A stretch of 64,000 nt of DNA, from NCBI RefSeq assembly GCF_029894425.1, contig NZ_JARXYJ010000001.1, forward strand, positions 8,328,501 through 8,392,500, in the 5' to 3' direction. This document shows, in pieces, positions 1 to 64,000 of this stretch (its first letter is position 1; each line of letters begins with the position of its first letter). The notes under the pieces are model-generated. The model ran no database searches, was not told the DNA's origin, and worked only from the letters and a program-made list of their open reading frames with translations. The position numbers and the translations under genes are program-made. Source of the DNA: Streptomyces sp. SAI-127 (GTDB taxonomy: Bacteria; Actinomycetota; Actinomycetes; Streptomycetales; Streptomycetaceae).

Positions 1-290
1 ACGGCGACGAGGTGGCGGCCGACAGCACCCTGCTCGTGCAGTACAAGGGCGTGGTGTGGGACACCGGCAAGGAGTTCGACTCGACGTACAGCCGCAAGCA
101 GTTGGCGTCGTTCTCGCTCCAGCAGGTCGTCAAGGGCTGGGCGCAGGGCCTGACCGGCAAGAAGGTCGGCAGCCGGGTGCTGATCTCCATTCCGCCGAAG
201 CTGGGCTACGGCGACAAGCCGCCGGCCGGCAGCGGTATCGAGAAGGACTCCACGCTGGTCTTCACCGTGGACATCCTGGCGAAGATGTGA
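1..290 (+). CDS. FKBP-type peptidyl-prolyl isomerase, C-terminal part (5' end outside window)
   Basis: The reading frame is open from the window edge (codon phase starts at base 3) to a TGA at 288-290, giving about 95 residues. It shows the FKBP core: LVQYKGVVWDTGKEFDSTY, then VKGWAQGLTGKKVGSRVLISIP, the GYGD turn and a final LVFTVDIL strand. FKBPs catalyse cis-trans isomerisation of prolyl peptide bonds. The missing N-terminus may carry a lipoprotein or secretion signal, as many Streptomyces FKBPs do, but that cannot be seen here. A second FKBP gene follows 88 bp downstream on the same strand, which is the usual arrangement upstream of pafB in streptomycetes. Confidence 0.93.
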   Translation, partial: GDEVAADSTLLVQYKGVVWDTGKEFDSTYSRKQLASFSLQQVVKGWAQGLTGKKVGSRVLISIPPKLGYGDKPPAGSGIEKDSTLVFTVDILAKM

Positions 291-378
291 CGCACGGGGG
301 ACATGCGCGAAGGTCCCGGCCGCGGGGATGTAAGACTGGTCCCTGTTGCCTTTCCGTGAACCAGCAGGAGCGAGTGAC

Positions 379-750
379 GTGAGCATCGACAAGCCCGAGA
401 TCGACTTCCCGGGCGGCGAGCCCCCGGCGGACCTGGAGATCAAGGACATCTGGGAGGGCGACGGCGAGGTTGCGCAGGCCGGCCAGACCGTCACCGTCCA
501 CTACGTGGGCGTCGCCTTCAGCACCGGCGAGGAGTTCGACGCCAGCTGGAACCGTGGTCAGCCGTTCCGCTTCCCGCTGGGCGGCGGGCGGGTCATCAAG
601 GGCTGGGACCAGGGCGTGCAGGGCATGAAGGTCGGCGGCCGCCGCCAGCTGACCATCCCCGCCCACCTCGCCTACGGCAACCAGAGCCCGACCCCGGCGA
701 TCAAGCCCGGTGAGACCTTGATCTTCGTGGTCGACCTGCTCGGCGTCTGA
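379..750 (+). CDS. FKBP-type peptidyl-prolyl cis-trans isomerase (short cytoplasmic form)
   Basis: This 123-residue protein consists of a single FKBP domain: VTVHYVGVAFSTGEEFDASW, a VIKGWDQGVQGMKVGGRR segment, the LAYGNQ loop and the closing TLIFVVDLLGV strand. There is no signal peptide, so it should act in the cytoplasm as a prolyl isomerase or folding helper. I chose the GTG at 379 because an AGGAG ribosome site precedes it and the domain begins soon after; a TTG at 346 would add 11 unlikely residues. It forms a tandem pair with the partial FKBP gene upstream. A hairpin at 827-852 separates it from pafB. Confidence 0.95.
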   Translation: MSIDKPEIDFPGGEPPADLEIKDIWEGDGEVAQAGQTVTVHYVGVAFSTGEEFDASWNRGQPFRFPLGGGRVIKGWDQGVQGMKVGGRRQLTIPAHLAYGNQSPTPAIKPGETLIFVVDLLGV

Positions 751-826
751 TCGTCGTACCGGAGTCATAAGGGATCGCGTCGCGGTCGGATCGTCGTACG
801 ACTTCCGACCGGACCTGATCAACCGG

Positions 827-852
827 GGTCCATGCCTGTCCGGGCATGGGCC
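827..852 (+). terminator. Hairpin between FKBP gene and pafB
   Basis: Arms GGTCCATGCC (827-836) and GGCATGGGCC (843-852) pair with one G-T pair around a six-base loop. There is no T-tract, which is normal for streptomycete terminators. The position after the FKBP stop and before pafB fits termination. Confidence 0.55.
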
Positions 853-926
853 CTCGGCTTTTGCCCTGCTCCTTCGGGGCGGTACGGTCATCGTCCGTAA
901 GCACCATAGGGAGGCGAAGGGCGTCG

Positions 927-1880
927 ATGGCCATTGCCAAGGCCGAGCGGCTGATGAACCTGGCGCTGTGTCTGCTCGGGACGCGACGGCCGCTCAGCAA
1001 GCGTGAGCTTCGGGAGTCCATCGAGGCCTACCTGGAGGCGAATTCCGACGACTCCTTCAACCGGATGTTCGAGCGCGACAAGGACGATCTGCGTGAACTC
1101 GGGCTCGTGATCGAGACCGTTGAGAACCTGGACGGCGAAGTCGGCTACCTCGCGCGCCGCGACAGCAACCGGCTGCCGCCCGTCACCCTCGACGCCGAGG
1201 AGGCCGCCGCCCTGGGGCTGGCCGCCAAGGTGTGGCAGCAGGCCCGGCTCGCCGGCGCGGCCAGCGGTGCCCTGCAGAAACTGCGCGCGGCGGGGCTGCC
1301 CGAGGACTTCGACCCGTACGAGGCGCACGGCGCCCTGGAGCCGCGCATCCCGGTGCACGAGGCCTCCTTCGAGCCGCTGATGCTCGCCTGCCGGGACCGC
1401 CGCCCGGTCGTCTTCGACTACCGCAAGGCCACCGCCGCCCGCCCCGAGCCCCGCCATGTCGAACCCTGGGCGCTGGAGTGCTGGCGCGGCCACTGGTACC
1501 TGGCCGGATTCGACCGGGACCGGGGTGCCGAGCGGGTCTTCCGGCTCTCCCGCATCACCGGCAAGGTGCGCTCACGCGGCACGCGTTACACGGCCCCGGT
1601 CCCCGACGTCGTGACCGTCCGCGAGACCGTCGCGAGCTGGGCGGGGGAGACCGCCGACCGCAGCGCGCTGATCCGGCTGCGCACGGGTGCCGGGTACCCC
1701 TTGCGGGCGAAGGCCACCTCGGTGCGGGAACTGGGCGACGGCTGGGACGAGTTGGAGATTCCGTACGGCCACGGTCTGGACGCCTGGCTGGTGGAGTTCG
1801 GTCCGGACGTGGTGGTCCTGGAGCCCGCCGAGTTGCGGGCCGACGTGGTGGACCGGCTGCGTGCCGTGGCCAAGGGCTGA
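927..1880 (+). CDS. pafB: WYL-domain transcriptional regulator PafB
   Basis: The 317-residue protein has an N-terminal winged-helix region (about residues 1-75, beginning MAIAKAERLMNLALCLL) and a WYL domain (about 140-240, with HVEPWALECWRGHWYLAGFD and RVFRLSRITG). It is followed at once by a second WYL protein, PafC. In mycobacteria the PafB/PafC pair forms a heterodimeric activator of the LexA/RecA-independent DNA-damage response, with the WYL domains sensing ligand, probably single-stranded DNA. The ATG at 927 follows a GGGAGG site. The neighbours (FKBPs upstream, tatA-tatC downstream) are those expected of the actinobacterial paf locus, with pafA presumably further upstream outside the window. 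Confidence 0.93.
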   Translation: MAIAKAERLMNLALCLLGTRRPLSKRELRESIEAYLEANSDDSFNRMFERDKDDLRELGLVIETVENLDGEVGYLARRDSNRLPPVTLDAEEAAALGLAAKVWQQARLAGAASGALQKLRAAGLPEDFDPYEAHGALEPRIPVHEASFEPLMLACRDRRPVVFDYRKATAARPEPRHVEPWALECWRGHWYLAGFDRDRGAERVFRLSRITGKVRSRGTRYTAPVPDVVTVRETVASWAGETADRSALIRLRTGAGYPLRAKATSVRELGDGWDELEIPYGHGLDAWLVEFGPDVVVLEPAELRADVVDRLRAVAKG

Positions 1881-1898
1881 GGGGGAGCGGAAGAGATC

Positions 1899-2936
1899 AT
1901 GGCAGGCAAACCGGTCAGGCCGGCGAACGCCATCGACCAGACCCGGCGGATGCTCTCCCTGGTGACCTATCTCAGGGAGCGCCCCGGCGCCCGGGTCGAG
2001 GACGTCGCCCGCGCCTTCGGGATCACCGAGGACGAGCTGGTCTCCGACCTCGATGTGCTGCCCATGTGCGGCACCAGCTTCCGCGGCGGAGATCTGCTCG
2101 ACATCGACACCGACGGGGAGCGGATCTGGTGGCACAACCCCGATGACGTGGCCGAGCCGCTCAGGCTCGCCGCCGACGAGGCGACCGCGCTGCTGGTGGC
2201 CGCCCGCGCGGTGTCCACGCTGCCCGGCCTCAGGGAGAGCGACCGGCAGGCGCTGCTGCGGGCGACCGCCAAGGTGGAGACCGCGGCCGGTGAGACGGCC
2301 GGTGCCAGCGCGCGGCTGTCGGTGACCTTCGAGTCCGAGGGCGGGGTCTTCGCGGACGTCGACCGGGCCATCTCCGAGCGCCGGCGCCTGTGGATCCGCT
2401 ACTACTCGCCCGCCCGCGACGAGCTCACCGAGCGCGAGATCGACCCGATCCGCCTGGTCAGCGTCGGCCACACCTATGTCGAGGCGTGGTGCCGTCGCTC
2501 CGAGGCGCGGCGCACCTTCCGGCTCGACCGGGTCGCCGAGATCAAGATCCTCGACGAGACGTCCGCGCCGCCCGAGGTCGAGCTCAGGGACCTGTCCGAG
2601 GGGCTCGTGCAGCCCGCGGCCGAGGACCCCGAGGTGGTCGTCGAGGTGGGCCCCGGCGGCCGCTGGGTCGCCGAGTACTACCCGCACGACAGTGCGGATG
2701 AGCTTTCCGACGGCGGGCTGCGTATTACCCTGCGCACCCCCGACCCGGCATCGCTTCGGAGGCTGGCGCTCCGGCTCGGCCGCGACGGCCGGATCGTCTC
2801 GCCGCGCGACCTCGCCGACAGCGCCCGCGAGGCGGCCCGCGAGGCGCTGGCGGCCTATGACGGGGTCGAGGCGCAGGACACCCCGGGGGCGCGGGTGCGC
2901 GACGGTCGGTACGACAGGCAGGAGCAGGGGCTTTGA
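1899..2936 (+). CDS. pafC: WYL-domain transcriptional regulator PafC
   Basis: The 345-residue partner of PafB starts 18 bp after the pafB stop. The N-terminal helical DNA-binding region (IDQTRRMLSLVTYLRERPG) is followed by a WYL domain around residues 150-230 (RRLWIRYYSPARDELTEREI, VSVGHTYVEAWCRRSEARRTF) and a C-terminal WCX-type extension. The family controls RecA-independent damage genes together with PafB. Its stop overlaps a TTG start of a small zinc-ribbon-like gene by a TTGA, so translation of the two is probably coupled. Confidence 0.93.
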   Translation: MAGKPVRPANAIDQTRRMLSLVTYLRERPGARVEDVARAFGITEDELVSDLDVLPMCGTSFRGGDLLDIDTDGERIWWHNPDDVAEPLRLAADEATALLVAARAVSTLPGLRESDRQALLRATAKVETAAGETAGASARLSVTFESEGGVFADVDRAISERRRLWIRYYSPARDELTEREIDPIRLVSVGHTYVEAWCRRSEARRTFRLDRVAEIKILDETSAPPEVELRDLSEGLVQPAAEDPEVVVEVGPGGRWVAEYYPHDSADELSDGGLRITLRTPDPASLRRLALRLGRDGRIVSPRDLADSAREAAREALAAYDGVEAQDTPGARVRDGRYDRQEQGL

Positions 2937-3223
2937 GCGAGTCGGCGACGTCCGGTGCGGGCATGACGGTGGCTGCCGCCTTCGCGGGGATGAGAAGCGC
3001 GGCTCCGGTGACCTTCAGGGCGAGCTGCCCGGACTGCCGGGAGCGGTTCGAGCTGGCCGCCGCCGCCCTGCGCCTCGCCATCGGCGCGACCAGCCGCGCC
3101 ACCTTCTACTCCTTCACCTGCCCCGAGTGCGGCGCGGCCGTACGCAAGCCCGCCGGCGAGCGGATCGTGGAACTGCTGACCGGCGGCGGGGTCCGGACGC
3201 TGCGGCTGCACTCCACCCTCTAG
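2933..3223 (+). CDS. Small zinc-ribbon-like protein of unknown function
   Basis: The 96-residue product has two CxxC pairs (CPDC near residue 33 and CPEC near 63) that could bind one zinc ion, with a short conserved helix between them. No catalytic motif or membrane segment is visible. The TTG at 2933 overlaps the pafC stop and has an AGGAG upstream at good spacing; ATG at 2963 is a possible later start. Position in the paf-tat block suggests a conserved streptomycete protein. I do not recognise a function. Confidence 0.75.
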   Translation: MSESATSGAGMTVAAAFAGMRSAAPVTFRASCPDCRERFELAAAALRLAIGATSRATFYSFTCPECGAAVRKPAGERIVELLTGGGVRTLRLHSTL

Positions 3224-3233
3224 GCTCGGTGCC

Positions 3234-3428
3234 ATGTTCTGGCCGATGTTCGCGGTAGCAGTGGGTTTCGTGGGTCTCGCCGTCCTGGGTGTGCTCGCCG
3301 TCCGGGTCTTTCTGGAGGCGCAGCGTCTGGGGCGCCAGGTCACGGACTCCGCGCGGCGTATCAACCGTGCCGCGGAGGACCTGGAGCGGGCGGCGGTGAG
3401 CACGGCCCGTTCTGTGGACTCACTGTGA
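3234..3428 (+). CDS. Small membrane protein between pafC and tatA
   Basis: The 64-residue product has one membrane helix (about residues 5-27, FAVAVGFVGLAVLGVLAVRVFL) followed by an amphipathic helix (about 30-60) with regularly placed Arg and Glu. The layout resembles TatA/B-like or stress-type small anchors, but the TatA hinge FG is absent. It starts 10 bp after the preceding gene and is probably co-transcribed with it. Function unknown. Confidence 0.72.
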   Translation: MFWPMFAVAVGFVGLAVLGVLAVRVFLEAQRLGRQVTDSARRINRAAEDLERAAVSTARSVDSL

Positions 3429-3621
3429 GTACGGCTGAGAGTTGGGTGTGAGCCGAGCGGCGCATGCGTTTTGGGCCACTTCGCCCTGTCACCTTGGCCG
3501 GGTCGGCAGGTACGCTGCTGGTCGCGGTCCGGATAACGAGGCTCGGCCGCGAACCGGGAGTACGCACAGGGATTGCCAGGCGTTCACCCCTGAGCGTTAC
3601 GATCGCTGTCAGCACGACTGA

Positions 3622-3648
3622 TCGGACACATGTCCGACCGGTCGGACA
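3622..3648. promoter_or_regulatory. Three-armed inverted repeat upstream of tatA
   Basis: TCGGACA (3622-3628), TGTCCGA (3631-3637) and TCGGACA (3642-3648) form two overlapping inverted repeats. The last two arms lie in a perfect 18-bp palindrome at 3631-3648. It sits 38 bp before the tatA start. It could be an operator for a dimeric regulator or a hairpin in the 5' leader. Confidence 0.5.
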
Positions 3649-3686
3649 GCACCCCACAAGCCGCCTCGGTGAGAAGGTAAAGACTT

Positions 3687-3974
3687 ATGTTCGGAAGGCT
3701 CGGCGCCCCCGAGATCATTCTCATCCTCGTCGTCATCATCCTTCTGTTCGGCGCGAAGAAGCTTCCCGACATGGCGCGCTCGCTCGGCAAGTCCGCCCGC
3801 ATCCTCAAGAGCGAGGCCAAGGCGATGAAGGACGAGGGCAACAGCACGGCCACTCCGGCCGGCCCGCCCAACAACGACGAGCAGACCCCTGCGCAGCGCA
3901 CCATCCAGGCCGCGCCCGGCGACGTGACGAGCTCGCGCCCGGTCACCGAGCCGACGGACACGACCAAGCGCTGA
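3687..3974 (+). CDS. tatA: Sec-independent protein translocase subunit TatA
   Basis: The 95-residue product has the canonical TatA plan: a short N-terminal membrane helix (residues about 8-21, IILILVVIILLF), the FGAKKLPD hinge, an amphipathic helix to about residue 55, and a polar acidic tail. TatA oligomers form the protein-conducting element of the twin-arginine pathway that exports folded proteins, which streptomycetes use heavily. tatC follows 48 bp later. The 258-bp gap upstream contains a strong palindrome at 3631-3648. Confidence 0.97.
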   Translation: MFGRLGAPEIILILVVIILLFGAKKLPDMARSLGKSARILKSEAKAMKDEGNSTATPAGPPNNDEQTPAQRTIQAAPGDVTSSRPVTEPTDTTKR

Positions 3975-4022
3975 CGCGGGGCCGGTGACCTCCGGCCCGC
4001 CCGCACGAGATGGGAACGTGGG

Positions 4023-4973
4023 TTGCTGAAGTCTGCCCGCAAAGAGGAGAGGGATCCCGAGGGGCGGATGCCTCTCGCGGATCACCTTCGTGAGCTCCGC
4101 AACCGGCTCGCGAAGGCGATACTGGCCATCGTCATCGTCACGGTGGTCGCCGCCTTCTTCTACAACGACATCATCAACTTGATCACCAAGCCGATCCTCG
4201 ACTCGGTCGGCTGTGACAAGTCCTTCGCGGAACTGGCCAAGTCGACACAGTCGACCAAGCCGTGCGCCGAGATCACGATCAACGGTCTGCTCGCGCCCTT
4301 CACGCTGGCCCTGAAGGTGTCGCTGATGGCCGGTGTCGTCGCGGCCTCGCCGGTCTGGCTCTACCAGCTGTGGGCCTTCGTCGCACCCGGCCTGCACCGG
4401 CACGAGAAGAAGTACGCCTACGCGTTCGTCGGCACGGGCGCCCCGCTGTTCCTCGTCGGCGCCTACTTCGCCTACTCGGTCCTGCCGACCACGGCGCAGG
4501 TGCTGATCGGCTTCACCCCGGGCGGCACCTCCAACCTGCTGCCGCTGGACGACCTGCTCGACCTCGTCCTGCGCATGGTGCTGGTCTTCGGCCTCTCCTT
4601 CGAGCTGCCCCTGCTGCTGGTCTTCCTCAACCTCACCGGGTTGATCACCGGCAAGCGGATGCTCGGCTGGTGGCGCGGCATGATCATGGCCATCACCGTG
4701 TTCGCGGCCATCGCCACACCGAGCACCGACCCGCTGACGATGCTGGCGCTCGCCGCGCCGATCTGGGTCCTGTACTTCGGGGCGACCGCCTTCTCCCTGC
4801 TCAACGACCGGCGCAAGCGCCGTCGCGAGGCCGAGGGCCCCGCCGACGACGAGGCCTCCGACCTGGATCTCACCCCCGAGGACGTCGGCGAGGTCGAGAC
4901 CGTCTCCGCGAGCCGGGCGCTGCCCGAGCAGTCGGGCGCGGACCGGGTCAACGGTTATGACGACGTGACCTGA
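4023..4973 (+). CDS. tatC: Sec-independent protein translocase subunit TatC
   Basis: The 316-residue polytopic membrane protein is the receptor of the twin-arginine pathway. The conserved N-terminal cytoplasmic segment (MPLADHLRELRNRLAKA) precedes six hydrophobic helices, with the conserved FAYSVLP region near residue 155 and FGLSFELPLLLVFL near 195. A charged Asp/Glu-rich cytoplasmic tail of about 60 residues follows the last helix. The TTG at 4023 was chosen because it keeps the full conserved N-terminus; the ATG at 4068 would start directly at MPLADHL. It is co-directional with tatA and is probably in the same transcript. Confidence 0.96.
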   Translation: MLKSARKEERDPEGRMPLADHLRELRNRLAKAILAIVIVTVVAAFFYNDIINLITKPILDSVGCDKSFAELAKSTQSTKPCAEITINGLLAPFTLALKVSLMAGVVAASPVWLYQLWAFVAPGLHRHEKKYAYAFVGTGAPLFLVGAYFAYSVLPTTAQVLIGFTPGGTSNLLPLDDLLDLVLRMVLVFGLSFELPLLLVFLNLTGLITGKRMLGWWRGMIMAITVFAAIATPSTDPLTMLALAAPIWVLYFGATAFSLLNDRRKRRREAEGPADDEASDLDLTPEDVGEVETVSASRALPEQSGADRVNGYDDVT

Positions 4974-5004
4974 CGAGCGAGAAGCGGCTCGTAAGGTCAC
5001 TTCC

Positions 5005-5895
5005 GTGACCAGCGAGATCACCCTCTTCGTCAACCCCACCGCGGGCCGCGGCCGGGGCGCCCACGCGGCGCAGCCGGCCGCTTCCGCTTTGCGGGCGGCC
5101 GGCTTCGCGGTGCGGACGGTGCTCGGGGAGGACGCCGCCGACGCCCTCGTACGCGTGCGTGCCGCCGTGGACGAGGGCACGGGGGCACTCGTGGCCGTGG
5201 GCGGCGACGGAATGGCGAACCTCGCCCTCCAGGCCGTGGCAGGCACCCGCACCCCGTTCGGTCTGGTCGCCGTCGGTACCGGCAACGACTTCGCCCGCAC
5301 CCTGGGCCTGCCGGTGCGCGATCCCGCCGCCGCGGGCCGGCTGATCGCCGACGCCCTCAAGGAGGGCCGGGTCCACGACACCGACCTGGGCCGGGTCGGT
5401 GACCACTGGTTCGGCACCGTCCTCGCCTCCGGCTTCGACTCCCGGGTCAACGACCGCGGCAACCGCATGAGATGGCCCACGGGCCGCCTCAAGTACGACC
5501 TCGCGATGCTCGCCGAACTGGCCGGCTTCCGGCCCGTCCCGTACCGGATCACGCTCGACGACGGCGACGTCCGGGAGATCGAGGCGACCCTGGTGGCCGT
5601 CGGCAACGGATCGTCGTACGGCGGTGGCATGCGGATCTGCCCGGGCGCGGACCTCACCGACGGGCTCTTCGACATCACCGTGGTCGGGGACTGCAGCCGT
5701 ACGACCCTGCTGCGGGTGTTCCCGAGCGTGTACCGGGGCACCCACGTCGACCACCCCAAGGTGACCGTGCTGAGAGCCGCGCGGGTCGAGATCGCCGCCG
5801 AGGACGTCACGGGCTACGCGGACGGCGAGCCGCTCGGGCCGCTGCCGCTGAGCGCGCGCTGTGTCCGCGGCGCGGTGTCCGTGGTGGGCCCGTGA
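5005..5895 (+). CDS. Diacylglycerol/lipid kinase of the DagK/YegS family
   Basis: The 296-residue soluble protein has the lipid-kinase catalytic fold: the N-terminal strand ITLFVNPTAGRGRG, the nucleotide motif VAVGGDGMANLALQAV near residue 70, and GTGNDFARTLGLP near residue 91. The C-terminal domain carries the conserved GGGMRICPGADLTDGLFDI stretch. The family phosphorylates diacylglycerol or related lipids at the membrane. It starts with GTG 31 bp after tatC and is followed about 100 bp later by the helicase gene. Confidence 0.9.
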   Translation: MTSEITLFVNPTAGRGRGAHAAQPAASALRAAGFAVRTVLGEDAADALVRVRAAVDEGTGALVAVGGDGMANLALQAVAGTRTPFGLVAVGTGNDFARTLGLPVRDPAAAGRLIADALKEGRVHDTDLGRVGDHWFGTVLASGFDSRVNDRGNRMRWPTGRLKYDLAMLAELAGFRPVPYRITLDDGDVREIEATLVAVGNGSSYGGGMRICPGADLTDGLFDITVVGDCSRTTLLRVFPSVYRGTHVDHPKVTVLRAARVEIAAEDVTGYADGEPLGPLPLSARCVRGAVSVVGP

Positions 5896-5998
5896 ACTGC
5901 GGAGGGCCCGTGAACTGCGTGAAGAGCAGGTTTCGCGGACTCCGATCCGGATAATGATCGTCCTGTTGTCAGTGCCGCCGGGTACGCTCGAAAGCACG

Positions 5999-8815
5999 AT
6001 GACAGAGGACCTCTCACCGGCCGAGCGGTACGCGGCAGCCCGCCTGCGGGCAGCCGAGCAGGCCACCGCGCTCGCGGGCTTCCGCGAGATGTACGACTTC
6101 GGTCTCGACCCCTTCCAGATCGAGGCCTGCCAGGCTCTCGAAGCGGGCAAGGGCGTGCTGGTCGCCGCCCCCACCGGCTCCGGCAAGACGATCGTCGGCG
6201 AGTTCGCCGTCCACCTCGCCCTCCAGCAGGGCAAGAAGTGCTTCTACACGACCCCCATCAAGGCACTGTCCAACCAGAAGTACGCGGACCTGAGCCGCCG
6301 TTACGGCGCCGACAAGGTCGGCCTGCTCACCGGCGACAACAGCGTCAACTCCGACGCCCCCGTGGTCGTGATGACCACCGAGGTACTGCGGAACATGCTG
6401 TACGCGGGCTCACAGACGCTCCTCGGCCTCGGGTACGTGGTGATGGACGAGGTGCATTACCTCTCCGACCGCTTCCGGGGCGCCGTATGGGAAGAGGTGA
6501 TCATCCATCTCCCCGAGTCGGTGACCCTGGTGTCGTTGTCGGCGACCGTGTCCAACGCCGAGGAGTTCGGCGACTGGCTCGACACCGTCCGCGGCGACAC
6601 CCAGGTGATCGTCTCCGAGCACCGGCCCGTGCCGCTGTTCCAGCACGTGCTCGCCGGGCGCCGGATGTACGACCTGTTCGAGGAGGGCGAGGGCAGCAAG
6701 AAGGCCGTCAACCCCGACCTCGCGAGGCTGGCCCGCATGGAGGCCCAGCGGCCGTCGTACCAGGACCGCAGACGCGGCCGGGCGATGCGCGAGGCCGACC
6801 GGGAGCGCGAGCGGCGGCAGCGGTCGAAGGTGTGGACGCCGAGCCGGCCCGAGGTCATCGAGCGGCTGGACGCCGAGGGCCTGCTGCCGGCCATCACGTT
6901 CATCTTCAGCCGCGCCGCGTGCGAGGCGGCCGTACAGCAGTGCATGTACGCGGGGCTGCGGCTCAACGACGACGAGGCACGCGGGAAGGTGCGCGCCCTT
7001 GTCGAGGAGCGCACGGCGTCCATCCCGACCGAGGACCTCCATGTCCTCGGCTACTACGAGTGGCTCGAGGGCCTGGAGCGCGGCATCGCGGCCCATCACG
7101 CGGGCATGCTGCCAACCTTCAAGGAGGTCGTCGAGGAGCTGTTCGTGCGCGGCCTGGTCAAGGCCGTGTTCGCGACCGAGACACTCGCGCTCGGCATCAA
7201 CATGCCCGCGCGTTCGGTGGTGCTGGAGAAGCTCGTCAAGTGGAACGGCGAGCAGCACGCCGACATCACTCCCGGCGAGTACACCCAGTTGACGGGGCGT
7301 GCGGGGCGGCGCGGCATCGACGTCGAGGGTCACGCGGTGGTGCTGTGGCAGCGCGGGAGCAGCCCGGAGCACCTGGCGGGACTGGCCGGCACGCGCACCT
7401 ACCCGCTGCGCTCCAGCTTCAAGCCGTCGTACAACATGGCGGTCAACCTCGTCGAGCAGTTCGGCCGGCACCGCTCGCGTGAGCTGCTCGAGACGTCGTT
7501 CGCGCAGTTCCAGGCCGACAAGTCGGTCGTCGGGATCTCGCGCCAGGTGCAGCGCAACGAGGAGGGCCTCGACGGCTACAAGGCCTCCATGACCTGCCAC
7601 CTCGGCGACTTCGAGGAGTACGCGCTACTGCGCCGCGAACTCAAGGACCGCGAGACCGAGCTGGCCCGACAGGGAGTCGCACAGCGGCGCGCCGAGGCTG
7701 CCGTGGCGCTGGAGAAGCTCAAGCCGGGCGACGTCATCCATGTGCCGACGGGCAAGTACGCCGGTCTCGCGCTCGTGCTGGATCCGGGCCTGCCCGCCGG
7801 GCGGTCCAACGGCCACCGGGGCTTCGAGCACCACGACGGCCCGCGCCCGCTCGTGCTGACCGCCGAGCGGCAGGTCAAGCGGCTCGCGTCGATGGACTTC
7901 CCGGTGCCGGTCGAGGCGTTGGAGCGGATGCGGATCCCGAAGTCCTTCAACCCGCGCTCACCGCAGTCCCGTCGGGACCTGGCGTCCGCGCTGCGTACCA
8001 AGGCGGGGCACATTCCGCCGGAGCGGGCCCGCAAGCAGCGTTCCCAGGCGGCCGACGACCGTGAGATCGCGCGGCTGCGGACGGCGATCCGGGCGCATCC
8101 CTGCCACGGGTGCAACGACCGTGAGGACCACGCCCGTTGGGCCGAGCGGTATCACCGGCTGCTGCGGGACACCTCGCAGCTGGAGCGGCGCATCGAGGGG
8201 CGTACGAACACGATCGCCCGCACCTTCGACCGGATCGTGGCACTGCTGACCGAGCTGGACTATCTGCGGGCCGACGAGGTCACCGAGCACGGCAAGCGGC
8301 TGGCCCGGTTGTACGGCGAGCTCGATCTCCTGGCCAGTGAGTGCCTGCGGGAAGGGGTCTGGGAGGGGCTCGCCCCTGCCGAACTGGCCGCGTGCGTCTC
8401 GGCGTTGGTGTACGAGTCCCGGGTCGGCGACGACGCCATGGCGCCCAAGGTGCCGTCCGGCAAGGCCAAGGCGGCGCTCGGTGAGATGGTGCGGATCTGG
8501 GGGCGGCTCGACGCCCTCGAGGAGGACTTCCGGATCAACCAGACCGAGGGGGTCGGGCAGCGTGAGCCGGATCTCGGGTTCGCCTGGTCCGCGTACATGT
8601 GGGCCAGCGGGAAGGGGCTCGACGAGGTGCTGCGGGAGGCGGAGATGCCTGCCGGGGACTTCGTGCGGTGGTGCAAGCAGGTGATCGATGTGCTGGGACA
8701 GATCTCGGCTGCGGCTCCGGTGTCGGGGGGTGGGTCTTCCACCGTCGCGAAGAACGCGCGGAAGGCTGTTGATCTGTTGCTGCGGGGGGTTGTGGCCTAC
8801 TCGTCGGTGGGGTGA
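5999..8815 (+). CDS. Ski2/HelY-type ATP-dependent RNA helicase
   Basis: The 938-residue protein has superfamily 2 helicase motifs: Walker A APTGSGKT near residue 58, motif II DEVH (VVMDEVHYLSD), SATVSNAEEF (motif III), ALGINMPARSVV (motif V) and QLTGRAGRRG (motif VI). A C-terminal DSHCT-type region covers about residues 700-938. Relatives are the mycobacterial HelY and eukaryotic Ski2/Mtr4 proteins, which unwind structured RNA for turnover. A 50-residue insertion rich in Arg and Glu around 240-290 separates the two RecA folds. The ATG at 5999 is supported by the family start; upstream in-frame codons run into the preceding gene. Confidence 0.92.
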   Translation: MTEDLSPAERYAAARLRAAEQATALAGFREMYDFGLDPFQIEACQALEAGKGVLVAAPTGSGKTIVGEFAVHLALQQGKKCFYTTPIKALSNQKYADLSRRYGADKVGLLTGDNSVNSDAPVVVMTTEVLRNMLYAGSQTLLGLGYVVMDEVHYLSDRFRGAVWEEVIIHLPESVTLVSLSATVSNAEEFGDWLDTVRGDTQVIVSEHRPVPLFQHVLAGRRMYDLFEEGEGSKKAVNPDLARLARMEAQRPSYQDRRRGRAMREADRERERRQRSKVWTPSRPEVIERLDAEGLLPAITFIFSRAACEAAVQQCMYAGLRLNDDEARGKVRALVEERTASIPTEDLHVLGYYEWLEGLERGIAAHHAGMLPTFKEVVEELFVRGLVKAVFATETLALGINMPARSVVLEKLVKWNGEQHADITPGEYTQLTGRAGRRGIDVEGHAVVLWQRGSSPEHLAGLAGTRTYPLRSSFKPSYNMAVNLVEQFGRHRSRELLETSFAQFQADKSVVGISRQVQRNEEGLDGYKASMTCHLGDFEEYALLRRELKDRETELARQGVAQRRAEAAVALEKLKPGDVIHVPTGKYAGLALVLDPGLPAGRSNGHRGFEHHDGPRPLVLTAERQVKRLASMDFPVPVEALERMRIPKSFNPRSPQSRRDLASALRTKAGHIPPERARKQRSQAADDREIARLRTAIRAHPCHGCNDREDHARWAERYHRLLRDTSQLERRIEGRTNTIARTFDRIVALLTELDYLRADEVTEHGKRLARLYGELDLLASECLREGVWEGLAPAELAACVSALVYESRVGDDAMAPKVPSGKAKAALGEMVRIWGRLDALEEDFRINQTEGVGQREPDLGFAWSAYMWASGKGLDEVLREAEMPAGDFVRWCKQVIDVLGQISAAAPVSGGGSSTVAKNARKAVDLLLRGVVAYSSVG

Positions 8816-8828
8816 CGGATCGGTCGGC

Positions 8829-10475
8829 CTACTCGGCGTTCAGATAGGACCGCCAGCCTCCGAATGACGTGATGTCCTCGGCGTCCGTGAGAGCGGACGG
8901 CTCGCAGAGGAAGCCGGGGACATCAGTGCCGTCGGCCAGTCGCACGCTGCCCAGGGCCATGGGGCGGGGGAGTGTGGAGAGGAGTCGGCCGAGGCCCGCC
9001 GCAGGCATCTTCCAGACCTCCGTCTCGATCTCCGCGCCGCCCTCGCCCACGTGGACAAGGCCCGGCTTGGGTGGCGTCGTCCGCAGGGCGTGCAGGCGGT
9101 AGACCGGCGCCGTTGTGGTCGTACGGTCCAGGCGGGCGCCCAGCGCCAGGAGCTGGGGGTTCAGCGGCTGGCCCGTCAGGTGCGCGCCGATCACCGCGAG
9201 CCGGGTCTCCGGCTGGAGCAGGCTCGCGATCCTCGCCAACCGCTCATCGGTGTACGCCGGGCCGATCAGCATCACGCCGAACGGCAGGCCGTTCACCTCG
9301 CCCGCCGGTACGGCGGCCGCGGCCAGGTCGAAGAGGTTCGTGGAGTTGGTGAAGCGGCCCAGGCGGGCGTTGGCACCCAGGGGATCGGCGGCCACCTCGG
9401 CGAGCGTGGGGTGGCCGGGGGTGGTGGGCAGGAGGAGGGCGTCCGCGTCGGCCAGTTCGGCCAGCGCGCGCGTGCGGAGCGCGGCCAGGCGGTCCAAGTC
9501 GGCGTAGAGCCGGTGGGCCGGGAGGTCGCGGGCCCGGGTGATGATGCCGGCGACCGTGGGGTCCAGGGAGTCGTCGTCCGCCTCTATCGCCTTGTCGACA
9601 AAGGCTCCTACCGCTGTGTAGCGCTCGGCCACGAAGGCGCCCTCGTAGAGCATCGCCGCAGCCTCGGTGAAGGGCGACAGATCCAGCTCGCGGAGCGTCG
9701 CGCCCGCCGCCGCGAGCTGCGCCACCGCTGCCTCGTACGCCTGAGCCCAGCCCTCGTCCAGTTCGCCGAGCTGCTCGCGCGCGGGAACAGCGATCCGCCA
9801 CGGGCCGGGGCGGCGCCCGGGGAGGGACGGGACCGTGCCGGTCGCCATGTGGGACAAGGCCTGCTCGGCCTCCCGCAGGGTGCGGGCGAACACCGTCACG
9901 CAGTCGATCGAGGCGCAGGCCGGGACGACTCCGGCCGTGGGGACCAGACCGCGGGTGGGTTTGAGGCCGACGATGCCGTTGAAGGCGGCCGGGACCCGGC
10001 CCGAGCCCGCCGTGTCGGTGCCGAGGGCGAAGTCGACGATGCCCAGGGCCACCGCGACGGCCGAGCCGGAGCTGGAGCCGCCGCTCACCCTGGCGGGGTC
10101 GTACGCGTTGCGGACCGCGCCGTGCGGGGAACGGGTGCCGACCAGGCCCGTCGCGAACTGGTCCAGGTTCGTGGTGCCGAGCACGATCGCGCCCGCCGCG
10201 CGGAGACCGGCGACGACCGGGGCATCGGCCTCCGGACGGTAGGCGTACGACGGACAGCCCGCCGTGGTGGGCAGGCCGGCCACGTCGATGTTGCCCTTGG
10301 CCGCGAACAGGCGTCCCGCGAGGGGGAGTTGCTCACCCTTCGCGAGCCGTTCGTCGATCGTCCGGGCTTCCCGCTTGACCTCCTCCCGCGGGCGCAGGTC
10401 GATCCAGACCTCGGGGCGGTCCACGGCCTCGATGCGGTCGTAGGCGGCACGGACCCGGGTGACGGTGGTGGACAT
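8829..10475 (-). CDS. atzF: Allophanate hydrolase (AtzF type)
   Basis: The 548-residue amidase-signature enzyme hydrolyses allophanate to two ammonia and two CO2, the last step after urea or guanidine carboxylation. The catalytic Lys lies in AKGNIDVAGLPTTAGCPSYA near residue 70, and the Ser-cisSer pair is in the GGSSSGSAVAVALG segment near residue 150. About 100 C-terminal residues (from roughly 430) form the small extra domain typical of AtzF/DUR1. At 548 residues it is slightly short but within the family. It is the last gene of the minus-strand operon, starting 32 bp after the carboxylase stop. That gap holds two copies of a 12-base direct repeat (TTTCACTGTGCG on the plus strand). Confidence 0.93.
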   Translation of the reverse strand: MSTTVTRVRAAYDRIEAVDRPEVWIDLRPREEVKREARTIDERLAKGEQLPLAGRLFAAKGNIDVAGLPTTAGCPSYAYRPEADAPVVAGLRAAGAIVLGTTNLDQFATGLVGTRSPHGAVRNAYDPARVSGGSSSGSAVAVALGIVDFALGTDTAGSGRVPAAFNGIVGLKPTRGLVPTAGVVPACASIDCVTVFARTLREAEQALSHMATGTVPSLPGRRPGPWRIAVPAREQLGELDEGWAQAYEAAVAQLAAAGATLRELDLSPFTEAAAMLYEGAFVAERYTAVGAFVDKAIEADDDSLDPTVAGIITRARDLPAHRLYADLDRLAALRTRALAELADADALLLPTTPGHPTLAEVAADPLGANARLGRFTNSTNLFDLAAAAVPAGEVNGLPFGVMLIGPAYTDERLARIASLLQPETRLAVIGAHLTGQPLNPQLLALGARLDRTTTTAPVYRLHALRTTPPKPGLVHVGEGGAEIETEVWKMPAAGLGRLLSTLPRPMALGSVRLADGTDVPGFLCEPSALTDAEDITSFGGWRSYLNAE

Positions 10476-10507
10476 GGCTCGCTCCTCTTTCACTGTGCGA
10501 CCGCGTT

Positions 10508-13500
10508 TCACTGTGCGGGCGGGGCCAGGACGAGCAGTGCCGTCCCCGCCTCCACCTGGTCGCCCGGCCTGGCCAGGATCTCCGCGACCACGCCATCGGT
10601 CGGCGCGTGCACCCTGGACTCCATCTTCATCGCCTCCAAGGCGAGGAGCGGCTGTCCGGCGGCCACCTGGTCGCCCGGCTGGACGTTCAACTGCCATACG
10701 GAGGCGGCGAATTCGGCCTCGATGAGACGCCCGCCCGGGGGGACCGTCACCGCGGCAGAGGGGGCGGCCGGTGCGGACGTCTCCGCTGCCCGCGCGAACT
10801 CGCCCGCCGCCTCCCACGCGTCCCGCTCCGCGGAGAAGGCCTCCTGCTGATGGGACCTGAACTCCGCTATGGACTCGGCGTGTTCGGCGAGGAAGGACTG
10901 GTACGCGGCGAGCGAGAAGGTGCCCTCCTCGATGCGGGGAACGAAACGTCCGGACGTGATGTCGGCCCGCAGCTCCAGGAGTTCGTCCGCGTCCACCGGA
11001 TACCACCTGATGCGGTCGAAGAAGCGCAGCAGCCAGGGCGAGCCCGGCTCGAACGCGCCGCGCTGCTGCCAGGGCGACCACACCTGGGTCGTACGGCCCA
11101 CGAACTGGTAGCCACCGGGGCCCTCCATGCCGTAGATGCAGAGATACGCTCCGCCGATCCCGACCGAGTTCTCGGCCGTCCAGGTGCGCGCCGGGTTGTA
11201 CTTCGTGGTCACCAGGCGGTGTCGCGGGTCGAGCGGGGTGGCCACCGGGGCGCCCAGGTACACGTCGCCCAGGCCCAGGACCAGGTACTCCGCGTCGAAG
11301 ACGGTGCGGTAGACGTCGTCCACCGACTCCAGGCCGTTGACGCGGCGGATGAACTCGATGTTCCAGGGGCACCAGGGCGCGTCGTCGCGAACGCCGGCCA
11401 TGTAGCGGGCGATCGCCTCGCGGGTGGCGGGGTCGTCCCAGGAGAGGGGGAGGTGGACCGTGCGGGAGCGGACGACCAGTTCGTCGGACGGGGGGAGGGA
11501 CGCGGTGATCTCCCGTACGACGGCGAGGAGTTCGTCCTGGGCGATGCGGCTGGGGTCCGTCTGGATCTGCAGGGAGCGGATGCCGGGGGTGAGGTCGGTG
11601 ATGCCGTCGGGGCCCTGCTCGGCGACCGCGTCCATCAGCGCGTGGACACGCATGCGCAGAGCCAGGTCCAGGTGCATGGGGCCGAATTCGACCAGCAGAT
11701 TGTCGTCGCCGCTGCGACGGTACGTCACATCACCGTCGCGGGCGAGGACACCGCCGTCCACGATCGCCGGGCGGGGCTCGCCCGAGACGTCCACCGGCAT
11801 GAAGCGCACGGTGTCGCCCGGGCGCAGCTGGCCCAGCTTCCAGCGCTCGGTGCTGATGACGGTCGCCGGGCACACGAACCCGCCGAGGGAGGGCCCGTCC
11901 GGGCCCAGCAGCACCGGCATGTCACCCGTGTAGTCGACCGCGCCGACCGAGTAGGGGGTGTCGTGGATGTTGGAGGGGTGCAGGCCGGCCTCGCCGCCGT
12001 CGCTGCGGGCCCAGCGGGGCTTGGGCCCGACCAGGCGGACACCGGTGCGGGCCGAGTTGAAGTGGACCTTCCAGTCGGCGGCGTAGAAGTCGCGGATGTC
12101 GTCCTCGGTGAAGAACTCCGGGGCGGCGTGCGGACCTTCCACGGCGCCGATGTGCCAGGTGGAGGTGTAGGAGGGGCGGTCCTCGACCGGTGTCCCCTCG
12201 GCCTGGGCCTCTGCGAGCAGCGTCCCCTCGGGCGGAGTCTCCGCGCCCGATGTCCCGTGGACGCCGAGAGCGGCCTGTACGTCCTCGGCCTGGCGGCCCG
12301 CGTGCAGGACGTCACCCGTCCGCAGCGCCCGTCCGCCGTGACCGCCGAAGCGACCCAGCGTGAAGGTGCTCGCGCTGCCGAGGAAGGCCGGGACGTCGAG
12401 GCCGCCCGTGAAGAGGACGTACGTCCGCAGACCGTGTTCGGTGGGTGTGCCGACCTCCAGGACACCGCCCGCGGGCACGGTCACCGGCACCCACTGGGCG
12501 ACCGGGGTGCCGTCGACGGCGACCGTGGCCGGAGCGCCCGTCACGCAGACGGTCGTGGCATGGGTGAACCTCAACGACGGGCCCTGCAAGGTGCATTCGA
12601 GGCCGGGGGCACCTTCCGGGTTGCCCAGCGCTGTGTTGCCGAGCCGGAAGGAACGGTCGTCCATCGGGCCGCACGGGGGTACGCCGACCTGCCAGTAGCC
12701 GGTACGGCCCGGCCAGTCCTGCACGGTGGTGAGGGTGCCGGCGGCCATGACCTCGATGCGCGGGGTCGGGTCCTGGACCTGGGACAGGGTCGCCGTCGAG
12801 TGGGTCGCCCTGGCGAGGCTATGGTCCGCGAGCGCGGCCCGGACCAGGCCCAGGTTGGTCTCGATGCCGTCGACGCGGGTGCGTTCCAGGGCTTCGTCCA
12901 GCCGCCGGAGGGCGTGGGCGCGGTCGGGGCCGTACGCGATGATCTTCGCGAGCATCGGGTCGTACGACGTCGTCACCTCGGTGCCGGTCTCCACCCAGCC
13001 GTCGACACGGACCCCGGTGGGGAACTCGACCCGCGTCAACAGCCCCGCGCTGGGCCGGTGTTCACGCGAGGGGTCCTCGGCGTAGATGCGTGCCTCGACG
13101 GCGTGGCCGTGCGGCGGGTCCGGTTCGCGTACGACGTCCCGCTCGCCGCGGGCCAGGCGGAGCATCCAGGCGACCAGGTCGACGCCGTAGATCTCCTCGG
13201 TGACCGGATGCTCCACCTGGAGGCGGGTGTTGACCTCGAGGAAGTAGGCCTCCTCGCGGGCGGCGTCGTAGACGAACTCGACGGTTCCCGCGGAGCGGTA
13301 GCCGACCGCGGCGCACAACTCACGAGCGCTGTCCGCGAGTTGTGCGCGGACGTGCGAGGGGAGACCCGGTGCCGGCGCCTCCTCCAGGACTTTCTGGTTG
13401 CGGCGCTGGAGGGAACAGTCGCGGTCGCCGAAGGTGACGACCCTGCCCTCGCCGTCGCCGAAGACCTGCACCTCGACATGGCGGGCCTGCTCCACGAGCC

Positions 13501-14101
13501 GTTCCAGGAAGACACCGGCGGAGGAGAAGGAGGCGGCGGCGACGCGCTGCACCCGGTCCCAGGCGTCGGTCAGTTCGTCGGCGGAGTGGCAGGCCGACAT
13601 GCCGATGCCGCCGCCACCGCCGGTGGCCTTGAGCATGACGGGATAGCCGATGGCCGCCGCGGATTCGAGGGCCTCCTCGAGCGAGGGCAGCAGCCCCGTG
13701 CCCGGTGCCAGCGGCACCCCGGCCGCCTCCGCCGCCGCCCGTGCCGTGTGCTTCGCGCCGAAGAGCTCCAACTGCTCGGGCGTGGGACCGACGAACACGA
13801 TCCCCGCGTCCGCGCAGCGGCGGGCGAAGGCGGCGTCCTCGGACAGGAAGCCGTAACCGGGATGGATCGCGCCCGCGCCCGAGTCCTTGGCCGCCTTCAG
13901 CACCAGGTCGGTGTCGAGGTACGACTCCTTCGCGGGTGCGGGGCCGAGGCGTACGGCCTGGTCGGCGAGCCGGACGTGAGGTGCGGCGCGGTCGGCGTCG
14001 GAGTACACCGCGACCGTCCGCAGGCCCAGCTCACGGGCCGTGCGGATGATCCGGACGGCTATCTCGCCCCGGTTGGCGACGAGGAGGGTGTCGAAGGTCA
14101 T
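10508..14101 (-). CDS. Urea/guanidine carboxylase, biotin-dependent
   Basis: The 1197-residue multidomain enzyme has a biotin carboxylase at residues 1-450 (LLVANRGEIAVRIIRTA, KATGGGGGIGM ATP-grasp loop, EVNTRLQVEHPVTE). It continues with a KipA-like half at about 460-770, a KipI-like half at about 790-1010, and a C-terminal biotinyl domain with ALEAMKMES near 1150. It makes allophanate from urea or carboxyguanidine from guanidine. Enzymes encoded beside UAAP1/UAAP2 genes, as here, have been reported to prefer guanidine; the sequence alone does not settle the substrate. The start overlaps the upstream gene by 4 bp, and allophanate hydrolase follows. Confidence 0.93.
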   Translation of the reverse strand: MTFDTLLVANRGEIAVRIIRTARELGLRTVAVYSDADRAAPHVRLADQAVRLGPAPAKESYLDTDLVLKAAKDSGAGAIHPGYGFLSEDAAFARRCADAGIVFVGPTPEQLELFGAKHTARAAAEAAGVPLAPGTGLLPSLEEALESAAAIGYPVMLKATGGGGGIGMSACHSADELTDAWDRVQRVAAASFSSAGVFLERLVEQARHVEVQVFGDGEGRVVTFGDRDCSLQRRNQKVLEEAPAPGLPSHVRAQLADSARELCAAVGYRSAGTVEFVYDAAREEAYFLEVNTRLQVEHPVTEEIYGVDLVAWMLRLARGERDVVREPDPPHGHAVEARIYAEDPSREHRPSAGLLTRVEFPTGVRVDGWVETGTEVTTSYDPMLAKIIAYGPDRAHALRRLDEALERTRVDGIETNLGLVRAALADHSLARATHSTATLSQVQDPTPRIEVMAAGTLTTVQDWPGRTGYWQVGVPPCGPMDDRSFRLGNTALGNPEGAPGLECTLQGPSLRFTHATTVCVTGAPATVAVDGTPVAQWVPVTVPAGGVLEVGTPTEHGLRTYVLFTGGLDVPAFLGSASTFTLGRFGGHGGRALRTGDVLHAGRQAEDVQAALGVHGTSGAETPPEGTLLAEAQAEGTPVEDRPSYTSTWHIGAVEGPHAAPEFFTEDDIRDFYAADWKVHFNSARTGVRLVGPKPRWARSDGGEAGLHPSNIHDTPYSVGAVDYTGDMPVLLGPDGPSLGGFVCPATVISTERWKLGQLRPGDTVRFMPVDVSGEPRPAIVDGGVLARDGDVTYRRSGDDNLLVEFGPMHLDLALRMRVHALMDAVAEQGPDGITDLTPGIRSLQIQTDPSRIAQDELLAVVREITASLPPSDELVVRSRTVHLPLSWDDPATREAIARYMAGVRDDAPWCPWNIEFIRRVNGLESVDDVYRTVFDAEYLVLGLGDVYLGAPVATPLDPRHRLVTTKYNPARTWTAENSVGIGGAYLCIYGMEGPGGYQFVGRTTQVWSPWQQRGAFEPGSPWLLRFFDRIRWYPVDADELLELRADITSGRFVPRIEEGTFSLAAYQSFLAEHAESIAEFRSHQQEAFSAERDAWEAAGEFARAAETSAPAAPSAAVTVPPGGRLIEAEFAASVWQLNVQPGDQVAAGQPLLALEAMKMESRVHAPTDGVVAEILARPGDQVEAGTALLVLAPPAQ

Positions 14102-14736
14102 CGTGCGGCCCCGATCGTCTTCTCAGCGGCCCCGATCGTCGTCTCCGCGGCCTCGATCGTCATCTCCACGGGTGTCGGGTCGAAGCCGTTGCAAGGGTTG
14201 TTGATCTGGGGGCAGTTGGAGACCAGGACGAGGACGTCGCGCTCGGCGCGCAGCGTGAGCGAGAGGCCCGGCGCGGAGATGCCGTCGACGATGCCGAGAG
14301 TGCCGTCCTTCTCGACCGGCACGTTCATGTACCAGTTGATGTTGGAGACGAGGTCGCGCTTGCCGAGACCGTGCTTCGCGCCCTCGGCGAGGAAGTTGTC
14401 CACGCAGGCGTGCTGCGACCAGGTGTGATGGCCGTAGCGCAGGGTGTTCGACTCCTTGGAGCAGGCGCCGCCGACGGTGTCGTGGCGGCCCACGTCGTCT
14501 GCGGTGACCGTCATCAGCGGGGTGTGCTCTCCGGACATCAGCACGCTGCCCGTGGTGAGGAAGATGCCGCCCTGCGCCTGGATGGTGTCGGGGGCGCTGT
14601 AGCGGACCGACGTGTCGTGGGCGTCGTAGACGAGGAAGTCGACGGCCTGGTTGCCGTGCAGGTCGGTGATGGTGAGCGTCTCGCCCTCGCGGATGACGCG
14701 GGACCAGGCGGCGCGGGCCGGAACCACGGTCTTCAT
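14098..14736 (-). CDS. cgdA: UAAP1 / carboxyguanidine deiminase subunit A (DUF1989)
   Basis: The 212-residue DUF1989 protein was long labelled urea carboxylase-associated protein 1. Work on guanidine metabolism assigned the UAAP1/UAAP2 pair as a carboxyguanidine deiminase that converts carboxyguanidine to allophanate and ammonia. Conserved blocks include LTITDLHGNQAVDFLVYDA, HDTVGGACSKESN (putative metal-binding His and Cys), and NINWYMNVPVEKDG. The C-terminal about 15 residues are a low-complexity TIEAAETTIGAAEKTIGAA repeat, unusual for the family and possibly a local duplication. It overlaps both neighbours by 4 bp, so it is translationally coupled. Confidence 0.88.
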   Translation of the reverse strand: MKTVVPARAAWSRVIREGETLTITDLHGNQAVDFLVYDAHDTSVRYSAPDTIQAQGGIFLTTGSVLMSGEHTPLMTVTADDVGRHDTVGGACSKESNTLRYGHHTWSQHACVDNFLAEGAKHGLGKRDLVSNINWYMNVPVEKDGTLGIVDGISAPGLSLTLRAERDVLVLVSNCPQINNPCNGFDPTPVEMTIEAAETTIGAAEKTIGAAR

Positions 14737-15557
14737 GCGTGTCCCTTCGAGGCGAGGAATTCGGCGGTGTTGAGGAAGGCGCGGCGGCCTTCGGGAGTGG
14801 CGTCCCAGAGGGCGTGGCCGGCACGGGTGGGTTCGGCGCGCCAGGCGAGGACTTCCAGGGGGGTGCATGTGTAGTCGGGCCGTGGGTCGGCGGGGTGCGG
14901 GACGTTCGCGATCAGCACCGTCAGGTCCTGTTCGGCGCGAAGGGTGACGCTGCCGCCGGGACCCACTGAGCCGGTGAAGTCGAGGGTGCCGTCCTCGCGG
15001 ATCCGGACGCCCTGGAAGAAGGAGAGGGACGGGGGCAGATCGCGGGGTTCGAGGCCGTTCTTCGCGGCTGCCAGCTTGAAGAGCTCACGGCCGGCGGGGG
15101 AGGGACTCTGGGGGGTGCCGTCGCCGTAGCGCCCGGTGTTGCGGACCAGGGTGGAGGTGCCGCAGAGGGCGTCGTGGCGGCCGGAGGTGTCGGAGACGAC
15201 GCTCGCGAGGACGCGGCCCTGGTCGGACAGGAGCAGTTGGCCCTCGCCGAGGTAGGCGTTCCACTGGACCTTGACCGTGTCGGCGACGTTCAGACGCTCC
15301 CAGGGGCGGCCCTCCGCGTACAGGAGGAGGTGGGCGCAGGCGTCTCCGTGCGGGTCGGTGAGGCGCAGTTCGGTGCCGCGGCCGAGGACGCGGTGGGTGT
15401 AGTTGCCGCCCGCGACGGTCTCCGCCCACACCAGGTGGCCCGCCTCGCAGGGTGGGTCCGGCCAGTCGCCGGCCGGGACGACGGGCATGGCCTCGGCGCG
15501 GGTGCCCTCCTGGGCGCGGGCGTGGTCTCGGGCTCCGTACGTGGTCTGCGTGGCCAT
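14733..15557 (-). CDS. cgdB: UAAP2 / carboxyguanidine deiminase subunit B (DUF1989)
   Basis: The 274-residue protein is the first gene of the operon and a paralogue of the downstream UAAP1 protein. It shares the DUF1989 blocks: LRLTDPHGDACAHLLLY, SGRHDALCGTSTLVRNTGRYG and LPPSLSFFQGVRIREDGTLD. With CgdA it should form the deiminase acting on carboxyguanidine. The ATG at 15557 follows a GGAGG site on the minus strand. A 22-bp palindrome at 15583-15604 lies 26-47 bp upstream of the start, where it would cover the promoter or early transcribed region. No ykkC/guanidine-I aptamer fits into this short leader. Confidence 0.88.
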   Translation of the reverse strand: MATQTTYGARDHARAQEGTRAEAMPVVPAGDWPDPPCEAGHLVWAETVAGGNYTHRVLGRGTELRLTDPHGDACAHLLLYAEGRPWERLNVADTVKVQWNAYLGEGQLLLSDQGRVLASVVSDTSGRHDALCGTSTLVRNTGRYGDGTPQSPSPAGRELFKLAAAKNGLEPRDLPPSLSFFQGVRIREDGTLDFTGSVGPGGSVTLRAEQDLTVLIANVPHPADPRPDYTCTPLEVLAWRAEPTRAGHALWDATPEGRRAFLNTAEFLASKGHA

Positions 15558-15582
15558 GGCGGGACCTCCGGCTGCGGGGGTT

Positions 15583-15604
15583 ATTTCTGTCGTTCGACAG
15601 AAAT
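15583..15604. promoter_or_regulatory. Palindromic operator of the carboxylase operon
   Basis: Perfect arms ATTTCTGTCG and CGACAGAAAT are separated by two bases. The same motif with two mismatches occurs at 27849-27870 before the APC permease gene, in the same orientation relative to its gene and with the same flanking TAATTT on the sense strand. AT-rich outer bases in such GC-rich DNA support a real site. The TetR protein encoded at 16611-17252 is the nearest candidate to bind it. Confidence 0.78.
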
Positions 15605-15782
15605 TAGGGGCGGAGCGGGTCGGAGGGGTTGCTCGGGCGTTGCCAGCGGGTTACCGGGGGCTCACAGGGGCGTCGTGGGGGGGCGGGGCGGTGGGGCGGT
15701 GGGGCGGGGTGCGGCCGCACGGCGGAGCGGGAAGTCGATACGGCCTCGCGGCCCTGGAGGGGGGTGGGGCGTGACGGGGCGT

Positions 15783-16600
15783 TGGTGGCCGGTCGGCGCG
15801 TGTGGGTCACGCGGAGATCCCTGGGCCCCTGGGGGATGGGGTGTGCCGGGGTGTTGGTGGCTGGACTGCGCCGGTGGGTTACGCGGAGATCCCCGGGCCC
15901 TGGGGCGTGCCGGTGAAGCGGCGGCCAGTCGGCGTCCGTGGTTACGCGGAGGTCCTCGCGCCCCTGGGGTGGAGCGTGCCGGTGGGCCGGCGGCCAGTCG
16001 GCGTCCGTCGTTATGCGGAGGTCCTCGCGCCCCTGGGGTGGAGCGTGCCGGTGGGCCGGCGGCCAGTCGGCGTCCGTCGTTACGCGGAGGTCCTCGCGCC
16101 CCTGGGGTGGAGCGTGCTGGGGTGCCGACCGCCGGTCAGCGCCCGTTGGAGCACGCGGCGATCCCCGGGACCATGAGGGCTGGGGTGTGGGCGGCCGGAG
16201 GGTGCCTGTGGGGTCCCGCGGCGATCCCCGGGATCATGGGGGCTGGGGTGTGCCGGGGTGTTGGTGGCCGGCTCGACGCTCGTAGATCACGCGGCGATCC
16301 TCGCGGCCCAGGGGGAGCGTGCCGGGGTGTGGGCGGCCGGAGGGTGCCTGTGGGGTCCCGCGGCGATCCCCGGGATCATGGGGGCTGGGGTGTGCCGGGG
16401 TGTTGGTGGCCGGCTCGATGCTCGTAGATCTCGCGGCGATCCTCGCGGCCCAGGGGGAGCGTGCCGGGGTTTGGGTGGCCGGGCCGGCTTCTGTGGGTCA
16501 CGCGGAGAGCCTCGCGCCCTGGGGGCTGGAGCGTGCCGGGATGCCGGCGGCCGGCCGGCGCCTGTGGATCACCTGCGGATCCCCGCGCCCCGTGTGCGAG
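15783..16600. repeat. Tandem minisatellite, about 11-12 units of 64-72 bp
   Basis: Degenerate GC-rich units run head to tail. Each contains a variant of ACGCGGAGATCC, then a G-rich CCCTGGGG stretch, GTGCCGGGGTG and GTGGCCGG. Three units are almost identical with a 69-bp period (GCGGCCAGTC at 15921, 15990 and 16059). A 142-bp double unit is duplicated nearly exactly (GCGGCCGGAG at 16191 and 16333). The array fills most of the 1.05 kb between the carboxylase operon and the TetR gene. Open frames across it follow from the period and show no family features. Confidence 0.88.
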
Positions 16601-16610
16601 GATCGAACGC

Positions 16611-17252
16611 ATGGGTACGACAAGCGGTGCGGCGGAGTCCGGGCGACGGGTCGGCAGGCCGCGGGCCGCTCGGCGGCCGGACAGCGGGCTGGCGCCGCGT
16701 GACGAACTCCTCGTCGCCGCAGCCGAGTTGTTCACCTCCCTGGGCTACGCCGCCACCAGCACCCGGGCGGTCGCCGAGCGCGCGGGCATGCGGCAGGCGT
16801 CCATGTACCACTACGTCTCCGGCAAGGAGGAGCTCCTCGCCGAGCTCCTGGAGTCCACCGTCACGCCCTCGTTGGCGTACGCCCGCGAGCTGCTCGCCGA
16901 CGACACGGTCCCGGCAGAGAACCGGCTGTGGGAGCTGTGCCGCGCGGACACCGAGGTGCTGTGCGGCGGGCCGCACAATCTCGGCGGGCTCTATCTGCTG
17001 CCCGAGGTGCGTGCCGAGCGGTTCGCCGGTTTCCATGCCGTGCGCGCCGAACTCAAGGACGCCTACCGGCAGTTGCTCGCCGCCACGCCGACGGGCGGCG
17101 CCCTCGCCAAGAACGAGCTCGACCTGCGCACGGACCTGTTGTTCGGCCTGATCGAGAGCGTGATCCTCATCCACCGCTCCGACCCCGAGCGCCCTGTCTC
17201 GGTCTTCGCGGAGGCCACCGCGGACGCGGCCCTGCGCATCGCCGGAATCTGA
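16611..17252 (+). CDS. TetR-family transcriptional regulator
   Basis: The 213-residue protein has an N-terminal TetR helix-turn-helix at about residues 30-75 (RDELLVAAAELFTSLGYAAT, STRAVAERAGMRQASMYHYV) and a helical ligand-binding C-terminus. The first 25 residues are a basic, disordered extension. It is divergent from the guanidine/urea carboxylase operon, so a role in sensing guanidine, urea or a pathway intermediate is plausible, with the palindromes at 15583 and 27849 as targets. The long minisatellite between them makes this link inferential. ATG at 16611 has only a weak ribosome site (GAGGATCGAACGC). Confidence 0.88.
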   Translation: MGTTSGAAESGRRVGRPRAARRPDSGLAPRDELLVAAAELFTSLGYAATSTRAVAERAGMRQASMYHYVSGKEELLAELLESTVTPSLAYARELLADDTVPAENRLWELCRADTEVLCGGPHNLGGLYLLPEVRAERFAGFHAVRAELKDAYRQLLAATPTGGALAKNELDLRTDLLFGLIESVILIHRSDPERPVSVFAEATADAALRIAGI

Positions 17253-17523
17253 GTCCGGCCCGACCGGAAGCCGATCTTCACCCGTCGCGGTGAGCGGGTC
17301 TCGTACGCACGTACGACATAACTGGCCGTGTTCGAATGGTGCCAGAGCGTTTAAATGGGCCGAGGGTACTCCAGTCGTAATGCCCGTTTCAGGTGCTTGC
17401 TGAATATGACACGGCGATGATCCGGTCGGACTAAGCTCGCCCGCAGCGCACCGAGTTGATGTGTATTCGTGCGCTTGTTCCCTATATGTGCGACTCCCCG
17501 TCGATACGTCTCAGAGGGCCCAC

Positions 17524-19113
17524 ATGGTGAGTGTTCAATCCCCCCCAGGACGCCGTGAACTGCCGTATGCGCGCGTACTGTTGCTCCCCGCCATAGTCAT
17601 GGCCGCGGCGACCGGGGCCGCCGTCGCGGCAGTGCAGCAGCCCGCCCGGGCCGCTGTCGGCTGGTGCGGCGCCATCGCCACACTGCTGGTGATCGCGGTG
17701 GCGGCCGAAGCCGTCCGGCGCGGTCGCGAACTGCGGGACCAGCGTCTCGAACACGCCCGTCAGACCGCGGATCTGCAGCGGCGCATCGCTGACCAGGACC
17801 AGGACCTGACCCGGTTCGCGAAGGAGATCGCGCCCACAGCGCTGGACTGGCTGCGCCGCGGAATTTCCCCCGGAGAGGTGATTCGCCAACTCGGCGATGT
17901 CGACCCCGCGTGGGCGAACCTTCCCGAGGCGCAGATCCGCCTGCTCAAGACGGTGCTCACCATCGTCGACACCGAGGAGATCATGCGTGACGCCGCGCAG
18001 CGCTCCTTCGTGAACATCGCGCGTCGCGTCCAGGCCATCGTCCACCAACAGGCCAACGAACTGCGGGAGATGGAGGAGGACCACGGCCGCAATCCCGAGG
18101 TCTTCGACGACCTCCTGCGCATCGACCACGGCACCGCGCTGATCGGCCGCCTCGCCGACTCCATCTCCGTCCTCGGCGGCGGCCGCCCCGGACGTCAGTG
18201 GCCGGAGCCCGTCGCGCTGTACAGCGTGCTGCGCGGCGCCATGTCCCGGATCCTGGAGTACCGGCGCATCGACCTGTCCTCGATCGCCAAGGTCAACGTC
18301 AAGGGCACCGCCGTCGAACCGGTCATCCACGCCGCGGCCGAACTCCTCGACAACGCCACGCGGTACTCCCCGCCGCAGAGCAAGGTGCATGTCACCGCCA
18401 CCGAGGTGCAGACCGGCGTCTGCATCGAGATCGAGGACGCCGGCGTCAGCCTCAGCGAGGAGGCCCGGCTGAGGGCCGAGGGCATGCTGGAGCGGGCCAA
18501 GGCCGGTGTGGACCTCCAGGATCTGGGTGAGTCGCCGCGACTCGGCCTCGCCGTCGTGGGCCGGCTCTGCCAGGCGTACGACATGCAGGTCTCCCTGCGT
18601 GCCTCCGCGTACGGCGGCGTACGCGCCATCCTCGTCGTGCCCAGCGACATGCTCACCGACGAGCCCGGCGTCGGGCTCGCCCACGGCATCGGCGCCACCG
18701 CCGTGCCCAAGGCCGAACTGGGCGCCCTGCCCGGCCCCAAGCGCACGATCAAGAAGCGCCGCCCCACCAGCCCCAAGTTCACGACACCGGTCTCCATGGA
18801 GGACGACGTCCCGGAGGTCACCGAGTGGACGGCCAACGGGCTGCCGCAGCGCCGCAGCCGGGTCAAGACCTCGCTCACCCAGCGCTACGCCGAGCAGGCC
18901 GAGATCGAACGCGCCGAGCGGGAAGGGCGCCCGACGATCTGGTCGACGGCCCAGCGCGAGCCGGAGCCGGAGCAGAAGCCGGACGACACCCCACCCGGCC
19001 TGTGGGTCCAGGCGTTCATGGACGGCCTCAAGCGGCCCACCTCTTCCACAGTCACCCAGCCGACCGACGAACCGGCCCGTACCGAGGCCGAAGACGAGGG
19101 GAACCTCAAGTGA
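17524..19113 (+). CDS. rarA: Conservon histidine-kinase-like protein (RarA/CvnA type)
   Basis: The 529-residue protein has two N-terminal membrane helices (about residues 14-60), a coiled-coil linker at about 65-105, a dimerisation-like segment (LLRIDHGTALIGRLADSI), and a GHKL ATPase fold with N box AAELLDNATRYSPP near residue 270. A long disordered, charged tail runs from about 400 to 529. It heads a five-gene conservon with roadblock, DUF742, GTPase and P450 genes, matching the rar (cvn9) operon that influences aerial development in S. coelicolor. The ATG at 17524 is preceded by AGAGGG. Its stop overlaps the next start by four bases. Confidence 0.9.
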   Translation: MVSVQSPPGRRELPYARVLLLPAIVMAAATGAAVAAVQQPARAAVGWCGAIATLLVIAVAAEAVRRGRELRDQRLEHARQTADLQRRIADQDQDLTRFAKEIAPTALDWLRRGISPGEVIRQLGDVDPAWANLPEAQIRLLKTVLTIVDTEEIMRDAAQRSFVNIARRVQAIVHQQANELREMEEDHGRNPEVFDDLLRIDHGTALIGRLADSISVLGGGRPGRQWPEPVALYSVLRGAMSRILEYRRIDLSSIAKVNVKGTAVEPVIHAAAELLDNATRYSPPQSKVHVTATEVQTGVCIEIEDAGVSLSEEARLRAEGMLERAKAGVDLQDLGESPRLGLAVVGRLCQAYDMQVSLRASAYGGVRAILVVPSDMLTDEPGVGLAHGIGATAVPKAELGALPGPKRTIKKRRPTSPKFTTPVSMEDDVPEVTEWTANGLPQRRSRVKTSLTQRYAEQAEIERAEREGRPTIWSTAQREPEPEQKPDDTPPGLWVQAFMDGLKRPTSSTVTQPTDEPARTEAEDEGNLK

Positions 19114-19517
19114 TCCAGCAGCGAGGCAACTTCGACTGGATGCTCCAGGACCTCGCCAAAGGCGTACCGGGCATCCAGATGATCGTGGTGCTCTCCGCCG
19201 ACGGCCTGCGCATCGCCCGGCACGGCGGAGACCCGGACACCGCCGACCGCGTCGCCGCCGCCTGTGCGGGCCTGCAGAGCCTGGCGGGCGCCGTGGCCGG
19301 GGAGATCCCCGGCAGCGACGGCAAGATGAAGATGGTCCTCATCGAGATCCACGGGGGCTACTTCTATCTGATGGCCGCCGGCCCCAACGCCTATCTCGCG
19401 GTGCTCTCCGACATCATCACCGAGCCCGGCCACATGAGCGCCCGCATGAGCGACCTGGTCGTCCGCATCGGCGCGCACCTCACCAGTCCGCCCCGGCGCA
19501 ACGGGCAGACCGTATGA
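19110..19517 (+). CDS. rarB: Roadblock/LC7-domain conservon protein (RarB/CvnB type)
   Basis: The 135-residue protein is a single roadblock/LC7 domain (FDWMLQDLAKGVPGIQMIVV, LSADGLRIARHGGD), the fold used by MglB-type partners of small GTPases. In conservons it works with the GTPase encoded two genes downstream and the membrane kinase-like protein upstream, forming a membrane-linked signalling complex. The GTG at 19110 overlaps the rarA stop as GTGA. Confidence 0.92.
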   Translation: MIQQRGNFDWMLQDLAKGVPGIQMIVVLSADGLRIARHGGDPDTADRVAAACAGLQSLAGAVAGEIPGSDGKMKMVLIEIHGGYFYLMAAGPNAYLAVLSDIITEPGHMSARMSDLVVRIGAHLTSPPRRNGQTV

Positions 19518-19936
19518 CTCCTCCACAACGCCGACGGCGATTCCCCAAGGCCAGTCAAGAACCGACGCCGCAACCCCCGCAGGAGGGCCAGGACCCACCC
19601 GAGGGACCGAAGAAGAACCCCGAGCGGCTGTACGTCATCACCGGCCCCGACGGAACCGAGCGCTCGGAACTCGACCTGGTCACCTTAATCGTGGCGCACG
19701 CCGATCCGCCGCCCTCCGCCACGCCTGAGCAGGCGGCGCTGCTCAGGCTCTGCACGGCCCCCCTGTCCGTGGCCGAGCTGTCCGCCTATCTCAGCCTGCC
19801 GTTCAGCGTGGTGACCGTCCTGCTCACCGAGCTGCTGACGGCCGAACTGGTGACGGCCCGCGCCCCGGTCATCCGCCAGGCGCTGGCCGACCGTTCCCTC
19901 CTCGAAGCGGTGATGCATGGACTTCAAAGGCTCTGA
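19514..19936 (+). CDS. rarC: DUF742 conservon protein (RarC/CvnC type)
   Basis: This 140-residue DUF742 protein has a polar, Pro-rich N-terminus (about 35 residues) followed by the conserved RLYVITGPDGTERSELDLVT block and a C-terminal helix-turn-helix-like region (LSVAELSAYLSLPFSVVTVLL). DUF742 proteins are found almost only in conservons; their molecular role is not settled. It overlaps rarB by 4 bp and the GTPase gene by 20 bp. Confidence 0.92.
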   Translation: MTPPQRRRRFPKASQEPTPQPPQEGQDPPEGPKKNPERLYVITGPDGTERSELDLVTLIVAHADPPPSATPEQAALLRLCTAPLSVAELSAYLSLPFSVVTVLLTELLTAELVTARAPVIRQALADRSLLEAVMHGLQRL

Positions 19937-20537
19937 CACCATCCCCGGTCCGCGAACAGAGGACCACCTCCCCCAGACCGCCGAAGCCGCGGTGAAGATC
20001 GTCATCGTGGGCGGCTTCGGCGTGGGCAAGACGACCATGGTCGGCTCGGTCAGCGAGATCAAACCGCTGACCACCGAGGAGACCATGACCCAGGCCGGCA
20101 TCGGGGTCGACGACAACTACGGCTCCGAGACCAAGACGGCCACCACCGTGGCCATGGACTTCGGCCGTATCAGCATCACCGACCAGCTGGTCCTCTACCT
20201 CTTCGGCACCCCGGGCCAGGAGCGCTTCTGGTTCCTGTGGAACGGCCTGTTCGAAGGCGCACTCGGCGCGGTGGTCCTGGTGGACACCCGGCGCCTCGAA
20301 GTCAGCTTCGACGTCATGGACCGCCTGGAGGAGCGCGGCGTGCCCTTCGTCGTCGCCGTCAACACCTTCCCCGACGGCCCCCGCCACCCGCTCGACGACC
20401 TGCGCACCGCGCTCGACCTCAGCGAGGACATCCCCATCGTCGAGTGCGACGCACGCCGGCGGGCGTCCAGCCGGGACGTGCTGATGACGTTGTTGCAGTT
20501 CCTTCATTCGCTGGCTTTGGAGAAGGCTCCTGTGTGA
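19917..20537 (+). CDS. rarD: Conservon small GTPase (RarD/CvnD type)
   Basis: The 206-residue ATP/GTP-binding protein has P-loop GGFGVGKTT near residue 31, switch region ETKTATTVAMDFG, and the G3 motif GTPGQERF near residue 98. The usual NKxD is replaced by NTFPDG, as in other conservon GTPases. It is probably a MglA/Ras-like switch working with the roadblock partner RarB. The start lies inside the end of rarC, so expression is coupled. Confidence 0.93.
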   Translation: MDFKGSDTIPGPRTEDHLPQTAEAAVKIVIVGGFGVGKTTMVGSVSEIKPLTTEETMTQAGIGVDDNYGSETKTATTVAMDFGRISITDQLVLYLFGTPGQERFWFLWNGLFEGALGAVVLVDTRRLEVSFDVMDRLEERGVPFVVAVNTFPDGPRHPLDDLRTALDLSEDIPIVECDARRRASSRDVLMTLLQFLHSLALEKAPV

Positions 20538-20666
20538 CGGGTGGCCCGGCAGTGTCGTACCGCCGGCCGCCCTCTGCCACGCTCCCGGCTTCACTCGAAC
20601 CACTCGGACCGGGGCAGCCCATCACTTCCTGTACACCAGATCGATCTCAGCTTCGGAGCGACCATC

Positions 20667-22150
20667 GTGACGCCTGAATCCCTTTCCCCGACCGGTACGG
20701 ACGACCCCATGGCCGCCCCTCCCCCCGGCTGCCCCGCACACGGCATCGGCATCGGCGGACTGCGTCGGCTGTACGGCCCTGGGGCGGAGGACCTGGAGTC
20801 CGTGTACGAGGAGCTCCGCGCGGAGCACGGACCTGTGGCTCCTGCGCTGCTTCACGCTGATGTGCCGATCTGGATGGTGCTCGGTCACTCCGAGAACCTG
20901 CACATGGTGCGCAACCCCTCTCAGTTCTGCCGAAACACCCGATTGTGGTCAGCCCTGCAGGACGGCACGGTCAAGCCCGACCATCCGCTCATGCCGCACT
21001 TCGCCTGGCAACCCATCTGCAGTCACGCCGAGGGCGACGAGCACCTGCGGTTGCGCGGTGCGGTCACCGGTGCCATGTCGACCATCGATCACCGAGGCAT
21101 CCGCCGTTACATCAACCGAGCGACCCAGCAACTCGTCAACAAGTTCTGCCGGGAGGGTAGGGCCGACCTGGTCGGCCAGTTCGCCGAGCACCTGCCGATG
21201 GTGGTGATGTGCGAGATCCTCGGTATGCCCGAGGAGTACAACGATCAGATCGTGCAGGCCGCTCGTGACATGCCCAAGGGCAGCGAGACCGCGATCGCCA
21301 GCAACGCATACCTCATGGACGTCCTGATGCGGCTCACCGCCCGCCGCCGGGCCGAACCGAGGGACGACTTCACCAGCCACCTGATCAACCACCCGGCGAA
21401 TCTCACCGACGACGAGGTCGGCCAGCACCTGCGCATCATCCTGGTGGCAGCCTACGAAGCCACCGCCAACCTGATCGCCAACGTGATGCGTGTGTGGTGC
21501 TGACCGACCCGCGGTTCCGCGCCCAACTCAACGGCGGCCAGATGACGGTGCCCCAAGCCGTCGAGCAGTCCCTTTGGGACGAGCCGCCGTTCAGCACCGT
21601 CCTTCCCTACGTCGCCAAGCAGGACACTGAGCTGGGCGGCCAGCGCATTCGTAAGGGTGACGCCCTCATCCTCGGCATCGCGCCGGGCAATGTAGACCCA
21701 CGAGTCCGGCCCGACCCCAAGGCCCACATGCAGGGCAACCGCTCCCACCTGGCCTTCGGTGGCGGCCCTCATGAGTGCCCGGGTCAGGACATCGGCCGTG
21801 TCATCGCCGAGGTCGGCGTCGACGCACTGCTGACCCGCCTGCCTGACGTTCAACTCGCCTGCGACGAGGACGAGCTGGGCTGGTGGGCATCCATCTCGAA
21901 CCGGCACTTGGTGGAACTGCCGGTGAAGTTCGAGGCCAAGCCCCAGCAGGACGTCATGGCGCGGCCCGCGCACCCGTTGGCGTTGCAGCGTTCCAGCGAC
22001 TGGCTGGTCAGCACGCCCCAGCCGAAGACGGCGCCTTTGGAGGCTACCTCTCCCACCACCGCCCCGAAGCCGACGCCGATGCCGACGCCCGAACCGGCTG
22101 GTCGGCCTGGTGTGTTCCGGCGCTTCCTGCGCTGGTGGCGCGGCGAGTGA
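20667..22150 (+). pseudogene. rarE: Conservon cytochrome P450 (RarE, CYP157-like), frameshifted
   Basis: Two adjacent frames together make one P450. The first runs from GTG 20667 (GGAG upstream) through the I-helix region LVAAYEATANLI to a TGA at 21501-21503. The second resumes at LTDPRFRAQLNGG and continues through EQSLW, the heme loop FGGGPHECPG (Cys codon 21776-21778) and a Pro-rich tail to 22150. The junction near 21486-21494 reads CGTGTGTGG where CGTGTGG would keep the frame, so a GT duplication (2 bp) breaks the gene. The K-helix ExxR is replaced by EQSLW, the variant known for CYP157 enzymes of Streptomyces conservons. Either a genuine inactivation or an assembly error is possible. Confidence 0.88.
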
Positions 22151-22166
22151 GCCGACCGGCCTGAGG

Positions 22167-23111
22167 CTATCCGGCAGCCCATTCGTCGTACGACGACCAC
22201 GCCCGCAGCACGCGAGGGCTGACGAACCGGTGCTCGCGTCCCGTGATCGGATCGGTGAACTCCAGCACCCGTGCCAGCAGTTGGAGCGGACGCCGGAAGT
22301 CGCCGGACGCAATGGGGTCGGTGACCACTGGATAGAGGGGGTCGCCGAGGATCGGCACGCCCAGAGCGCTCATGTGCACCCGCAACTGATGCGTCTGCCC
22401 GGTACTCGGCGTCAGCCGGTACCGGGCGCGCTCGCCCCGGTGCTCCAGCAACTCGATCCGGCTGACGGCGTTGGGCTCGCCCTCGATCTCCCGGGCCGCC
22501 AGGACTCCGCGTTCCTTGACGATCCGGCTGCGCACGGTGCGCGGCAGGGGCAGCGCCGGGTCGTACGGGGCCACGGCTTCGTACTCCTTCGCCACCCGTC
22601 TGTCCCGGAACAGCGACTGATAGGCGCCGCGCTCCTCGGGCCGCACGGTGAACATCACCAGGCCGGCTGTCAGTCGGTCCAGCCGGTGCGCGGCGCCCAA
22701 TGTGGGGATGCCCAGCTGCCGGCGCAGCCGCGCCAGGGCCGTCTCGGCGACATGGCTGCCGCGCGGGGTGGTGGCCAGGAAGTGCGGCTTGTCGGCCACG
22801 ACTACGTGTTCGTCCCGGTAGATGACGTCGATCGGGTAGGGGACCCGCTCCTCGTCGGGCAGCTCCCGGTGGAACCACACGAACATCCCCGGCACGTACG
22901 CCATGTCGCGCGTCACCGGATGCCCGGCGGCATCCACGACCCGCCCCGCCTCCAGCAGTCCGTCGATCACCTCGGCCCCTGCCGCGAGCCGCGCCACGAG
23001 ATGATCCCGCACGGTCGCCCAACCCTCACCGATCGGCAACCGCACCCGCACCGGATCGACCCCGTCGCGCTGCGGCAGGGGAGAGGGCGGGGGCGGAGTA
23101 CGGCGTCTCAT
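22167..23111 (-). CDS. RluA-family RNA pseudouridine synthase
   Basis: The 314-residue protein has the RluA catalytic signature AAHRLDRLTAGLVMFTV, in which the Asp of HRLDR is the nucleophile, then RVAKEYEAV and the C-terminal GQTHQLRVHMSALGVPILGDPLY motif. It should isomerise uridine in rRNA or tRNA; the target cannot be named. An N-terminal S4-like segment (residues 20-85) precedes the catalytic domain. ATG 23111 begins MRRRTPPPP; the frame is open further upstream but without family features. It converges on the P450 gene with 16 bp between stops. Confidence 0.9.
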   Translation of the reverse strand: MRRRTPPPPSPLPQRDGVDPVRVRLPIGEGWATVRDHLVARLAAGAEVIDGLLEAGRVVDAAGHPVTRDMAYVPGMFVWFHRELPDEERVPYPIDVIYRDEHVVVADKPHFLATTPRGSHVAETALARLRRQLGIPTLGAAHRLDRLTAGLVMFTVRPEERGAYQSLFRDRRVAKEYEAVAPYDPALPLPRTVRSRIVKERGVLAAREIEGEPNAVSRIELLEHRGERARYRLTPSTGQTHQLRVHMSALGVPILGDPLYPVVTDPIASGDFRRPLQLLARVLEFTDPITGREHRFVSPRVLRAWSSYDEWAAG

Positions 23112-23275
23112 CAGGACCAAGCCTACGAGGGGCCTCTGACAGTGAGGTCGAGGTGGGGCTCCCAGCAGAAGGTTGCGCCTTCCCTGCGTCCCTTGGCTGG
23201 TGCCGAGCGTGGCACGCGTCTGATGGGTGCTGTTTCGAAGATCGCCTGTGAACCCCGATCGCCGGTAATGGGAAG

Positions 23276-24301
23276 TTATCGAGACACCGTTGTGAGGTTT
23301 GCGGGGTGAAGCTGGCCGGTCATGTTCGGGCTCAGCGCGCCGGCCGTGCGTGGGGAATAACGACCATTGCTGCGACTCCAGTCGTAGCTGCCGCGTATCC
23401 ATGTGAACAGCGCGGTCGCATAACGTTGGACCTTCTCTGACTCCGTGCTCGTGAGGCCGAGCCGGGCGCAGAACAGGGGGACCAGCTTCATCTGCTCAAA
23501 GAGCTGACTGACTGTTGTCTGAACGAGGGTGATGGCCAGCCTGATGGCTTCCGCCCGGGAACAATTGCGTTGCCGCATGAGGCAGTGCACCAGGTTGGGA
23601 TCGCCTCGTGCGTCGTCGTTCTCGAGGGACATCACCTCGTTGATGAGTTTGACGGCATCGACAGCTGCTCGTCGCATCGACTCCAAATGACTGCTATGCC
23701 AAATGATCTGTGGGATCTCGAAGTGTCCCACCCTTTCGGCCATGTCGAGCGAGGGAATGAGCCCCAGTGTGCGGTGCCCGACCCTCATCCGGGTGGCGAA
23801 GTCCTCGGGGATCCATGTGCGGCGATCGACTTCCTCAGTGAGGTTTCCTGTCAGGTAATCCATCCAATTGTGAGCGGCCCGCTGCTGCCATTCCTCGGAC
23901 ATCCCCATCTTGGCTCGACGCCAGATGTCCGCGAAGGCGCTCACGAGAGGCGCATCGTGGTTGGTTTCCCGCTGCGAGGGACGGGTGATGAGCGTGATGA
24001 GTTGCTGGCACACGTCGACGGCCGCATCGGCTTTGCATCCCTCGGGCACATCAAACAGATCATCGAAAAGGAAGAACCAGCCCATGGTGTCAAAGGCCAG
24101 GTCGAGGTCATCACCTTCGGCGTCCGGGTAGCTGTAGGCGGCCAAGTCCGCTACTGCTGAGAATATGTAGCGCTGAGTGGCCCTATGTCCCAGCACTAGT
24201 TTCTGGTGACGCATCCATTCCAGATTGCGGTCCCTGGCGGCTACCAAACCGGTGTTCAGTCGGGGAGGAATGGGCAAGTTGATGGTTACGTTCTGGGGCA
24301 T
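23276..24301 (-). CDS. Class I terpene synthase (sesquiterpene-cyclase-like)
   Basis: The 341-residue all-helical synthase should ionise a prenyl diphosphate, probably farnesyl diphosphate, and cyclise it. The aspartate-rich motif is D80-D81-L-F-D84 within FFLFDDLFD. The second metal motif is NEVMSLEND (N221, S225, D229), where the usual third ligand Glu is Asp and the usual ND is NE. The diphosphate-sensing Arg lies near residue 173 and the C-terminal RY pair is present (SNGRYS). ATG 24301 has GGGAGAG six bases upstream. No prenyltransferase or tailoring gene adjoins it except the conservon P450. The product cannot be predicted from sequence. Confidence 0.9.
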   Translation of the reverse strand: MPQNVTINLPIPPRLNTGLVAARDRNLEWMRHQKLVLGHRATQRYIFSAVADLAAYSYPDAEGDDLDLAFDTMGWFFLFDDLFDVPEGCKADAAVDVCQQLITLITRPSQRETNHDAPLVSAFADIWRRAKMGMSEEWQQRAAHNWMDYLTGNLTEEVDRRTWIPEDFATRMRVGHRTLGLIPSLDMAERVGHFEIPQIIWHSSHLESMRRAAVDAVKLINEVMSLENDDARGDPNLVHCLMRQRNCSRAEAIRLAITLVQTTVSQLFEQMKLVPLFCARLGLTSTESEKVQRYATALFTWIRGSYDWSRSNGRYSPRTAGALSPNMTGQLHPANLTTVSR

Positions 24302-24453
24302 TATTCTCTCCCAGTTCTGCCTCGGCATGCTTATCGGCCCAGACGGGCGAGTGGTCGTCGATGCCTGGTGCCCGCGGGTGTCGCTGCCTCAGGATTCTTG
24401 TCCGGAGACCAACCGAATTGATGTATACGGCGAGCCGGACGAGATGAAGCGCC

Positions 24454-24732
24454 TCAGGCGAGTCCAGTGGGGGCCCCGCGACCTTCGGCGCCGTCAGGGG
24501 GGCTGCCACGGTCCTGAGGGCCCCTCCTCCCGGTCAATCTCGCTGCAGGATTGATGCGGGTCGGCGGGTGGCGCCTCTGCTCGGGCGGACCCGGTGGCTG
24601 CCAGCCGACCATGGTCCCGGTCGGGCTGGGCCAGCGGACCGACGTGCTGGCCAGAGGCGCGAGCACCACCTGCGGCGTCTGCTCGGTCAAGGGAGCGGAC
24701 CGAGGCAACTGGGCACGAGCAGAGTCTTTCAT
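24454..24732 (-). CDS. Possible small protein, 92 residues, unknown
   Basis: ATG 24732 has a GGAGGG six bases upstream. The product starts MKDSARAQLPRSAPLTEQ and is Pro- and Arg-rich, with no domain, membrane segment or cysteine pattern. The good ribosome site is the only support; the composition of the second half looks like non-coding GC-rich sequence. Confidence 0.25.
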   Translation of the reverse strand: MKDSARAQLPRSAPLTEQTPQVVLAPLASTSVRWPSPTGTMVGWQPPGPPEQRRHPPTRINPAARLTGRRGPQDRGSPPDGAEGRGAPTGLA

Positions 24733-24855
24733 GATGCCCTCCGGGTGGCGGAGTCGACCAAGTTCATGAACTGTGCGTTGTGCTCCACACGCTGCGACTG
24801 CGGCGTTGCTGACTCGTGCACGTCCTGGGCCGGCCATCGGTCGAGCGGAGCCTCG

Positions 24856-24972
24856 TCAACGGCATGCCGGGCAGTTCGCTGGCGTGACCTTCGAGGAGAC
24901 CGCGCGACGGCGCAGACAATCCGTGGCCACCACCGCCACGACAGCGTTGTCGCAGGCGAGGTCGTGGATCAT
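24856..24972 (-). CDS. Possible 38-residue Cys-containing small protein
   Basis: ATG 24972 follows a GGAAGG site on the minus strand. The peptide begins MIHDLACDNAVVAVVATDCL and ends NCPACR, giving four cysteines including a terminal CPAC pair, a pattern compatible with a small zinc-binding protein. It is too short to judge further. Confidence 0.35.
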   Translation of the reverse strand: MIHDLACDNAVVAVVATDCLRRRAVSSKVTPANCPACR

Positions 24973-25608
24973 CCCTACCTTCCAGTGCCGCCCTGGGTTT
25001 CGTCAACTGTGCGGGGCGAGTTGGCGCTGGTGTGAGGTGCCGTGGCGGGCCGCCGCGCGGGGCATGTCGGGTGGGAGCCGGTTCACGGTTCTCGGTGACA
25101 TTCCGGACAGCCGGGTCGGCAGGAGGTGGGCCGTCGCCCCGAGTTGATTCGCACTAGCGTACGACCGCGTCCATCGCGCCGACCACATCGGTGCGTTGCG
25201 CGGAGCACGCACCCGAGCCGCACCGCCGACCCTCGCAGGCATCCGGCCACCATCCTCACGGGCCCGGGGTGCGACGCCGCTCTTGCCGGCGATTCACCTG
25301 ACAGCCCACCACTTCGCACCATGCGACGATTTCCGGCCGTGGGAAAGGGGGCGCAGCCCCGGCGCACGGAGCGGATCCCCTGGCCGCCGGATGCACGGCC
25401 GCGCATTCCAGCCTGTCGGTGCGCCGCGGGTACCACCCTCGTTTGCGGCTGTTGGGGAGCAAGTTCGTCCGGGGGCGGGCTGTCCGGCTCGAGCGCCCAG
25501 GACGTGACAGGGGTTCGGCGCGAGGGTGGGCGCCGGGCCCGTGTCTGATCGGCGTCGAGGGTAAAAACTCGTTGGGACGGACTCCGTGCGGTTGGCAGGA
25601 TGCGGCTC

Positions 25609-26190
25609 ATGCCGTTCCTCACCGGCCCGGTCCTCGCACCAGGCATCCTCTCCAGCACCGCCCAGCCCACCCTCTCCACCGGCGACGGCCTGCTCCTGCG
25701 TCCCTGGCGGGCCGAGGACGCGCCCGCGGTCCACGCCGCGTTCCAGGACCCGGTGATGCAACAGTGGCACGCCCGTGCCGCCGACTCCGTGGACGAGGTC
25801 GGCGGCTGGATCGAGGAGTGGCGGGAGGCCTGGGCCCAGGAGAGGACCGCTCAGTGGGCCGTGGTGGAGGCGGACACCGAGCTGCTGCTCGGCCGGGTGG
25901 CGCTGCGCGAGATCAATCTCGTCGACGGGCAGGCCGAGATGGCGTACTGGACGACCGTGGTGGCGCGTGGGCGGGGTGTAGCGGCGCGTGCCACGGTCGT
26001 CCTGTCGCGCTGGGCCCTCGACGACATCGGGTTCCACCGTCTCGAGCTCCTGCACGCCGTCCGTAATGAGGCCTCGTGTCGTGTCGCGACCAAGACGGGC
26101 TTCGTTCTGGAAGGGACCAAGCGAAGTGCCGTTCTGCATCCGGACGGTTGGCACGACATGCATCTGCATGCGCGTGTCCGGGGCGACTGA
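25609..26190 (+). CDS. GNAT-family N-acetyltransferase
   Basis: The 193-residue protein has the RimJ/RimL-type GNAT fold: LLLRPWRAEDAPAVHAAFQD, the acetyl-CoA loop region VARGRGVAARATVVLSRWA, and NEASCRVATKTGFVLEGTKR. It transfers acetyl from acetyl-CoA to an amine, either a protein N-terminus or a small molecule; the substrate is not evident. I prefer ATG 25609 (AGGA eight bases upstream) over ATG 25600. It converges on the permease gene, with short direct repeats in between. Confidence 0.9.
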   Translation: MPFLTGPVLAPGILSSTAQPTLSTGDGLLLRPWRAEDAPAVHAAFQDPVMQQWHARAADSVDEVGGWIEEWREAWAQERTAQWAVVEADTELLLGRVALREINLVDGQAEMAYWTTVVARGRGVAARATVVLSRWALDDIGFHRLELLHAVRNEASCRVATKTGFVLEGTKRSAVLHPDGWHDMHLHARVRGD

Positions 26191-26232
26191 GGGGCTTCCA
26201 AGAGGGGCTTCCAAGAGGGGCTGCCAAGTGGG
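26189..26232. repeat. Short tandem repeat after the acetyltransferase gene
   Basis: Three head-to-tail copies of a 15-base unit (GAGGGGCTTCCAA, third copy GAGGGGCTGCCAA) lie in the 72-bp gap between the convergent acetyltransferase and permease genes. The unit forms no obvious hairpin. Confidence 0.7.
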
Positions 26233-26262
26233 ACCGATGGGGGTCCGCCAAGGGGCCGCCCC

Positions 26263-27789
26263 CTACCCCGTCGGCGTACGCCCGCGAACCGCCCGCCACG
26301 CCACGCCCACTGCCAGCGTCGCGGCCAGGAACAGCACCGTGAACCACTGGAAGTACCAGTGCCCGCCCGCCGGGTCGTACACCTCTGCCCGGGGCCAGGC
26401 CAGGTTGACGGTCATCAGGAGGCCGTAGAGGAGGGCCAGGGCGTTGACCGGGACGCCCCAGCGGCCCAGGGAGAACAGGCGGGCGCCCGTCTCGTCCGTG
26501 CCCTCCGACGTGAACTCCCCTCGCACGCGCCGGATCAGCAGCGGGCCCGTGACCATCGCGTACGCCAGGTAGAGCATCACGATGCAGGTCGTGCCGATCG
26601 CCAGGAACGCCTCCGGGGAAGCGAAGTTGAGGAGCAGCAGTGCGGCGGCCAGGATGCCGACGACCAGAGCGGGGGCGGTGGGCATGCCCGTGCGGGGGTT
26701 CACCCGCGCGAGGCGGCCCGCGAAGGGCAGTTGGCCGTCGCGGGCCATGGAGAAGAGCATGCGGCAGGCCGCTGTCTGGATGGCGAGGGTGGCCACCGCG
26801 ATCGCGACCACCACGTCGGCCAGCAGGGCCTTGCCGACACCGTCGCCCAGGCTGCTGGTGAGGACGTAGCTGAGGCCGTCGACCGACAGGTGCCCGTCGG
26901 TGAGGCTGGGGGCGGCTAGCAGGCCGCCCAGGACGAGCAGGCCGCCGAGCACGCCGGCCGCGCCGAGGGCCGTGAGGATCGTGCGGGGCGCGGTGCGGCG
27001 CGGGGCGTGTGTCTCCTCGCTCATCTCGCCCGCGCTGTCGAAGCCGATCATCACGTACGCCGCCGCGAACGAGCCCACCAGCAGGGCCCCGAGCAGGCCG
27101 CTCTGCGCGGCGCCCGTGGTGTGGAAGGTGATGCTCGGCGTGCGCTCGGAGTGGGTCAGCAGGAGCACGATGATCAGGACCGCGCCGATGATCTCGGCGG
27201 TGACGCCGACCCGGTTGACCAGGGACAGCACGCGGTTGTCGAGGATGTTCACGACGGTCGTCAGGACCAGCAGGATCACGCCGAGGAGTGCCGCGTTGGC
27301 CGCCCCGTCCGCCGAGGTCGGCGCCGGGTCGGTGCCGACCAGCTGGAAGCCGGACCAGATCGCCGGGAGCACCATCTGCAGGGCGAGTGCCGCCGCCGCG
27401 ACCACGACGATCTGCCCGATCACCATGATCCAGCCGGCGAACCAGCCGAAGGCCGGGGTGGCGAGGCGGGACGACCACTGGTAGATCGCGCCGGACAGCG
27501 GGTAGCGCGCCGCCAGTTCCGCGAAGCAGGCCGCCACCAGGAACTGCCCGACCAGTACCACCGGCCAGGCCCAGAAGAAGACGGGGCCGCCGAACGCGTA
27601 CCCGAAGGCGAAGAACTGGAAGACGGTCGTCAGGACCGAGATGAAGGAGAACCCCGCCGCGAAGGACGCGTACCGGCCCAGGCTCCGGTGCAGTTCCTGG
27701 TGGTAGCCGAACTCGGTGAGGGAGCGGTCGTCGGGGGAGGAGGAGTGCGGGGGATCGGGACGGACGTCGGAGGGGCTGGCTGTCGTCAC
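26263..27789 (-). CDS. APC-superfamily permease, probably of the urea/guanidine carboxylase system
   Basis: The 508-residue transporter has about 12 membrane helices and the APC consensus elements (YPLSGAIYQWSSRLATPAFGWFAGW, GFDSAGEMSEETHAPRR). The start DRSLTEFGYHQELHRSLGRY is typical of the APC group often encoded with urea carboxylase genes. Its upstream region carries a near-copy (27849-27870) of the palindrome in front of the carboxylase operon, supporting a joint role in importing the substrate, probably guanidine, urea or a related amine. GTG 27789 has an AAGGCAGG upstream; ATG 27813 is the alternative. It is divergent from the PadR gene. Confidence 0.87.
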   Translation of the reverse strand: MTTASPSDVRPDPPHSSSPDDRSLTEFGYHQELHRSLGRYASFAAGFSFISVLTTVFQFFAFGYAFGGPVFFWAWPVVLVGQFLVAACFAELAARYPLSGAIYQWSSRLATPAFGWFAGWIMVIGQIVVVAAAALALQMVLPAIWSGFQLVGTDPAPTSADGAANAALLGVILLVLTTVVNILDNRVLSLVNRVGVTAEIIGAVLIIVLLLTHSERTPSITFHTTGAAQSGLLGALLVGSFAAAYVMIGFDSAGEMSEETHAPRRTAPRTILTALGAAGVLGGLLVLGGLLAAPSLTDGHLSVDGLSYVLTSSLGDGVGKALLADVVVAIAVATLAIQTAACRMLFSMARDGQLPFAGRLARVNPRTGMPTAPALVVGILAAALLLLNFASPEAFLAIGTTCIVMLYLAYAMVTGPLLIRRVRGEFTSEGTDETGARLFSLGRWGVPVNALALLYGLLMTVNLAWPRAEVYDPAGGHWYFQWFTVLFLAATLAVGVAWRAVRGRTPTG

Positions 27790-27848
27790 GGCGGCACCTG
27801 CCTTCGGCGGCATGAGGGCGGAGAGCGGAACAGCGGTGCGGGAGCTGA

Positions 27849-27870
27849 ATTCCTGTCGGGTGACAGAAAT
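27849..27870. promoter_or_regulatory. Palindromic operator of the APC permease gene
   Basis: Arms ATTCCTGTCG and TGACAGAAAT flank a GG. They differ from the carboxylase-operon palindrome (15583-15604) at two of 20 arm positions. On the sense strand of each gene the sites share TAATTTCTGTC followed by CGACAG. The site lies about 60 bp before the permease start. Confidence 0.75.
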
Positions 27871-27952
27871 TAAGGAGGCGCTGTTTCGGGTGCGTGACGC
27901 AGCCATGTCGAAGCAGCTCCCAAGTCCTCACGCCCTTGCGCGGGCCCTCCAT

Positions 27953-28003
27953 ACGCGATACATCGTGTCTATTGACTGCCCTTGTGGGTCGCGATATGTT
28001 CGG
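27953..28003. promoter_or_regulatory. Candidate PadR operator pair
   Basis: Two related motifs, ACGCGATACATCGTGT (27953-27968, imperfectly palindromic) and GTCGCGATATGTTCGG (27988-28003), are spaced 35 bp apart start to start. They lie 43-93 bp before the PadR start. The shared CGCGATA core and AT-rich centre resemble PadR-type operators, so autoregulation is likely. Confidence 0.45.
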
Positions 28004-28045
28004 TCGCGGATATTCGGATACGAGGTTCGGATGCGAGGTGGAGTC

Positions 28046-28636
28046 ATGGGGCGTCGCAAGCTCCGCAACCCCCTGGCGCTCGCCGTGCTGGCGACGCTGT
28101 GGCAGAAGCCGATGCATCCTTACGAGATCGCCCAGACCCTGCGCCGGCAGGGCAAGGACGCCAGCACGAAGATCAACTACGGCTCGCTCTACACCGTCGT
28201 CCAGAGCCTCGAGAAATATGAGTACGTCGAGGTCACGGACGTGGAGCGGCAGGGCAACCGGCCCGAGCGGACCGTCTACGGCATCACCGCGGCCGGACGC
28301 CAGGAGATGACCGAGTGGATGTCGGACCTGGTCGCCTTCCCGGCCAAGGAGTACCCGATCTTCGAGACCGCGCTCTCGCTGCTCGGTGTGCTGCACCCCG
28401 ACGAGGTGGTGCCGCTGCTGGAGCAACGGCTCGACGCCCTGGAGGTGCAGATCGCGAGCAGCCGGGGCGCTCTGGAGAAGCTGTACGAGACGCTGCCCCG
28501 GCTCTTCCTCGTGGAGAACGAGTACCAGCTCCACATGGTCGAGGCGGAGGCGGCGTGGGTCCGCGGCTTCCTCGACGAACTCAGAAAGGGCACGCTGCCC
28601 GGCATCGAGGAGTGGAAGGCGTTCCACGCACCATGA
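28046..28636 (+). CDS. PadR-family transcriptional regulator
   Basis: The 196-residue protein has the PadR winged helix at residues 8-85 (NPLALAVLATLWQKPMHPYE, INYGSLYTVVQSLEKYEYVE) and a C-terminal Vir-type coiled-coil helix bundle for dimerisation. PadR proteins of this type usually repress an adjacent multidrug ABC exporter; here a Drr-like pair follows on the same strand after 186 bp. ATG 28046 has GAGGTGGAGT upstream; an in-frame ATG at 28031 is less likely. Confidence 0.9.
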   Translation: MGRRKLRNPLALAVLATLWQKPMHPYEIAQTLRRQGKDASTKINYGSLYTVVQSLEKYEYVEVTDVERQGNRPERTVYGITAAGRQEMTEWMSDLVAFPAKEYPIFETALSLLGVLHPDEVVPLLEQRLDALEVQIASSRGALEKLYETLPRLFLVENEYQLHMVEAEAAWVRGFLDELRKGTLPGIEEWKAFHAP

Positions 28637-28822
28637 CCTGACGAGAACAGGCCCCGGCACGGCTGTTGCAGCAGCCCGCCGGGGCCTCGAACCCCGAACT
28701 GAATCCGCCGTGAGGCACATCCAGGCGATCGAGGTGCGGCATGCCCAGGATAGCCCGGTGCTCCTCACGCGGATCAGTTGTCATCCCTTCACCGGATCCG
28801 CTCACCCAGGAGAGCACCTGTC

Positions 28823-29812
28823 ATGAACACCCGTGCGCCCGCGATCGAGGCGCGTCAACTGATCAAGACCTACGGCGGTGAGGTCACCGCCCTCGACGGC
28901 ATCGACGTGGTCGTCGAGCGGGGCAGCGTCTTCGGCCTGCTCGGCCCGAACGGCGCCGGCAAGTCCACCACCGTCAAGATCCTCACCACCCTGGCCCGCC
29001 CCGACTCCGGCTCGGCCACCGTCGCGGGCCACGACGTGCTGCGCCACCCGGACCGGGTCCGCCGGGCCATCGGCGTGGTCGCCCAGGGCTCCGGCGCCGA
29101 CCCGGTCGCCACCGGCCACGAGAACCTCCGACTCCAGGGCAGGCTCTACGGCTTGAGGGGCGCCGCGCTCGAACGCCGGGTGGAGGAGCTCCTCGACCGC
29201 TTCACCCTCACCGACGCCGCCCGGCGCCCGGTCAAGGGCTACTCCGGTGGCATGCGACGCCGACTCGACGTCGCCCTCGGCCTGGTGCACCGCCCCGAGG
29301 TGCTCTTCCTCGACGAGCCGACCACCGGACTCGACCCCGAGGCGCGCAGCGCGATGTGGGACGAGATCGGCCGGCTCGCCGGTGAGGAGGGGCTGACGAT
29401 CCTGCTCACCACGCACTACCTCGAAGAGGCGGACCGGCTCGCCGAGCGCGTCGCCGTCGTCGACCGGGGCCGGATCGTCGTCGAGGGCACTCCGGACGCG
29501 CTGAAGGGCGAACTGCGCGGTGACGCGGTGCACTTGGAGCTGGGCGAGCCGCTCGGCGACGCGGGCCGCACACTGCTGACCGGCGCCCTGCGCGGGGTGC
29601 CGGGTGTGCACGAGGTGCTGGCCGACGGGCACCGCGTCAGCGTCCGCGCCGACGACGGGGCCGCCGCCGTACCCGCCCTGCTCGCCGCCCTCGAGCGGGC
29701 CGGGGTCAGGGTCGCCACCGCGACCGTCGCCCGTCCCTCGCTCGACGACGTCTACCTGCGCTACGCGGGCCGCCGTTACTCGGAGACCGAAGACCTGGTG
29801 GGTGCCCGATGA
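28823..29812 (+). CDS. ABC transporter ATP-binding protein, DrrA type
   Basis: The 329-residue ATPase has Walker A GPNGAGKST near residue 44, signature YSGGMRRRLD, Walker B VLFLDEPTTGLDPEAR and the H-loop TTHYLEEADRLAE. A C-terminal DUF4162-type domain (about 240-329) is as in the daunorubicin-resistance protein DrrA. With the downstream ABC-2 permease it should form an efflux pump for a hydrophobic compound. AGGAGAG precedes the ATG. It overlaps the permease gene by ATGA. Confidence 0.93.
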   Translation: MNTRAPAIEARQLIKTYGGEVTALDGIDVVVERGSVFGLLGPNGAGKSTTVKILTTLARPDSGSATVAGHDVLRHPDRVRRAIGVVAQGSGADPVATGHENLRLQGRLYGLRGAALERRVEELLDRFTLTDAARRPVKGYSGGMRRRLDVALGLVHRPEVLFLDEPTTGLDPEARSAMWDEIGRLAGEEGLTILLTTHYLEEADRLAERVAVVDRGRIVVEGTPDALKGELRGDAVHLELGEPLGDAGRTLLTGALRGVPGVHEVLADGHRVSVRADDGAAAVPALLAALERAGVRVATATVARPSLDDVYLRYAGRRYSETEDLVGAR

Positions 29813-30585
29813 GCATGGCCGTCTCCCAGACCTGGTACATGACGCAGCGTCAACTCATGGTGTTCGTACGGCAGCCCGCCTACGCGATCATCACCCTGGT
29901 CCAGCCGGTGATCTGGCTGTTCCTGTTCGGCAGCCTCTTCAGGAAGGTCGTCGAGCTCGGCGGTTTCGGCACCACGTCCTACCTGGACTACCTGGTCCCC
30001 GGTGTGGTGGTGATGAGCGCGCTCGGCTCCAACATGTGGGCGGGGATGACCACCCTGGACGAGATCCAGCGCGGCACCCTCAACCGCTTCCTGACCACTC
30101 CGATCAGCCGGGCCGCGCTGATGAACGGCAACGTCGTCAACAACGGCCTCGTCACCGCCTTCCAGTCGGTGGTCATCGTGCTGCTCGGACTGCTGGGCGG
30201 GGCCGACTACCCGGGCGGGATCGCCGGGATCGCCGTCCTGGTCCTCGCCTCGGTCCTGCTGGGCACCGTCTTCGGGGCGCTGTCCAACGCGCTCGGCATG
30301 CTGGTGCGGGAACGGGAGTCGATCATCGGGATCAACACCTTCCTGCTGCTCCCGCTCACCTTCCTGTCCAGCGCCTTCATGGCGCCCTCGCAGATGCCCG
30401 CCTGGATGCGGCACATCGCCGACTTCAACCCGTTGAACTGGGCGATGGTGGCGGGCCGTTCGGCCCTGTCCGCGGACCCCGACTGGGGCGTCGTGCTGAG
30501 CCGCGGGGGAGCGCTGATCGGGCTGGCGGTCGTGGCGGTGTGGCTGTCGATCCGGACCTTCCGGTCGTACCAGCGGTCGGTGTGA
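29809..30585 (+). CDS. ABC-2 type exporter permease, DrrB type
   Basis: The 258-residue membrane protein has six predicted helices (for example AIITLVQPVIWLFLFGSLF, SVVIVLLGLLGG and LLLPLTFLSSAFMAP) and the ABC-2 consensus around RGTLNRFLTTPISRAALM. It is the membrane partner of the ATPase encoded directly upstream, and is translationally coupled to it. A strong hairpin follows at 30590-30629. Confidence 0.93.
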   Translation: MSMAVSQTWYMTQRQLMVFVRQPAYAIITLVQPVIWLFLFGSLFRKVVELGGFGTTSYLDYLVPGVVVMSALGSNMWAGMTTLDEIQRGTLNRFLTTPISRAALMNGNVVNNGLVTAFQSVVIVLLGLLGGADYPGGIAGIAVLVLASVLLGTVFGALSNALGMLVRERESIIGINTFLLLPLTFLSSAFMAPSQMPAWMRHIADFNPLNWAMVAGRSALSADPDWGVVLSRGGALIGLAVVAVWLSIRTFRSYQRSV

Positions 30586-30589
30586 ACGC

Positions 30590-30629
30590 GTGAAAGGGGC
30601 GGCACCTTCGAAGGCGCCGCCCCTTTCAC
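30590..30629. terminator. Bidirectional terminator between exporter and SIP gene
   Basis: Perfect 14-bp arms GTGAAAGGGGCGGC and GCCGCCCCTTTCAC enclose a second palindrome CCTTCGAAGG. The stem sits between two convergent genes and can act in both directions. Confidence 0.88.
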
Positions 30630-30653
30630 GACCGAGCCCAAGCGGCCGTAAGC

Positions 30654-31499
30654 CTAAGCGGCCGGCGCCGCCCCCTCCTGCTCCGCCTCGATGCGCGCGT
30701 TCCAGTCCCGCTTGGAGGCCTGCCAGCCGTCCTCGTTGTGGCCCAAGCGCCAGTAGCCGGAGATCGACAGGTCCTCGCGCGGGACGCCGCGCTCGACGCG
30801 CAGCAGATGGCGCAGCTGCTTCACGAAGTGCGCCTCGCCGTGCACGAACGCGCACAGCCGGCCCTCCGGGAACTCCAGCGCGCGCACGGCCTCGACCAGC
30901 GACTCCCCGACCGGGCGGGAGCCGCGGTGCAGCCACACGACCTCCACGTCGGAGTCGATCTTCTGCTCCTCCTCGGGCCCGGAGACCTCGATGAAGGCGT
31001 GCGTCCGAGAGCCGTCGGGCAGCGACTCCAGGGAACGGGCGATCGCGGGCAGCGCGCTCTCGTCACCGACGAGGAGATGCCAGTCGGCGTCCGCGGCGGG
31101 AGCGTAGGCGCCGCCCGGGCCCATGAAGCGCACGGTCTCGCCGGGCTGGACGCGCACCGCCCAGGGGCCGGCGAGGCCCTCGTCGCCGTGGATCACGAAG
31201 TCCAGGGTGAGCTCGCGGTGTTCGGCGTCCCAGTGGCGCACGGTGTAGGTGCGGGTCACGGGCCACTGCTCGCGCGGGAACTCCTCGCGGATCCGCTGCA
31301 TGTCGAAGGGTTCGGGGTAGGTCGCGCCCTCGGCCGGGAACAGGATCTTGACGTAGTGGTCGGTGCAGGTGTCCGCCGCGAACTCGGCGAGTCCGTCGCC
31401 GCCGAGCACCACGCGCTGCATGTGCGGGGTGAGGCGTTCGGTGCGGACGACCTGTGCGGAGTGAGGTTTCCGCGGCTTGCGTCCCGGTCCTTCTGCCAT
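30654..31499 (-). CDS. Siderophore-interacting protein (FAD-dependent ferric reductase family)
   Basis: The 281-residue protein has the SIP/ViuB layout: an N-terminal FAD-binding barrel (residues 1-130, with the flavin motif RTYTVRHWD) and a C-terminal NAD(P)H-binding domain (HLLVGDESALPAIARSLESL, YWRLGHNEDGW). The family releases iron from imported ferric siderophores by reduction in the cytoplasm. ATG 31499 has GGAGG six bases upstream. An iron box at 31518-31536 predicts repression by a DmdR/IdeR-type regulator when iron is sufficient. No siderophore genes adjoin it. Confidence 0.92.
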   Translation of the reverse strand: MAEGPGRKPRKPHSAQVVRTERLTPHMQRVVLGGDGLAEFAADTCTDHYVKILFPAEGATYPEPFDMQRIREEFPREQWPVTRTYTVRHWDAEHRELTLDFVIHGDEGLAGPWAVRVQPGETVRFMGPGGAYAPAADADWHLLVGDESALPAIARSLESLPDGSRTHAFIEVSGPEEEQKIDSDVEVVWLHRGSRPVGESLVEAVRALEFPEGRLCAFVHGEAHFVKQLRHLLRVERGVPREDLSISGYWRLGHNEDGWQASKRDWNARIEAEQEGAAPAA

Positions 31500-31517
31500 G
31501 GCGGCCTCCAAGTTCCC

Positions 31518-31536
31518 TACGCTTAGGCTTACCTAA
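31518..31536. promoter_or_regulatory. Iron box (DmdR/IdeR operator) before the SIP gene
   Basis: TTAGGCTTACCTAA (31523-31536) matches 13 of 14 bases of the distal part of the 19-bp actinobacterial iron-box consensus. Over all 19 positions I count 15 matches. It lies 19-37 bp before the start codon, and AT-rich sequence is rare in this genome. Confidence 0.8.
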
Positions 31537-31592
31537 GTTAGCATCAACCCCCCTGGTGATGGCATGCCACTCGTGGAAAGGGTGGGCAATAT

Positions 31593-32525
31593 TTATGCGC
31601 TGAGCGTCGCCAGCAACCGCTGCAATGATCCACCCAGCCCCCACCGGTCAGCCAGCTTCTCCAGCGCCGCGGGATCGCGCGGTGTGCGCGGAACCGCGGT
31701 CTCCACCTGCGGCAGCGGGACGTCACCTGCCACCAGCACCACCTTCGGTGCCACGGCGACGTACGGCCGTGACTCGTCGAGCCGCTTGCGCTGCGACGGT
31801 GTGAGCTTCGCCTTCGGGTCGTCGACCGCGGCCATGATGCCGGCCAGGTCGCCGAACTCGGCGAGCAGCTTGGCAGCCGTCTTCTCGCCGATCCCGGGGA
31901 CACCCGGCAGGCCGTCGCTCGGGTCGCCGCGCAGTGTCGCCAGATCCGCGTACCCACGGCCGTCGACGCCATACTTCTCGCGCAGCCAGGCCTCGTCGGT
32001 CAGCTGCAGCGTGCCGACGCCCTTGAGGGGATACAGCACGCGCACCCCGCGCTCGTCGTCCACCAGCTGGTACAGGTCGCGGTCGCCGGTGACGATGTCG
32101 ACCGGGCCCGTCGCCCGCGCGGTGAACGTGCCGATCACGTCGTCCGCCTCATAACCGGCCACGCCCACACGCGCGATGCCGAGCGCGTCCAGGACGGCCT
32201 CGATGACCGGCACCTGCGGCGACAGCGTGTCCGGCACCTCCTCCTCGTCCGGACCGCTCTCGTGCTCCTCGGCGACGCGGTGTGCCTTGTAGGAGGGGAT
32301 GAGGTCGACCCGCCACTGGGGGCGCCAGTCCGCGTCCATGCAGGCCACCAGCAGGTCGGGCCGGTGGTCCTTGACCAGGCGGTCGATGAATTCGAGGAGG
32401 CCGCGCACGGCGTTCACCGGTGTGCCGTCCGGTGCCTTCACCGACTCCGGCACGCCGAAGTAGGCACGGAAGTAGAGAGAGGCGGTGTCGAGGAGCATCA
32501 GTCGTCCGGTCACGCTTCGCATCAT
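31593..32525 (-). CDS. 5'-3' exonuclease (polymerase I exonuclease-like)
   Basis: The 310-residue FEN-type nuclease has metal-binding acidic motifs (LMLLDTASLYFRAYFG, YEADDVIGT, VTGDRDLYQLV) and the helix-3-turn-helix DNA-binding element GLPGVPGIGEKTAAKLL. It corresponds to the N-terminal domain of DNA polymerase I as a free-standing protein; it should act on flaps or 5' ends in replication and repair. The exact start is uncertain: ATG 32525 or 32522 lack a clear ribosome site. Confidence 0.9.
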   Translation of the reverse strand: MMRSVTGRLMLLDTASLYFRAYFGVPESVKAPDGTPVNAVRGLLEFIDRLVKDHRPDLLVACMDADWRPQWRVDLIPSYKAHRVAEEHESGPDEEEVPDTLSPQVPVIEAVLDALGIARVGVAGYEADDVIGTFTARATGPVDIVTGDRDLYQLVDDERGVRVLYPLKGVGTLQLTDEAWLREKYGVDGRGYADLATLRGDPSDGLPGVPGIGEKTAAKLLAEFGDLAGIMAAVDDPKAKLTPSQRKRLDESRPYVAVAPKVVLVAGDVPLPQVETAVPRTPRDPAALEKLADRWGLGGSLQRLLATLSA

Positions 32526-32717
32526 GCCGTACGGCACCGACACCGGCCGCCGTCCCTCGCCTCGTCCGGCGCGTGTGAGCGTCCTGTGAACTGGACCACC
32601 GGTGCGTTTGGCCGAAAGGCATCGGGGCAGGCGCCGCCTCGGAGCGAGGCAGGTTGCACCTTCAACTGTCGCGGCCCTTCGTCTCCCCCCCAGTGGTCGA
32701 AGAGACGAGAGGCACGC

Positions 32718-33767
32718 GTGTCATCAAGGCTTGAGGCAGAGCAGTTGTACAAGGTGTTCGGAAGACGTGCGGGCGAGGCCGTCGAGCGGCTGCGTGAGGG
32801 CGCCGACCGGGAGGGACTGCGCGCCGAGGGCACCACCGCCGCGGTGATCGACGCCTCCTTCACCGTGGAGCCGGGCGAGATCTTCGTCGTCATGGGTCTG
32901 TCCGGCTCCGGCAAGTCCACGCTGCTGCGCATGCTCAACGGCCTCCTGGAGCCGACCGCGGGCCATGTCCGCTTCGACGGCCAGGACCTCACCGCGCTCA
33001 CCGACCGCGAACTGCGCGCCGTACGCGCGAAGAAGATCAGCATGGTCTTCCAGCACTTCGCGCTCTTCCCGCACCGCAGCGTCCTGGAGAACGCCGCCTA
33101 CGGCCTCGCCGTCCAGGGCGTCGCCAAGGCCGAGCGCATCGAGCGGGCCACCGAGGCCCTGGAGCTGTGCGGCCTCAACGGCTGGGAGAAGTCCTGGCCC
33201 GACGAGCTGTCCGGCGGCATGCAGCAGCGCGTGGGCCTGGCCCGCGCCCTCGCCACCGACGCCGACCTGCTCCTCATGGACGAGTCCTTCAGCGCGCTCG
33301 ACCCGCTGATCCGCCGGGACATGCAGGACCAGCTCCTGCAGCTCCAGCAGACCCTGAAGAAGACGATCGTCTTCATCACCCACGACCTCAACGAGGCCAT
33401 GCGCCTGGGCGACCGGATCGCCGTCATGCGCGACGGCCGGATCGTCCAGATCGGCAGCGCGGAGGACATCCTCGTGCGGCCCGCCGACGACTACGTCGCC
33501 TCCTTCACCAAGGACGTAGACCGCTCCCGCGTCCTGACCGCGTCCGCCGTCATGGACACGGACGTGCGTGGCGACGAGGCGGACTGCGGCTGCGCGAGCG
33601 ACTGTGAGACCGCGACGCCCGACACGCCGTTCACCGAGCTCTGCGCGATGAGCGCCCGGTCGGCGCATCCGGTGGCCGTCCTCGACGAGCACCGCAAACT
33701 CGTCGGCGTGGTGCCGCAGCAGCGCCTGCTCGGCTTCCTCGGCGACGCGGAGGTGGCCCATGCCTAG
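32718..33767 (+). CDS. Glycine betaine/proline ABC transporter ATP-binding protein (OpuAA/ProV)
   Basis: The 349-residue ATPase has Walker A GLSGSGKST, signature LSGGMQQRVGLARA and Walker B DLLLMDESFSALDPLIRRDM, with the ProV-specific N-terminus (RLEAEQLYKVFGRRAGEAVERLREG cut into short conserved blocks). The C-terminus has a partial CBS-like segment, usually an ionic-strength sensor. It energises uptake of compatible solutes under osmotic stress. GTG 32718 is preceded by GAGAGG. It overlaps the permease-binding-protein gene by 8 bp. Confidence 0.93.
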   Translation: MSSRLEAEQLYKVFGRRAGEAVERLREGADREGLRAEGTTAAVIDASFTVEPGEIFVVMGLSGSGKSTLLRMLNGLLEPTAGHVRFDGQDLTALTDRELRAVRAKKISMVFQHFALFPHRSVLENAAYGLAVQGVAKAERIERATEALELCGLNGWEKSWPDELSGGMQQRVGLARALATDADLLLMDESFSALDPLIRRDMQDQLLQLQQTLKKTIVFITHDLNEAMRLGDRIAVMRDGRIVQIGSAEDILVRPADDYVASFTKDVDRSRVLTASAVMDTDVRGDEADCGCASDCETATPDTPFTELCAMSARSAHPVAVLDEHRKLVGVVPQQRLLGFLGDAEVAHA

Positions 33768-36366
33768 GATCCCGCTCGGCGACTGGGTCAACGACACCGT
33801 CGACTGGCTGCTGGACCACGTGTCCTGGCTCTTCGACTTCCTCAAGACCGTCTTCACCGGCACCTACGACGGTATCGACGCCGTCCTCCAGGCGCCCCAG
33901 CCCCTCCTGCTCGCGGGCATCTTCGCCGTGATCGCCTTCTGGCTGCGCGGCACCCTGGCCGGCCTCCTCACCTTCGCGGGATTCGCCTTCATCGACTCCC
34001 TCGAACTGTGGGAGGACGCGATGACGACCCTCTCGCTGGTCCTCGTCGCCACGATCATCGCGCTGGTGATAGCCGTCCCCGTGGGCATCTGGGCGGCCCG
34101 CTCGAACCGGGTCAGCGGACTCGTCCGGCCCGTCCTGGACTTCATGCAGACGCTGCCCGCGATGATCTACCTCATCCCGGCGATCCTGTTCTTCGGCACC
34201 GGCGCCTCCGCGGGCATCGTCGCCACCCTGATCTTCGCGCTCGCCCCCGGCGTCCGCATGACCGAACTCGGCATCCGCCAGGTCGACAAGGAGCTCGTCG
34301 AGGCCGCCGAGGCGTTCGGCACCAGCCCCCGCGACACCCTCCTGCGCGTCCAGCTGCCGCTCGCGCTGCCCACCGTGATGGCGGGCGTCAACCAGGTCAT
34401 CATGCTGGGCCTGTCGATGGCCGCGATCGCCGGCATGGTCGGCACCGGCGGCCTCGGCGGCGACGTCAACGAGGCCATCGGCCAGCTCAACGTGGGCCTC
34501 GGCTCCGAGGCCGGTGTCGCCATCGTGATCCTGGCGATCTACCTCGACCGCATGACCAGCGCGCTCGGCACCCAGGTCTCCCCGCTGGGCCGCCGCGCCG
34601 CCGCCAAGGCGCGCACGACCCAGGGGCTCAGGATCTGGTCCTACCGCCCCCGTCCGCAGGTCGCCGTGATCGGCGTCGTCGTCCTCGCCCTCGTCGCGGG
34701 CGGCATGGGGATCTTCGGCGGCACCTCGGGCGAGGCCACGGCCGTCTCCGGCAGCAAGGACGTCGGCCAGGGCAAGAAGATCAGCATCGGCTACGTCCCC
34801 TGGGACGACGGCGTCGCCTCCACCTTCCTCTGGAAGGAGATCCTGGAGGAACGCGGCTACCAGGTGGACGCCAAGCAGTTCGACGCCGGGCCGCTCTACA
34901 CCTCCCTCGCCTCCGGCAACGCCGACTTCATGACCGGCGCCTGGCTGCCGACCACCCACGAGCAGTACTGGAAGAAGTACGGCAGCAAGCTCGACGACCT
35001 CGGGGCCTGGTACGACAAGACGTCTCTCGAGCTGAGCGTGCCGTCGTACATGAAGGACATCAACTCCCTGGCCGACCTCAAGGGCAAGGCCTCCCAGTTC
35101 GGCGGGAACATCACCGGCATCGAGTCGAGCGCCGGTGAGATGGCCCTGCTGAAGAGCAAGGTCCTGGGGGCGTACGGCCTCGACAAGGAGTACAAGGTCG
35201 TCGACAGCTCCACGCCCGCCATGCTGGCCGAGCTCAAGCGGGCGTACGCGCAGAAGGACCCGATCGTCGTCACGCTCTGGTCGCCGCACTGGGCGTACAA
35301 CGACTACGACCTGAAGAAGCTCAAGGACCCCAAGGGTGCCTGGGGCTCGGGCGACGGCATCCACACGGTGGCTCGCAAGGGCTTCGCGCAGGAGAACCCG
35401 GTCGTCGGACAGTGGCTGAAGGGCTTCAAGCTGGACGAGAAGCAGCTCACCAGCCTGGAGGCCGAGATCAACAAGGCGGGCAAGGGCAAGCAGCAGGACG
35501 CCGTGCGCACCTGGCTGAAGCAGCACCCCGGCCTGGTCGACAAGCTGGCCCCCGTCCAGAAGACGGCGGCCGAGACCAAGCGCCCGGTGAACGTGGCATG
35601 GTTCCCCTGGGACGAGGACATCGCCGTCACGTACCTCTGGAAGAACGTTCTCGAAAAGCGCGGCTACCGGCTCAACCTCAAGCAGATGGACGTCGGCCCG
35701 GTCTACACGGGTCTCGCCTCCGGAGACCTGGACCTCAACTTCGACGCCTGGCTGCCGTACGCCCAGAAGAACTACTGGGACAAGAGCAAGGACAGACTCA
35801 CCGACCTCGGCACCTGGTACGAGCCGACCTCGCTGGAGGTCGCGGTGCCGTCGTACGTCAAGGGTGTGAAGTCCTACGAGGACCTGAAGGGCAAGGCCTC
35901 CCAGTTCGACGGGAAGATCATCGGCATCGAGCCGGGCACCGGCGAGATGAACCTCCTCAAGAACAAGGTCCTGCCCGGCTACGGCCTCGACAAGGAGTAC
36001 GACGTCGTCGACGGCTCCACGCCCGCGATGCTGGCCGAGCTCAAGCGCGCCTACGCCAAGAAGCAGCCCGTCGCCGTCGTCCTGTGGTCCCCGCACTGGG
36101 CCTACAGCCAGTACGACCTCACCAAGCTGAAGGACGACAAGAAGCTCTTCGGCGAGGGCAACACGATCCGCACCATCGCCAACGAGAAGTTCCCCTCGCA
36201 GTATCCGCAGCTCACCAAGTGGATCAAGGGCTTCCATATGAGCGAGGACGAGCTCGGTACCCTGGAGGGTGAGATCAACAAGTACGGCCAGGGTCACGAG
36301 GAGCAGGCGGTCGCCGCCTGGCTCAAGGAGCACCCTGGGATGGTCGGGCGGATGACACCGTCATAA
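33760..36366 (+). CDS. Glycine betaine ABC permease fused to two substrate-binding domains
   Basis: The 868-residue fusion begins with a ProW-type permease (residues 1-310; TMs include LVLVATIIALVIAVPVGIWA and the EAA-like loop VEAAEAFGTSPRDTLLRVQLP). A transmembrane anchor near 310-325 is followed by two tandem OpuAC-type binding domains. Domain 1 runs from about 340 to 600 (GYVPWDDGVASTFLWKEILE) and domain 2 from about 608 to 866 (AWFPWDEDIAVTYLWKNVLE). The domains are close paralogues. Each has the Trp-rich elements that cage quaternary amines (SPHWAY, WLP). The tandem arrangement may raise uptake rate or combine two affinities. Confidence 0.93.
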   Translation: MPRIPLGDWVNDTVDWLLDHVSWLFDFLKTVFTGTYDGIDAVLQAPQPLLLAGIFAVIAFWLRGTLAGLLTFAGFAFIDSLELWEDAMTTLSLVLVATIIALVIAVPVGIWAARSNRVSGLVRPVLDFMQTLPAMIYLIPAILFFGTGASAGIVATLIFALAPGVRMTELGIRQVDKELVEAAEAFGTSPRDTLLRVQLPLALPTVMAGVNQVIMLGLSMAAIAGMVGTGGLGGDVNEAIGQLNVGLGSEAGVAIVILAIYLDRMTSALGTQVSPLGRRAAAKARTTQGLRIWSYRPRPQVAVIGVVVLALVAGGMGIFGGTSGEATAVSGSKDVGQGKKISIGYVPWDDGVASTFLWKEILEERGYQVDAKQFDAGPLYTSLASGNADFMTGAWLPTTHEQYWKKYGSKLDDLGAWYDKTSLELSVPSYMKDINSLADLKGKASQFGGNITGIESSAGEMALLKSKVLGAYGLDKEYKVVDSSTPAMLAELKRAYAQKDPIVVTLWSPHWAYNDYDLKKLKDPKGAWGSGDGIHTVARKGFAQENPVVGQWLKGFKLDEKQLTSLEAEINKAGKGKQQDAVRTWLKQHPGLVDKLAPVQKTAAETKRPVNVAWFPWDEDIAVTYLWKNVLEKRGYRLNLKQMDVGPVYTGLASGDLDLNFDAWLPYAQKNYWDKSKDRLTDLGTWYEPTSLEVAVPSYVKGVKSYEDLKGKASQFDGKIIGIEPGTGEMNLLKNKVLPGYGLDKEYDVVDGSTPAMLAELKRAYAKKQPVAVVLWSPHWAYSQYDLTKLKDDKKLFGEGNTIRTIANEKFPSQYPQLTKWIKGFHMSEDELGTLEGEINKYGQGHEEQAVAAWLKEHPGMVGRMTPS

Positions 36367-36480
36367 CCGCTCCGGAAGCACGGTAAGGATCCGGCCAACC
36401 ACATAGAGCTACGCCATCGCCCGAACTTCGCCACCGACAAGGGGACTTGAGCGGCGGCCAACGGGTGAGGGCCCGGCTTC

Positions 36481-36509
36481 CGGCCCCCTGGTGATCCACC
36501 GGGGGGCCG
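36481..36509. terminator. Terminator after the betaine transporter operon
   Basis: Arms CGGCCCCC and GGGGGCCG enclose TGGTGATCCACC, which can itself pair, making a long GC stem in the 294-bp gap before the cupin regulator gene. The rest of that gap should hold the promoter of the regulator; I see no other structure there. Confidence 0.75.
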
Positions 36510-36660
36510 TTCGGCTGGCGTGAAGTGTGAGGTACGGTCGCACGCCGTGTGACATCGATGTGACGGCCGCATGAAACGGTTTGCCGAACATGCGTAGGGT
36601 GCAGACAACTCATCAGGGGACGTGTCACAGGACCGACGAGCGTAGGAGGGAGCCGGAGCC

Positions 36661-37230
36661 ATGGGCGACCACAAAGAACAGCCCCTTCGGGTCGGCGCGG
36701 CCGTGCGCCGCAGGCGCCGCGCGCTGGAGCTCACCCTCGCCGTCGTGGCCGAGCGCAGCGGCCTCTCGGTCCCCTTCCTGAGCCAGATCGAGAACGAACG
36801 CGCCCGTCCCAGCCGCAGCTCCCTGGAGAAGGTCGCCGACGCCCTGCGCACCACGGCCGTCGAACTCCTCGCCGCCGCCGACCCGGCGTGCAGCGTCGAC
36901 GTCGTGCACGCCGAGGGGCCGGAGCCGGACTACGCACCCCGGATGCGTTCCCTGGTGCGCGGTCACCACCAGATGCACGCCCAGGAGTTCACCGGCGACC
37001 ATGACGCGGGGCGTGAATTCCAGTACCGCAACGACCAGTTGATGTACGTCGCCGACGGCGCGGTGGATGTCGAGGCGGAGGGGCGCGCCTACCGGCTGGG
37101 CCGCGGCGACACCCTGTACCTCACCGGCGGGGTGCGGCACCGCTGGCGGGCGACCGTGGCGGACACCCGTGTGGTCGTCGTCGCCGTGGCCGAACACATC
37201 GAGGCGGTCCGGGACCGGCCCCGGCGGTGA
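36661..37230 (+). CDS. XRE-family regulator with C-terminal cupin domain
   Basis: The 189-residue protein has an HTH_3 domain at about 10-65 (VGAAVRRRRRALELTLAVVA, VPFLSQIENERARPS) and a cupin_2 fold at about 105-180 (FQYRNDQLMYVADGAVDVEA, YRLGRGDTLYLTGGVRHRWR). The cupin pocket usually senses a small metabolite. It overlaps the BtuF-like gene by GTGA, so the two should act together. Confidence 0.9.
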   Translation: MGDHKEQPLRVGAAVRRRRRALELTLAVVAERSGLSVPFLSQIENERARPSRSSLEKVADALRTTAVELLAAADPACSVDVVHAEGPEPDYAPRMRSLVRGHHQMHAQEFTGDHDAGREFQYRNDQLMYVADGAVDVEAEGRAYRLGRGDTLYLTGGVRHRWRATVADTRVVVVAVAEHIEAVRDRPRR

Positions 37231-37943
37231 GAGTCGTCTCGCTGGTCCCCTCGCTGACCGAGGCGATCGCCCGCTCGGCACCGGGCGCCCTGGTCGGCGC
37301 CACCGACTGGTGCACCCATCCGGCGGACCTCGCCGTCACCCGCGTCGGCGGCACCAAGAACCCGAAGCTCGACCGGATCACCGCCCTCGCCCCCGACCTG
37401 GTGATCGCGAACGAGGAGGAGAACCGGGAGCCGGATCTGGCCGCTCTGCGGGAGGCGGGTCTGGAGGTCCTGGTCACCGAGGTCCGGGACGTCCCGCAGG
37501 CCTTCCGGGAGCTGGCCCGGGTGACCGAGGCGTGTGGCGTCGTACGGCCGCGCTGGCTGGACGAGGCCGAGGAGTCCTGGTCGGCGCTCGCGCCCCCCGT
37601 GCGCCGCAGGACCGCCGTCGTACCGATCTGGCGGCGGCCGTGGATGGTGCTGGGCCGGGACACGTTCGCGGGCGACGTGCTGTCCCGCCTGGGCGTGGAC
37701 CACGTGTACGCCGGCCACGAGGACCGCTATCCACGTGTCCCGCTGGAGGAGTTGCGGGCGGCGGCACCGGACGTGGTCGTCCTCCCCGACGAGCCGTACC
37801 GCTTCACCCCCGAGGACGGCCCGGAGGCCTTCCCCGGCCTGCCCTGCGCACTCGTCAGCGGACGGCACCTGACGTGGTACGGACCCTCACTGGCAGAGGC
37901 GCCACGGGCGCTGGGCGAGGCCCTGAGAGCAGCGCGCCGCTGA
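37227..37943 (+). CDS. Cytosolic BtuF/helical-backbone metal-receptor-like protein
   Basis: The 238-residue protein matches the periplasmic-binding fold for vitamin B12 or ferric siderophores (RVVSLVPSLTEAIARSAPGA, DLVIANEEENREPDLAALRE, EDRYPRVPLEELRAAAPDVV), but it starts directly at the first strand with no signal peptide or lipobox. It is therefore probably cytoplasmic, and no transporter genes adjoin it. Its ligand is unknown. GTG 37227 overlaps the regulator's stop. Its last 89 bp overlap, in antiparallel sense, the 3' end of the TDT transporter gene. Confidence 0.85.
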   Translation: MRVVSLVPSLTEAIARSAPGALVGATDWCTHPADLAVTRVGGTKNPKLDRITALAPDLVIANEEENREPDLAALREAGLEVLVTEVRDVPQAFRELARVTEACGVVRPRWLDEAEESWSALAPPVRRRTAVVPIWRRPWMVLGRDTFAGDVLSRLGVDHVYAGHEDRYPRVPLEELRAAAPDVVVLPDEPYRFTPEDGPEAFPGLPCALVSGRHLTWYGPSLAEAPRALGEALRAARR

Positions 37944-38979
37944 CGACTCCGCGCGCGGTGTGCAGGGCGGCGGTGGCCCAGGCGGCGACGAGAGCGACGA
38001 AGAGACCGGTGGCGAGCCAGTCGTACACGACGAGTCCGGTGTGCCGGGCCAGTGCCTCGGCCCCCGTGACACAGGTGCCCACCGGGAAGGTGAAGGCCCA
38101 CCAGGTCATCGCGAACCGCATCCCGTGCCGGTGCGCACGGACGACATGCGCGGTGGCGAGCCCCAGCCACAGCAGCGCGAACCCCATGACGGGAACGCCG
38201 TACAGCACCGCGAGGACGCCGAAACCCTGGCTGTAGGGGGCCGCCACGACACCGGGGGCCACGTCCGCGAACTTGCCGACGGCGGTGGTGGACTGGCCGA
38301 GCGGGCCGAGGACCAGGAAGAGGGTCGGGGTGAGGGCGAGGGGGAGCGGCCCGCCGGTGACGATCCGGGCGAAGACGAGCGGCAGCATGGCCAGGGTCGC
38401 GAGAAGGCTGAGCCCGAACATCGCGAAGCAGGCGAGGAGCAGGGTCTCGCGCGGCTGACCGGCCGGGAGATACGGCACGAGGAGCGGCCCGAGCGCGGCG
38501 GACACCATGGGCGCGACGAGTGGGAGCAGCCACACGGGCGTGGCCTGCCGCGGGTCGGCTTTCTGCCGTACGGCCATGAGGTACGGCACGGTGACCGCGG
38601 CGGCCAGCCCCACGGCCGTACCCGCGGTGAACAGCACGGCGTCCAGGGCGACCGCGGCCGTCGTCCCGATCCAGTACCGGCCGACGGTGAGGGCACCGCC
38701 GCCGACGGCCAGCAGGGCCATGGCGAGGCAGCCGTAGAAGGGGGCCATGGCAGGGTCGAGGAGGTGGGCGCGGGCCTGGTCGCGGTGGTGGCGCCAGTGC
38801 AGGGCGCGGGCGCAGAGAAGGGTGACCAGCAGGGCGAGGGACAGGAGCCAGACGGCCGCGCAGATCGTGCGCAGGCCGGGGAGGTGCACGGGGAGCGCGA
38901 TGCCGGCGGTGGCGACGATCGCGGTGCCCATGACGGAGGCGTACCAGTTCGGCCCGAGATGACGGACGGCGGTGACCAT
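37855..38979 (-). CDS. TDT-family transporter (TehA/SLAC1-like)
   Basis: The 374-residue membrane protein has about ten helices and the TDT pattern (HLGPNWYASVMGTAIVATAG at the start, GMRFAMTWWAFTFPVGTCV near the end). Family members export tellurite, sulfite, malate or other anions. The gene is divergent from a LysR regulator with 70 bp between starts, and this regulator probably controls it. The C-terminal 25 or so residues are Pro/Arg-rich and lie within the overlap with the convergent gene. Confidence 0.9.
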   Translation of the reverse strand: MVTAVRHLGPNWYASVMGTAIVATAGIALPVHLPGLRTICAAVWLLSLALLVTLLCARALHWRHHRDQARAHLLDPAMAPFYGCLAMALLAVGGGALTVGRYWIGTTAAVALDAVLFTAGTAVGLAAAVTVPYLMAVRQKADPRQATPVWLLPLVAPMVSAALGPLLVPYLPAGQPRETLLLACFAMFGLSLLATLAMLPLVFARIVTGGPLPLALTPTLFLVLGPLGQSTTAVGKFADVAPGVVAAPYSQGFGVLAVLYGVPVMGFALLWLGLATAHVVRAHRHGMRFAMTWWAFTFPVGTCVTGAEALARHTGLVVYDWLATGLFVALVAAWATAALHTARGVVSGALLSGPRPAPVAPLPVRVRTTSGAVR

Positions 38980-39049
38980 GTCTCCACGGTGTCGTTCGGG
39001 ACGGGCCGCGACCAGGGAGTATGGCTCTATGAGGGCATAAGCTGTCTTT

Positions 39050-39976
39050 ATGAGCGGTGTGGATCAGCAAGGGGCGGCGGTGGGCGGCGGGCTGGCCCAC
39101 CGGGTACCGGATCTCGGGGCGCTGGAGCTGCTGCTGGCCGTGGCGCGGCTCGGGAGCCTCGGCGGGGCGGCGCGGGAGGTCGGCATCACCCAGCCGGCGG
39201 CGAGCAGCCGGATCCGCTCGATGGAACGGCAGTTGGGAGTGGCCCTGGTCGACCGCTCGCCCCGCGGCTCCCGGCTCACGGACGCCGGGGCGCTGGTGAC
39301 GGACTGGGCGCGGCGGATCGTGGCGGCGGCGGAGGCCTTCGACGCGGGGGCGCAGGCGCTGCGGGTCCGGCGCGACTCCCGGCTGCGGGTGGCGGCGAGC
39401 ATGACGATCGCGGAGTATCTGCTGCCGGGGTGGCTGCTGGCGCTGCGTGCCGGGCGGCCGGACACGGCGGTGTCCCTGCATGCGGGGAACTCGGCGACGG
39501 TGGCGGAGCGGTTGCTGTCGGACGAGGCGGACCTGGGCTTCGTGGAGGGCCTGACGGTCCCTCCCGGCCTCGACTCGGTGGTGATAGCCCACGACCACCT
39601 CATCGTGGTGACCGCCCCGGGACACGCGTGGGCCCGCCGCCGATGCCCTGTGGCCTCCACCGAACTGGCGGCGACCCCGCTGATCCTCCGCGAGAAGGGC
39701 TCGGGCACGCGGCAGGTGCTGGACGCGGCCCTGGGCGGCCTGGCCCGCCCGCTGATCGAACTCTCCTCCACCACGGCGGTGAAGGCGGCGGTGGTGAGCG
39801 GAGCGGGTCCTGCGGTCCTGAGCGAGCTCGCGGTGGGGGAGGAGCTGACGATGCGCCGACTGGTGCGGGTGCCGGTGGAGGGGGTGTCCCTGGCGCGGGA
39901 CCTGCGGGCGGTGTGGCCCACGGGGCACCGGCCGGTGGGGCCGGCGAGGGACCTGCTGTCGCTGACGCGGGCGTAG
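39050..39976 (+). CDS. LysR-family transcriptional regulator
   Basis: The 308-residue protein has a LysR winged HTH at about 20-80 (LGALELLLAVARLGSLGGAA, ITQPAASSRIRSMERQLGVA) and a substrate-binding domain from about 105. It is divergent from the TDT transporter gene. The 70-bp intergenic region includes an AT-rich ATAAGCTGTCTTTAT segment that could be a T-N11-A LysR site. Such pairs commonly regulate anion efflux; by analogy the ligand could be sulfite or an organic acid. Confidence 0.9.
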   Translation: MSGVDQQGAAVGGGLAHRVPDLGALELLLAVARLGSLGGAAREVGITQPAASSRIRSMERQLGVALVDRSPRGSRLTDAGALVTDWARRIVAAAEAFDAGAQALRVRRDSRLRVAASMTIAEYLLPGWLLALRAGRPDTAVSLHAGNSATVAERLLSDEADLGFVEGLTVPPGLDSVVIAHDHLIVVTAPGHAWARRRCPVASTELAATPLILREKGSGTRQVLDAALGGLARPLIELSSTTAVKAAVVSGAGPAVLSELAVGEELTMRRLVRVPVEGVSLARDLRAVWPTGHRPVGPARDLLSLTRA

Positions 39977-40032
39977 GACGTCTCCTCACGGGGGCGAAAA
40001 CCCTTGGCGAGCCGGCACAGCGGACCCGCACC

Positions 40033-41004
40033 ATGAACCGCATGACCGCCACCGCCCCGCCCGCCACCGGCGTCCGCACCCCCTGGGAGGACCTCCCCCG
40101 GGCCGTACGCGACGCCGTCGCGGACGTGCTCGGCGGACGGGTCACCCACGCCACCACCCAGCCCGGCGGATTCTCCCCGGGCGCCGCCACCCGCGTCCGC
40201 TCCGCCACCGGCCACCGGGCCTTCGTCAAGGCCGTCAGCGGCGACACCAACCCCCACAGCCCGGAACTGCACCGCGCCGAGGCACGCAACGCCGCCGCGC
40301 TCCCCGCGACGGTCCCGGCGCCCCGCCTGCTCGGCACCTATGACGACGGCACCTGGGTGGCCCTCGTGTACGAGGACGTCCCCGGCCGCCAGCCCCACAT
40401 CCCGTGGCAGAAGGCCGAGTTGGAGCGCGTCCTGGACGCGGTGGCGGAACTGAGCCGCACCCTCACCCCGTCCCCGCTCGACGCCCCGCCCGCCGCCACG
40501 GCCCTCGTCCGCGCCTTCGACGGCTGGCAGCGACTCCTGGACGGTGAGCACGAGGGCCTCGCGGAACGCCTCGGCCCCTGGACCGCCACCCATCTGCCCC
40601 GTCTCGCCGAACTCGCCGCCCCCTGGCCCGACGCGGTCACCGGCGACACCCTCGCCCACGGGGACCTGCGGGCGGACAACATCCTGCTCACCGACGCCGG
40701 CCGTACCGTGTTCGTCGACTGGCCGCACGCCCTGCGTGCCACTGCCTGGTTCGACCTGCTGGTGATGCTGCCGTGCGTCCGCGCCCAGGGCGGCCCGGAC
40801 CCGGAGGAGCTGTTCACGGCACATCCGCTGGGCGCGACCGCCGACCCGGACGCCGTCACCACCGCCCTCGCGGCCGTGACCGGTTACTTCCTGTACCACT
40901 CCCTGCTGCCCCCGCCGCCCGGCATTCCCACCGTCCGGGCCTTCCAGCGGGCACAGGGCGACACGGCCCTGGCCTGGCTCCGGCGTCGGCTCACCGGGCG
41001 CTAG
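40033..41004 (+). CDS. Aminoglycoside-phosphotransferase-fold kinase
   Basis: The 323-residue protein has the APH/choline-kinase fold: LAHGDLRADNILL (catalytic HGDxxxxN) and TVFVDWPHALRATAWFDLLV (metal-binding Asp). It should phosphorylate a small alcohol or antibiotic; the substrate is not evident. Two in-frame ATGs lie at 40033 and 40042; neither has a strong ribosome site. Its 3' end overlaps the convergent amidotransferase gene by 14 bp. Confidence 0.87.
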   Translation: MNRMTATAPPATGVRTPWEDLPRAVRDAVADVLGGRVTHATTQPGGFSPGAATRVRSATGHRAFVKAVSGDTNPHSPELHRAEARNAAALPATVPAPRLLGTYDDGTWVALVYEDVPGRQPHIPWQKAELERVLDAVAELSRTLTPSPLDAPPAATALVRAFDGWQRLLDGEHEGLAERLGPWTATHLPRLAELAAPWPDAVTGDTLAHGDLRADNILLTDAGRTVFVDWPHALRATAWFDLLVMLPCVRAQGGPDPEELFTAHPLGATADPDAVTTALAAVTGYFLYHSLLPPPPGIPTVRAFQRAQGDTALAWLRRRLTGR

Positions 41005-41680
41005 AGGCCGCCACCAGCCCCCGCATCACCCGCAGGTCCGTGCCCATCTCCGGATGCCACTGCACACCCAGCACCCAGGGCGGGCCGGGGAGTTCGACGG
41101 CCTCCACCGTGCCGTCCGGCGCGTACGCCGACGCCAGGAGGCCCTCCCCGAGACGGTCCACCGCCTGGTGGTGGTAGGTCGGCACGGAGGTCTCCTCCGG
41201 GGCGAGATCGCCGTACACCGTGCCCGGTACGGGCTTGACCGGGTGCCGGCCGAAGACTCCCGGCACCTCCGCGTGGCCGTCGATGTGCTGGACGAGCGTG
41301 CCGCCGAGGGCGACGTTCAGCAGCTGCATGCCGCGGCAGATGCCCAGGAGGGGGACGCCGGCCGACAACGCCGCCTCGATCAGGGCCAGCTCCCAGGTGT
41401 CCCGGGCGCGAGCGGGCGGGCCCGTGCGGGGGTCGGGGGCGGCGCCGTAATGGACCGGCTCGACGTCCGGGCCGCCCGCGACGACCAGACCGTCGAGGCG
41501 GGCCACCGTCGCGGCCGCGTGCTCCGGGGCGTCCGGCGGGAGCATCGCCGCGAGACCGCCCGCGCGTTGGACGAGTCGCGGATAGCCCGCCGGCAGCAGT
41601 GCCGCCTCCAGCTCCCAGACGCCCCAGCGCGCGCCGGCCTCCAGATACGTGCTGACACCGATCAGCGGTCGTACGGTCAC
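40991..41680 (-). CDS. Class I glutamine amidotransferase, PuuD-like gamma-glutamyl hydrolase
   Basis: The 229-residue protein has the peptidase C26 triad: nucleophile Cys in LLGICRGMQLLN and His-Glu in VQWHPEMG. Relatives remove the gamma-glutamyl group from gamma-glutamylated amines such as gamma-glutamyl-GABA. Next to a GlnA4-like ligase and two dehydrogenases, it probably completes an amine-catabolism pathway by releasing glutamate. GTG 41680 has GGGAGGG five bases upstream. Confidence 0.88.
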   Translation of the reverse strand: MTVRPLIGVSTYLEAGARWGVWELEAALLPAGYPRLVQRAGGLAAMLPPDAPEHAAATVARLDGLVVAGGPDVEPVHYGAAPDPRTGPPARARDTWELALIEAALSAGVPLLGICRGMQLLNVALGGTLVQHIDGHAEVPGVFGRHPVKPVPGTVYGDLAPEETSVPTYHHQAVDRLGEGLLASAYAPDGTVEAVELPGPPWVLGVQWHPEMGTDLRVMRGLVAASSAR

Positions 41681-41747
41681 ACGGCCCTCCCAGGCTTGCA
41701 ATGGCCCACGCCCATACCTTTGCGCCTGGTGGTGTCAAGAATCAAGG

Positions 41748-42485
41748 TCATGCCAGGAAACCGCGCAGCAGCGCCGCCGTGCCCGCGCAGTGCTCGCGCA
41801 TCATCTCCCGGGCCCCGTCGGCGTCCCCGTCCAGCACCGCCTCCACCAGCGCCGCGTGCTGCCGCTGGGAGTGCTCCAGGTTGCGGACCAGGAGCGGGAT
41901 GCAGTCCAGGAGGTCGTTCACCGAGGCCCGTACCGCCGCGTACTGGGCGGTCAGCGTGGGTGAGCCGCACAGTTCCGCCAGCGTGAGGTGCAGCAGCGTG
42001 TCCAGGCGCCGGTAGTCCGCCAGCGGGGCCTCCTGGGTGGCCGCCAGGGCCTCGCGCAGCCGCTGCGCCTGCTGGTCGGTGAGGCCGTGCGTCGCGCACA
42101 GACCCGCCGCGCCCACCTCCAGGACCTCCCGGAAGCGCAGCACGTCCTCGATGTCCGCCTCGGCGATCCGGCGCCGCAGCTCCTCCTCGCCGACCGCGTC
42201 CTGCGCCCGGGGCAGGACGAACGTGCCGCCGTACCGCCCGCGCCGCGACTCCACCAGCCCCTGGTCCTGGAGCACCTTCAGCACCTCGCGCAGCGTCACC
42301 CGGCTGATCCCGAGCCGCTCCGCGAGCTCCCGCTCGGCCGGCAGCCGCCCGCCCCCCGGTACCAGGCCGAGCCGCACGACCTGGAGGATCTGCTCCAGCG
42401 CCTCCTCGAAGCCGTTGCCCGCCCTGACCGGCCGCAGCACCGGCGTCAACCGGTCGTCCGGGCCGCCGTCAGCGTCCACCGACAT
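41748..42485 (-). CDS. FadR-subfamily GntR regulator
   Basis: The 245-residue protein has a GntR winged helix at about 25-90 (RLPAERELAERLGISRVTLR, EVLKVLQDQGLVESRRGRYG) and an all-helical FCD ligand domain with conserved metal-binding His positions. It lies upstream of and divergent from the glutamine-synthetase-like gene, with 95 bp between starts, and probably controls that cluster. ATG 42485 is chosen over a TTG at 42506. Confidence 0.88.
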   Translation of the reverse strand: MSVDADGGPDDRLTPVLRPVRAGNGFEEALEQILQVVRLGLVPGGGRLPAERELAERLGISRVTLREVLKVLQDQGLVESRRGRYGGTFVLPRAQDAVGEEELRRRIAEADIEDVLRFREVLEVGAAGLCATHGLTDQQAQRLREALAATQEAPLADYRRLDTLLHLTLAELCGSPTLTAQYAAVRASVNDLLDCIPLLVRNLEHSQRQHAALVEAVLDGDADGAREMMREHCAGTAALLRGFLA

Positions 42486-42580
42486 ATGGCCGAGCCCCCT
42501 TCCCAAGCAATGGTTCAGAGCAATACCTTATGGCTCCCGGCCCGGTCGGAAAAACGCGCAGCAGCCGAAGGAGCTCTCCC

Positions 42581-43939
42581 GTGGCAGAACGCACACCCCC
42601 GCTCGGCGTCGAGGAGCTGCACGCCCTCGTCGCGAGCGGTGAGATCGACACCGTCGTCCTGGCCTTCCCCGACATGCAGGGCCGGCTCCAGGGCAAGCGG
42701 TTCGCCGCCCGCTTCTTCCTCGACGAGGTACTCCACCACGGCACCGAGGGCTGCAACTACCTCCTCGCCGTCGACACCGAGATGAACACTGTCGACGGCT
42801 ACGCGATGTCGTCCTGGGACCGGGGGTACGGCGACTTCGCCATGCGCCCCGACCTGAGCACCCTGCGCCGCGTGCCGTGGAACGCCGGTACGGCCCTGCT
42901 GGTCGCCGATCTCGCCTGGGAGGACGGTTCCCCGGTCGTCGCCGCGCCCCGCCAGATCCTGCGCCGCCAGCTGGAGCGGCTCGCCGAACTCGGCTACACC
43001 GCCCAGGTCGGCACCGAGCTGGAGTTCATCGTCTTCAAGGACACCTACGAGCAGGCCTGGGACGCCAACTACCGAGGGCTGACGCCGGCGAACCAGTACA
43101 ACATCGACTACTCGGTGCTGGGCACCGGCCGCATCGAGCCCCTGCTCCGCCGTATCCGCAACGAAATGGCGGCCGCCGGGCTCACCGTCGAGTCCGCCAA
43201 GGGTGAGTGCAACCCCGGCCAGCACGAGATCGCCTTCCGCTACGACGAGGCCGTCGTCACCTGCGACCAGCACGCCGTCTACAAGACCGGTGCCAAGGAG
43301 ATCGCCGCCCAGGAGGGCATGTCGCTCACCTTCATGGCCAAGTACAACGAGCGCGAGGGCAACTCCTGCCACATCCACCTCTCGCTCGCCGACGCCGCCG
43401 GAAACAACGCGATGGCCGGCCCGGACGGGATGTCGGACGTGATGCGGTACTTCCTCGCGGGGCAGCTGGCGGCCCTCAGGGACTTCTCGCTCCTCTACGC
43501 TCCCAACATCAACTCCTACAAGCGGTTCCAGCCGGGCTCCTTCGCCCCCACGGCCGTGGCGTGGGGCCACGACAACCGCACCTGCGCCCTGCGGGTCGTG
43601 GGACACGGCCGCTCCCTGCGCTTCGAGAACCGGCTGCCCGGCGGTGACGTCAACCCGTACCTCGCGGTCGCCGGGCTGGTCGCGGCCGGGCTGTACGGCA
43701 TCGAGCAGAAGCTGGAGCTGCCGGAGGTCTGCACCGGCAACGCCTACACCGCCGACTACGCCCACGTCCCCACCACCCTGCGCGAGGCCGCCGAGCTCTG
43801 GGAGAACAGCCCGATCGCCAAGGCCGCCTTCGGCGACGAGGTCGTCGCGCACTACCGCAACATGGCCCGCGTCGAGCTCGAAGCCTTCGACGCGGCGGTC
43901 ACCGACTGGGAGCTGCGCCGCTCCTTCGAACGTCTGTGA
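42581..43939 (+). CDS. glnA4: Glutamine-synthetase-like gamma-glutamyl-amine ligase (GlnA4-like)
   Basis: The 452-residue enzyme of the GS fold has the beta-grasp N-terminus (residues 1-100) and catalytic motifs GTELEFIVFKD, ECNPGQHEIAFRY, NSCHIHLSL and RFENRLPGGDVNPYLA. It lacks the adenylylation-loop sequence of true GSI. The gene order (PuuD-like hydrolase, FadR regulator, this ligase, aldehyde dehydrogenase, SDR) matches, from memory, the S. coelicolor glnA4 locus, whose product glutamylates ethanolamine. GTG 42581 has AAGGAG upstream. Two AGCAAT repeats (42506 and 42519) in the short promoter are possible regulator contacts. The substrate remains an inference. Confidence 0.85.
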   Translation: MAERTPPLGVEELHALVASGEIDTVVLAFPDMQGRLQGKRFAARFFLDEVLHHGTEGCNYLLAVDTEMNTVDGYAMSSWDRGYGDFAMRPDLSTLRRVPWNAGTALLVADLAWEDGSPVVAAPRQILRRQLERLAELGYTAQVGTELEFIVFKDTYEQAWDANYRGLTPANQYNIDYSVLGTGRIEPLLRRIRNEMAAAGLTVESAKGECNPGQHEIAFRYDEAVVTCDQHAVYKTGAKEIAAQEGMSLTFMAKYNEREGNSCHIHLSLADAAGNNAMAGPDGMSDVMRYFLAGQLAALRDFSLLYAPNINSYKRFQPGSFAPTAVAWGHDNRTCALRVVGHGRSLRFENRLPGGDVNPYLAVAGLVAAGLYGIEQKLELPEVCTGNAYTADYAHVPTTLREAAELWENSPIAKAAFGDEVVAHYRNMARVELEAFDAAVTDWELRRSFERL

Positions 43940-45333
43940 AAGGTACTTCGTTGTCCCCGTCGTCCTACGAGCACGAGCTGACCGTCCTCAACCCGGCCAC
44001 CGAGGAGGTCGTCGCCACCGTCCCCGCCGCCACCGCGGCCGACGTGGACGCGGCCGTCGCCAGCGCCGCGAAGGCGCAGGCGAAGTGGGCCGCGCTCGCG
44101 CCCGCCGACCGGGCCCGGCTGCTGCGCCGGTTCGCCGACGTCGTCGACCAGCACGTCGAGGAACTGGCCCGGTTGGAGGTCCGCGAGGCCGGTCACCTCC
44201 TCGGCAACGCCCGCTGGGAGGCGGGCAACGTCCGTGATCTGCTGGCCTATGCGGCCGGGGGAGTGGAGCGGCTGAACGGCCGCCAGATCCCGGTCCCCGG
44301 CGGACTCGACGTCACGATCCTCGAACCGCTCGGTGTCGTCGGGGTCATCGCGCCCTGGAACTTCCCCCTGCCCATCGCGGCCTGGGGTACGGCGCCCGCG
44401 CTCGCCGCCGGCAACGCCGTCGTCCTCAAGCCCGCCGAGACGACCCCGCTCACCGCCCTGCGGCTCGCCGAACTCGCCCTGGCGGCAGGGCTCCCGGAGG
44501 GCCTGTTCCAGGTGCTGCCGGGCCACGGCCCGGTCGCGGGCACCGCCCTCGTCGAGCACCCCGGAGTCGCGAAGATCGTGTTCACCGGCTCCACCGCCAC
44601 CGGCCGTGCCGTCATGGAGGGCTGCGCCCGCCAGGTCAAGCCGGTCACCCTCGAACTCGGCGGCAAGAGCCCCAACATCGTCTTCGCGGACGCGGACCTG
44701 CGCACGGCCGTCGACCCCTTCTCCTTCCTCGACAACTCCGGCCAGGACTGCTGCGCCCGCACCCGGATCCTGGTCCAGGAGTCGGTCTACGACGAGGTCC
44801 TCGAACTGCTCGCCGAGGCGGTGAACGCCGTGGTCGTGGGCGACCCCGCCGACGAGAAGACCCAGATGGGCCCGCTGATCTCCCGCCGGCAGCTGGAGCG
44901 CGTACGCGCACTGGTCCCCGCCGACGCCCCCGGCCTGCGCGGCAGCGCGCCCGACGGGCCCGGCTTCTGGTTCGCGCCGACCGTCCTCACCGGCGAGGCG
45001 CCCGACTCCGAGGCCGCCCGCGAGGAGATCTTCGGCCCGGTCGCCGTCCTGCTGCCCTTCACCGACGAGGAGGACGCGATCCGGCTCGCCAACGACACCC
45101 CGTACGGCCTCTCCGGTTCCCTGTGGACCCGCGACCTCGGCCGCGCCCTGCGCGTCTCCCGGGCGGTCAAGGCGGGCAACCTGTCCGTCAACTCCCACTC
45201 CAGCGTCCGCTACTGGACCCCCTTCGGCGGCTACAAGCAGTCCGGACTCGGCCGCGAGCTCGGCCCGGACGCCCTGACCGCCTTCACCGAAACCAAGAAC
45301 GTCTTCATCAGCACGGAGGGCCCCGCACAGTGA
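43936..45333 (+). CDS. Aldehyde dehydrogenase (NAD(P)-dependent)
   Basis: The 465-residue enzyme has the ALDH signature residues: FTGSTATGR coenzyme loop, general-base Glu in LELGGKSPN and catalytic Cys in NSGQDCCART. In this cluster it should oxidise a gamma-glutamyl aldehyde made after glutamylation of the amine. GTG 43936 overlaps the ligase stop as GTGA; TTG 43951, with AAAGG upstream, is a good alternative start. It overlaps the SDR gene by 4 bp. Confidence 0.93.
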   Translation: MKGTSLSPSSYEHELTVLNPATEEVVATVPAATAADVDAAVASAAKAQAKWAALAPADRARLLRRFADVVDQHVEELARLEVREAGHLLGNARWEAGNVRDLLAYAAGGVERLNGRQIPVPGGLDVTILEPLGVVGVIAPWNFPLPIAAWGTAPALAAGNAVVLKPAETTPLTALRLAELALAAGLPEGLFQVLPGHGPVAGTALVEHPGVAKIVFTGSTATGRAVMEGCARQVKPVTLELGGKSPNIVFADADLRTAVDPFSFLDNSGQDCCARTRILVQESVYDEVLELLAEAVNAVVVGDPADEKTQMGPLISRRQLERVRALVPADAPGLRGSAPDGPGFWFAPTVLTGEAPDSEAAREEIFGPVAVLLPFTDEEDAIRLANDTPYGLSGSLWTRDLGRALRVSRAVKAGNLSVNSHSSVRYWTPFGGYKQSGLGRELGPDALTAFTETKNVFISTEGPAQ

Positions 45334-46112
45334 CCGATCAGATCGTGTGCCGTCGTCTCGTCGGCCGCACCGCCGTCATCACCGGAGCCGGCAGCGGCAT
45401 CGGTCTCGCCACCGCCCGCCGGCTCGCCTCCGAGGGCGCCAACGTCGTCTGCGCCGACGTCGACGAGCCCCGCGGCAAGGCCGCCGCCGACGAGGTCGGC
45501 GGGCTCTTCGTCAAGGTCGACGTGACCGACCCGGAGCAGGTCGAGGCCCTGTTCAAGACGGCGTACGACACCTACGGCAGCGTCGACGTCGCCTTCAACA
45601 ACGCGGGCATCTCCCCGCCCGACGACGACTCCATCCTGGAGACCGGCCTCGAGGCCTGGAAGCGCGTCCAGGAGGTCAACCTGACCTCGGTCTACCTGTG
45701 CTGCAAGGCCGCGATCCCCTACATGCGGCGCCAGGGCAAGGGCTCCATCATCAACACGGCGTCCTTCGTGGCCCGGATGGGCGCGGCGACCTCGCAGATC
45801 TCCTACACCGCCTCGAAGGGCGGCGTGCTCGCCATGTCCCGCGAACTGGGCGTGCAGTTCGCGAGGGAGGGCATCCGCGTGAACGCTCTCTGCCCGGGCC
45901 CGGTCAACACCCCGCTGCTCCAGGAGCTGTTCGCCAAGGACCCCGAGCGGGCCGCGCGCCGGCTCGTGCACATTCCGGTCGGCAGGTTCGCCGAGGCCGA
46001 GGAGATCGCCGCCGCCGTCGCCTTCCTGGCCAGCGACGACTCCTCCTTCGTCAACGCCAGCGACTTCCTCGTGGACGGCGGCATCTCGGGGGCGTACGTC
46101 ACACCGCTGTAG
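45330..46112 (+). CDS. Short-chain dehydrogenase/reductase
   Basis: The 260-residue classical SDR has TGAGSGIG near residue 18, NNAG (FNNAGIS), and catalytic Tyr-Lys in SYTASKGG. It probably oxidises the alcohol of a gamma-glutamyl-amino-alcohol to the aldehyde used by the neighbouring ALDH, which would fit ethanolamine as the amine. GTG 45330 overlaps the ALDH stop. A 7-bp stem (46107-46126) follows its stop. Confidence 0.92.
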   Translation: MTDQIVCRRLVGRTAVITGAGSGIGLATARRLASEGANVVCADVDEPRGKAAADEVGGLFVKVDVTDPEQVEALFKTAYDTYGSVDVAFNNAGISPPDDDSILETGLEAWKRVQEVNLTSVYLCCKAAIPYMRRQGKGSIINTASFVARMGAATSQISYTASKGGVLAMSRELGVQFAREGIRVNALCPGPVNTPLLQELFAKDPERAARRLVHIPVGRFAEAEEIAAAVAFLASDDSSFVNASDFLVDGGISGAYVTPL

Positions 46113-46133
46113 GTCTCGCCCTACAGTGCCCCC

Positions 46134-46892
46134 ATGAGCAGGACGCTCCCGCCCGGCTGGTACCCGGACCCCGACGCTCCGCACCTGGAGCGCTGGTGGG
46201 ACGGGACGGCCTGGACGGACCACCGGCGCGCCCCGGCGGGCCCCGGCCCGCCGCGGCCGGCCGGCGGGGCCTCGGGGCGCGCGAAGGCCGTGGCCCTGAC
46301 GACCTCGGGAGTCGTCCTCGTGGCCGCGATCGTCAGCGGGGCCTTCGCCCTCGCCCGGGGCGACGGGGACGACGTCGTGGCGGACACGGCACCGACGGTC
46401 GCGACGCCCCCGCCTTCCACGGCCTCCCCGGCCCCGTCCCGCCTGGACGACGAACTCGACGGCATCAGCCTGCCGTTGCCCGAGGGCTGGGTCCCCGCGA
46501 AGTACGTCACCCGCGACAACGTCGTGATGACCACCGACGGCGGCAGGGTCTTCACACGCACTCTGCCCGCGACCCCCGGGGTGTCCCCGGCATCCCTCGC
46601 GAAGAAGGACATACGGCAGGCCGCCGACAGTTCCTACGCCGGCATCCGCACCCACCGGGTCGTCGGATCGGAGCCCGTCGCCGTCGCCGGATGCACCGGA
46701 TACCAGGTGCGCTGGCGGGTGAAGACGGCCCAGGGGGCCGAGGGTTACGTCCAGTCGCTGGCCTTCACGCCCGCCCCCGGCGGACCCCGGAACGCCGTCG
46801 TCGTCCGCTTCGCCTTCGACGCGGGTCCTGACGGGCCGCCGCTCGCCGACATGGACCGGATCACCAACGGGATCCGGTCGCTCGGCCGTTGA
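46134..46892 (+). CDS. DUF2510 membrane protein
   Basis: The 252-residue protein has an N-terminal DUF2510 motif (LPPGWYPDPDAPHLERWWDG), one membrane helix at about 53-76 (VALTTSGVVLVAAIVSGAFA) and an extracytoplasmic domain of about 170 residues with no known motif. The N-terminus should face the cytoplasm. Function unknown. It starts 21 bp after the SDR gene but is unrelated to the amine pathway by content. It converges on a PLP enzyme gene with one base between stops. Confidence 0.82.
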   Translation: MSRTLPPGWYPDPDAPHLERWWDGTAWTDHRRAPAGPGPPRPAGGASGRAKAVALTTSGVVLVAAIVSGAFALARGDGDDVVADTAPTVATPPPSTASPAPSRLDDELDGISLPLPEGWVPAKYVTRDNVVMTTDGGRVFTRTLPATPGVSPASLAKKDIRQAADSSYAGIRTHRVVGSEPVAVAGCTGYQVRWRVKTAQGAEGYVQSLAFTPAPGGPRNAVVVRFAFDAGPDGPPLADMDRITNGIRSLGR

Positions 46893-46893
46893 C

Positions 46894-48096
46894 CTAGAGG
46901 AACGTGTGACCTTCCCCGCGGTACGTCGGAACGGTCGCCGTCACCGCGTCCCCCTCGATCAGGTGCAGCCTCTCGAACCGCTCGCACAGCTCACCGGCCT
47001 TGGCGTGCCGGAACCACACCTTGTCGCCGAGCAACAGATCGTCCGCGGGCGCGCCGAGCAGCGGGGTCTGCACCTCGCCGGGCCCCTCCTGCGGGTCGTA
47101 CTTCAGCCCCTCCGGCAGATACGGCACCGGCAGCCGGTCGGGTCCGGCCGCGCCGGAGGCCGGGTAGCCACCGCCGAGGACGGTCACGACGCCGACCCCC
47201 GGCCTGCGCACGACGGGCTGGGCGAAGAGCGCGGCCGGACGCCCGCTGAAGGACGTGTAGTTGTCGAACAGCCTCGGGACGTACAGCCCCGACCCGGCGC
47301 CGATCTCCGTGACGGCGTCCTCGGTGGCGGTGTGCTGCACACTGCCCGTGCCCCCGCCGTTGACGAACTCCAGGTCCGGTACGACGGCCCGCACCGCGCG
47401 CACGACCGCGGCGCGCCGCTCGGCGAGCTCCCGGCGGGCGGTGGCCTGCATCAGCCGGACGGCCCGGGAACGCAACGGCCGTCCGGCCACCGAGTCCCCG
47501 ACACCGGCGATGTGCCCCTCGTAGGCCATGATCCCCACGACCTTGAACCCGGGCCGCCGGGCCACCGCGCGTGCCATGTCGGCGACCTGGGCGGGGGAGT
47601 GCAGCGGCGAACGCCGGGCACCGACCCGCACCTTGCCGCCGAGCAGCTTCAGCGAGGTGTCCAACTCCAGGCAGACCCGGATGACTTCGGAGCCGCCCGC
47701 GCGGGCCCCGTCGATGAAGGCGAGCTGCGCCGGGTCGTCGACCATCACCGTCACGGCGGCGGCGAGCTTGGGATCGGCGGCGAGTTCGGCGTATCCGGCG
47801 CGGTCGGCGGAGGGGTAGGCGAGCAGGATGTCGTCGAAGCCGCCCCGGGCCAGCCACAGGGACTCGGCGAGGGTGAACGACATGATCCCCGCGAAGCCGT
47901 CCTTGGCCAGGACGCGTTCGAGCAGCGCCCGGCACCGCACGGACTTGCTGGCGACGCGGATGGGTTTCCCCGCCGCCCGGCGGACGAGATCGTCCGCGTT
48001 GGCGTCGAAGGCGTCCAGGTCCACGATCGCGAGTGGGGCGTCGATATGGGCGGTGGCCTGGTCGTAACGGGCCCGGTCGGCGGCGCGCGCAGTCAT
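46894..48096 (-). CDS. PLP-dependent amino acid deaminase / D-threonine-aldolase-like protein
   Basis: The 400-residue fold-type III PLP enzyme has an alanine-racemase N-terminal barrel with the Schiff-base Lys at K51 (RVASKSVRC), and a C-terminal DSD1-like metal-binding domain (VWFRHAKAGELCERFERLHL). Relatives act on D-amino acids (D-threonine aldolase, D-serine dehydratase) or deaminate amino acids; the substrate is not clear. ATG 48096 fits the family start. Confidence 0.87.
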   Translation of the reverse strand: MTARAADRARYDQATAHIDAPLAIVDLDAFDANADDLVRRAAGKPIRVASKSVRCRALLERVLAKDGFAGIMSFTLAESLWLARGGFDDILLAYPSADRAGYAELAADPKLAAAVTVMVDDPAQLAFIDGARAGGSEVIRVCLELDTSLKLLGGKVRVGARRSPLHSPAQVADMARAVARRPGFKVVGIMAYEGHIAGVGDSVAGRPLRSRAVRLMQATARRELAERRAAVVRAVRAVVPDLEFVNGGGTGSVQHTATEDAVTEIGAGSGLYVPRLFDNYTSFSGRPAALFAQPVVRRPGVGVVTVLGGGYPASGAAGPDRLPVPYLPEGLKYDPQEGPGEVQTPLLGAPADDLLLGDKVWFRHAKAGELCERFERLHLIEGDAVTATVPTYRGEGHTFL

Positions 48097-48366
48097 GAAC
48101 GCAGCCTGCCAGACAGGATTACCGCAGGGTAGGGGGACGTTCCGGGCAGATGCCCCCGGCCTGGCGGACTGGTTCCCGTTCGCCCAGGAACAACCCGTAG
48201 AGTGACGCGCACGCACGCAGGGCTGTACGCCCCCCGTCGCCGCCGCGCCGGGATGCCGGCCCTTCCGTGCGGGTATGCGTGCCCGGACGGCTGTCTTCCC
48301 TGCCGGCGACTCCGACGAGGGCCCGCGCACGACCGATCGGCCCGGACATGAGGAAACGGGGGGTGC

Positions 48367-50328
48367 ATGAGCACCGAAGCACGTCGCGCCTCGATTCCTC
48401 CACGCCCGACGACCCCACCGAGGCCGGCCCAGCCGCCGACGGCGGGCGAGGACGGGCCGGGCTCGGAGCCGTCCGAGGAGTCGGGGCGCCCGGAAGCCGT
48501 CGAGCCGGGCCGGCGGGAGATCGTCGAGCCGGGCGGGCGGATGAACGAGGACAGCGACTGGCAGGCGTTCGGCGAGCGGAGCCGACGAGGCCCGGCAGCG
48601 CAGGGTCGGGCGACGTTCGGCGGGTTCGACTGGCAGGGGTCCGGGGAGAGCGGCGCACGGATGTCCGGCGGTCCGGACACCTCGGGTCGCCAGGCATCCG
48701 GTGACCCGGGCCGACAGGACGCCACCGCTGCGGCGCGACGGGAGACCGACGTGCCGGGCGGGGAGCGGTCCCAGGCAACGGGTGCCACCGGTCGGCCACC
48801 GATACGAACGACCGACGACACGGGCTCCGGCGCCACGCCACCGCACCCCACCGGCGCCCCCTCCGACACCCGGAACTCGGGCACCCCGTTCCCCGGCAGC
48901 ACCCCGCCCCCGCCCCCGGCCTCGGCCCGCTTCCCGGACACCCCTCCGGCGGGTTCGCCGTCGGTGTCCGGTGTCGTGCCGCCCCGGCCCGGTTCTCAGC
49001 CCCCCGTGCCCCCGCGTCGTACCGCCGCCCCCGCCGAGAGCGCGTCCGAGACGACCTTCCGGATGCGGCCGGTGCCGGCGGCTCGTGACGGGCGGACCGG
49101 CTCGGCGTCCGCGTCCTCCGCGTCGAGGGGGGCTTCCGGCGGCACCGCCGTACCGCCCGTGCCCGACGCCCGCCCAGGCTCCGGTCCCGGTCGTCCCGGA
49201 GCCGATCCGAACCGTCCCGGTGCCGCCGCAGGGCCGCAGGCCGCCGCACGGCCGGGTGCGCCCGCCCGCCCCGGATTCCCGCCGCGCCCCACGCGTGAGG
49301 CGTCGGGCGCCGGTGCCATGCGCACGCCCTCGGCGCCCGCGGGTCCGCCGACCGTGCCTCCCCCGCCCGCGGGTCCGCCGACGCCCCCGGCGCCCACCAG
49401 CCGGCCTTCCACGCCCCCGACGTCCACAGAATCGTCGGCCACCTCCCTCGCGCCCGACCCCGCCCTCTCCTGGAGCGCTCCCCTGCCCCCGCCTGCCGGA
49501 ACGCCCGGCGACGGGCGGCCGGTCGTGTCGTTCGGGGAGCCCGAGGTCGGCTACAAGGAGCGGTCGTGGGCGGTGCGGATTCCTCCCCGGATCGCCGCCG
49601 TGGCCGCGTGCGCCGTGCTCGGGCTCGGGCTCATCGGCGGTGCCGTGACCGGGAGTTGGCTGATCGGGGACTCCGGGGACGAAGGCGGCGGCGACAGGTT
49701 CGCCCAGGCCGGTGAGCTGTGGCACAGCGTGCCCGTCGACCAGCTGTTCCCGCCGATCGTGGACGGCCAGGGCGCCGGGCCCGGCGGAGCCGACCGCACC
49801 TGGACGCGGATCGCCGTCGCCCCCGACAGCGGCTGCACGAACGCCTTCGACCCCCTGCTGCGCAAGGCTCTCGCCCCCGTCGGCTGCGAACGCCTCCTGC
49901 GCGCCACCTACACGGACGCCACCCAGAGCTACGTCACCACCGTCGGCCTCCTCTTCACCGACGCCGACGCCACCGCCATGCGCGAACTCGACACCCGCTT
50001 CACCCGAGAGGGCCTGGCCGACCGCACCGACCTGATGCCCCTCCCGTACGCCGCGAAGAACACCCTCGCCGCGGACTTCGGTGCGGCGCAGCGGGCCTCC
50101 TGGACGATCTCCGTCCTCACCGACGCCCCCGTGGTCGCGTTCGCCGTCTCCGGCTGGGCGGACGGCCGTACGGTCGACACCCCGGAGCCCGCCGAGAAGG
50201 CCATGGAGTCCGGCGACACCACCCCCGCCGCCCAGGCCGGTCTCGGCAACGAGGCCCAGGGGCTGGCCGACCGTGTCGAACGCGCCCTGCGCAAGACCGT
50301 CACCTCGCCCCCGGAGCAGTCCTCATGA
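48367..50328 (+). CDS. Proline-rich single-span membrane protein, unknown
   Basis: The 653-residue protein is disordered over its first 395 residues (Pro, Ser, Gly, Arg and Thr-rich; several PPPPAG-type runs). One membrane helix follows at about 410-435 (AACAVLGLGLIGGAVTGSWL), then an extracytoplasmic domain of about 215 residues with two Cys near 497 and 512. The mycosin gene overlaps its stop by ATGA, so the two proteins are likely partners, perhaps with the surface domain as substrate or anchor. ATG 48367 is plausible but the low-complexity N-terminus makes the start uncertain. Confidence 0.78.
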   Translation: MSTEARRASIPPRPTTPPRPAQPPTAGEDGPGSEPSEESGRPEAVEPGRREIVEPGGRMNEDSDWQAFGERSRRGPAAQGRATFGGFDWQGSGESGARMSGGPDTSGRQASGDPGRQDATAAARRETDVPGGERSQATGATGRPPIRTTDDTGSGATPPHPTGAPSDTRNSGTPFPGSTPPPPPASARFPDTPPAGSPSVSGVVPPRPGSQPPVPPRRTAAPAESASETTFRMRPVPAARDGRTGSASASSASRGASGGTAVPPVPDARPGSGPGRPGADPNRPGAAAGPQAAARPGAPARPGFPPRPTREASGAGAMRTPSAPAGPPTVPPPPAGPPTPPAPTSRPSTPPTSTESSATSLAPDPALSWSAPLPPPAGTPGDGRPVVSFGEPEVGYKERSWAVRIPPRIAAVAACAVLGLGLIGGAVTGSWLIGDSGDEGGGDRFAQAGELWHSVPVDQLFPPIVDGQGAGPGGADRTWTRIAVAPDSGCTNAFDPLLRKALAPVGCERLLRATYTDATQSYVTTVGLLFTDADATAMRELDTRFTREGLADRTDLMPLPYAAKNTLAADFGAAQRASWTISVLTDAPVVAFAVSGWADGRTVDTPEPAEKAMESGDTTPAAQAGLGNEAQGLADRVERALRKTVTSPPEQSS

Positions 50329-51509
50329 GCGTCACGACCCGCCGGGCAGGTCTCCTGAGCGTCCTCCTCGCCGCCTCCGTCGCCCTCGTCCCGCCCACCG
50401 CCGCGCACGCCGACGGAATCCGCGCCAAGCAGTGGGCCCTGGAGGCCATGCACACCCAGGAGGCCTGGCAGACCACCAAGGGCGCGGGCGTCACCGTCGC
50501 CGTCCTGGACACCGGCGTCGAGAACGACCACCCCGACCTCGTCGGCAACGTCCTCACCGGCAAGGACATGATCGGATTCGGAGCCGTGCGAGGGCAGCGG
50601 CCCTGGGCGCGGCACGGCACCGCCATGGCCGGCATCATCGCCGGTCACGGACACGGCGTGGCCAACGGCGACGGTGTCATGGGCATCGCCCCCGAGGCCA
50701 AGATCCTCCCTGTCCGCGTGATCCTGGAGGACGGCGACCCGGCCCGCTCCAGGGCCCGCAACACCCGCGGCAACGCCCTGGCCGAGGGCATCCGCTGGGC
50801 CGCCGACCACGGCGCCGACGTCATCAACCTCTCCCTGGGCGACGACTCCGCCTCCGCGCACCCCGAGGCCGGGGAGGACGACGCCGTCCAGTACGCGCTG
50901 GGGAAGGGCGCCGTCGTCGTCGCCTCGGCGGGCAACGGCGGCGAGAAGGGCGACCACATCTCCTACCCGGCCGCCTATCCGGGCGTGATCGCCGCCACCG
51001 CCGTCGACAAGTTCGGCACCCGCGCCTCGTTCTCCACCCGCCGCTGGTACGCCACGGTCGCGGCCCCCGGTGACGACGTCGTCATCGCCGACCCCGACCA
51101 CAAGTACTACGAGGGCTGGGGAACCAGCGCCGCCTCCGCGTTCGTCTCGGGCGCGGTCGCCCTCGTCAAGGCCGCCCACCCGGACCTGACGCCCGCACAG
51201 ATAAAGAAGCTCCTGGAGGACACGGCCCGCAACGCCCCCTCGGGCGGCCGCGACGACTCCCGCGGCTTCGGCTTCGTCGACCCCGCGGCAGCATTGAAGG
51301 CCGCGGCCCGCCTGAAGCCGGAGGGCCTGCAGCCGGCGTCCTACGGCGAGAAGTACTTCGGCTCCGGCCCGGATGCAGCCAAGTCGGACAGTGACACGGC
51401 CACTTGGGCGGCCCCGCTCGCGGGCGGCCTGGGCGTGGCCCTGCTGATCACCGGGGTGGTCCTGTGGCGCGGCCGCCGGGGCCCTCGCCGGTCCTACGAG
51501 GGTTTCTGA
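50325..51509 (+). CDS. Mycosin-like subtilase (type VII secretion-type serine protease)
   Basis: The 394-residue protease has a signal peptide (residues 1-30, ending TAAHADG), catalytic Asp62 (AVLDTGVEN), His97 (RHGTAMAG) and Ser268 (GTSAASAFVSG). A Pro/Gly linker and a C-terminal membrane anchor (ATWAAPLAGGLGVALLITGV) leave the catalytic domain outside the cell, as in mycosins. No other ESX/T7SS genes (EccC, EsxA/B) lie in the window. The gene is coupled to the upstream Pro-rich membrane protein gene. Confidence 0.92.
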   Translation: MSVTTRRAGLLSVLLAASVALVPPTAAHADGIRAKQWALEAMHTQEAWQTTKGAGVTVAVLDTGVENDHPDLVGNVLTGKDMIGFGAVRGQRPWARHGTAMAGIIAGHGHGVANGDGVMGIAPEAKILPVRVILEDGDPARSRARNTRGNALAEGIRWAADHGADVINLSLGDDSASAHPEAGEDDAVQYALGKGAVVVASAGNGGEKGDHISYPAAYPGVIAATAVDKFGTRASFSTRRWYATVAAPGDDVVIADPDHKYYEGWGTSAASAFVSGAVALVKAAHPDLTPAQIKKLLEDTARNAPSGGRDDSRGFGFVDPAAALKAAARLKPEGLQPASYGEKYFGSGPDAAKSDSDTATWAAPLAGGLGVALLITGVVLWRGRRGPRRSYEGF

Positions 51510-51522
51510 GCGGGGCGACGCC

Positions 51523-52521
51523 TCAGCGGGCCGCCGCACTCGTGGCGTTCGCCGACGCGGACGCCGGGGCGTCCTCTCCCGTGAACACCGACACCGCCGC
51601 CTTCGCCGCCGCCTCCACCAGCGAAATCCCCTTTGCCTGGGTGGAGCTCCCCTTCGAGAGCACGGCCACCAGATACGCGTGGCCGTCCACCGTCACCCGC
51701 CCGATGCTGTTGACGTCCCACAGCCCGGTCGTGCTGCGCGGCAGCCATCCGTTCTTCAGCGCCCACCTGGAGCCGTCGGCCGCGGCCGACACCCCCCACT
51801 GCTGGTCGGCCGCTATCCGGCCCATGAGCCCCTGAAGGTACGACCGCGAGGTCTCGCTCAGCTCCGAGTCGTCTCCGAACACCTGCTGGAGCAGGGTGAG
51901 CTGATCGGCCGCCGTGGTCTGGGTCAGTCCCCACAGCGCCCCGTCGCCGCCCTCCGTGCCGGTCAGCCCGAACTTCTTGTTGGCGGCGTCGAGCCCGGAT
52001 GCCTGCCCGATGATGTCCCACAGCGCCGACGCCGAGGCGTTGTCGCTGTTCTCGATCATCGTGGTGGCGTACGCCTTCTCCCGCGCCCTGAGCCGTGTGC
52101 CCGCCTCCTGGTGCCGGAGCAGCAGCGCCGCCAGGATGTCGACCTTCACGATGCTCGCCGTGTCGAAGGCCCCGTCGCCGTAAACCGCGCTGTCGCCCGA
52201 CTCCAGGTCGAGGACCGCCGTCGAGACCTTCTCGTCGCCCGTCACGCTCACCGCCTTCATGGCGTCGGACAGCCGCTCGTCGAAATCAACCACCGGCTCC
52301 GCCACAGCCGCCGCCTCCTCAGTCGTGGCCGCCGGGGAGGACGAGAACGACGGCGTCGGCGCCGACGATACGGTGCCGCCCCCGGAGTGCGCCTGCGCCT
52401 TCACGTACACGGTCCCCCCGGCCGAGACGCCGGCGACGGCGACGCAGGCGAGCGCGGTGTACAGCAAAGGCCGCAGGGGGAACCTGCGGGCGCGGCGGCC
52501 GTCGGCTCTTGAGGACTCCAT
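51523..52521 (-). CDS. Class-A beta-lactamase-fold serine hydrolase, membrane-anchored
   Basis: The 332-residue protein has a membrane anchor or uncleaved signal near 18-40 and a Ser/Thr/Pro linker to about 75. Its catalytic domain has Ser123-xx-Lys126 (TASIVKV) and SDN at 159-161. The third motif is K-N-G at 256-258 (ALKNGW) in place of the usual K-T-G. It may be a peptidoglycan-active hydrolase or a non-beta-lactamase paralogue. It converges on the mycosin gene. Confidence 0.85.
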   Translation of the reverse strand: MESSRADGRRARRFPLRPLLYTALACVAVAGVSAGGTVYVKAQAHSGGGTVSSAPTPSFSSSPAATTEEAAAVAEPVVDFDERLSDAMKAVSVTGDEKVSTAVLDLESGDSAVYGDGAFDTASIVKVDILAALLLRHQEAGTRLRAREKAYATTMIENSDNASASALWDIIGQASGLDAANKKFGLTGTEGGDGALWGLTQTTAADQLTLLQQVFGDDSELSETSRSYLQGLMGRIAADQQWGVSAAADGSRWALKNGWLPRSTTGLWDVNSIGRVTVDGHAYLVAVLSKGSSTQAKGISLVEAAAKAAVSVFTGEDAPASASANATSAAAR

Positions 52522-52671
52522 GCCGCCGATCGTCGGGCCGCCGACTGTGCGGGCCGTTAGACGGACGTTAGAGCTGTGTCAGCGAACTCTGAGAAACCCG
52601 TGAAATCGGTCACGGGCGGGTTTCCGGGCCCGCACAACCGCAGCAGCAAGCCCCCTATAGGGTCGGTGACC

Positions 52672-53403
52672 GTGGCGAACAAGAACATTCCCGACCCCGG
52701 CTTCTCCGACGACGACGGCTCCGCCGATCCCCGGCTGAGCACGGCGCTCGCGGCCTGGGCCGAGGACCGCGCCGCCGTGGGCCCGGTCCTGGACGCCCTC
52801 AAGGGCGCCCGGCTGCTCGTCCCCGTGGTGGCCGTGCTCGGGGAGGTCGAAAAGGACGAGAACGGGCTGCGCCGCGAGAAGACCAGCGACATGGCCGTCC
52901 CCACCCTCAAGGCCGGATCCCGGACCGCCCTGCCGGCCTTCACCTCCACCGCGTCGCTGGCCCGCTGGGACCCCGAGGCCCGCCCCGTCGCCGTACCCCT
53001 GCACCAGGCGCTGCAGGCCGCCGCGCACGAGAATGCCGACACGGTCGTACTGGATCTGGCGGGGCCGGTGCCCTTCGAGCTGACCGGCTCCGCGTTGCTC
53101 GCCCTTGCCGAGGGGCGGACCACCACGGACCCGCTCGCCGACCCGGCGGTCGTGGACGCGGTGCGCGCCGCGGTCGCCGACGTGGGCGCGGTGCTGCGTG
53201 CCTATCTCGGCCCGGGCCGGGCCGACGGCACCCTCGCCCTGGTCTTCGAGCCGACCGTGCCGCACGACGCCGGCGTCCACGCCGTCGCGCGGCGCCTCGC
53301 CGCCGACGAAACACTGAGGGCCCGCCTGGTGCGCGGCCTCGACCTGGCAGTCCTGCCGGCCGGTGCCACGCCTCCGGGCGAGCCCTTGTACGTACGAGGG
53401 TGA
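52672..53403 (+). CDS. SseB-family protein
   Basis: The 243-residue soluble protein has the SseB N-terminal domain pattern (DALKGARLLVPVVAVLGEVE, TALPAFTSTASLARWDPEAR). The family's role in streptomycetes is unknown; in enterobacteria SseB is a sulfurtransferase-linked serine-sensitivity enhancer. GTG 52672 is chosen; another in-frame GTG lies at 52666. No operon partner is evident; the DUF1844 gene converges on it. Confidence 0.83.
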   Translation: MANKNIPDPGFSDDDGSADPRLSTALAAWAEDRAAVGPVLDALKGARLLVPVVAVLGEVEKDENGLRREKTSDMAVPTLKAGSRTALPAFTSTASLARWDPEARPVAVPLHQALQAAAHENADTVVLDLAGPVPFELTGSALLALAEGRTTTDPLADPAVVDAVRAAVADVGAVLRAYLGPGRADGTLALVFEPTVPHDAGVHAVARRLAADETLRARLVRGLDLAVLPAGATPPGEPLYVRG

Positions 53404-53416
53404 GCGTGAGGGTGAG

Positions 53417-53791
53417 CTAGCCGTAGGTCGGGCCCGTGTACTTCTCGCCCGGGCCCTGGCCCGGTTCGTCCGGGACGAGGGACGCCTCGCGGAAGGCCAG
53501 CTGGAGGGACTTCAGACCGTCGCGGAGCGGGGCCGCGTGGAAGGAGCTGATCTCGGTCGCGCTCGCGTCCAGGAGGCCGGCCAGGGCCGCCACCAGCTTG
53601 CGGGCCTCGTCCAGGTCCTTGTACTTGTCGCCCTCCTCGGTCAGACCGAGCTTCACCGCGGCGGCGCTCATCAGGTTGACGGCGACCGTCACGATCACCT
53701 CGACGGCGGGGACCTCGGCGATGTCGCGGGTCATCTCGTCGAAGTCGGGGGAGCCGGGAGAGCCGGCAGACGCGGGAGGGGTGTCACTCAT
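53417..53791 (-). CDS. DUF1844 protein
   Basis: The 124-residue protein has a DUF1844 core (MTRDIAEVPAVEVIVTVAVN, LMSAAAVKLGLTEEGDKYKD). It is commonly encoded just upstream of infC in actinobacteria, as here, divergently. Function unknown. ATG 53791 begins MSDTPPASAG; the preceding ATG of the frame is three codons upstream. Confidence 0.88.
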   Translation of the reverse strand: MSDTPPASAGSPGSPDFDEMTRDIAEVPAVEVIVTVAVNLMSAAAVKLGLTEEGDKYKDLDEARKLVAALAGLLDASATEISSFHAAPLRDGLKSLQLAFREASLVPDEPGQGPGEKYTGPTYG

Positions 53792-54149
53792 GGCCCCCAC
53801 GATAGGGCCCGGCGCACGGCGGTTCGCACCACCCCCGGGTTGCTGCTAACCTTGTGTAACGACCGGCTGGACATTCGCGTGTCCGGCCCACAAGTGGAGG
53901 CTCCGATCTCCCACCCGGCCATCCCCAGGGACGGCGGGTCACCCCGGTCAGGCGGCCACCATCGTTCCGTACGGACGATGGAGTCGCCCGAAAGTGCGCC
54001 CCGCGTCATCGCGGCGGTGCTCCGGCAGTGTTGGAGCCCCGTCTGTGATCCGCCGGGGCATTTTTTGTTCCTCGGTGCGGTTAGGTCAGACGAAAAGACA
54101 TACGCGGCTGTCCGCCAGACCGCCGTGTGGTGCTAACCGAGGAGGATCC
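53792..54149 (+). promoter_or_regulatory. infC leader region with attenuator-like hairpin
   Basis: The 358-bp leader has no gene. A hairpin GCCCCG (54036-54041) / CGGGGC (54054-54059) followed by six T at 54061-54066 is a classic intrinsic terminator, rare in this GC-rich genome. It is placed about 90 bp before the infC start. Further upstream, CCATCGTTCCGTACGGACGATGG (arms CCATCGT and ACGATGG near 53960-53981) is another hairpin that could alternate with it. This points to transcription attenuation of infC-rpmI-rplT. Confidence 0.6.
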
Positions 54150-54821
54150 ATCAGCGCCGAGCCCCGCATCAACGACCGGATTCGCGTTCCCGAGGTGCGA
54201 CTTGTCGGTCCCAGTGGCGAGCAGGTGGGCATCGTCCCCCTGGCCAAGGCACTGGAGCTTGCGCAGGAGTACGACCTGGACCTGGTCGAGGTCGCGGCGA
54301 ACGCCCGTCCGCCCGTGTGCAAGCTCATGGACTACGGGAAGTTCAAGTACGAGTCGGCCATGAAGGCCCGTGAGGCGCGCAAGAACCAGGCGCACACGGT
54401 CATCAAGGAGATGAAGCTCCGGCCGAAGATCGACCCGCACGACTATGACACCAAGAAGGGTCACGTCGTCCGGTTCCTCAAGCAGGGCGACAAGGTCAAG
54501 ATCACGATCATGTTCCGTGGTCGCGAGCAGTCCCGGCCCGAGCTGGGCTACCGACTGCTGCAGCGTCTCGCGGAGGACGTCCAGGACCTCGGCTTCATCG
54601 AGTCGAATCCGAAGCAGGACGGCCGAAACATGATCATGGTTCTCGGTCCGCACAAGAAGAAGACCGAGGCGATGGCCGAGGCCCGCCAGGCGCAGGAAGC
54701 CCGCAAGGCAGACGCGAAGGCCAACCCCGGCAAGTCGCAGAACGCCGCGGAGGGCGAGCACGTCGAGGACGAGGCCGAGGTCGAGGCCGAGGCCCCGGCA
54801 GAGGCTTCCGCCGAGGCGTGA
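54150..54821 (+). CDS. infC: Translation initiation factor IF-3
   Basis: The 223-residue protein has the N-terminal domain ([20 protein letters not shown]), the linker helix and the C-terminal domain ([27 protein letters not shown]). It ends in an acidic Ala/Glu-rich tail of about 45 residues, an actinobacterial extension. The start is the rare codon ATC at 54150, with a strong GAGGAGG five bases upstream. An AUC/AUU start is the hallmark of IF-3 autoregulation. rpmI and rplT follow. Confidence 0.95.
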
Positions 54822-54931
54822 CCCCGGGGGACGCGAGTCCCCAGGACACAAACCGATACAAGAGCGACGCTCACCGTGCCCGGTTTCAGGACCGGGCACC
54901 GGAGCGCCACCGACGAGGAGAGAACGGCGCT

Positions 54932-55126
54932 ATGCCGAAGAACAAGACGCACAGCGGTTCCAGCAAGCGCTTCAAGATCACCGGCTCCGGCAAGGTGCTC
55001 CGCGAGCGCGCCGGCAAGCGCCACTACCTCGAGCACAAGACGTCGCGCCTGACGCGGCGCCTCACCGGCAACGCCGAGATGGCCCCGGGCGACGCCAAGA
55101 AGATCAAGAAGCTTCTCGGCAAGTGA
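54932..55126 (+). CDS. rpmI: 50S ribosomal protein L35
   Basis: The 64-residue basic protein [20 protein letters not shown] is typical L35, a component of the large ribosomal subunit. It is co-transcribed with infC and rplT. The ribosome site GAGGAGAG precedes ATG 54932. Confidence 0.97.
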
Positions 55127-55227
55127 CGTACGCGGCGCCTTCACTGAGCGCCGTACGTCTGGACCGGGACCCCATCGATACCGGGCCGTGTGAGTCCAAC
55201 CACGGCCCCGCTACAAGGAGTTAACAA

Positions 55228-55611
55228 GTGGCACGCGTCAAGCGGGCAGTCAACGCCCACAAGAAGCGCCGGGCGATCCTCGAGGCGGCCTCCGGCTACC
55301 GCGGTCAGCGTTCGCGCCTGTACCGCAAGGCCAAGGAGCAGGTCACCCACTCGCTGGTCTACAACTACAACGACCGCAAGAAGCGCAAGGGTGACTTCCG
55401 TCGGCTGTGGATCCAGCGCATCAACGCCGCTGCCCGCGCCAACGGCATCACGTACAACCGCTTCATCCAGGGCCTGAACGCGGCGAACATCGAGGTCGAC
55501 CGCAAGATCCTGGCCGAGCTGGCGGTCAACGACGCGACGGCGTTCGCCGCGCTCGTCGAGGTCGCGCAGAAGGCTCTGCCGGCGGACGTGAACGCGCCCA
55601 AGGCCGCGTGA
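55228..55611 (+). CDS. rplT: 50S ribosomal protein L20
   Basis: The 127-residue protein is typical L20 ([38 protein letters not shown]), which binds 23S rRNA early in assembly and can repress its own operon in several bacteria. GTG 55228 has AAGGAG upstream. A strong terminator follows at 55645-55674. Confidence 0.97.
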
Positions 55612-55644
55612 CGCTGCGCCGGCCCTAGGCCGACGTGACTGTGT

Positions 55645-55674
55645 GGACCCGCAGGCTGTGATGCCTGCGGGTCC
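55645..55674 (+). terminator. Terminator of infC-rpmI-rplT
   Basis: Perfect 12-bp arms GGACCCGCAGGC and GCCTGCGGGTCC enclose a six-base loop, followed by a short GCTGTTT stretch 34 bp after the rplT stop. Confidence 0.9.
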
Positions 55675-55707
55675 GCTGTTTCCCGGACACTTCCGAAGGT
55701 GAAGAGC

Positions 55708-56553
55708 ATGCCCCCCGTCACCCCCGAGCTGATCTCCCCCCGTTCCCCCCGGGTCTCCGCCGCACGGCGGCTCGCCAGGCGGAACTTCCGGGGGAAGGAG
55801 CGGCTGTTCCTGGCCGAGGGGCCGCAGGCGGTGCGGGAGGCCGCCGGCCACGGTCTGGTGGAGCTGTTCGCCACCGTGGAGGCGGCGGAACGGTACGCCG
55901 ACATCATCGGAGAGGCCCGGGCCGTCGGAGCCCGGGTGCACCTCGCCGCCGACGACGTCATCGCCGACATCTCGACGACCGTCACCCCGCAGGGGCTCGT
56001 CGGGATCTGCCGGTTCCTCGACACCCCCTTCGAGGAGATCCTCGCCGCCCGGCCCCGACTCGTCGCCGTGCTCGCGAACGTGCGGGACCCCGGGAACGCC
56101 GGCACCGTGCTGCGGTGCGCCGACGCGGCCGGTGCCGAGGCCGTCGTACTGACCGACGCGTCCGTCGATCTCTACAACCCCAAGGCCGTACGGGCCTCCG
56201 TGGGCTCCCTCTTCCACCTGCCCGTCGCGGTCGGGGTGCCCGTGGAGGAGGCCGTCGAGGGGCTCCGGCGGGCCGGTGTGCGGATCCTCGCCGCCGACGG
56301 GGCCGGGACCGACGACCTCGACGCCGAGCTCGACCAGGGCACCATGGGCGGGCCGACCGCCTGGGTGTTCGGCAACGAGGCCTGGGGGCTCCCGGAGGAG
56401 ACCCGCGCACTCGCGGACGCCGTGGTGCGCGTCCCGATCCACGGGAAGGCCGAGAGCCTGAACCTCGCCACCGCGGCCGCCGTATGTCTCTATGCGTCAG
56501 CCCGTGCACAGCGCGCCCCCGGAGGGTGCCGCTCCGTCACCGAGAACCAGTAG
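55708..56553 (+). CDS. SpoU/TrmH-family RNA 2'-O-methyltransferase
   Basis: The 281-residue SPOUT methyltransferase has an N-terminal substrate-binding domain (NFRGKERLFLAEGPQAVREA) and the knot with motif 1 VLANVRDPGNAGTVLRCADA, motif 2 WVFGNEAWGLPEE, and motif 3 VPIHGKAESLNLATAAAVCLY. It should methylate a ribose in rRNA or tRNA using S-adenosylmethionine. It is often next to rplT in actinobacteria. ATG 55708 is chosen; GTG 55699 is in frame. Confidence 0.92.
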   Translation: MPPVTPELISPRSPRVSAARRLARRNFRGKERLFLAEGPQAVREAAGHGLVELFATVEAAERYADIIGEARAVGARVHLAADDVIADISTTVTPQGLVGICRFLDTPFEEILAARPRLVAVLANVRDPGNAGTVLRCADAAGAEAVVLTDASVDLYNPKAVRASVGSLFHLPVAVGVPVEEAVEGLRRAGVRILAADGAGTDDLDAELDQGTMGGPTAWVFGNEAWGLPEETRALADAVVRVPIHGKAESLNLATAAAVCLYASARAQRAPGGCRSVTENQ

Positions 56554-56601
56554 GGTGACCAGCTCGGGGGCCCTGCGCCGTCGGAGAGGTGGGGTACGGG
56601 G

Positions 56602-57720
56602 ATGAGTGTCGGCACGAGGAGCGCCCAGGACGTGTCCGGAGCCTGTGCCGGTGGTGCCGCCGAACTCGGCATCGATCCCGACCAGCTGCCCGACGGTCTC
56701 GTCGTCGCGGACGAGCAGGGCCGAGTGATCTGCTTCAACGCCGCCGCCGCCCGGATCACCGCCCTCCCCGCCGAGGACGCCCTCGGACAGCGGCTGGAGA
56801 AGGCCCTTCCGTTAGAGGACCTCGAGGGACGACGCTGGTGGCAGCTGACCGATCCGTACGGCGGCCTCGCCATCCGCAGGCGGCAGCCCGAACGGAATCT
56901 GCTGTTGCCGGGCGGCCGTGAGGTCCTCGTCTCCGCGCAGTACGTGCGCACCCGGCCGACCGGGCCCGTCCACCGGGTCGTCGTCGCCCTCCGGGACACC
57001 GAGGCCCGCCGCCGCACCGAGCGCAGCCACGCCGAGCTGATCGCCACCGTGGCCCATGAACTCAGGTCCCCGCTCACCTCCGTCAAGGGCTTCACCGCGA
57101 CCCTCCTCGCCAAGTGGGAGAGGTTCACCGACGACCAGAAACGGCTGATGCTGGAGACCGTCGACGCGGACGCCGACCGGGTCACCCGGCTCATCGCCGA
57201 GCTCCTCGACATCTCCCGCATCGACTCCGGGCGCCTGGAGGTCAGGCGCCAGCCCGTCGACATCGGCGCCGCCGTCGGACGCCACATCCAGGCCTACGTC
57301 GCCGCGGGCCTCGCCGCCGACCGGTTCCTGCTCCGCCTCGAACAGCCGCTGCCCGCCCTGTGGGCAGATCCCGACAAGATCGACCAGGTGCTCAGCAACC
57401 TGCTGGAAAATGCGGTGCGGCACGGCGAGGGAACCGTCACGATTGACATCACGCCCTCGGCGTCCCCCCGCGAAGGGGAGGACACCGGCACGTCGGTCAC
57501 CGTGAGCGACGAGGGCGCCGGCATCCCGGAGGAGTCCATGAACCGCGTCTTCACCCGCTTCTGGCGGGGCAGCAAGCGCGGTGGCACCGGCCTCGGGCTC
57601 TACATCGTCAAGGGCATCGTCGAAGCCCACGGCGGCACCATCACGGTCGGCCGCGCCCCCCAGGGCGGCGCCGAGTTCCGATTTACGTTGCCCGTGAGCG
57701 CTCCGGCCTATCTCACCTGA
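56602..57720 (+). CDS. Orphan PAS-containing sensor histidine kinase
   Basis: The 372-residue soluble kinase has a PAS domain at about 30-125, phospho-acceptor His152 (VAHELRSPLTSVKGFTATLL), N box SNLLENAVRHGEG, and G boxes VSDEGAGIPEE and GGTGLGLYIVKGIVEAHGG. No membrane helices and no adjacent response-regulator gene are visible, so it is a cytoplasmic orphan that may sense a soluble signal. It sits between the rRNA methyltransferase gene and pheS, possibly co-transcribed with the former. Confidence 0.92.
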   Translation: MSVGTRSAQDVSGACAGGAAELGIDPDQLPDGLVVADEQGRVICFNAAAARITALPAEDALGQRLEKALPLEDLEGRRWWQLTDPYGGLAIRRRQPERNLLLPGGREVLVSAQYVRTRPTGPVHRVVVALRDTEARRRTERSHAELIATVAHELRSPLTSVKGFTATLLAKWERFTDDQKRLMLETVDADADRVTRLIAELLDISRIDSGRLEVRRQPVDIGAAVGRHIQAYVAAGLAADRFLLRLEQPLPALWADPDKIDQVLSNLLENAVRHGEGTVTIDITPSASPREGEDTGTSVTVSDEGAGIPEESMNRVFTRFWRGSKRGGTGLGLYIVKGIVEAHGGTITVGRAPQGGAEFRFTLPVSAPAYLT

Positions 57721-57864
57721 GATCCGCCCGAGCCGCCCGCGGGCGCATTCGCATTCCTCCACCCCGTTAGACTCGGCCTTTGGCACCTTTGTGTCCCATG
57801 GACGGCCCTCCGAGTGAATCGGTGACGGGGACCTTCAGCCAGCCAATCGGAAGCACGGGAAGAG

Positions 57865-58986
57865 ATGTCGGCACCGAACAAGTCGTACGACCCTGTAGAG
57901 GTCGAGGCCCTGAAACCGGAAGAGATCGAGCGCATGCGGGACGAGGCGCTCGCCGCCTTCGCCGCCGCGGACTCCCTCGACGCGCTCCAGGAGGCCAAGG
58001 TCGCCCACACCGGGGGCACCTCCCCGCTGGCCCTCGCCAACCGCGAGATCGGCGCCCTGCCCCCGCACGCCAAGGCCGCCGCCGGCAAGCTCGTCGGCCA
58101 GGCCCGGGGCGCGGTGAACAAGGCCCTCGCCGGCCGTCAGACCGAGCTGGAGGCCGAGCGCGACCAGCGCGTGCTGGTCGAGGAGGCGGTGGACGTCACG
58201 CTGCCGTACGACCGCGTACCGGCCGGCGCCCGCCACCCGCTCACCACGCTCTCCGAGCGGATCGAGGACGTCTTCGTGGCCATGGGCTACGAGGTCGCCG
58301 AGGGCCCGCAGGTCGAGGCCGAGTGGTTCAACTTCGACGCGCTCAACATCGGCCCGGACCACCCGGCCCGCGGCGAGCAGGACACCTTCTTCGTCGAAGG
58401 CCCCGAAGGGGGCACCGAGTCCGGCGTCGTGCTGCGCACCCACACCTCGCCCGTGCAGATCCGCTCGCTGCTGAGCCGTGAGCTGCCCGTGTACGTGATC
58501 TGTCCCGGCGTCGTCTACCGCACCGACGAGCTGGACGCCACGCACACCCCGGTCTTCCGCCAGGTCGAGCTGCTGGCCGTCGACGAGGGCCTGACCATGG
58601 CCGACCTCAAGGGCACCATGGACCACATGGTCCAGGCCCTGTTCGGCGAGGGCATGAAGACCCGGCTGCGCCCGAACTTCTTCCCCTTCACCGAGCCGTC
58701 CGCCGAGATGGACATGGTGTGCTACGTCTGCCGCGGCGAGTCCGTCGGCAACCCCGACCGCCCCTGCCGTACCTGCTCCTCGGAGGGCTGGATCGAGCTG
58801 GGCGGCTGCGGAATGGTCAACCCCAAGGTGCTGACCGCCTGTGGCGTCGACCCGCAGAAGTACAGCGGCTTCGCCTTCGGGTTCGGCATCGAGCGGATGC
58901 TGATGTTCCGCCACAACGTCGAGGACATGCGAGACATGGTCGAGGGTGACGTCCGGTTCACCCGGCCGTTCGGGATGGAGATCTGA
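57865..58986 (+). CDS. pheS: Phenylalanyl-tRNA synthetase alpha subunit
   Basis: The 373-residue subunit has the N-terminal coiled-coil domain and class II motifs ([20 protein letters not shown], motif 2 [11 protein letters not shown], motif 3 [18 protein letters not shown]). A four-Cys insertion (CYVC near residue 288 and CRTC near 302) can form a zinc knuckle, common in actinobacterial PheS. It charges tRNA-Phe with PheT. I see no T-box in the leader. It overlaps pheT by one base (TGATG). Confidence 0.97.
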
Positions 58987-61496
58987 TGCGGGTCCCGCTT
59001 TCTTGGCTGCGGGAGTACGTCGACCTGCCGGCGACCGAAACCGGCCGTGACGTCCAGGCCAAGCTCGTTTCCGCAGGGCTCGAGGTCGAGACCGTCGAGC
59101 ACCTCGGCGCTGACCTCAAGGGCCCCCTGGTCGTCGGCCAGGTGCTGACCATCGAGGAGCTGGAGGGCTTCAAGAAGCCGATCCGCTTCTGCACGGTCGA
59201 CGTCGGCCAGGCCAACGGAACCGGCGAGCCGCAGGAGATCGTCTGCGGTGCGCGGAACTTCCAGGTCGGTGACAAGGTCGTCGTCGTGCTGCCCGGCGCG
59301 ACCCTGCCCGGCGGTTTCTCGATCTCCGCCCGCAAGACCTACGGCAAGACCTCGCACGGCATGATCTGCTCCGGCGACGAGCTGGGCATGGGCGACGACG
59401 GCAGCCACGGCATCATCGTGCTGCCGCCGGAGACCGAGGTCGGCAAGGACGCCATCGAGCTCCTGGAACTGGTCGACGAGGTCCTGGACATCGCCGTCAC
59501 CGCCAACCGCGGCGACTGCCTGTCCATCCGGGGCGTGGCCCGCGAGGCCGCGATCGCCTACGGCCTGCCGCTGCGCGACCCGGCCCTGCTCGACGTCCCG
59601 GGCCCGAACGCCTTCGGCTACCCGGTGCAGGTCTCCGACCCGCTCGGCTGCGACCGCTTCACGGCCCGTACGGTGACCGGCCTCAGCCCCGAGGCGCGCT
59701 CCCCGCTCTGGCTCCAGCGCCGTCTGCAGAAGGTCGGCATGCGTCCGATCTCGCTCGCCGTCGACGTCACCAACTACGTGATGATGGAGCTCGGCCAGCC
59801 GCTGCACGCCTACGACCGCACCCTGGTCCGGGGCACCATCGGCGTCCGCCGGGCCGAGGAGGGCGAGCAGATCGTCACCCTCGACGGCGTCGAGCGCAAG
59901 CTGCACGCCGAGGACCTGGTCATCACGGACGAGCGCGGTCCGATCGGCCTCGCCGGCGTGATGGGCGGCGCCAACACCGAGATCGCCGACCACTCCGAGG
60001 CTCAGGGCACCACCGACGTCGTCATCGAGGCCGCCCACTTCGACGCGGTCTCCATCGCGCGTACGGCCCGTCGCCACAAGCTGTCCTCCGAGGCGTCCCG
60101 GCGCTTCGAGCGTGGTGTCGACCCGCAGGCCGCCGCCGCTGCCGCACAGCGCACGGTCGACCTGCTGGTGCTGCTCGCGGGCGGCACCGCCGAGGCCGGT
60201 GTCACCGAGGTCGTCGCCCCGTCGGCCCCGCACACCATCAGCGTCCCGGCGGACCACCCGGACAAGGTCGCGGGTGTCTCCTACGGCCGCGAGACCGTCG
60301 TACGCCGTCTCCAGGAGGTCGGCTGCGACGTGTACGGGCAGGACGAGCTGATCGTCACCGTGCCGTCCTGGCGTCCCGACCTCCAGGAGATCAACGACCT
60401 GGCCGAAGAGGTCATCCGGCTGGAGGGCTACGAGAACCTGCCCTCCACGCTGCCCAGGCCGCCGGCCGGCCGTGGCCTGACCCACCGCCAGCGGCTGCAC
60501 CGCAGGGCCGGGCGGGCGCTGGCAGGTGCCGGGTACGTCGAGGCGCCGAACTACCCCTTCGTCTCCGAGCAGGTCTTCGACCAGCTGGGCCTGGAGGCCG
60601 ACGACCCGGCTCGCCGTGTCGTCAGGCTGACCAACCCGCTGAACGACGAGGAGCCCGCGCTGCGGACGTCGCTGCTGCCGGGGCTGCTCGGTGCCCTGCG
60701 GCGCAACGACGGGCGGGGTTCGCACGACCTCGCGCTGTTCGAGACCGGGCTGGTCTTCCTGCCGCGCTCGGAGCAGCGGGTCGCCGCGGTGCTGCCGGTG
60801 GACCGGCGTCCCACGGACTCCGAGATCGCCGAACTGGACGCCGCGTTGCCGGAACAGCCGCGGCACGTGGCCGTGGTGCTCGCCGGTGCGCGGGAGCAGG
60901 CCGGCTGGTGGGGCAGGGGCCGTCCGGCCGACTGGGCCGACGCGGTCGAGGCCGGGCGTCTGGTCGCGCGTGAGGCAGGCGTCGAACTGGTCGTGCGAGG
61001 CGGTCAGTACGGGCCGTGGCACCCGGGGCGCTGTGCCGAGTTCGTGGTCGTCGTGGACGGGGCCGAGACGGTCGTCGGTCACGCCGGTGAGCTTCATCCG
61101 CGGGTGGTCAAGGCGTTCGGCCTGCCGGCGCGCAGCTCCGCGATGGAGCTGGACCTGGATGTCCTCGAGGCGGTCGGCGACGACACCCCGCAGGCGCCGG
61201 CCATCTCCACGTTCCCGGTGGCCACGCAGGATGTCGCCCTGGTCGTCGACAAGTTCGTGCCGCACGCCGAGGTCGAGACCGCGCTGCGTGAGGGTGCGGG
61301 TGAACTCCTCGAAGGGATCCGGCTGTTCGACGTGTACGAGAACGAGGAGCAGCTGGGGGACGGCAAGAAGTCGCTGGCCTATGCGCTGCGATTCCGTGCG
61401 GGGGACCGGACCCTGACCGTGGACGAGGCTTCCGCGGCCCGGGACGCGGCGGTTGCCCTCGCCGGCGAGCGTACGGGAGCCGTGCTCCGGGGCTGA
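58986..61496 (+). CDS. pheT: Phenylalanyl-tRNA synthetase beta subunit
   Basis: The 836-residue subunit has all PheT domains in order: N-terminal tRNA-binding OB domain (40-150), B3/B4 editing region (210-390), B5, the catalytic-like core and the C-terminal anticodon-binding fold ([20 protein letters not shown]). It pairs with PheS as an (alpha-beta)2 enzyme, with proofreading in B3/B4. A perfect hairpin at 61578-61609 terminates the operon. Confidence 0.97.
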
Positions 61497-61577
61497 GTCT
61501 CCGGGGAGTGCGGTCACCTCACTCGATAGGGTGAGTTCCCCCGGTGATCTGGCCCTTTCGGCCCATGCGGTCGACAG

Positions 61578-61609
61578 AATCGGACCGGCCTTTCGAGGCC
61601 GGTCCGATT
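61578..61609 (+). terminator. Terminator of pheS-pheT
   Basis: Perfect 13-bp arms AATCGGACCGGCC and GGCCGGTCCGATT flank the loop TTTCGA, 82 bp after the pheT stop. Its presence argues against the earliest possible start (61544) of the next gene. Confidence 0.93.
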
Positions 61610-61642
61610 GCGTGTGCAGGGCCTAGTTGGGGGGCCATCGGC

Positions 61643-62698
61643 ATGATGTGCTTGAGGGCTGCGGTGCCTCGTGTGGGGCGTGCCGCTCGCCTCGTGGTCC
61701 GCAGTGGTCACCGGAAGTCGCGCCGTGTGCTGACGCTCGGGCTGCCCACCGTGTGGGGTGCCGTCGCGATCACGTACAAGCTGACCTGCCCGCTTGCGGA
61801 GCAGAACGGCCTGGGCGCGCGGGTCGCCAGCAGCGCCGTGTTCTTCGCGGTGGGCACCGGACTGATCGTCCATGTCCGGCGTGCCCTGCTGCGTGAGCTC
61901 AGACAGGCCCGCCAGGTCGCGGGCGCCGCGCAGAGCGTGCTGCTGCGGCCGTTGCCCCCGCGCATCGACGGGCTCACGGTGGCCGCGGCCCAGATGTCCG
62001 CCGACCGCGGCGCCACCATCGGCGGCGACCTGTACGAGGCCGTCGCCACGGAACACGGGGTACGGGTCGTGATGGGCGACGTCCGCGGCCACGGCCTCGC
62101 CGCCATCGGTACGGCCGCCGCGGTCCTCGGCAGCTTCCGCGAGGCCGTCCACGACGAGCCCGAACTCGCCGGGGTGCTGCGCAGACTGGACCGCGCGCTC
62201 GCCCGGCACCTGAGGGAGCGCGCCGAACGTGACGGCACGGTCGCCGAGGAGTTCGTCACCGTACTGCTGCTGGAGATCGGCAGGGACGGTGGGCTCAATG
62301 CCCTCAACTGCGGCCACCTGTGGCCGTACCTGTTGAGTGGCACCAGGGTCGAGCCTCTGTCGTGTGCGGATCCCTTGCCGCCCCTCGGCCCTTTTCGGCT
62401 GCCGTGGGACCTTCAGCCCCTGGAGTGCGGCCACCTGTTACCGGGCGAGACTTTGGTCCTGCACACGGACGGTGCGGAGGATGCGAGGGACGCTCATGGC
62501 CGGTTCTTTTCCTTGCCGGAGGTACTTCGTGAGGCTGCGCGGGGTGCTCCCGATGTCGTCCTGGGTGCTGTATTCACCGCTCTCCTGAACCACACGGGCG
62601 GCACCCCGACGGACGACGTCGCCCTCCTCGTGCTGAGAAACGAACGGCAACACTCAGCTACCTCGGGAACCGTGCGACCAGCCACGACGCACCTTTGA
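61643..62698 (+). CDS. PP2C-family (SpoIIE-like) serine/threonine phosphatase
   Basis: The 351-residue protein has two N-terminal membrane helices (about 36-80) and a PP2C/SpoIIE domain at about 115-335 with metal-binding Asp residues (GGDLYEAVATEHGVRVVMGDVR GH split across two strands; LVLHTDGAED; TDDVALLVLR). Such phosphatases act on anti-sigma-factor antagonists or related switches, but none is encoded beside it. ATG 61643 (or 61646) follows a weak GGGGGG site downstream of the terminator. Confidence 0.88.
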   Translation: MMCLRAAVPRVGRAARLVVRSGHRKSRRVLTLGLPTVWGAVAITYKLTCPLAEQNGLGARVASSAVFFAVGTGLIVHVRRALLRELRQARQVAGAAQSVLLRPLPPRIDGLTVAAAQMSADRGATIGGDLYEAVATEHGVRVVMGDVRGHGLAAIGTAAAVLGSFREAVHDEPELAGVLRRLDRALARHLRERAERDGTVAEEFVTVLLLEIGRDGGLNALNCGHLWPYLLSGTRVEPLSCADPLPPLGPFRLPWDLQPLECGHLLPGETLVLHTDGAEDARDAHGRFFSLPEVLREAARGAPDVVLGAVFTALLNHTGGTPTDDVALLVLRNERQHSATSGTVRPATTHL

Positions 62699-62703
62699 AG
62701 CCC

Positions 62704-62747
62704 ACGGCCGGGCCACCGCACTGTACGAGGGGGAGCCGGCGGCCCGG
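62704..62747 (+). terminator. Possible terminator after the phosphatase gene
   Basis: Arms GGCCGGGCC (62704-62712) and GGCCCGGCC (62739-62747) can pair across a 26-base loop, just after the phosphatase stop. The remaining intergenic sequence up to 62892 shows only an AT-rich promoter-like part. Confidence 0.4.
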
Positions 62748-62892
62748 CCGGCCTCTTGCGAGGTATTTCAGTCAACCGGGTGGAAACTCTCCGCGACAGT
62801 GCGCACACCCTGCGGATTCGAGCACTCCGTTCACACCCCGTGTGAAGACGAACCCACTAATCTGACGGAACCGAGCCACCCGGGGGGCATAT

Positions 62893-64000
62893 ATGCAGCC
62901 CAACACTCTGCTCGACGCGATCCTCGACGAAGCCGGGATCTCGCACGCGGGGCTTGCCGCACATGTGAATCAGGCCGGGAGGGCACGCGGCCTCGCGCTC
63001 AGGTACGAACACACCGCCGTGGCACGGTGGTTGAAGGGCCAGCGCCCGCGCGGTCAGGTGCCCGACCTGATCTGCGAGGTGCTCGCGGGCCGGCTCCAAC
63101 GCCCCGTCACCCTCGACGACATCGGCCTCGGCGTGCCGGGCGAACCCTCCGCCCCGCACGGCACCTCGCTGTCCGGTTTCGTCGAGCGGGCCACCGCCCT
63201 GTGGCGCTCCGACGAACAGCAGCGCCCGCACATCCTCGGTGCCCCCGCGGTCACCGGCACCCCCGCCGTCATGCCCGTGTGGGAGTGGGAGAACCCGCCC
63301 GAGGACGTCGACGTCTCCCGAGGCGGCCGGCACCGGGTCACCCACTCCGACATCGCGATGCTCCGCGCGGCCCGCACCCACTACGAGCAGATGTACCGCA
63401 AGGCCGGCGGTATAGCGACCCGCACCCGGATCGTCGGCTTCCTCAACGCCGAGGCCGCCCCGCTGCTGCGCGGCAGCTACACCGACGAGACGGGCCGTCA
63501 ACTGCACCGCGCCACCGGCGGTTTGGTCGCCGTCGCCGGGATCTGCGCCTACGACTCCGACGCCCACGGCCTCGCCCAGCGCTACTTCCACCAGGCCCTC
63601 AGGCTCGCCAAGGCCAGCGGCGACCGCGGACTCGGCGCGTATGTCATCGCGCTGCTGGTCAACCAGGCCCTGTTCATGCGGGAGTACCGCCAGGCCGTCG
63701 CCTTCGCGGAGGCCGCGCTGCGGGCCGCCGGCAAGCACATCACCCCGGCACTCGCCTGCGATCTCTACGCGATGCAGGCCAAGGCGTACGCCCACCTCGG
63801 CGACGGCACGACCGCGCTGTCCTGCATCCGGCGGGCCGAGCAGGCCGCCGAACGCATCCGGCGGGGATACGAGCCCGACGAGACCGGCTATGTCCAGCCG
63901 GGCCTCGTCAACGTCCAGGTGGCGGAGGCGCTTCTCAGCCTCGGCGAGCTCGCGGCGGCGGCCGCGCACGCCGCGGCCGCCGTCGACAACCCGGCCCACG
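62893..64000 (+). CDS. HTH-TPR regulator (NsdA-like), 3' end outside window
   Basis: From ATG 62893 the frame is open to the window edge (about 369 residues). The N-terminus MQPNTLLDAILDEAGISHAG, followed by AVARWLKGQRPRG, is an XRE-like helix-turn-helix. The rest is a TPR-like helical repeat region (YFHQALRLAKASGDRGLGAY, VAFAEAALRAAGKHITPALA). Streptomycete relatives such as NsdA regulate sporulation and antibiotic production; a developmental role here is inferred. The C-terminus is missing. Confidence 0.87.
   Translation, partial: MQPNTLLDAILDEAGISHAGLAAHVNQAGRARGLALRYEHTAVARWLKGQRPRGQVPDLICEVLAGRLQRPVTLDDIGLGVPGEPSAPHGTSLSGFVERATALWRSDEQQRPHILGAPAVTGTPAVMPVWEWENPPEDVDVSRGGRHRVTHSDIAMLRAARTHYEQMYRKAGGIATRTRIVGFLNAEAAPLLRGSYTDETGRQLHRATGGLVAVAGICAYDSDAHGLAQRYFHQALRLAKASGDRGLGAYVIALLVNQALFMREYRQAVAFAEAALRAAGKHITPALACDLYAMQAKAYAHLGDGTTALSCIRRAEQAAERIRRGYEPDETGYVQPGLVNVQVAEALLSLGELAAAAAHAAAAVDNPAH

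What the first reader, a model, noticed from the sequence alone, without database searches (positions are those of the whole stretch)
8829..27870. Guanidine/urea carboxylase operon and a distant APC permease share one palindromic operator
The palindrome before the CgdB-CgdA-carboxylase-AtzF operon (15583-15604) recurs with two mismatches before the permease gene (27849-27870), in the same sense orientation and at a similar distance from the start. This unites four catabolic genes and a transporter, 12 kb apart, into one regulon. The conservon, P450 and terpene synthase lie between the two loci, so the system may once have been contiguous. It appears to be controlled by a protein repressor or activator rather than the guanidine-I riboswitch found upstream of many such operons.
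Basis: partly seen in the sequence, partly recalled or inferred. Interest (0 to 1): 0.72.

Follow-up and report, generated by a model that had tools for sequence, protein, structure and literature searches.

The report
Shared AmtR operator, guanidine operon and permease
A Streptomyces guanidine-breakdown operon and the gene of its likely importer, 12 kb apart, carry the same DNA switch for the repressor AmtR; the switch is already described in a sister species, but the enzyme signature points to guanidine rather than urea as the food it controls.

Summary
In detail: the two palindromes are the only such sites in the 10.7 Mb genome, and the pair recurs before orthologous operons and permeases. 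The TetR protein at 16611-17252 is AmtR by sequence. The site matches the published AmtR consensus (PMC8864220 passage), and PMC4222082 lists this gene set, permease included, as the predicted AmtR regulon, so the shared operator is not new. What no searched paper links to AmtR is guanidine. The carboxylase has both guanidine signature residues. AmtR accompanies 45 of 45 Asp-type loci (43 in the stretch, 2 elsewhere in the genome) and is absent from 8 of 8 Asn (urea-type) loci; two further loci with a guanidine-I riboswitch lack AmtR. AmtR is described as a urea regulator whose inducer was not found among urea and amino acids; guanidine is an untested candidate.

The parts
8829..10478 (-). atzF-type allophanate hydrolase, last gene of the operon
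   Evidence: TIGR02713/NF006043 over cut-off
10508..14101 (-). biotin-dependent carboxylase annotated urea carboxylase; carries guanidine carboxylase signature (D723 = K. lactis 1330, D946 = K. lactis 1584)
   Evidence: TIGR02712 1845.5 bits; alignment to 5i8i/3va7; signature definition in PMC11410670; table
14098..14736 (-). UAAP2, one subunit of the carboxyguanidine deiminase pair
   Evidence: TIGR03424 over cut-off
14733..15557 (-). UAAP1, the other subunit, first gene of the operon
   Evidence: TIGR03425 over cut-off
15583..15604 (.). AmtR operator 1, perfect arms ATTTCTGTC-n4-GACAGAAAT, about 26 nt before UAAP1
   Evidence: found before UAAP1 in 28 aligned promoters
15639..15654 (-). GlnR-type box GTAAC-n6-GCAAC, starting 51 nt before the operator 20-mer in gene sense
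   Evidence: same offset in 28 of 28 promoters; plain shuffles give a box anywhere in a mean of 0.94
16611..17252 (+). amtR, TetR-family repressor, divergent from the operon
   Evidence: PF00440; best solved relative is AmtR 5e57, E 3.2e-35
26263..27789 (-). APC permease of the urea/guanidine carboxylase system
   Evidence: TIGR03428 'permease, urea carboxylase system' 657.9 bits, E 9.4e-198, below its cut-off of 740.45
27849..27870 (.). AmtR operator 2, one arm change (ATTCCTGTC on the + strand), about 60 nt before the permease
   Evidence: the arm change recurs at 22 of 24 orthologous sites
27883..27898 (-). GlnR-type box GTCAC-n6-GAAAC, starting 29 nt before the operator 20-mer in gene sense
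   Evidence: box at 23 of 24 permease sites, at this offset in 21; plain shuffles give a mean of 1.28

Best explanation
The two palindromes are operators of the TetR-family repressor AmtR, encoded at 16611-17252. AmtR holds down the UAAP1-UAAP2-carboxylase-AtzF operon and the distant APC permease together. A GlnR-type activator box lies at a fixed spacing upstream of each operator, so the likely logic is activation by GlnR when nitrogen is short and blocking of the same promoters by AmtR until it is released. Shown here: the sites, their uniqueness and conservation, the sequence identity of the regulator, the boxes, and the signature of the enzyme. Inferred: binding, direction of control, and that the pathway feeds on guanidine (guanidine imported by the permease, carboxylated, deiminated to allophanate, then hydrolysed to ammonia and CO2). 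What releases AmtR is unknown.
For: Only two sites in the genome. Site pairs recur in the genus and in two genomes of another family (G218, G269). AmtR identity: 5e57 at E 3.2e-35. The core CTGTC-n4-GACAG lies before target genes or amtR in 95 of 105 distinct AmtR-plus-carboxylase loci at up to 1 mismatch (81 exact), against 2 of 105 with spacer n6 and 7 of 105 with spacer n3. PMC4222082, section 10: the same genes are the predicted AmtR regulon, and M. smegmatis AmtR shifts the permease promoter. PMC8864220, passage: AmtR consensus TAtCTGTCa-n2-cGACAGATAT, citing Chen 2013. G310, whose amtR lies about 1.15 Mb away, keeps both sites. Boxes at fixed offsets; random 160-nt stretches hold such a box in 232 of 6000 draws.
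Against: No binding or expression data for this organism. Ten of 105 AmtR-plus-carboxylase loci show no core site within 400 nt of the three genes: five Amycolatopsis, Kibdelosporangium, Actinocrispum, two mycobacterial loci and G409. The reversed-order control core reaches 21 of 105 at 1 mismatch (8 exact), so the one-mismatch count has background. Two of 25 carboxylase-negative Streptomyces keep an AmtR relative with no site near it. In M. smegmatis nitrogen control stayed intact in the amtR mutant (PMC4222082), so AmtR may be only a damper under GlnR.
Confidence: 0.88

Rival explanations
1. The palindromes are bound by another protein, for instance the PadR regulator divergent from the permease (28046-28636) or an unlinked TetR protein.
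For: A PadR gene lies next to site 2. AmtR binding of this very DNA was not measured.
Against: AmtR and the operator travel together. The site matches the published AmtR consensus. A PadR gene next to site 2 does not explain site 1. I did not test whether the PadR gene is conserved.
Confidence: 0.05
2. The system serves urea, as the annotation and the AmtR papers say.
For: Family names say urea carboxylase; the open papers on AmtR speak of urea metabolism (passages).
Against: Asp at both guanidine carboxylase signature positions and a UAAP1/UAAP2 pair in the operon; the 8 loci with Asn at the first position show no UAAP genes and no AmtR in the stretch.
Confidence: 0.07
3. The shared palindrome is an RNA element or terminator rather than a protein operator.
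For: It is an inverted repeat a short way upstream of both start codons.
Against: No Rfam match in 8000-29000 at E up to 1. Arms and n4 spacer are conserved before two unrelated leaders and match a known operator.
Confidence: 0.02

Closest known systems
AmtRsav regulon of Streptomyces avermitilis (Chen et al. 2013, Microbiology 159:2571; reference and consensus seen only through PMC8864220; the paper itself is not held)
   Same: Same regulator type and same gene set with a separate permease (sav6709 listed with sav6698, sav6697 and amtR sav6701 in PMC4222082), same operator core. As recalled from the abstract, direct binding at both promoters was shown there.
   Different: Another species; here a repeat array of about 0.7 kb lies between operator 1 and amtR, and guanidine rather than urea is argued as substrate.
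AmtR of Mycobacterium smegmatis (Jessberger 2013, PMC4222082, section 10 read; Petridis 2016 recalled, not held)
   Same: AmtR lowers transcripts of permease, carboxylase and hydrolase genes within the GlnR modulon; it binds the permease promoter; urea and amino acids had no effect on binding.
   Different: amtR is not co-localized with its targets there.
Guanidine-I riboswitch-controlled guanidine carboxylase operons (PMC12186494 and PMC11410670, passages)
   Same: Same pathway enzymes and, in nitrifiers, an APC permease.
   Different: Sensor is RNA; no RF00442 match was found in this genome.
AmtR of Corynebacterium glutamicum
   Same: TetR-family nitrogen repressor; that several of the structures hit come from this species is recalled.
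   Different: Binding motif CTAT-N6-ATAG and release by PII protein GlnK (PMC8864220 passage); it is the central nitrogen regulator there.

Membership tests
AmtR regulators | TetR-type HTH and closest sequence relatives are AmtR proteins | tested here: met
   PF00440; of the six best solved relatives (E 3.2e-35 to 3.7e-28) three are labelled AmtR (5e57, 5mqq, 6gy3) and three only 'TetR family transcriptional regulator' (5dxz, 5dy1, 5dy0; recalled to be AmtR); the next chain is at 6.6e-10
AmtR regulators | Operator CTGTC-n4-GACAG before the carboxylase operon and permease | tested here: met
   consensus
AmtR regulators | Protein binds the operator and represses | not testable with these tools
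   needs gel shift and transcript data
Guanidine carboxylase (GC) | Asp at K. lactis position 1584 and Asp (not Asn) at 1330 | tested here: met
   D723 aligns with 5i8i N1330; D946 aligns with 3va7 D991, which is 1584 by the offset of 593 between 3va7 and 5i8i; definition from PMC11410670
Guanidine carboxylase (GC) | Carboxyguanidine deiminase pair in the operon | tested here: met
   UAAP1 and UAAP2 over cut-off
Guanidine carboxylase (GC) | Activity on guanidine | not testable with these tools
   enzyme assay needed
Guanidine riboswitch operons | Guanidine riboswitch upstream | tested here: not met
   no Rfam match at E up to 1 in 8000-29000; no RF00442 in the genome, with stricter filters that lose weak matches
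GlnR modulon | GlnR box gTnAc-n6-GaAAc in the promoter | tested here: met
   consensus from PMC10704036 passage; the full consensus has four half-sites, of which I scored one a-b pair
GlnR modulon | GlnR binds and activates | not testable with these tools
   needs gel shift and a glnR mutant

The most novel reading that the evidence does not exclude
Outside Corynebacterium, AmtR is the protein counterpart of the guanidine riboswitch: a repressor dedicated to guanidine assimilation that is released by guanidine or by a pathway intermediate (carboxyguanidine, allophanate). Its unknown inducer, which was not found among urea and amino acids, would then be guanidine-derived, and the AmtR 'urea regulon' of actinomycetes would be a guanidine regulon.
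Probability: 0.35. Interest if true: 0.62.

Novelty: new member of a known kind. Interest (0 to 1): 0.33.

Why it matters
The shared operator itself is established biology in a new species. The useful addition is the link from AmtR to guanidine-type carboxylases and not to urea-type ones, with contrasts inside four families. It makes the open question of what AmtR senses directly testable, and it would add a protein-based guanidine switch to the four known RNA classes.

Tried and rejected
(1) A 'recognition code' between AmtR residue 67 and the base next to the CTGTC core looked good in the first set (His with TCTGTC, Tyr with CCTGTC). It was refuted by Glycomyces (L133), Amycolatopsis (L137) and Actinoplanes (L143), which have Tyr67 with TTTCTGTC. 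Rejected. (2) I first took four Streptomyces with a diverged AmtR (G003, G007, G020, G063) as lacking the operator; the site is there with other flanks, TACCTGTC-n4-GACAGGTA, before a permease-first operon, also in G230, G260 and G423. (3) Riboswitch control of this operon: rejected. (4) A paper search for AmtR plus CTGTC gave mostly unrelated text matches but led to PMC8864220. (5) Structure prediction and fold search were not used, because solved relatives exist and the tools return no coordinates in which a ligand pocket could be inspected.

Not done: of 120 handles first listed for the carboxylase search, 80 were sent again and 40 were not. Of 18 loci meant for the Rfam scan, 15 were scanned (L035, L039 and L087 left out). 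The box shuffles keep base composition only, not dinucleotides. Chen 2013 and Petridis 2016 could not be read.
Full report
CHECK OF THE OBSERVATION. With up to three mismatches to ATTTCTGTC-n4-GACAGAAAT they are the only two matches in the 64 kb window, with none expected, and the only two in the genome of 10.7 Mb. The bare core CTGTC-n4-GACAG is exact at 8 places in the genome, no more than its backwards control (9), so the arms beyond the core are what makes the two sites special. The two copies differ at four positions, not two: three in the spacer and one in an arm.

CONSERVATION. In 199 relatives (window genome included) the pattern at up to 2 mismatches occurs in 64 genomes. In the genus it comes repeatedly as a pair about 2.4-12 kb apart on the same contig; in most listed pairs one member is exact and the other has the arm change of site 2, with exceptions such as G014 and G097 (the match list is cut). 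I fetched the surroundings of the carboxylase from 55 carboxylase-positive genomes, 56 loci with the window (G165 has two), plus some further AmtR loci. The site lies just before UAAP1 in 28 loci (26 of the 31 in the genus, and G218 and G269 of another family) and before the permease at 24 sites in 23 loci. In G033 and G269 a permease site is present but fell outside my start-distance rule. In G310 amtR lies about 1.15 Mb away but both sites are kept. The other five genus members with a carboxylase are G003, G007, G020 and G063, with a diverged AmtR of about 40% identity and the site TACCTGTC-n4-GACAGGTA before a permease-first operon, and G069, where no AmtR was found at E up to 1e-20.

THE REGULATOR. 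The six best solved relatives of the TetR protein 16611-17252 run from 5e57 (AmtR, E 3.2e-35) to 6gy3 (AmtR, 3.7e-28); three of the six bear the name AmtR and three only 'TetR family transcriptional regulator'; the next chain is at 6.6e-10. AmtR (E up to 1e-20) is in 46 of 55 carboxylase-positive genomes and in 2 of 25 carboxylase-negative Streptomyces. Together there are 129 AmtR loci with 122 distinct proteins (7 duplicates dropped). Of the 105 that also hold the carboxylase and UAAP1, 81 have an exact core and 95 a core with up to one mismatch within 400 nt of UAAP1, permease or amtR. Controls in the same stretches, exact and at one mismatch: spacer n6, 0 and 2; spacer n3, 1 and 7; order reversed, 8 and 21. 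The ten without a site are five Amycolatopsis, Kibdelosporangium, Actinocrispum, Mycolicibacterium elephantis, Mycolicibacter senuensis and G409; they are unexplained. Of the 17 AmtR proteins without carboxylase and UAAP1 in the stretch, 8 have a core site.

PRIOR KNOWLEDGE. PMC4222082 (section 10 read) derived this gene set by co-occurrence as the AmtR regulon in ten actinobacteria. For S. avermitilis it lists sav6709 (permease), sav6698, sav6697 and sav6701 (amtR), with the permease located elsewhere and amtR transcribed in the opposite direction. It showed binding of M. smegmatis AmtR to the permease promoter, raised transcripts in the mutant, and no effect of urea or amino acids on binding. 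PMC8864220 (passages) gives the 22-bp consensus TAtCTGTCa-n2-cGACAGATAT and cites Chen et al. 2013 on AmtRsav. That paper is not in the library; I recall from its abstract that sites before sav_6700 and sav_6709 were mapped by mutagenesis and gel shift. I also recall, with no call behind it, that Petridis et al. 2016 (not held) gives CTGTC-N4-GACAG for M. smegmatis. The shared operator is therefore known biology.

GLNR BOXES. Upstream of operator 1 lies GTAAC-n6-GCAAC (15639-15654) and upstream of operator 2 GTCAC-n6-GAAAC (27883-27898), both in gene sense. The GlnR consensus is gTnAc-n6-GaAAc-n6-GtnAC-n6-GAAAc (PMC10704036 passage); I scored one a-b pair. At up to one mismatch a box starts exactly 51 nt before the operator in 28 of 28 UAAP1 promoters (plain shuffles: mean 0.94 with a box anywhere). 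A box is present at 23 of 24 permease sites (shuffles 1.28): 29 nt before the operator in 21, at 30 in G218, and at 49 for the second of two overlapping sites of G014; G310 has none. Random 160-nt stretches of the same loci hold such a box in 232 of 6000 draws. The two offsets differ by 22 bp, two helical turns. The fit to the published picture, GlnR activating and AmtR a secondary repressor, is good; binding is not shown.

GUANIDINE, NOT UREA. PMC11410670 (section 12 passage) requires Asp at K. lactis positions 1584 and 1330 for guanidine carboxylase, and PMC12186494 (passage) gives Asp for guanidine and Asn for urea carboxylases. The window protein has Asp at both. Across 56 carboxylase loci, 45 have Asp at the 1330 position, 8 Asn, 2 Met, and one (G001) is cut off there. 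All 45 Asp loci have UAAP1 and UAAP2 hits; AmtR is in the same fetched stretch in 43 and elsewhere in the genome in 2 (G310, G277). None of the 8 Asn loci shows UAAP genes or AmtR in the stretch (that of G171 is only 4 kb), and AmtR is absent from the whole genome in the 7 that have no Asp locus. The contrast holds inside four families: f1 (G069 against the rest), f6 (G165 carries both types, at separate loci, and only the Asp type is beside amtR), f19 (genus g21 against g38) and f21 (G328 against G337). These rows are related by descent, so the counts are not independent.

RIBOSWITCH. The guanidine-I riboswitch (RF00442) is over its cut-off in 2 of 80 genomes (55 with and 25 without a carboxylase): G150 and G216, both without AmtR and both with a match at the carboxylase locus. 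A third, weak match (34.4 bits against a cut-off of 63) is in G328, which has AmtR, on another contig. G150 and G216 have two UAAP genes each but Met at the signature position, so they are a third subtype, G150 is only 78% complete, and the exchange of riboswitch for AmtR rests on two cases. Over gathering scores no riboswitch was found at the 7 full-size Asn loci or at the 6 AmtR loci scanned alongside G150 and G216.

HISTORY OF THE GAP. Of 105 loci, 26 have the permease directly before UAAP1 on the same strand, 11 under 1 kb from amtR, 3 at 1-5 kb and 41 at 5-12 kb; 24 stretches hold no permease. The block between them (histidine kinase and GTPase of a conservon, pseudouridine synthase) is found in 39 of 40 far loci (window not counted) and 0 of 14 near ones; the terpene synthase in only 1 of 40. 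An inserted block that split a compact arrangement is the simplest reading.

VERDICT. The part worth following is the guanidine link: no paper in the searched open library holds AmtR together with guanidine (subscription papers are mostly not held), and the inducer of this AmtR type is open.

Noticed in passing
window 15901-16591: GC-rich tandem repeats (period about 69, also 142) fill much of the gap between operator 1 and amtR; here operator 1 is about 1 kb from amtR, and about 0.8 kb in the close relative G336, against 83-400 nt in the genus members printed (distances over 450 nt were not printed). This may uncouple amtR from autoregulation in this lineage.
   Followed up: partly
L066, L067, L073, L075, L077, L078, L083, L084 (family f6): The carboxylase of these loci (AmtR in the same stretch except L077) matches only about residues 445-1120 of the family model, about 660 aa, so the biotin carboxylase and biotin carrier parts were not found in that gene.
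   Followed up: no
L090 and L091 (G138, G287), also L156, L166, L167, L170: AmtR relatives with no carboxylase in the fetched stretch (in G138 and G287 a second copy) have two core-type sites before themselves, suggesting autoregulation.
   Followed up: no
L088 and L089 (G150, G216): Guanidine-I riboswitch loci whose carboxylase has Met where guanidine enzymes have Asp and urea enzymes Asn: possible third substrate class.
   Followed up: no
G016, G033 and G102; variants in G003, G007, G020 and G319: A recurring, different palindrome GTTCTGTCATGGGACAGCAA appears in several Streptomyces, not paired with the AmtR sites.
   Followed up: no
   Followed up: partly
window 28046-28636: PadR-family regulator divergent from the permease; its target is unknown.
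   Followed up: no
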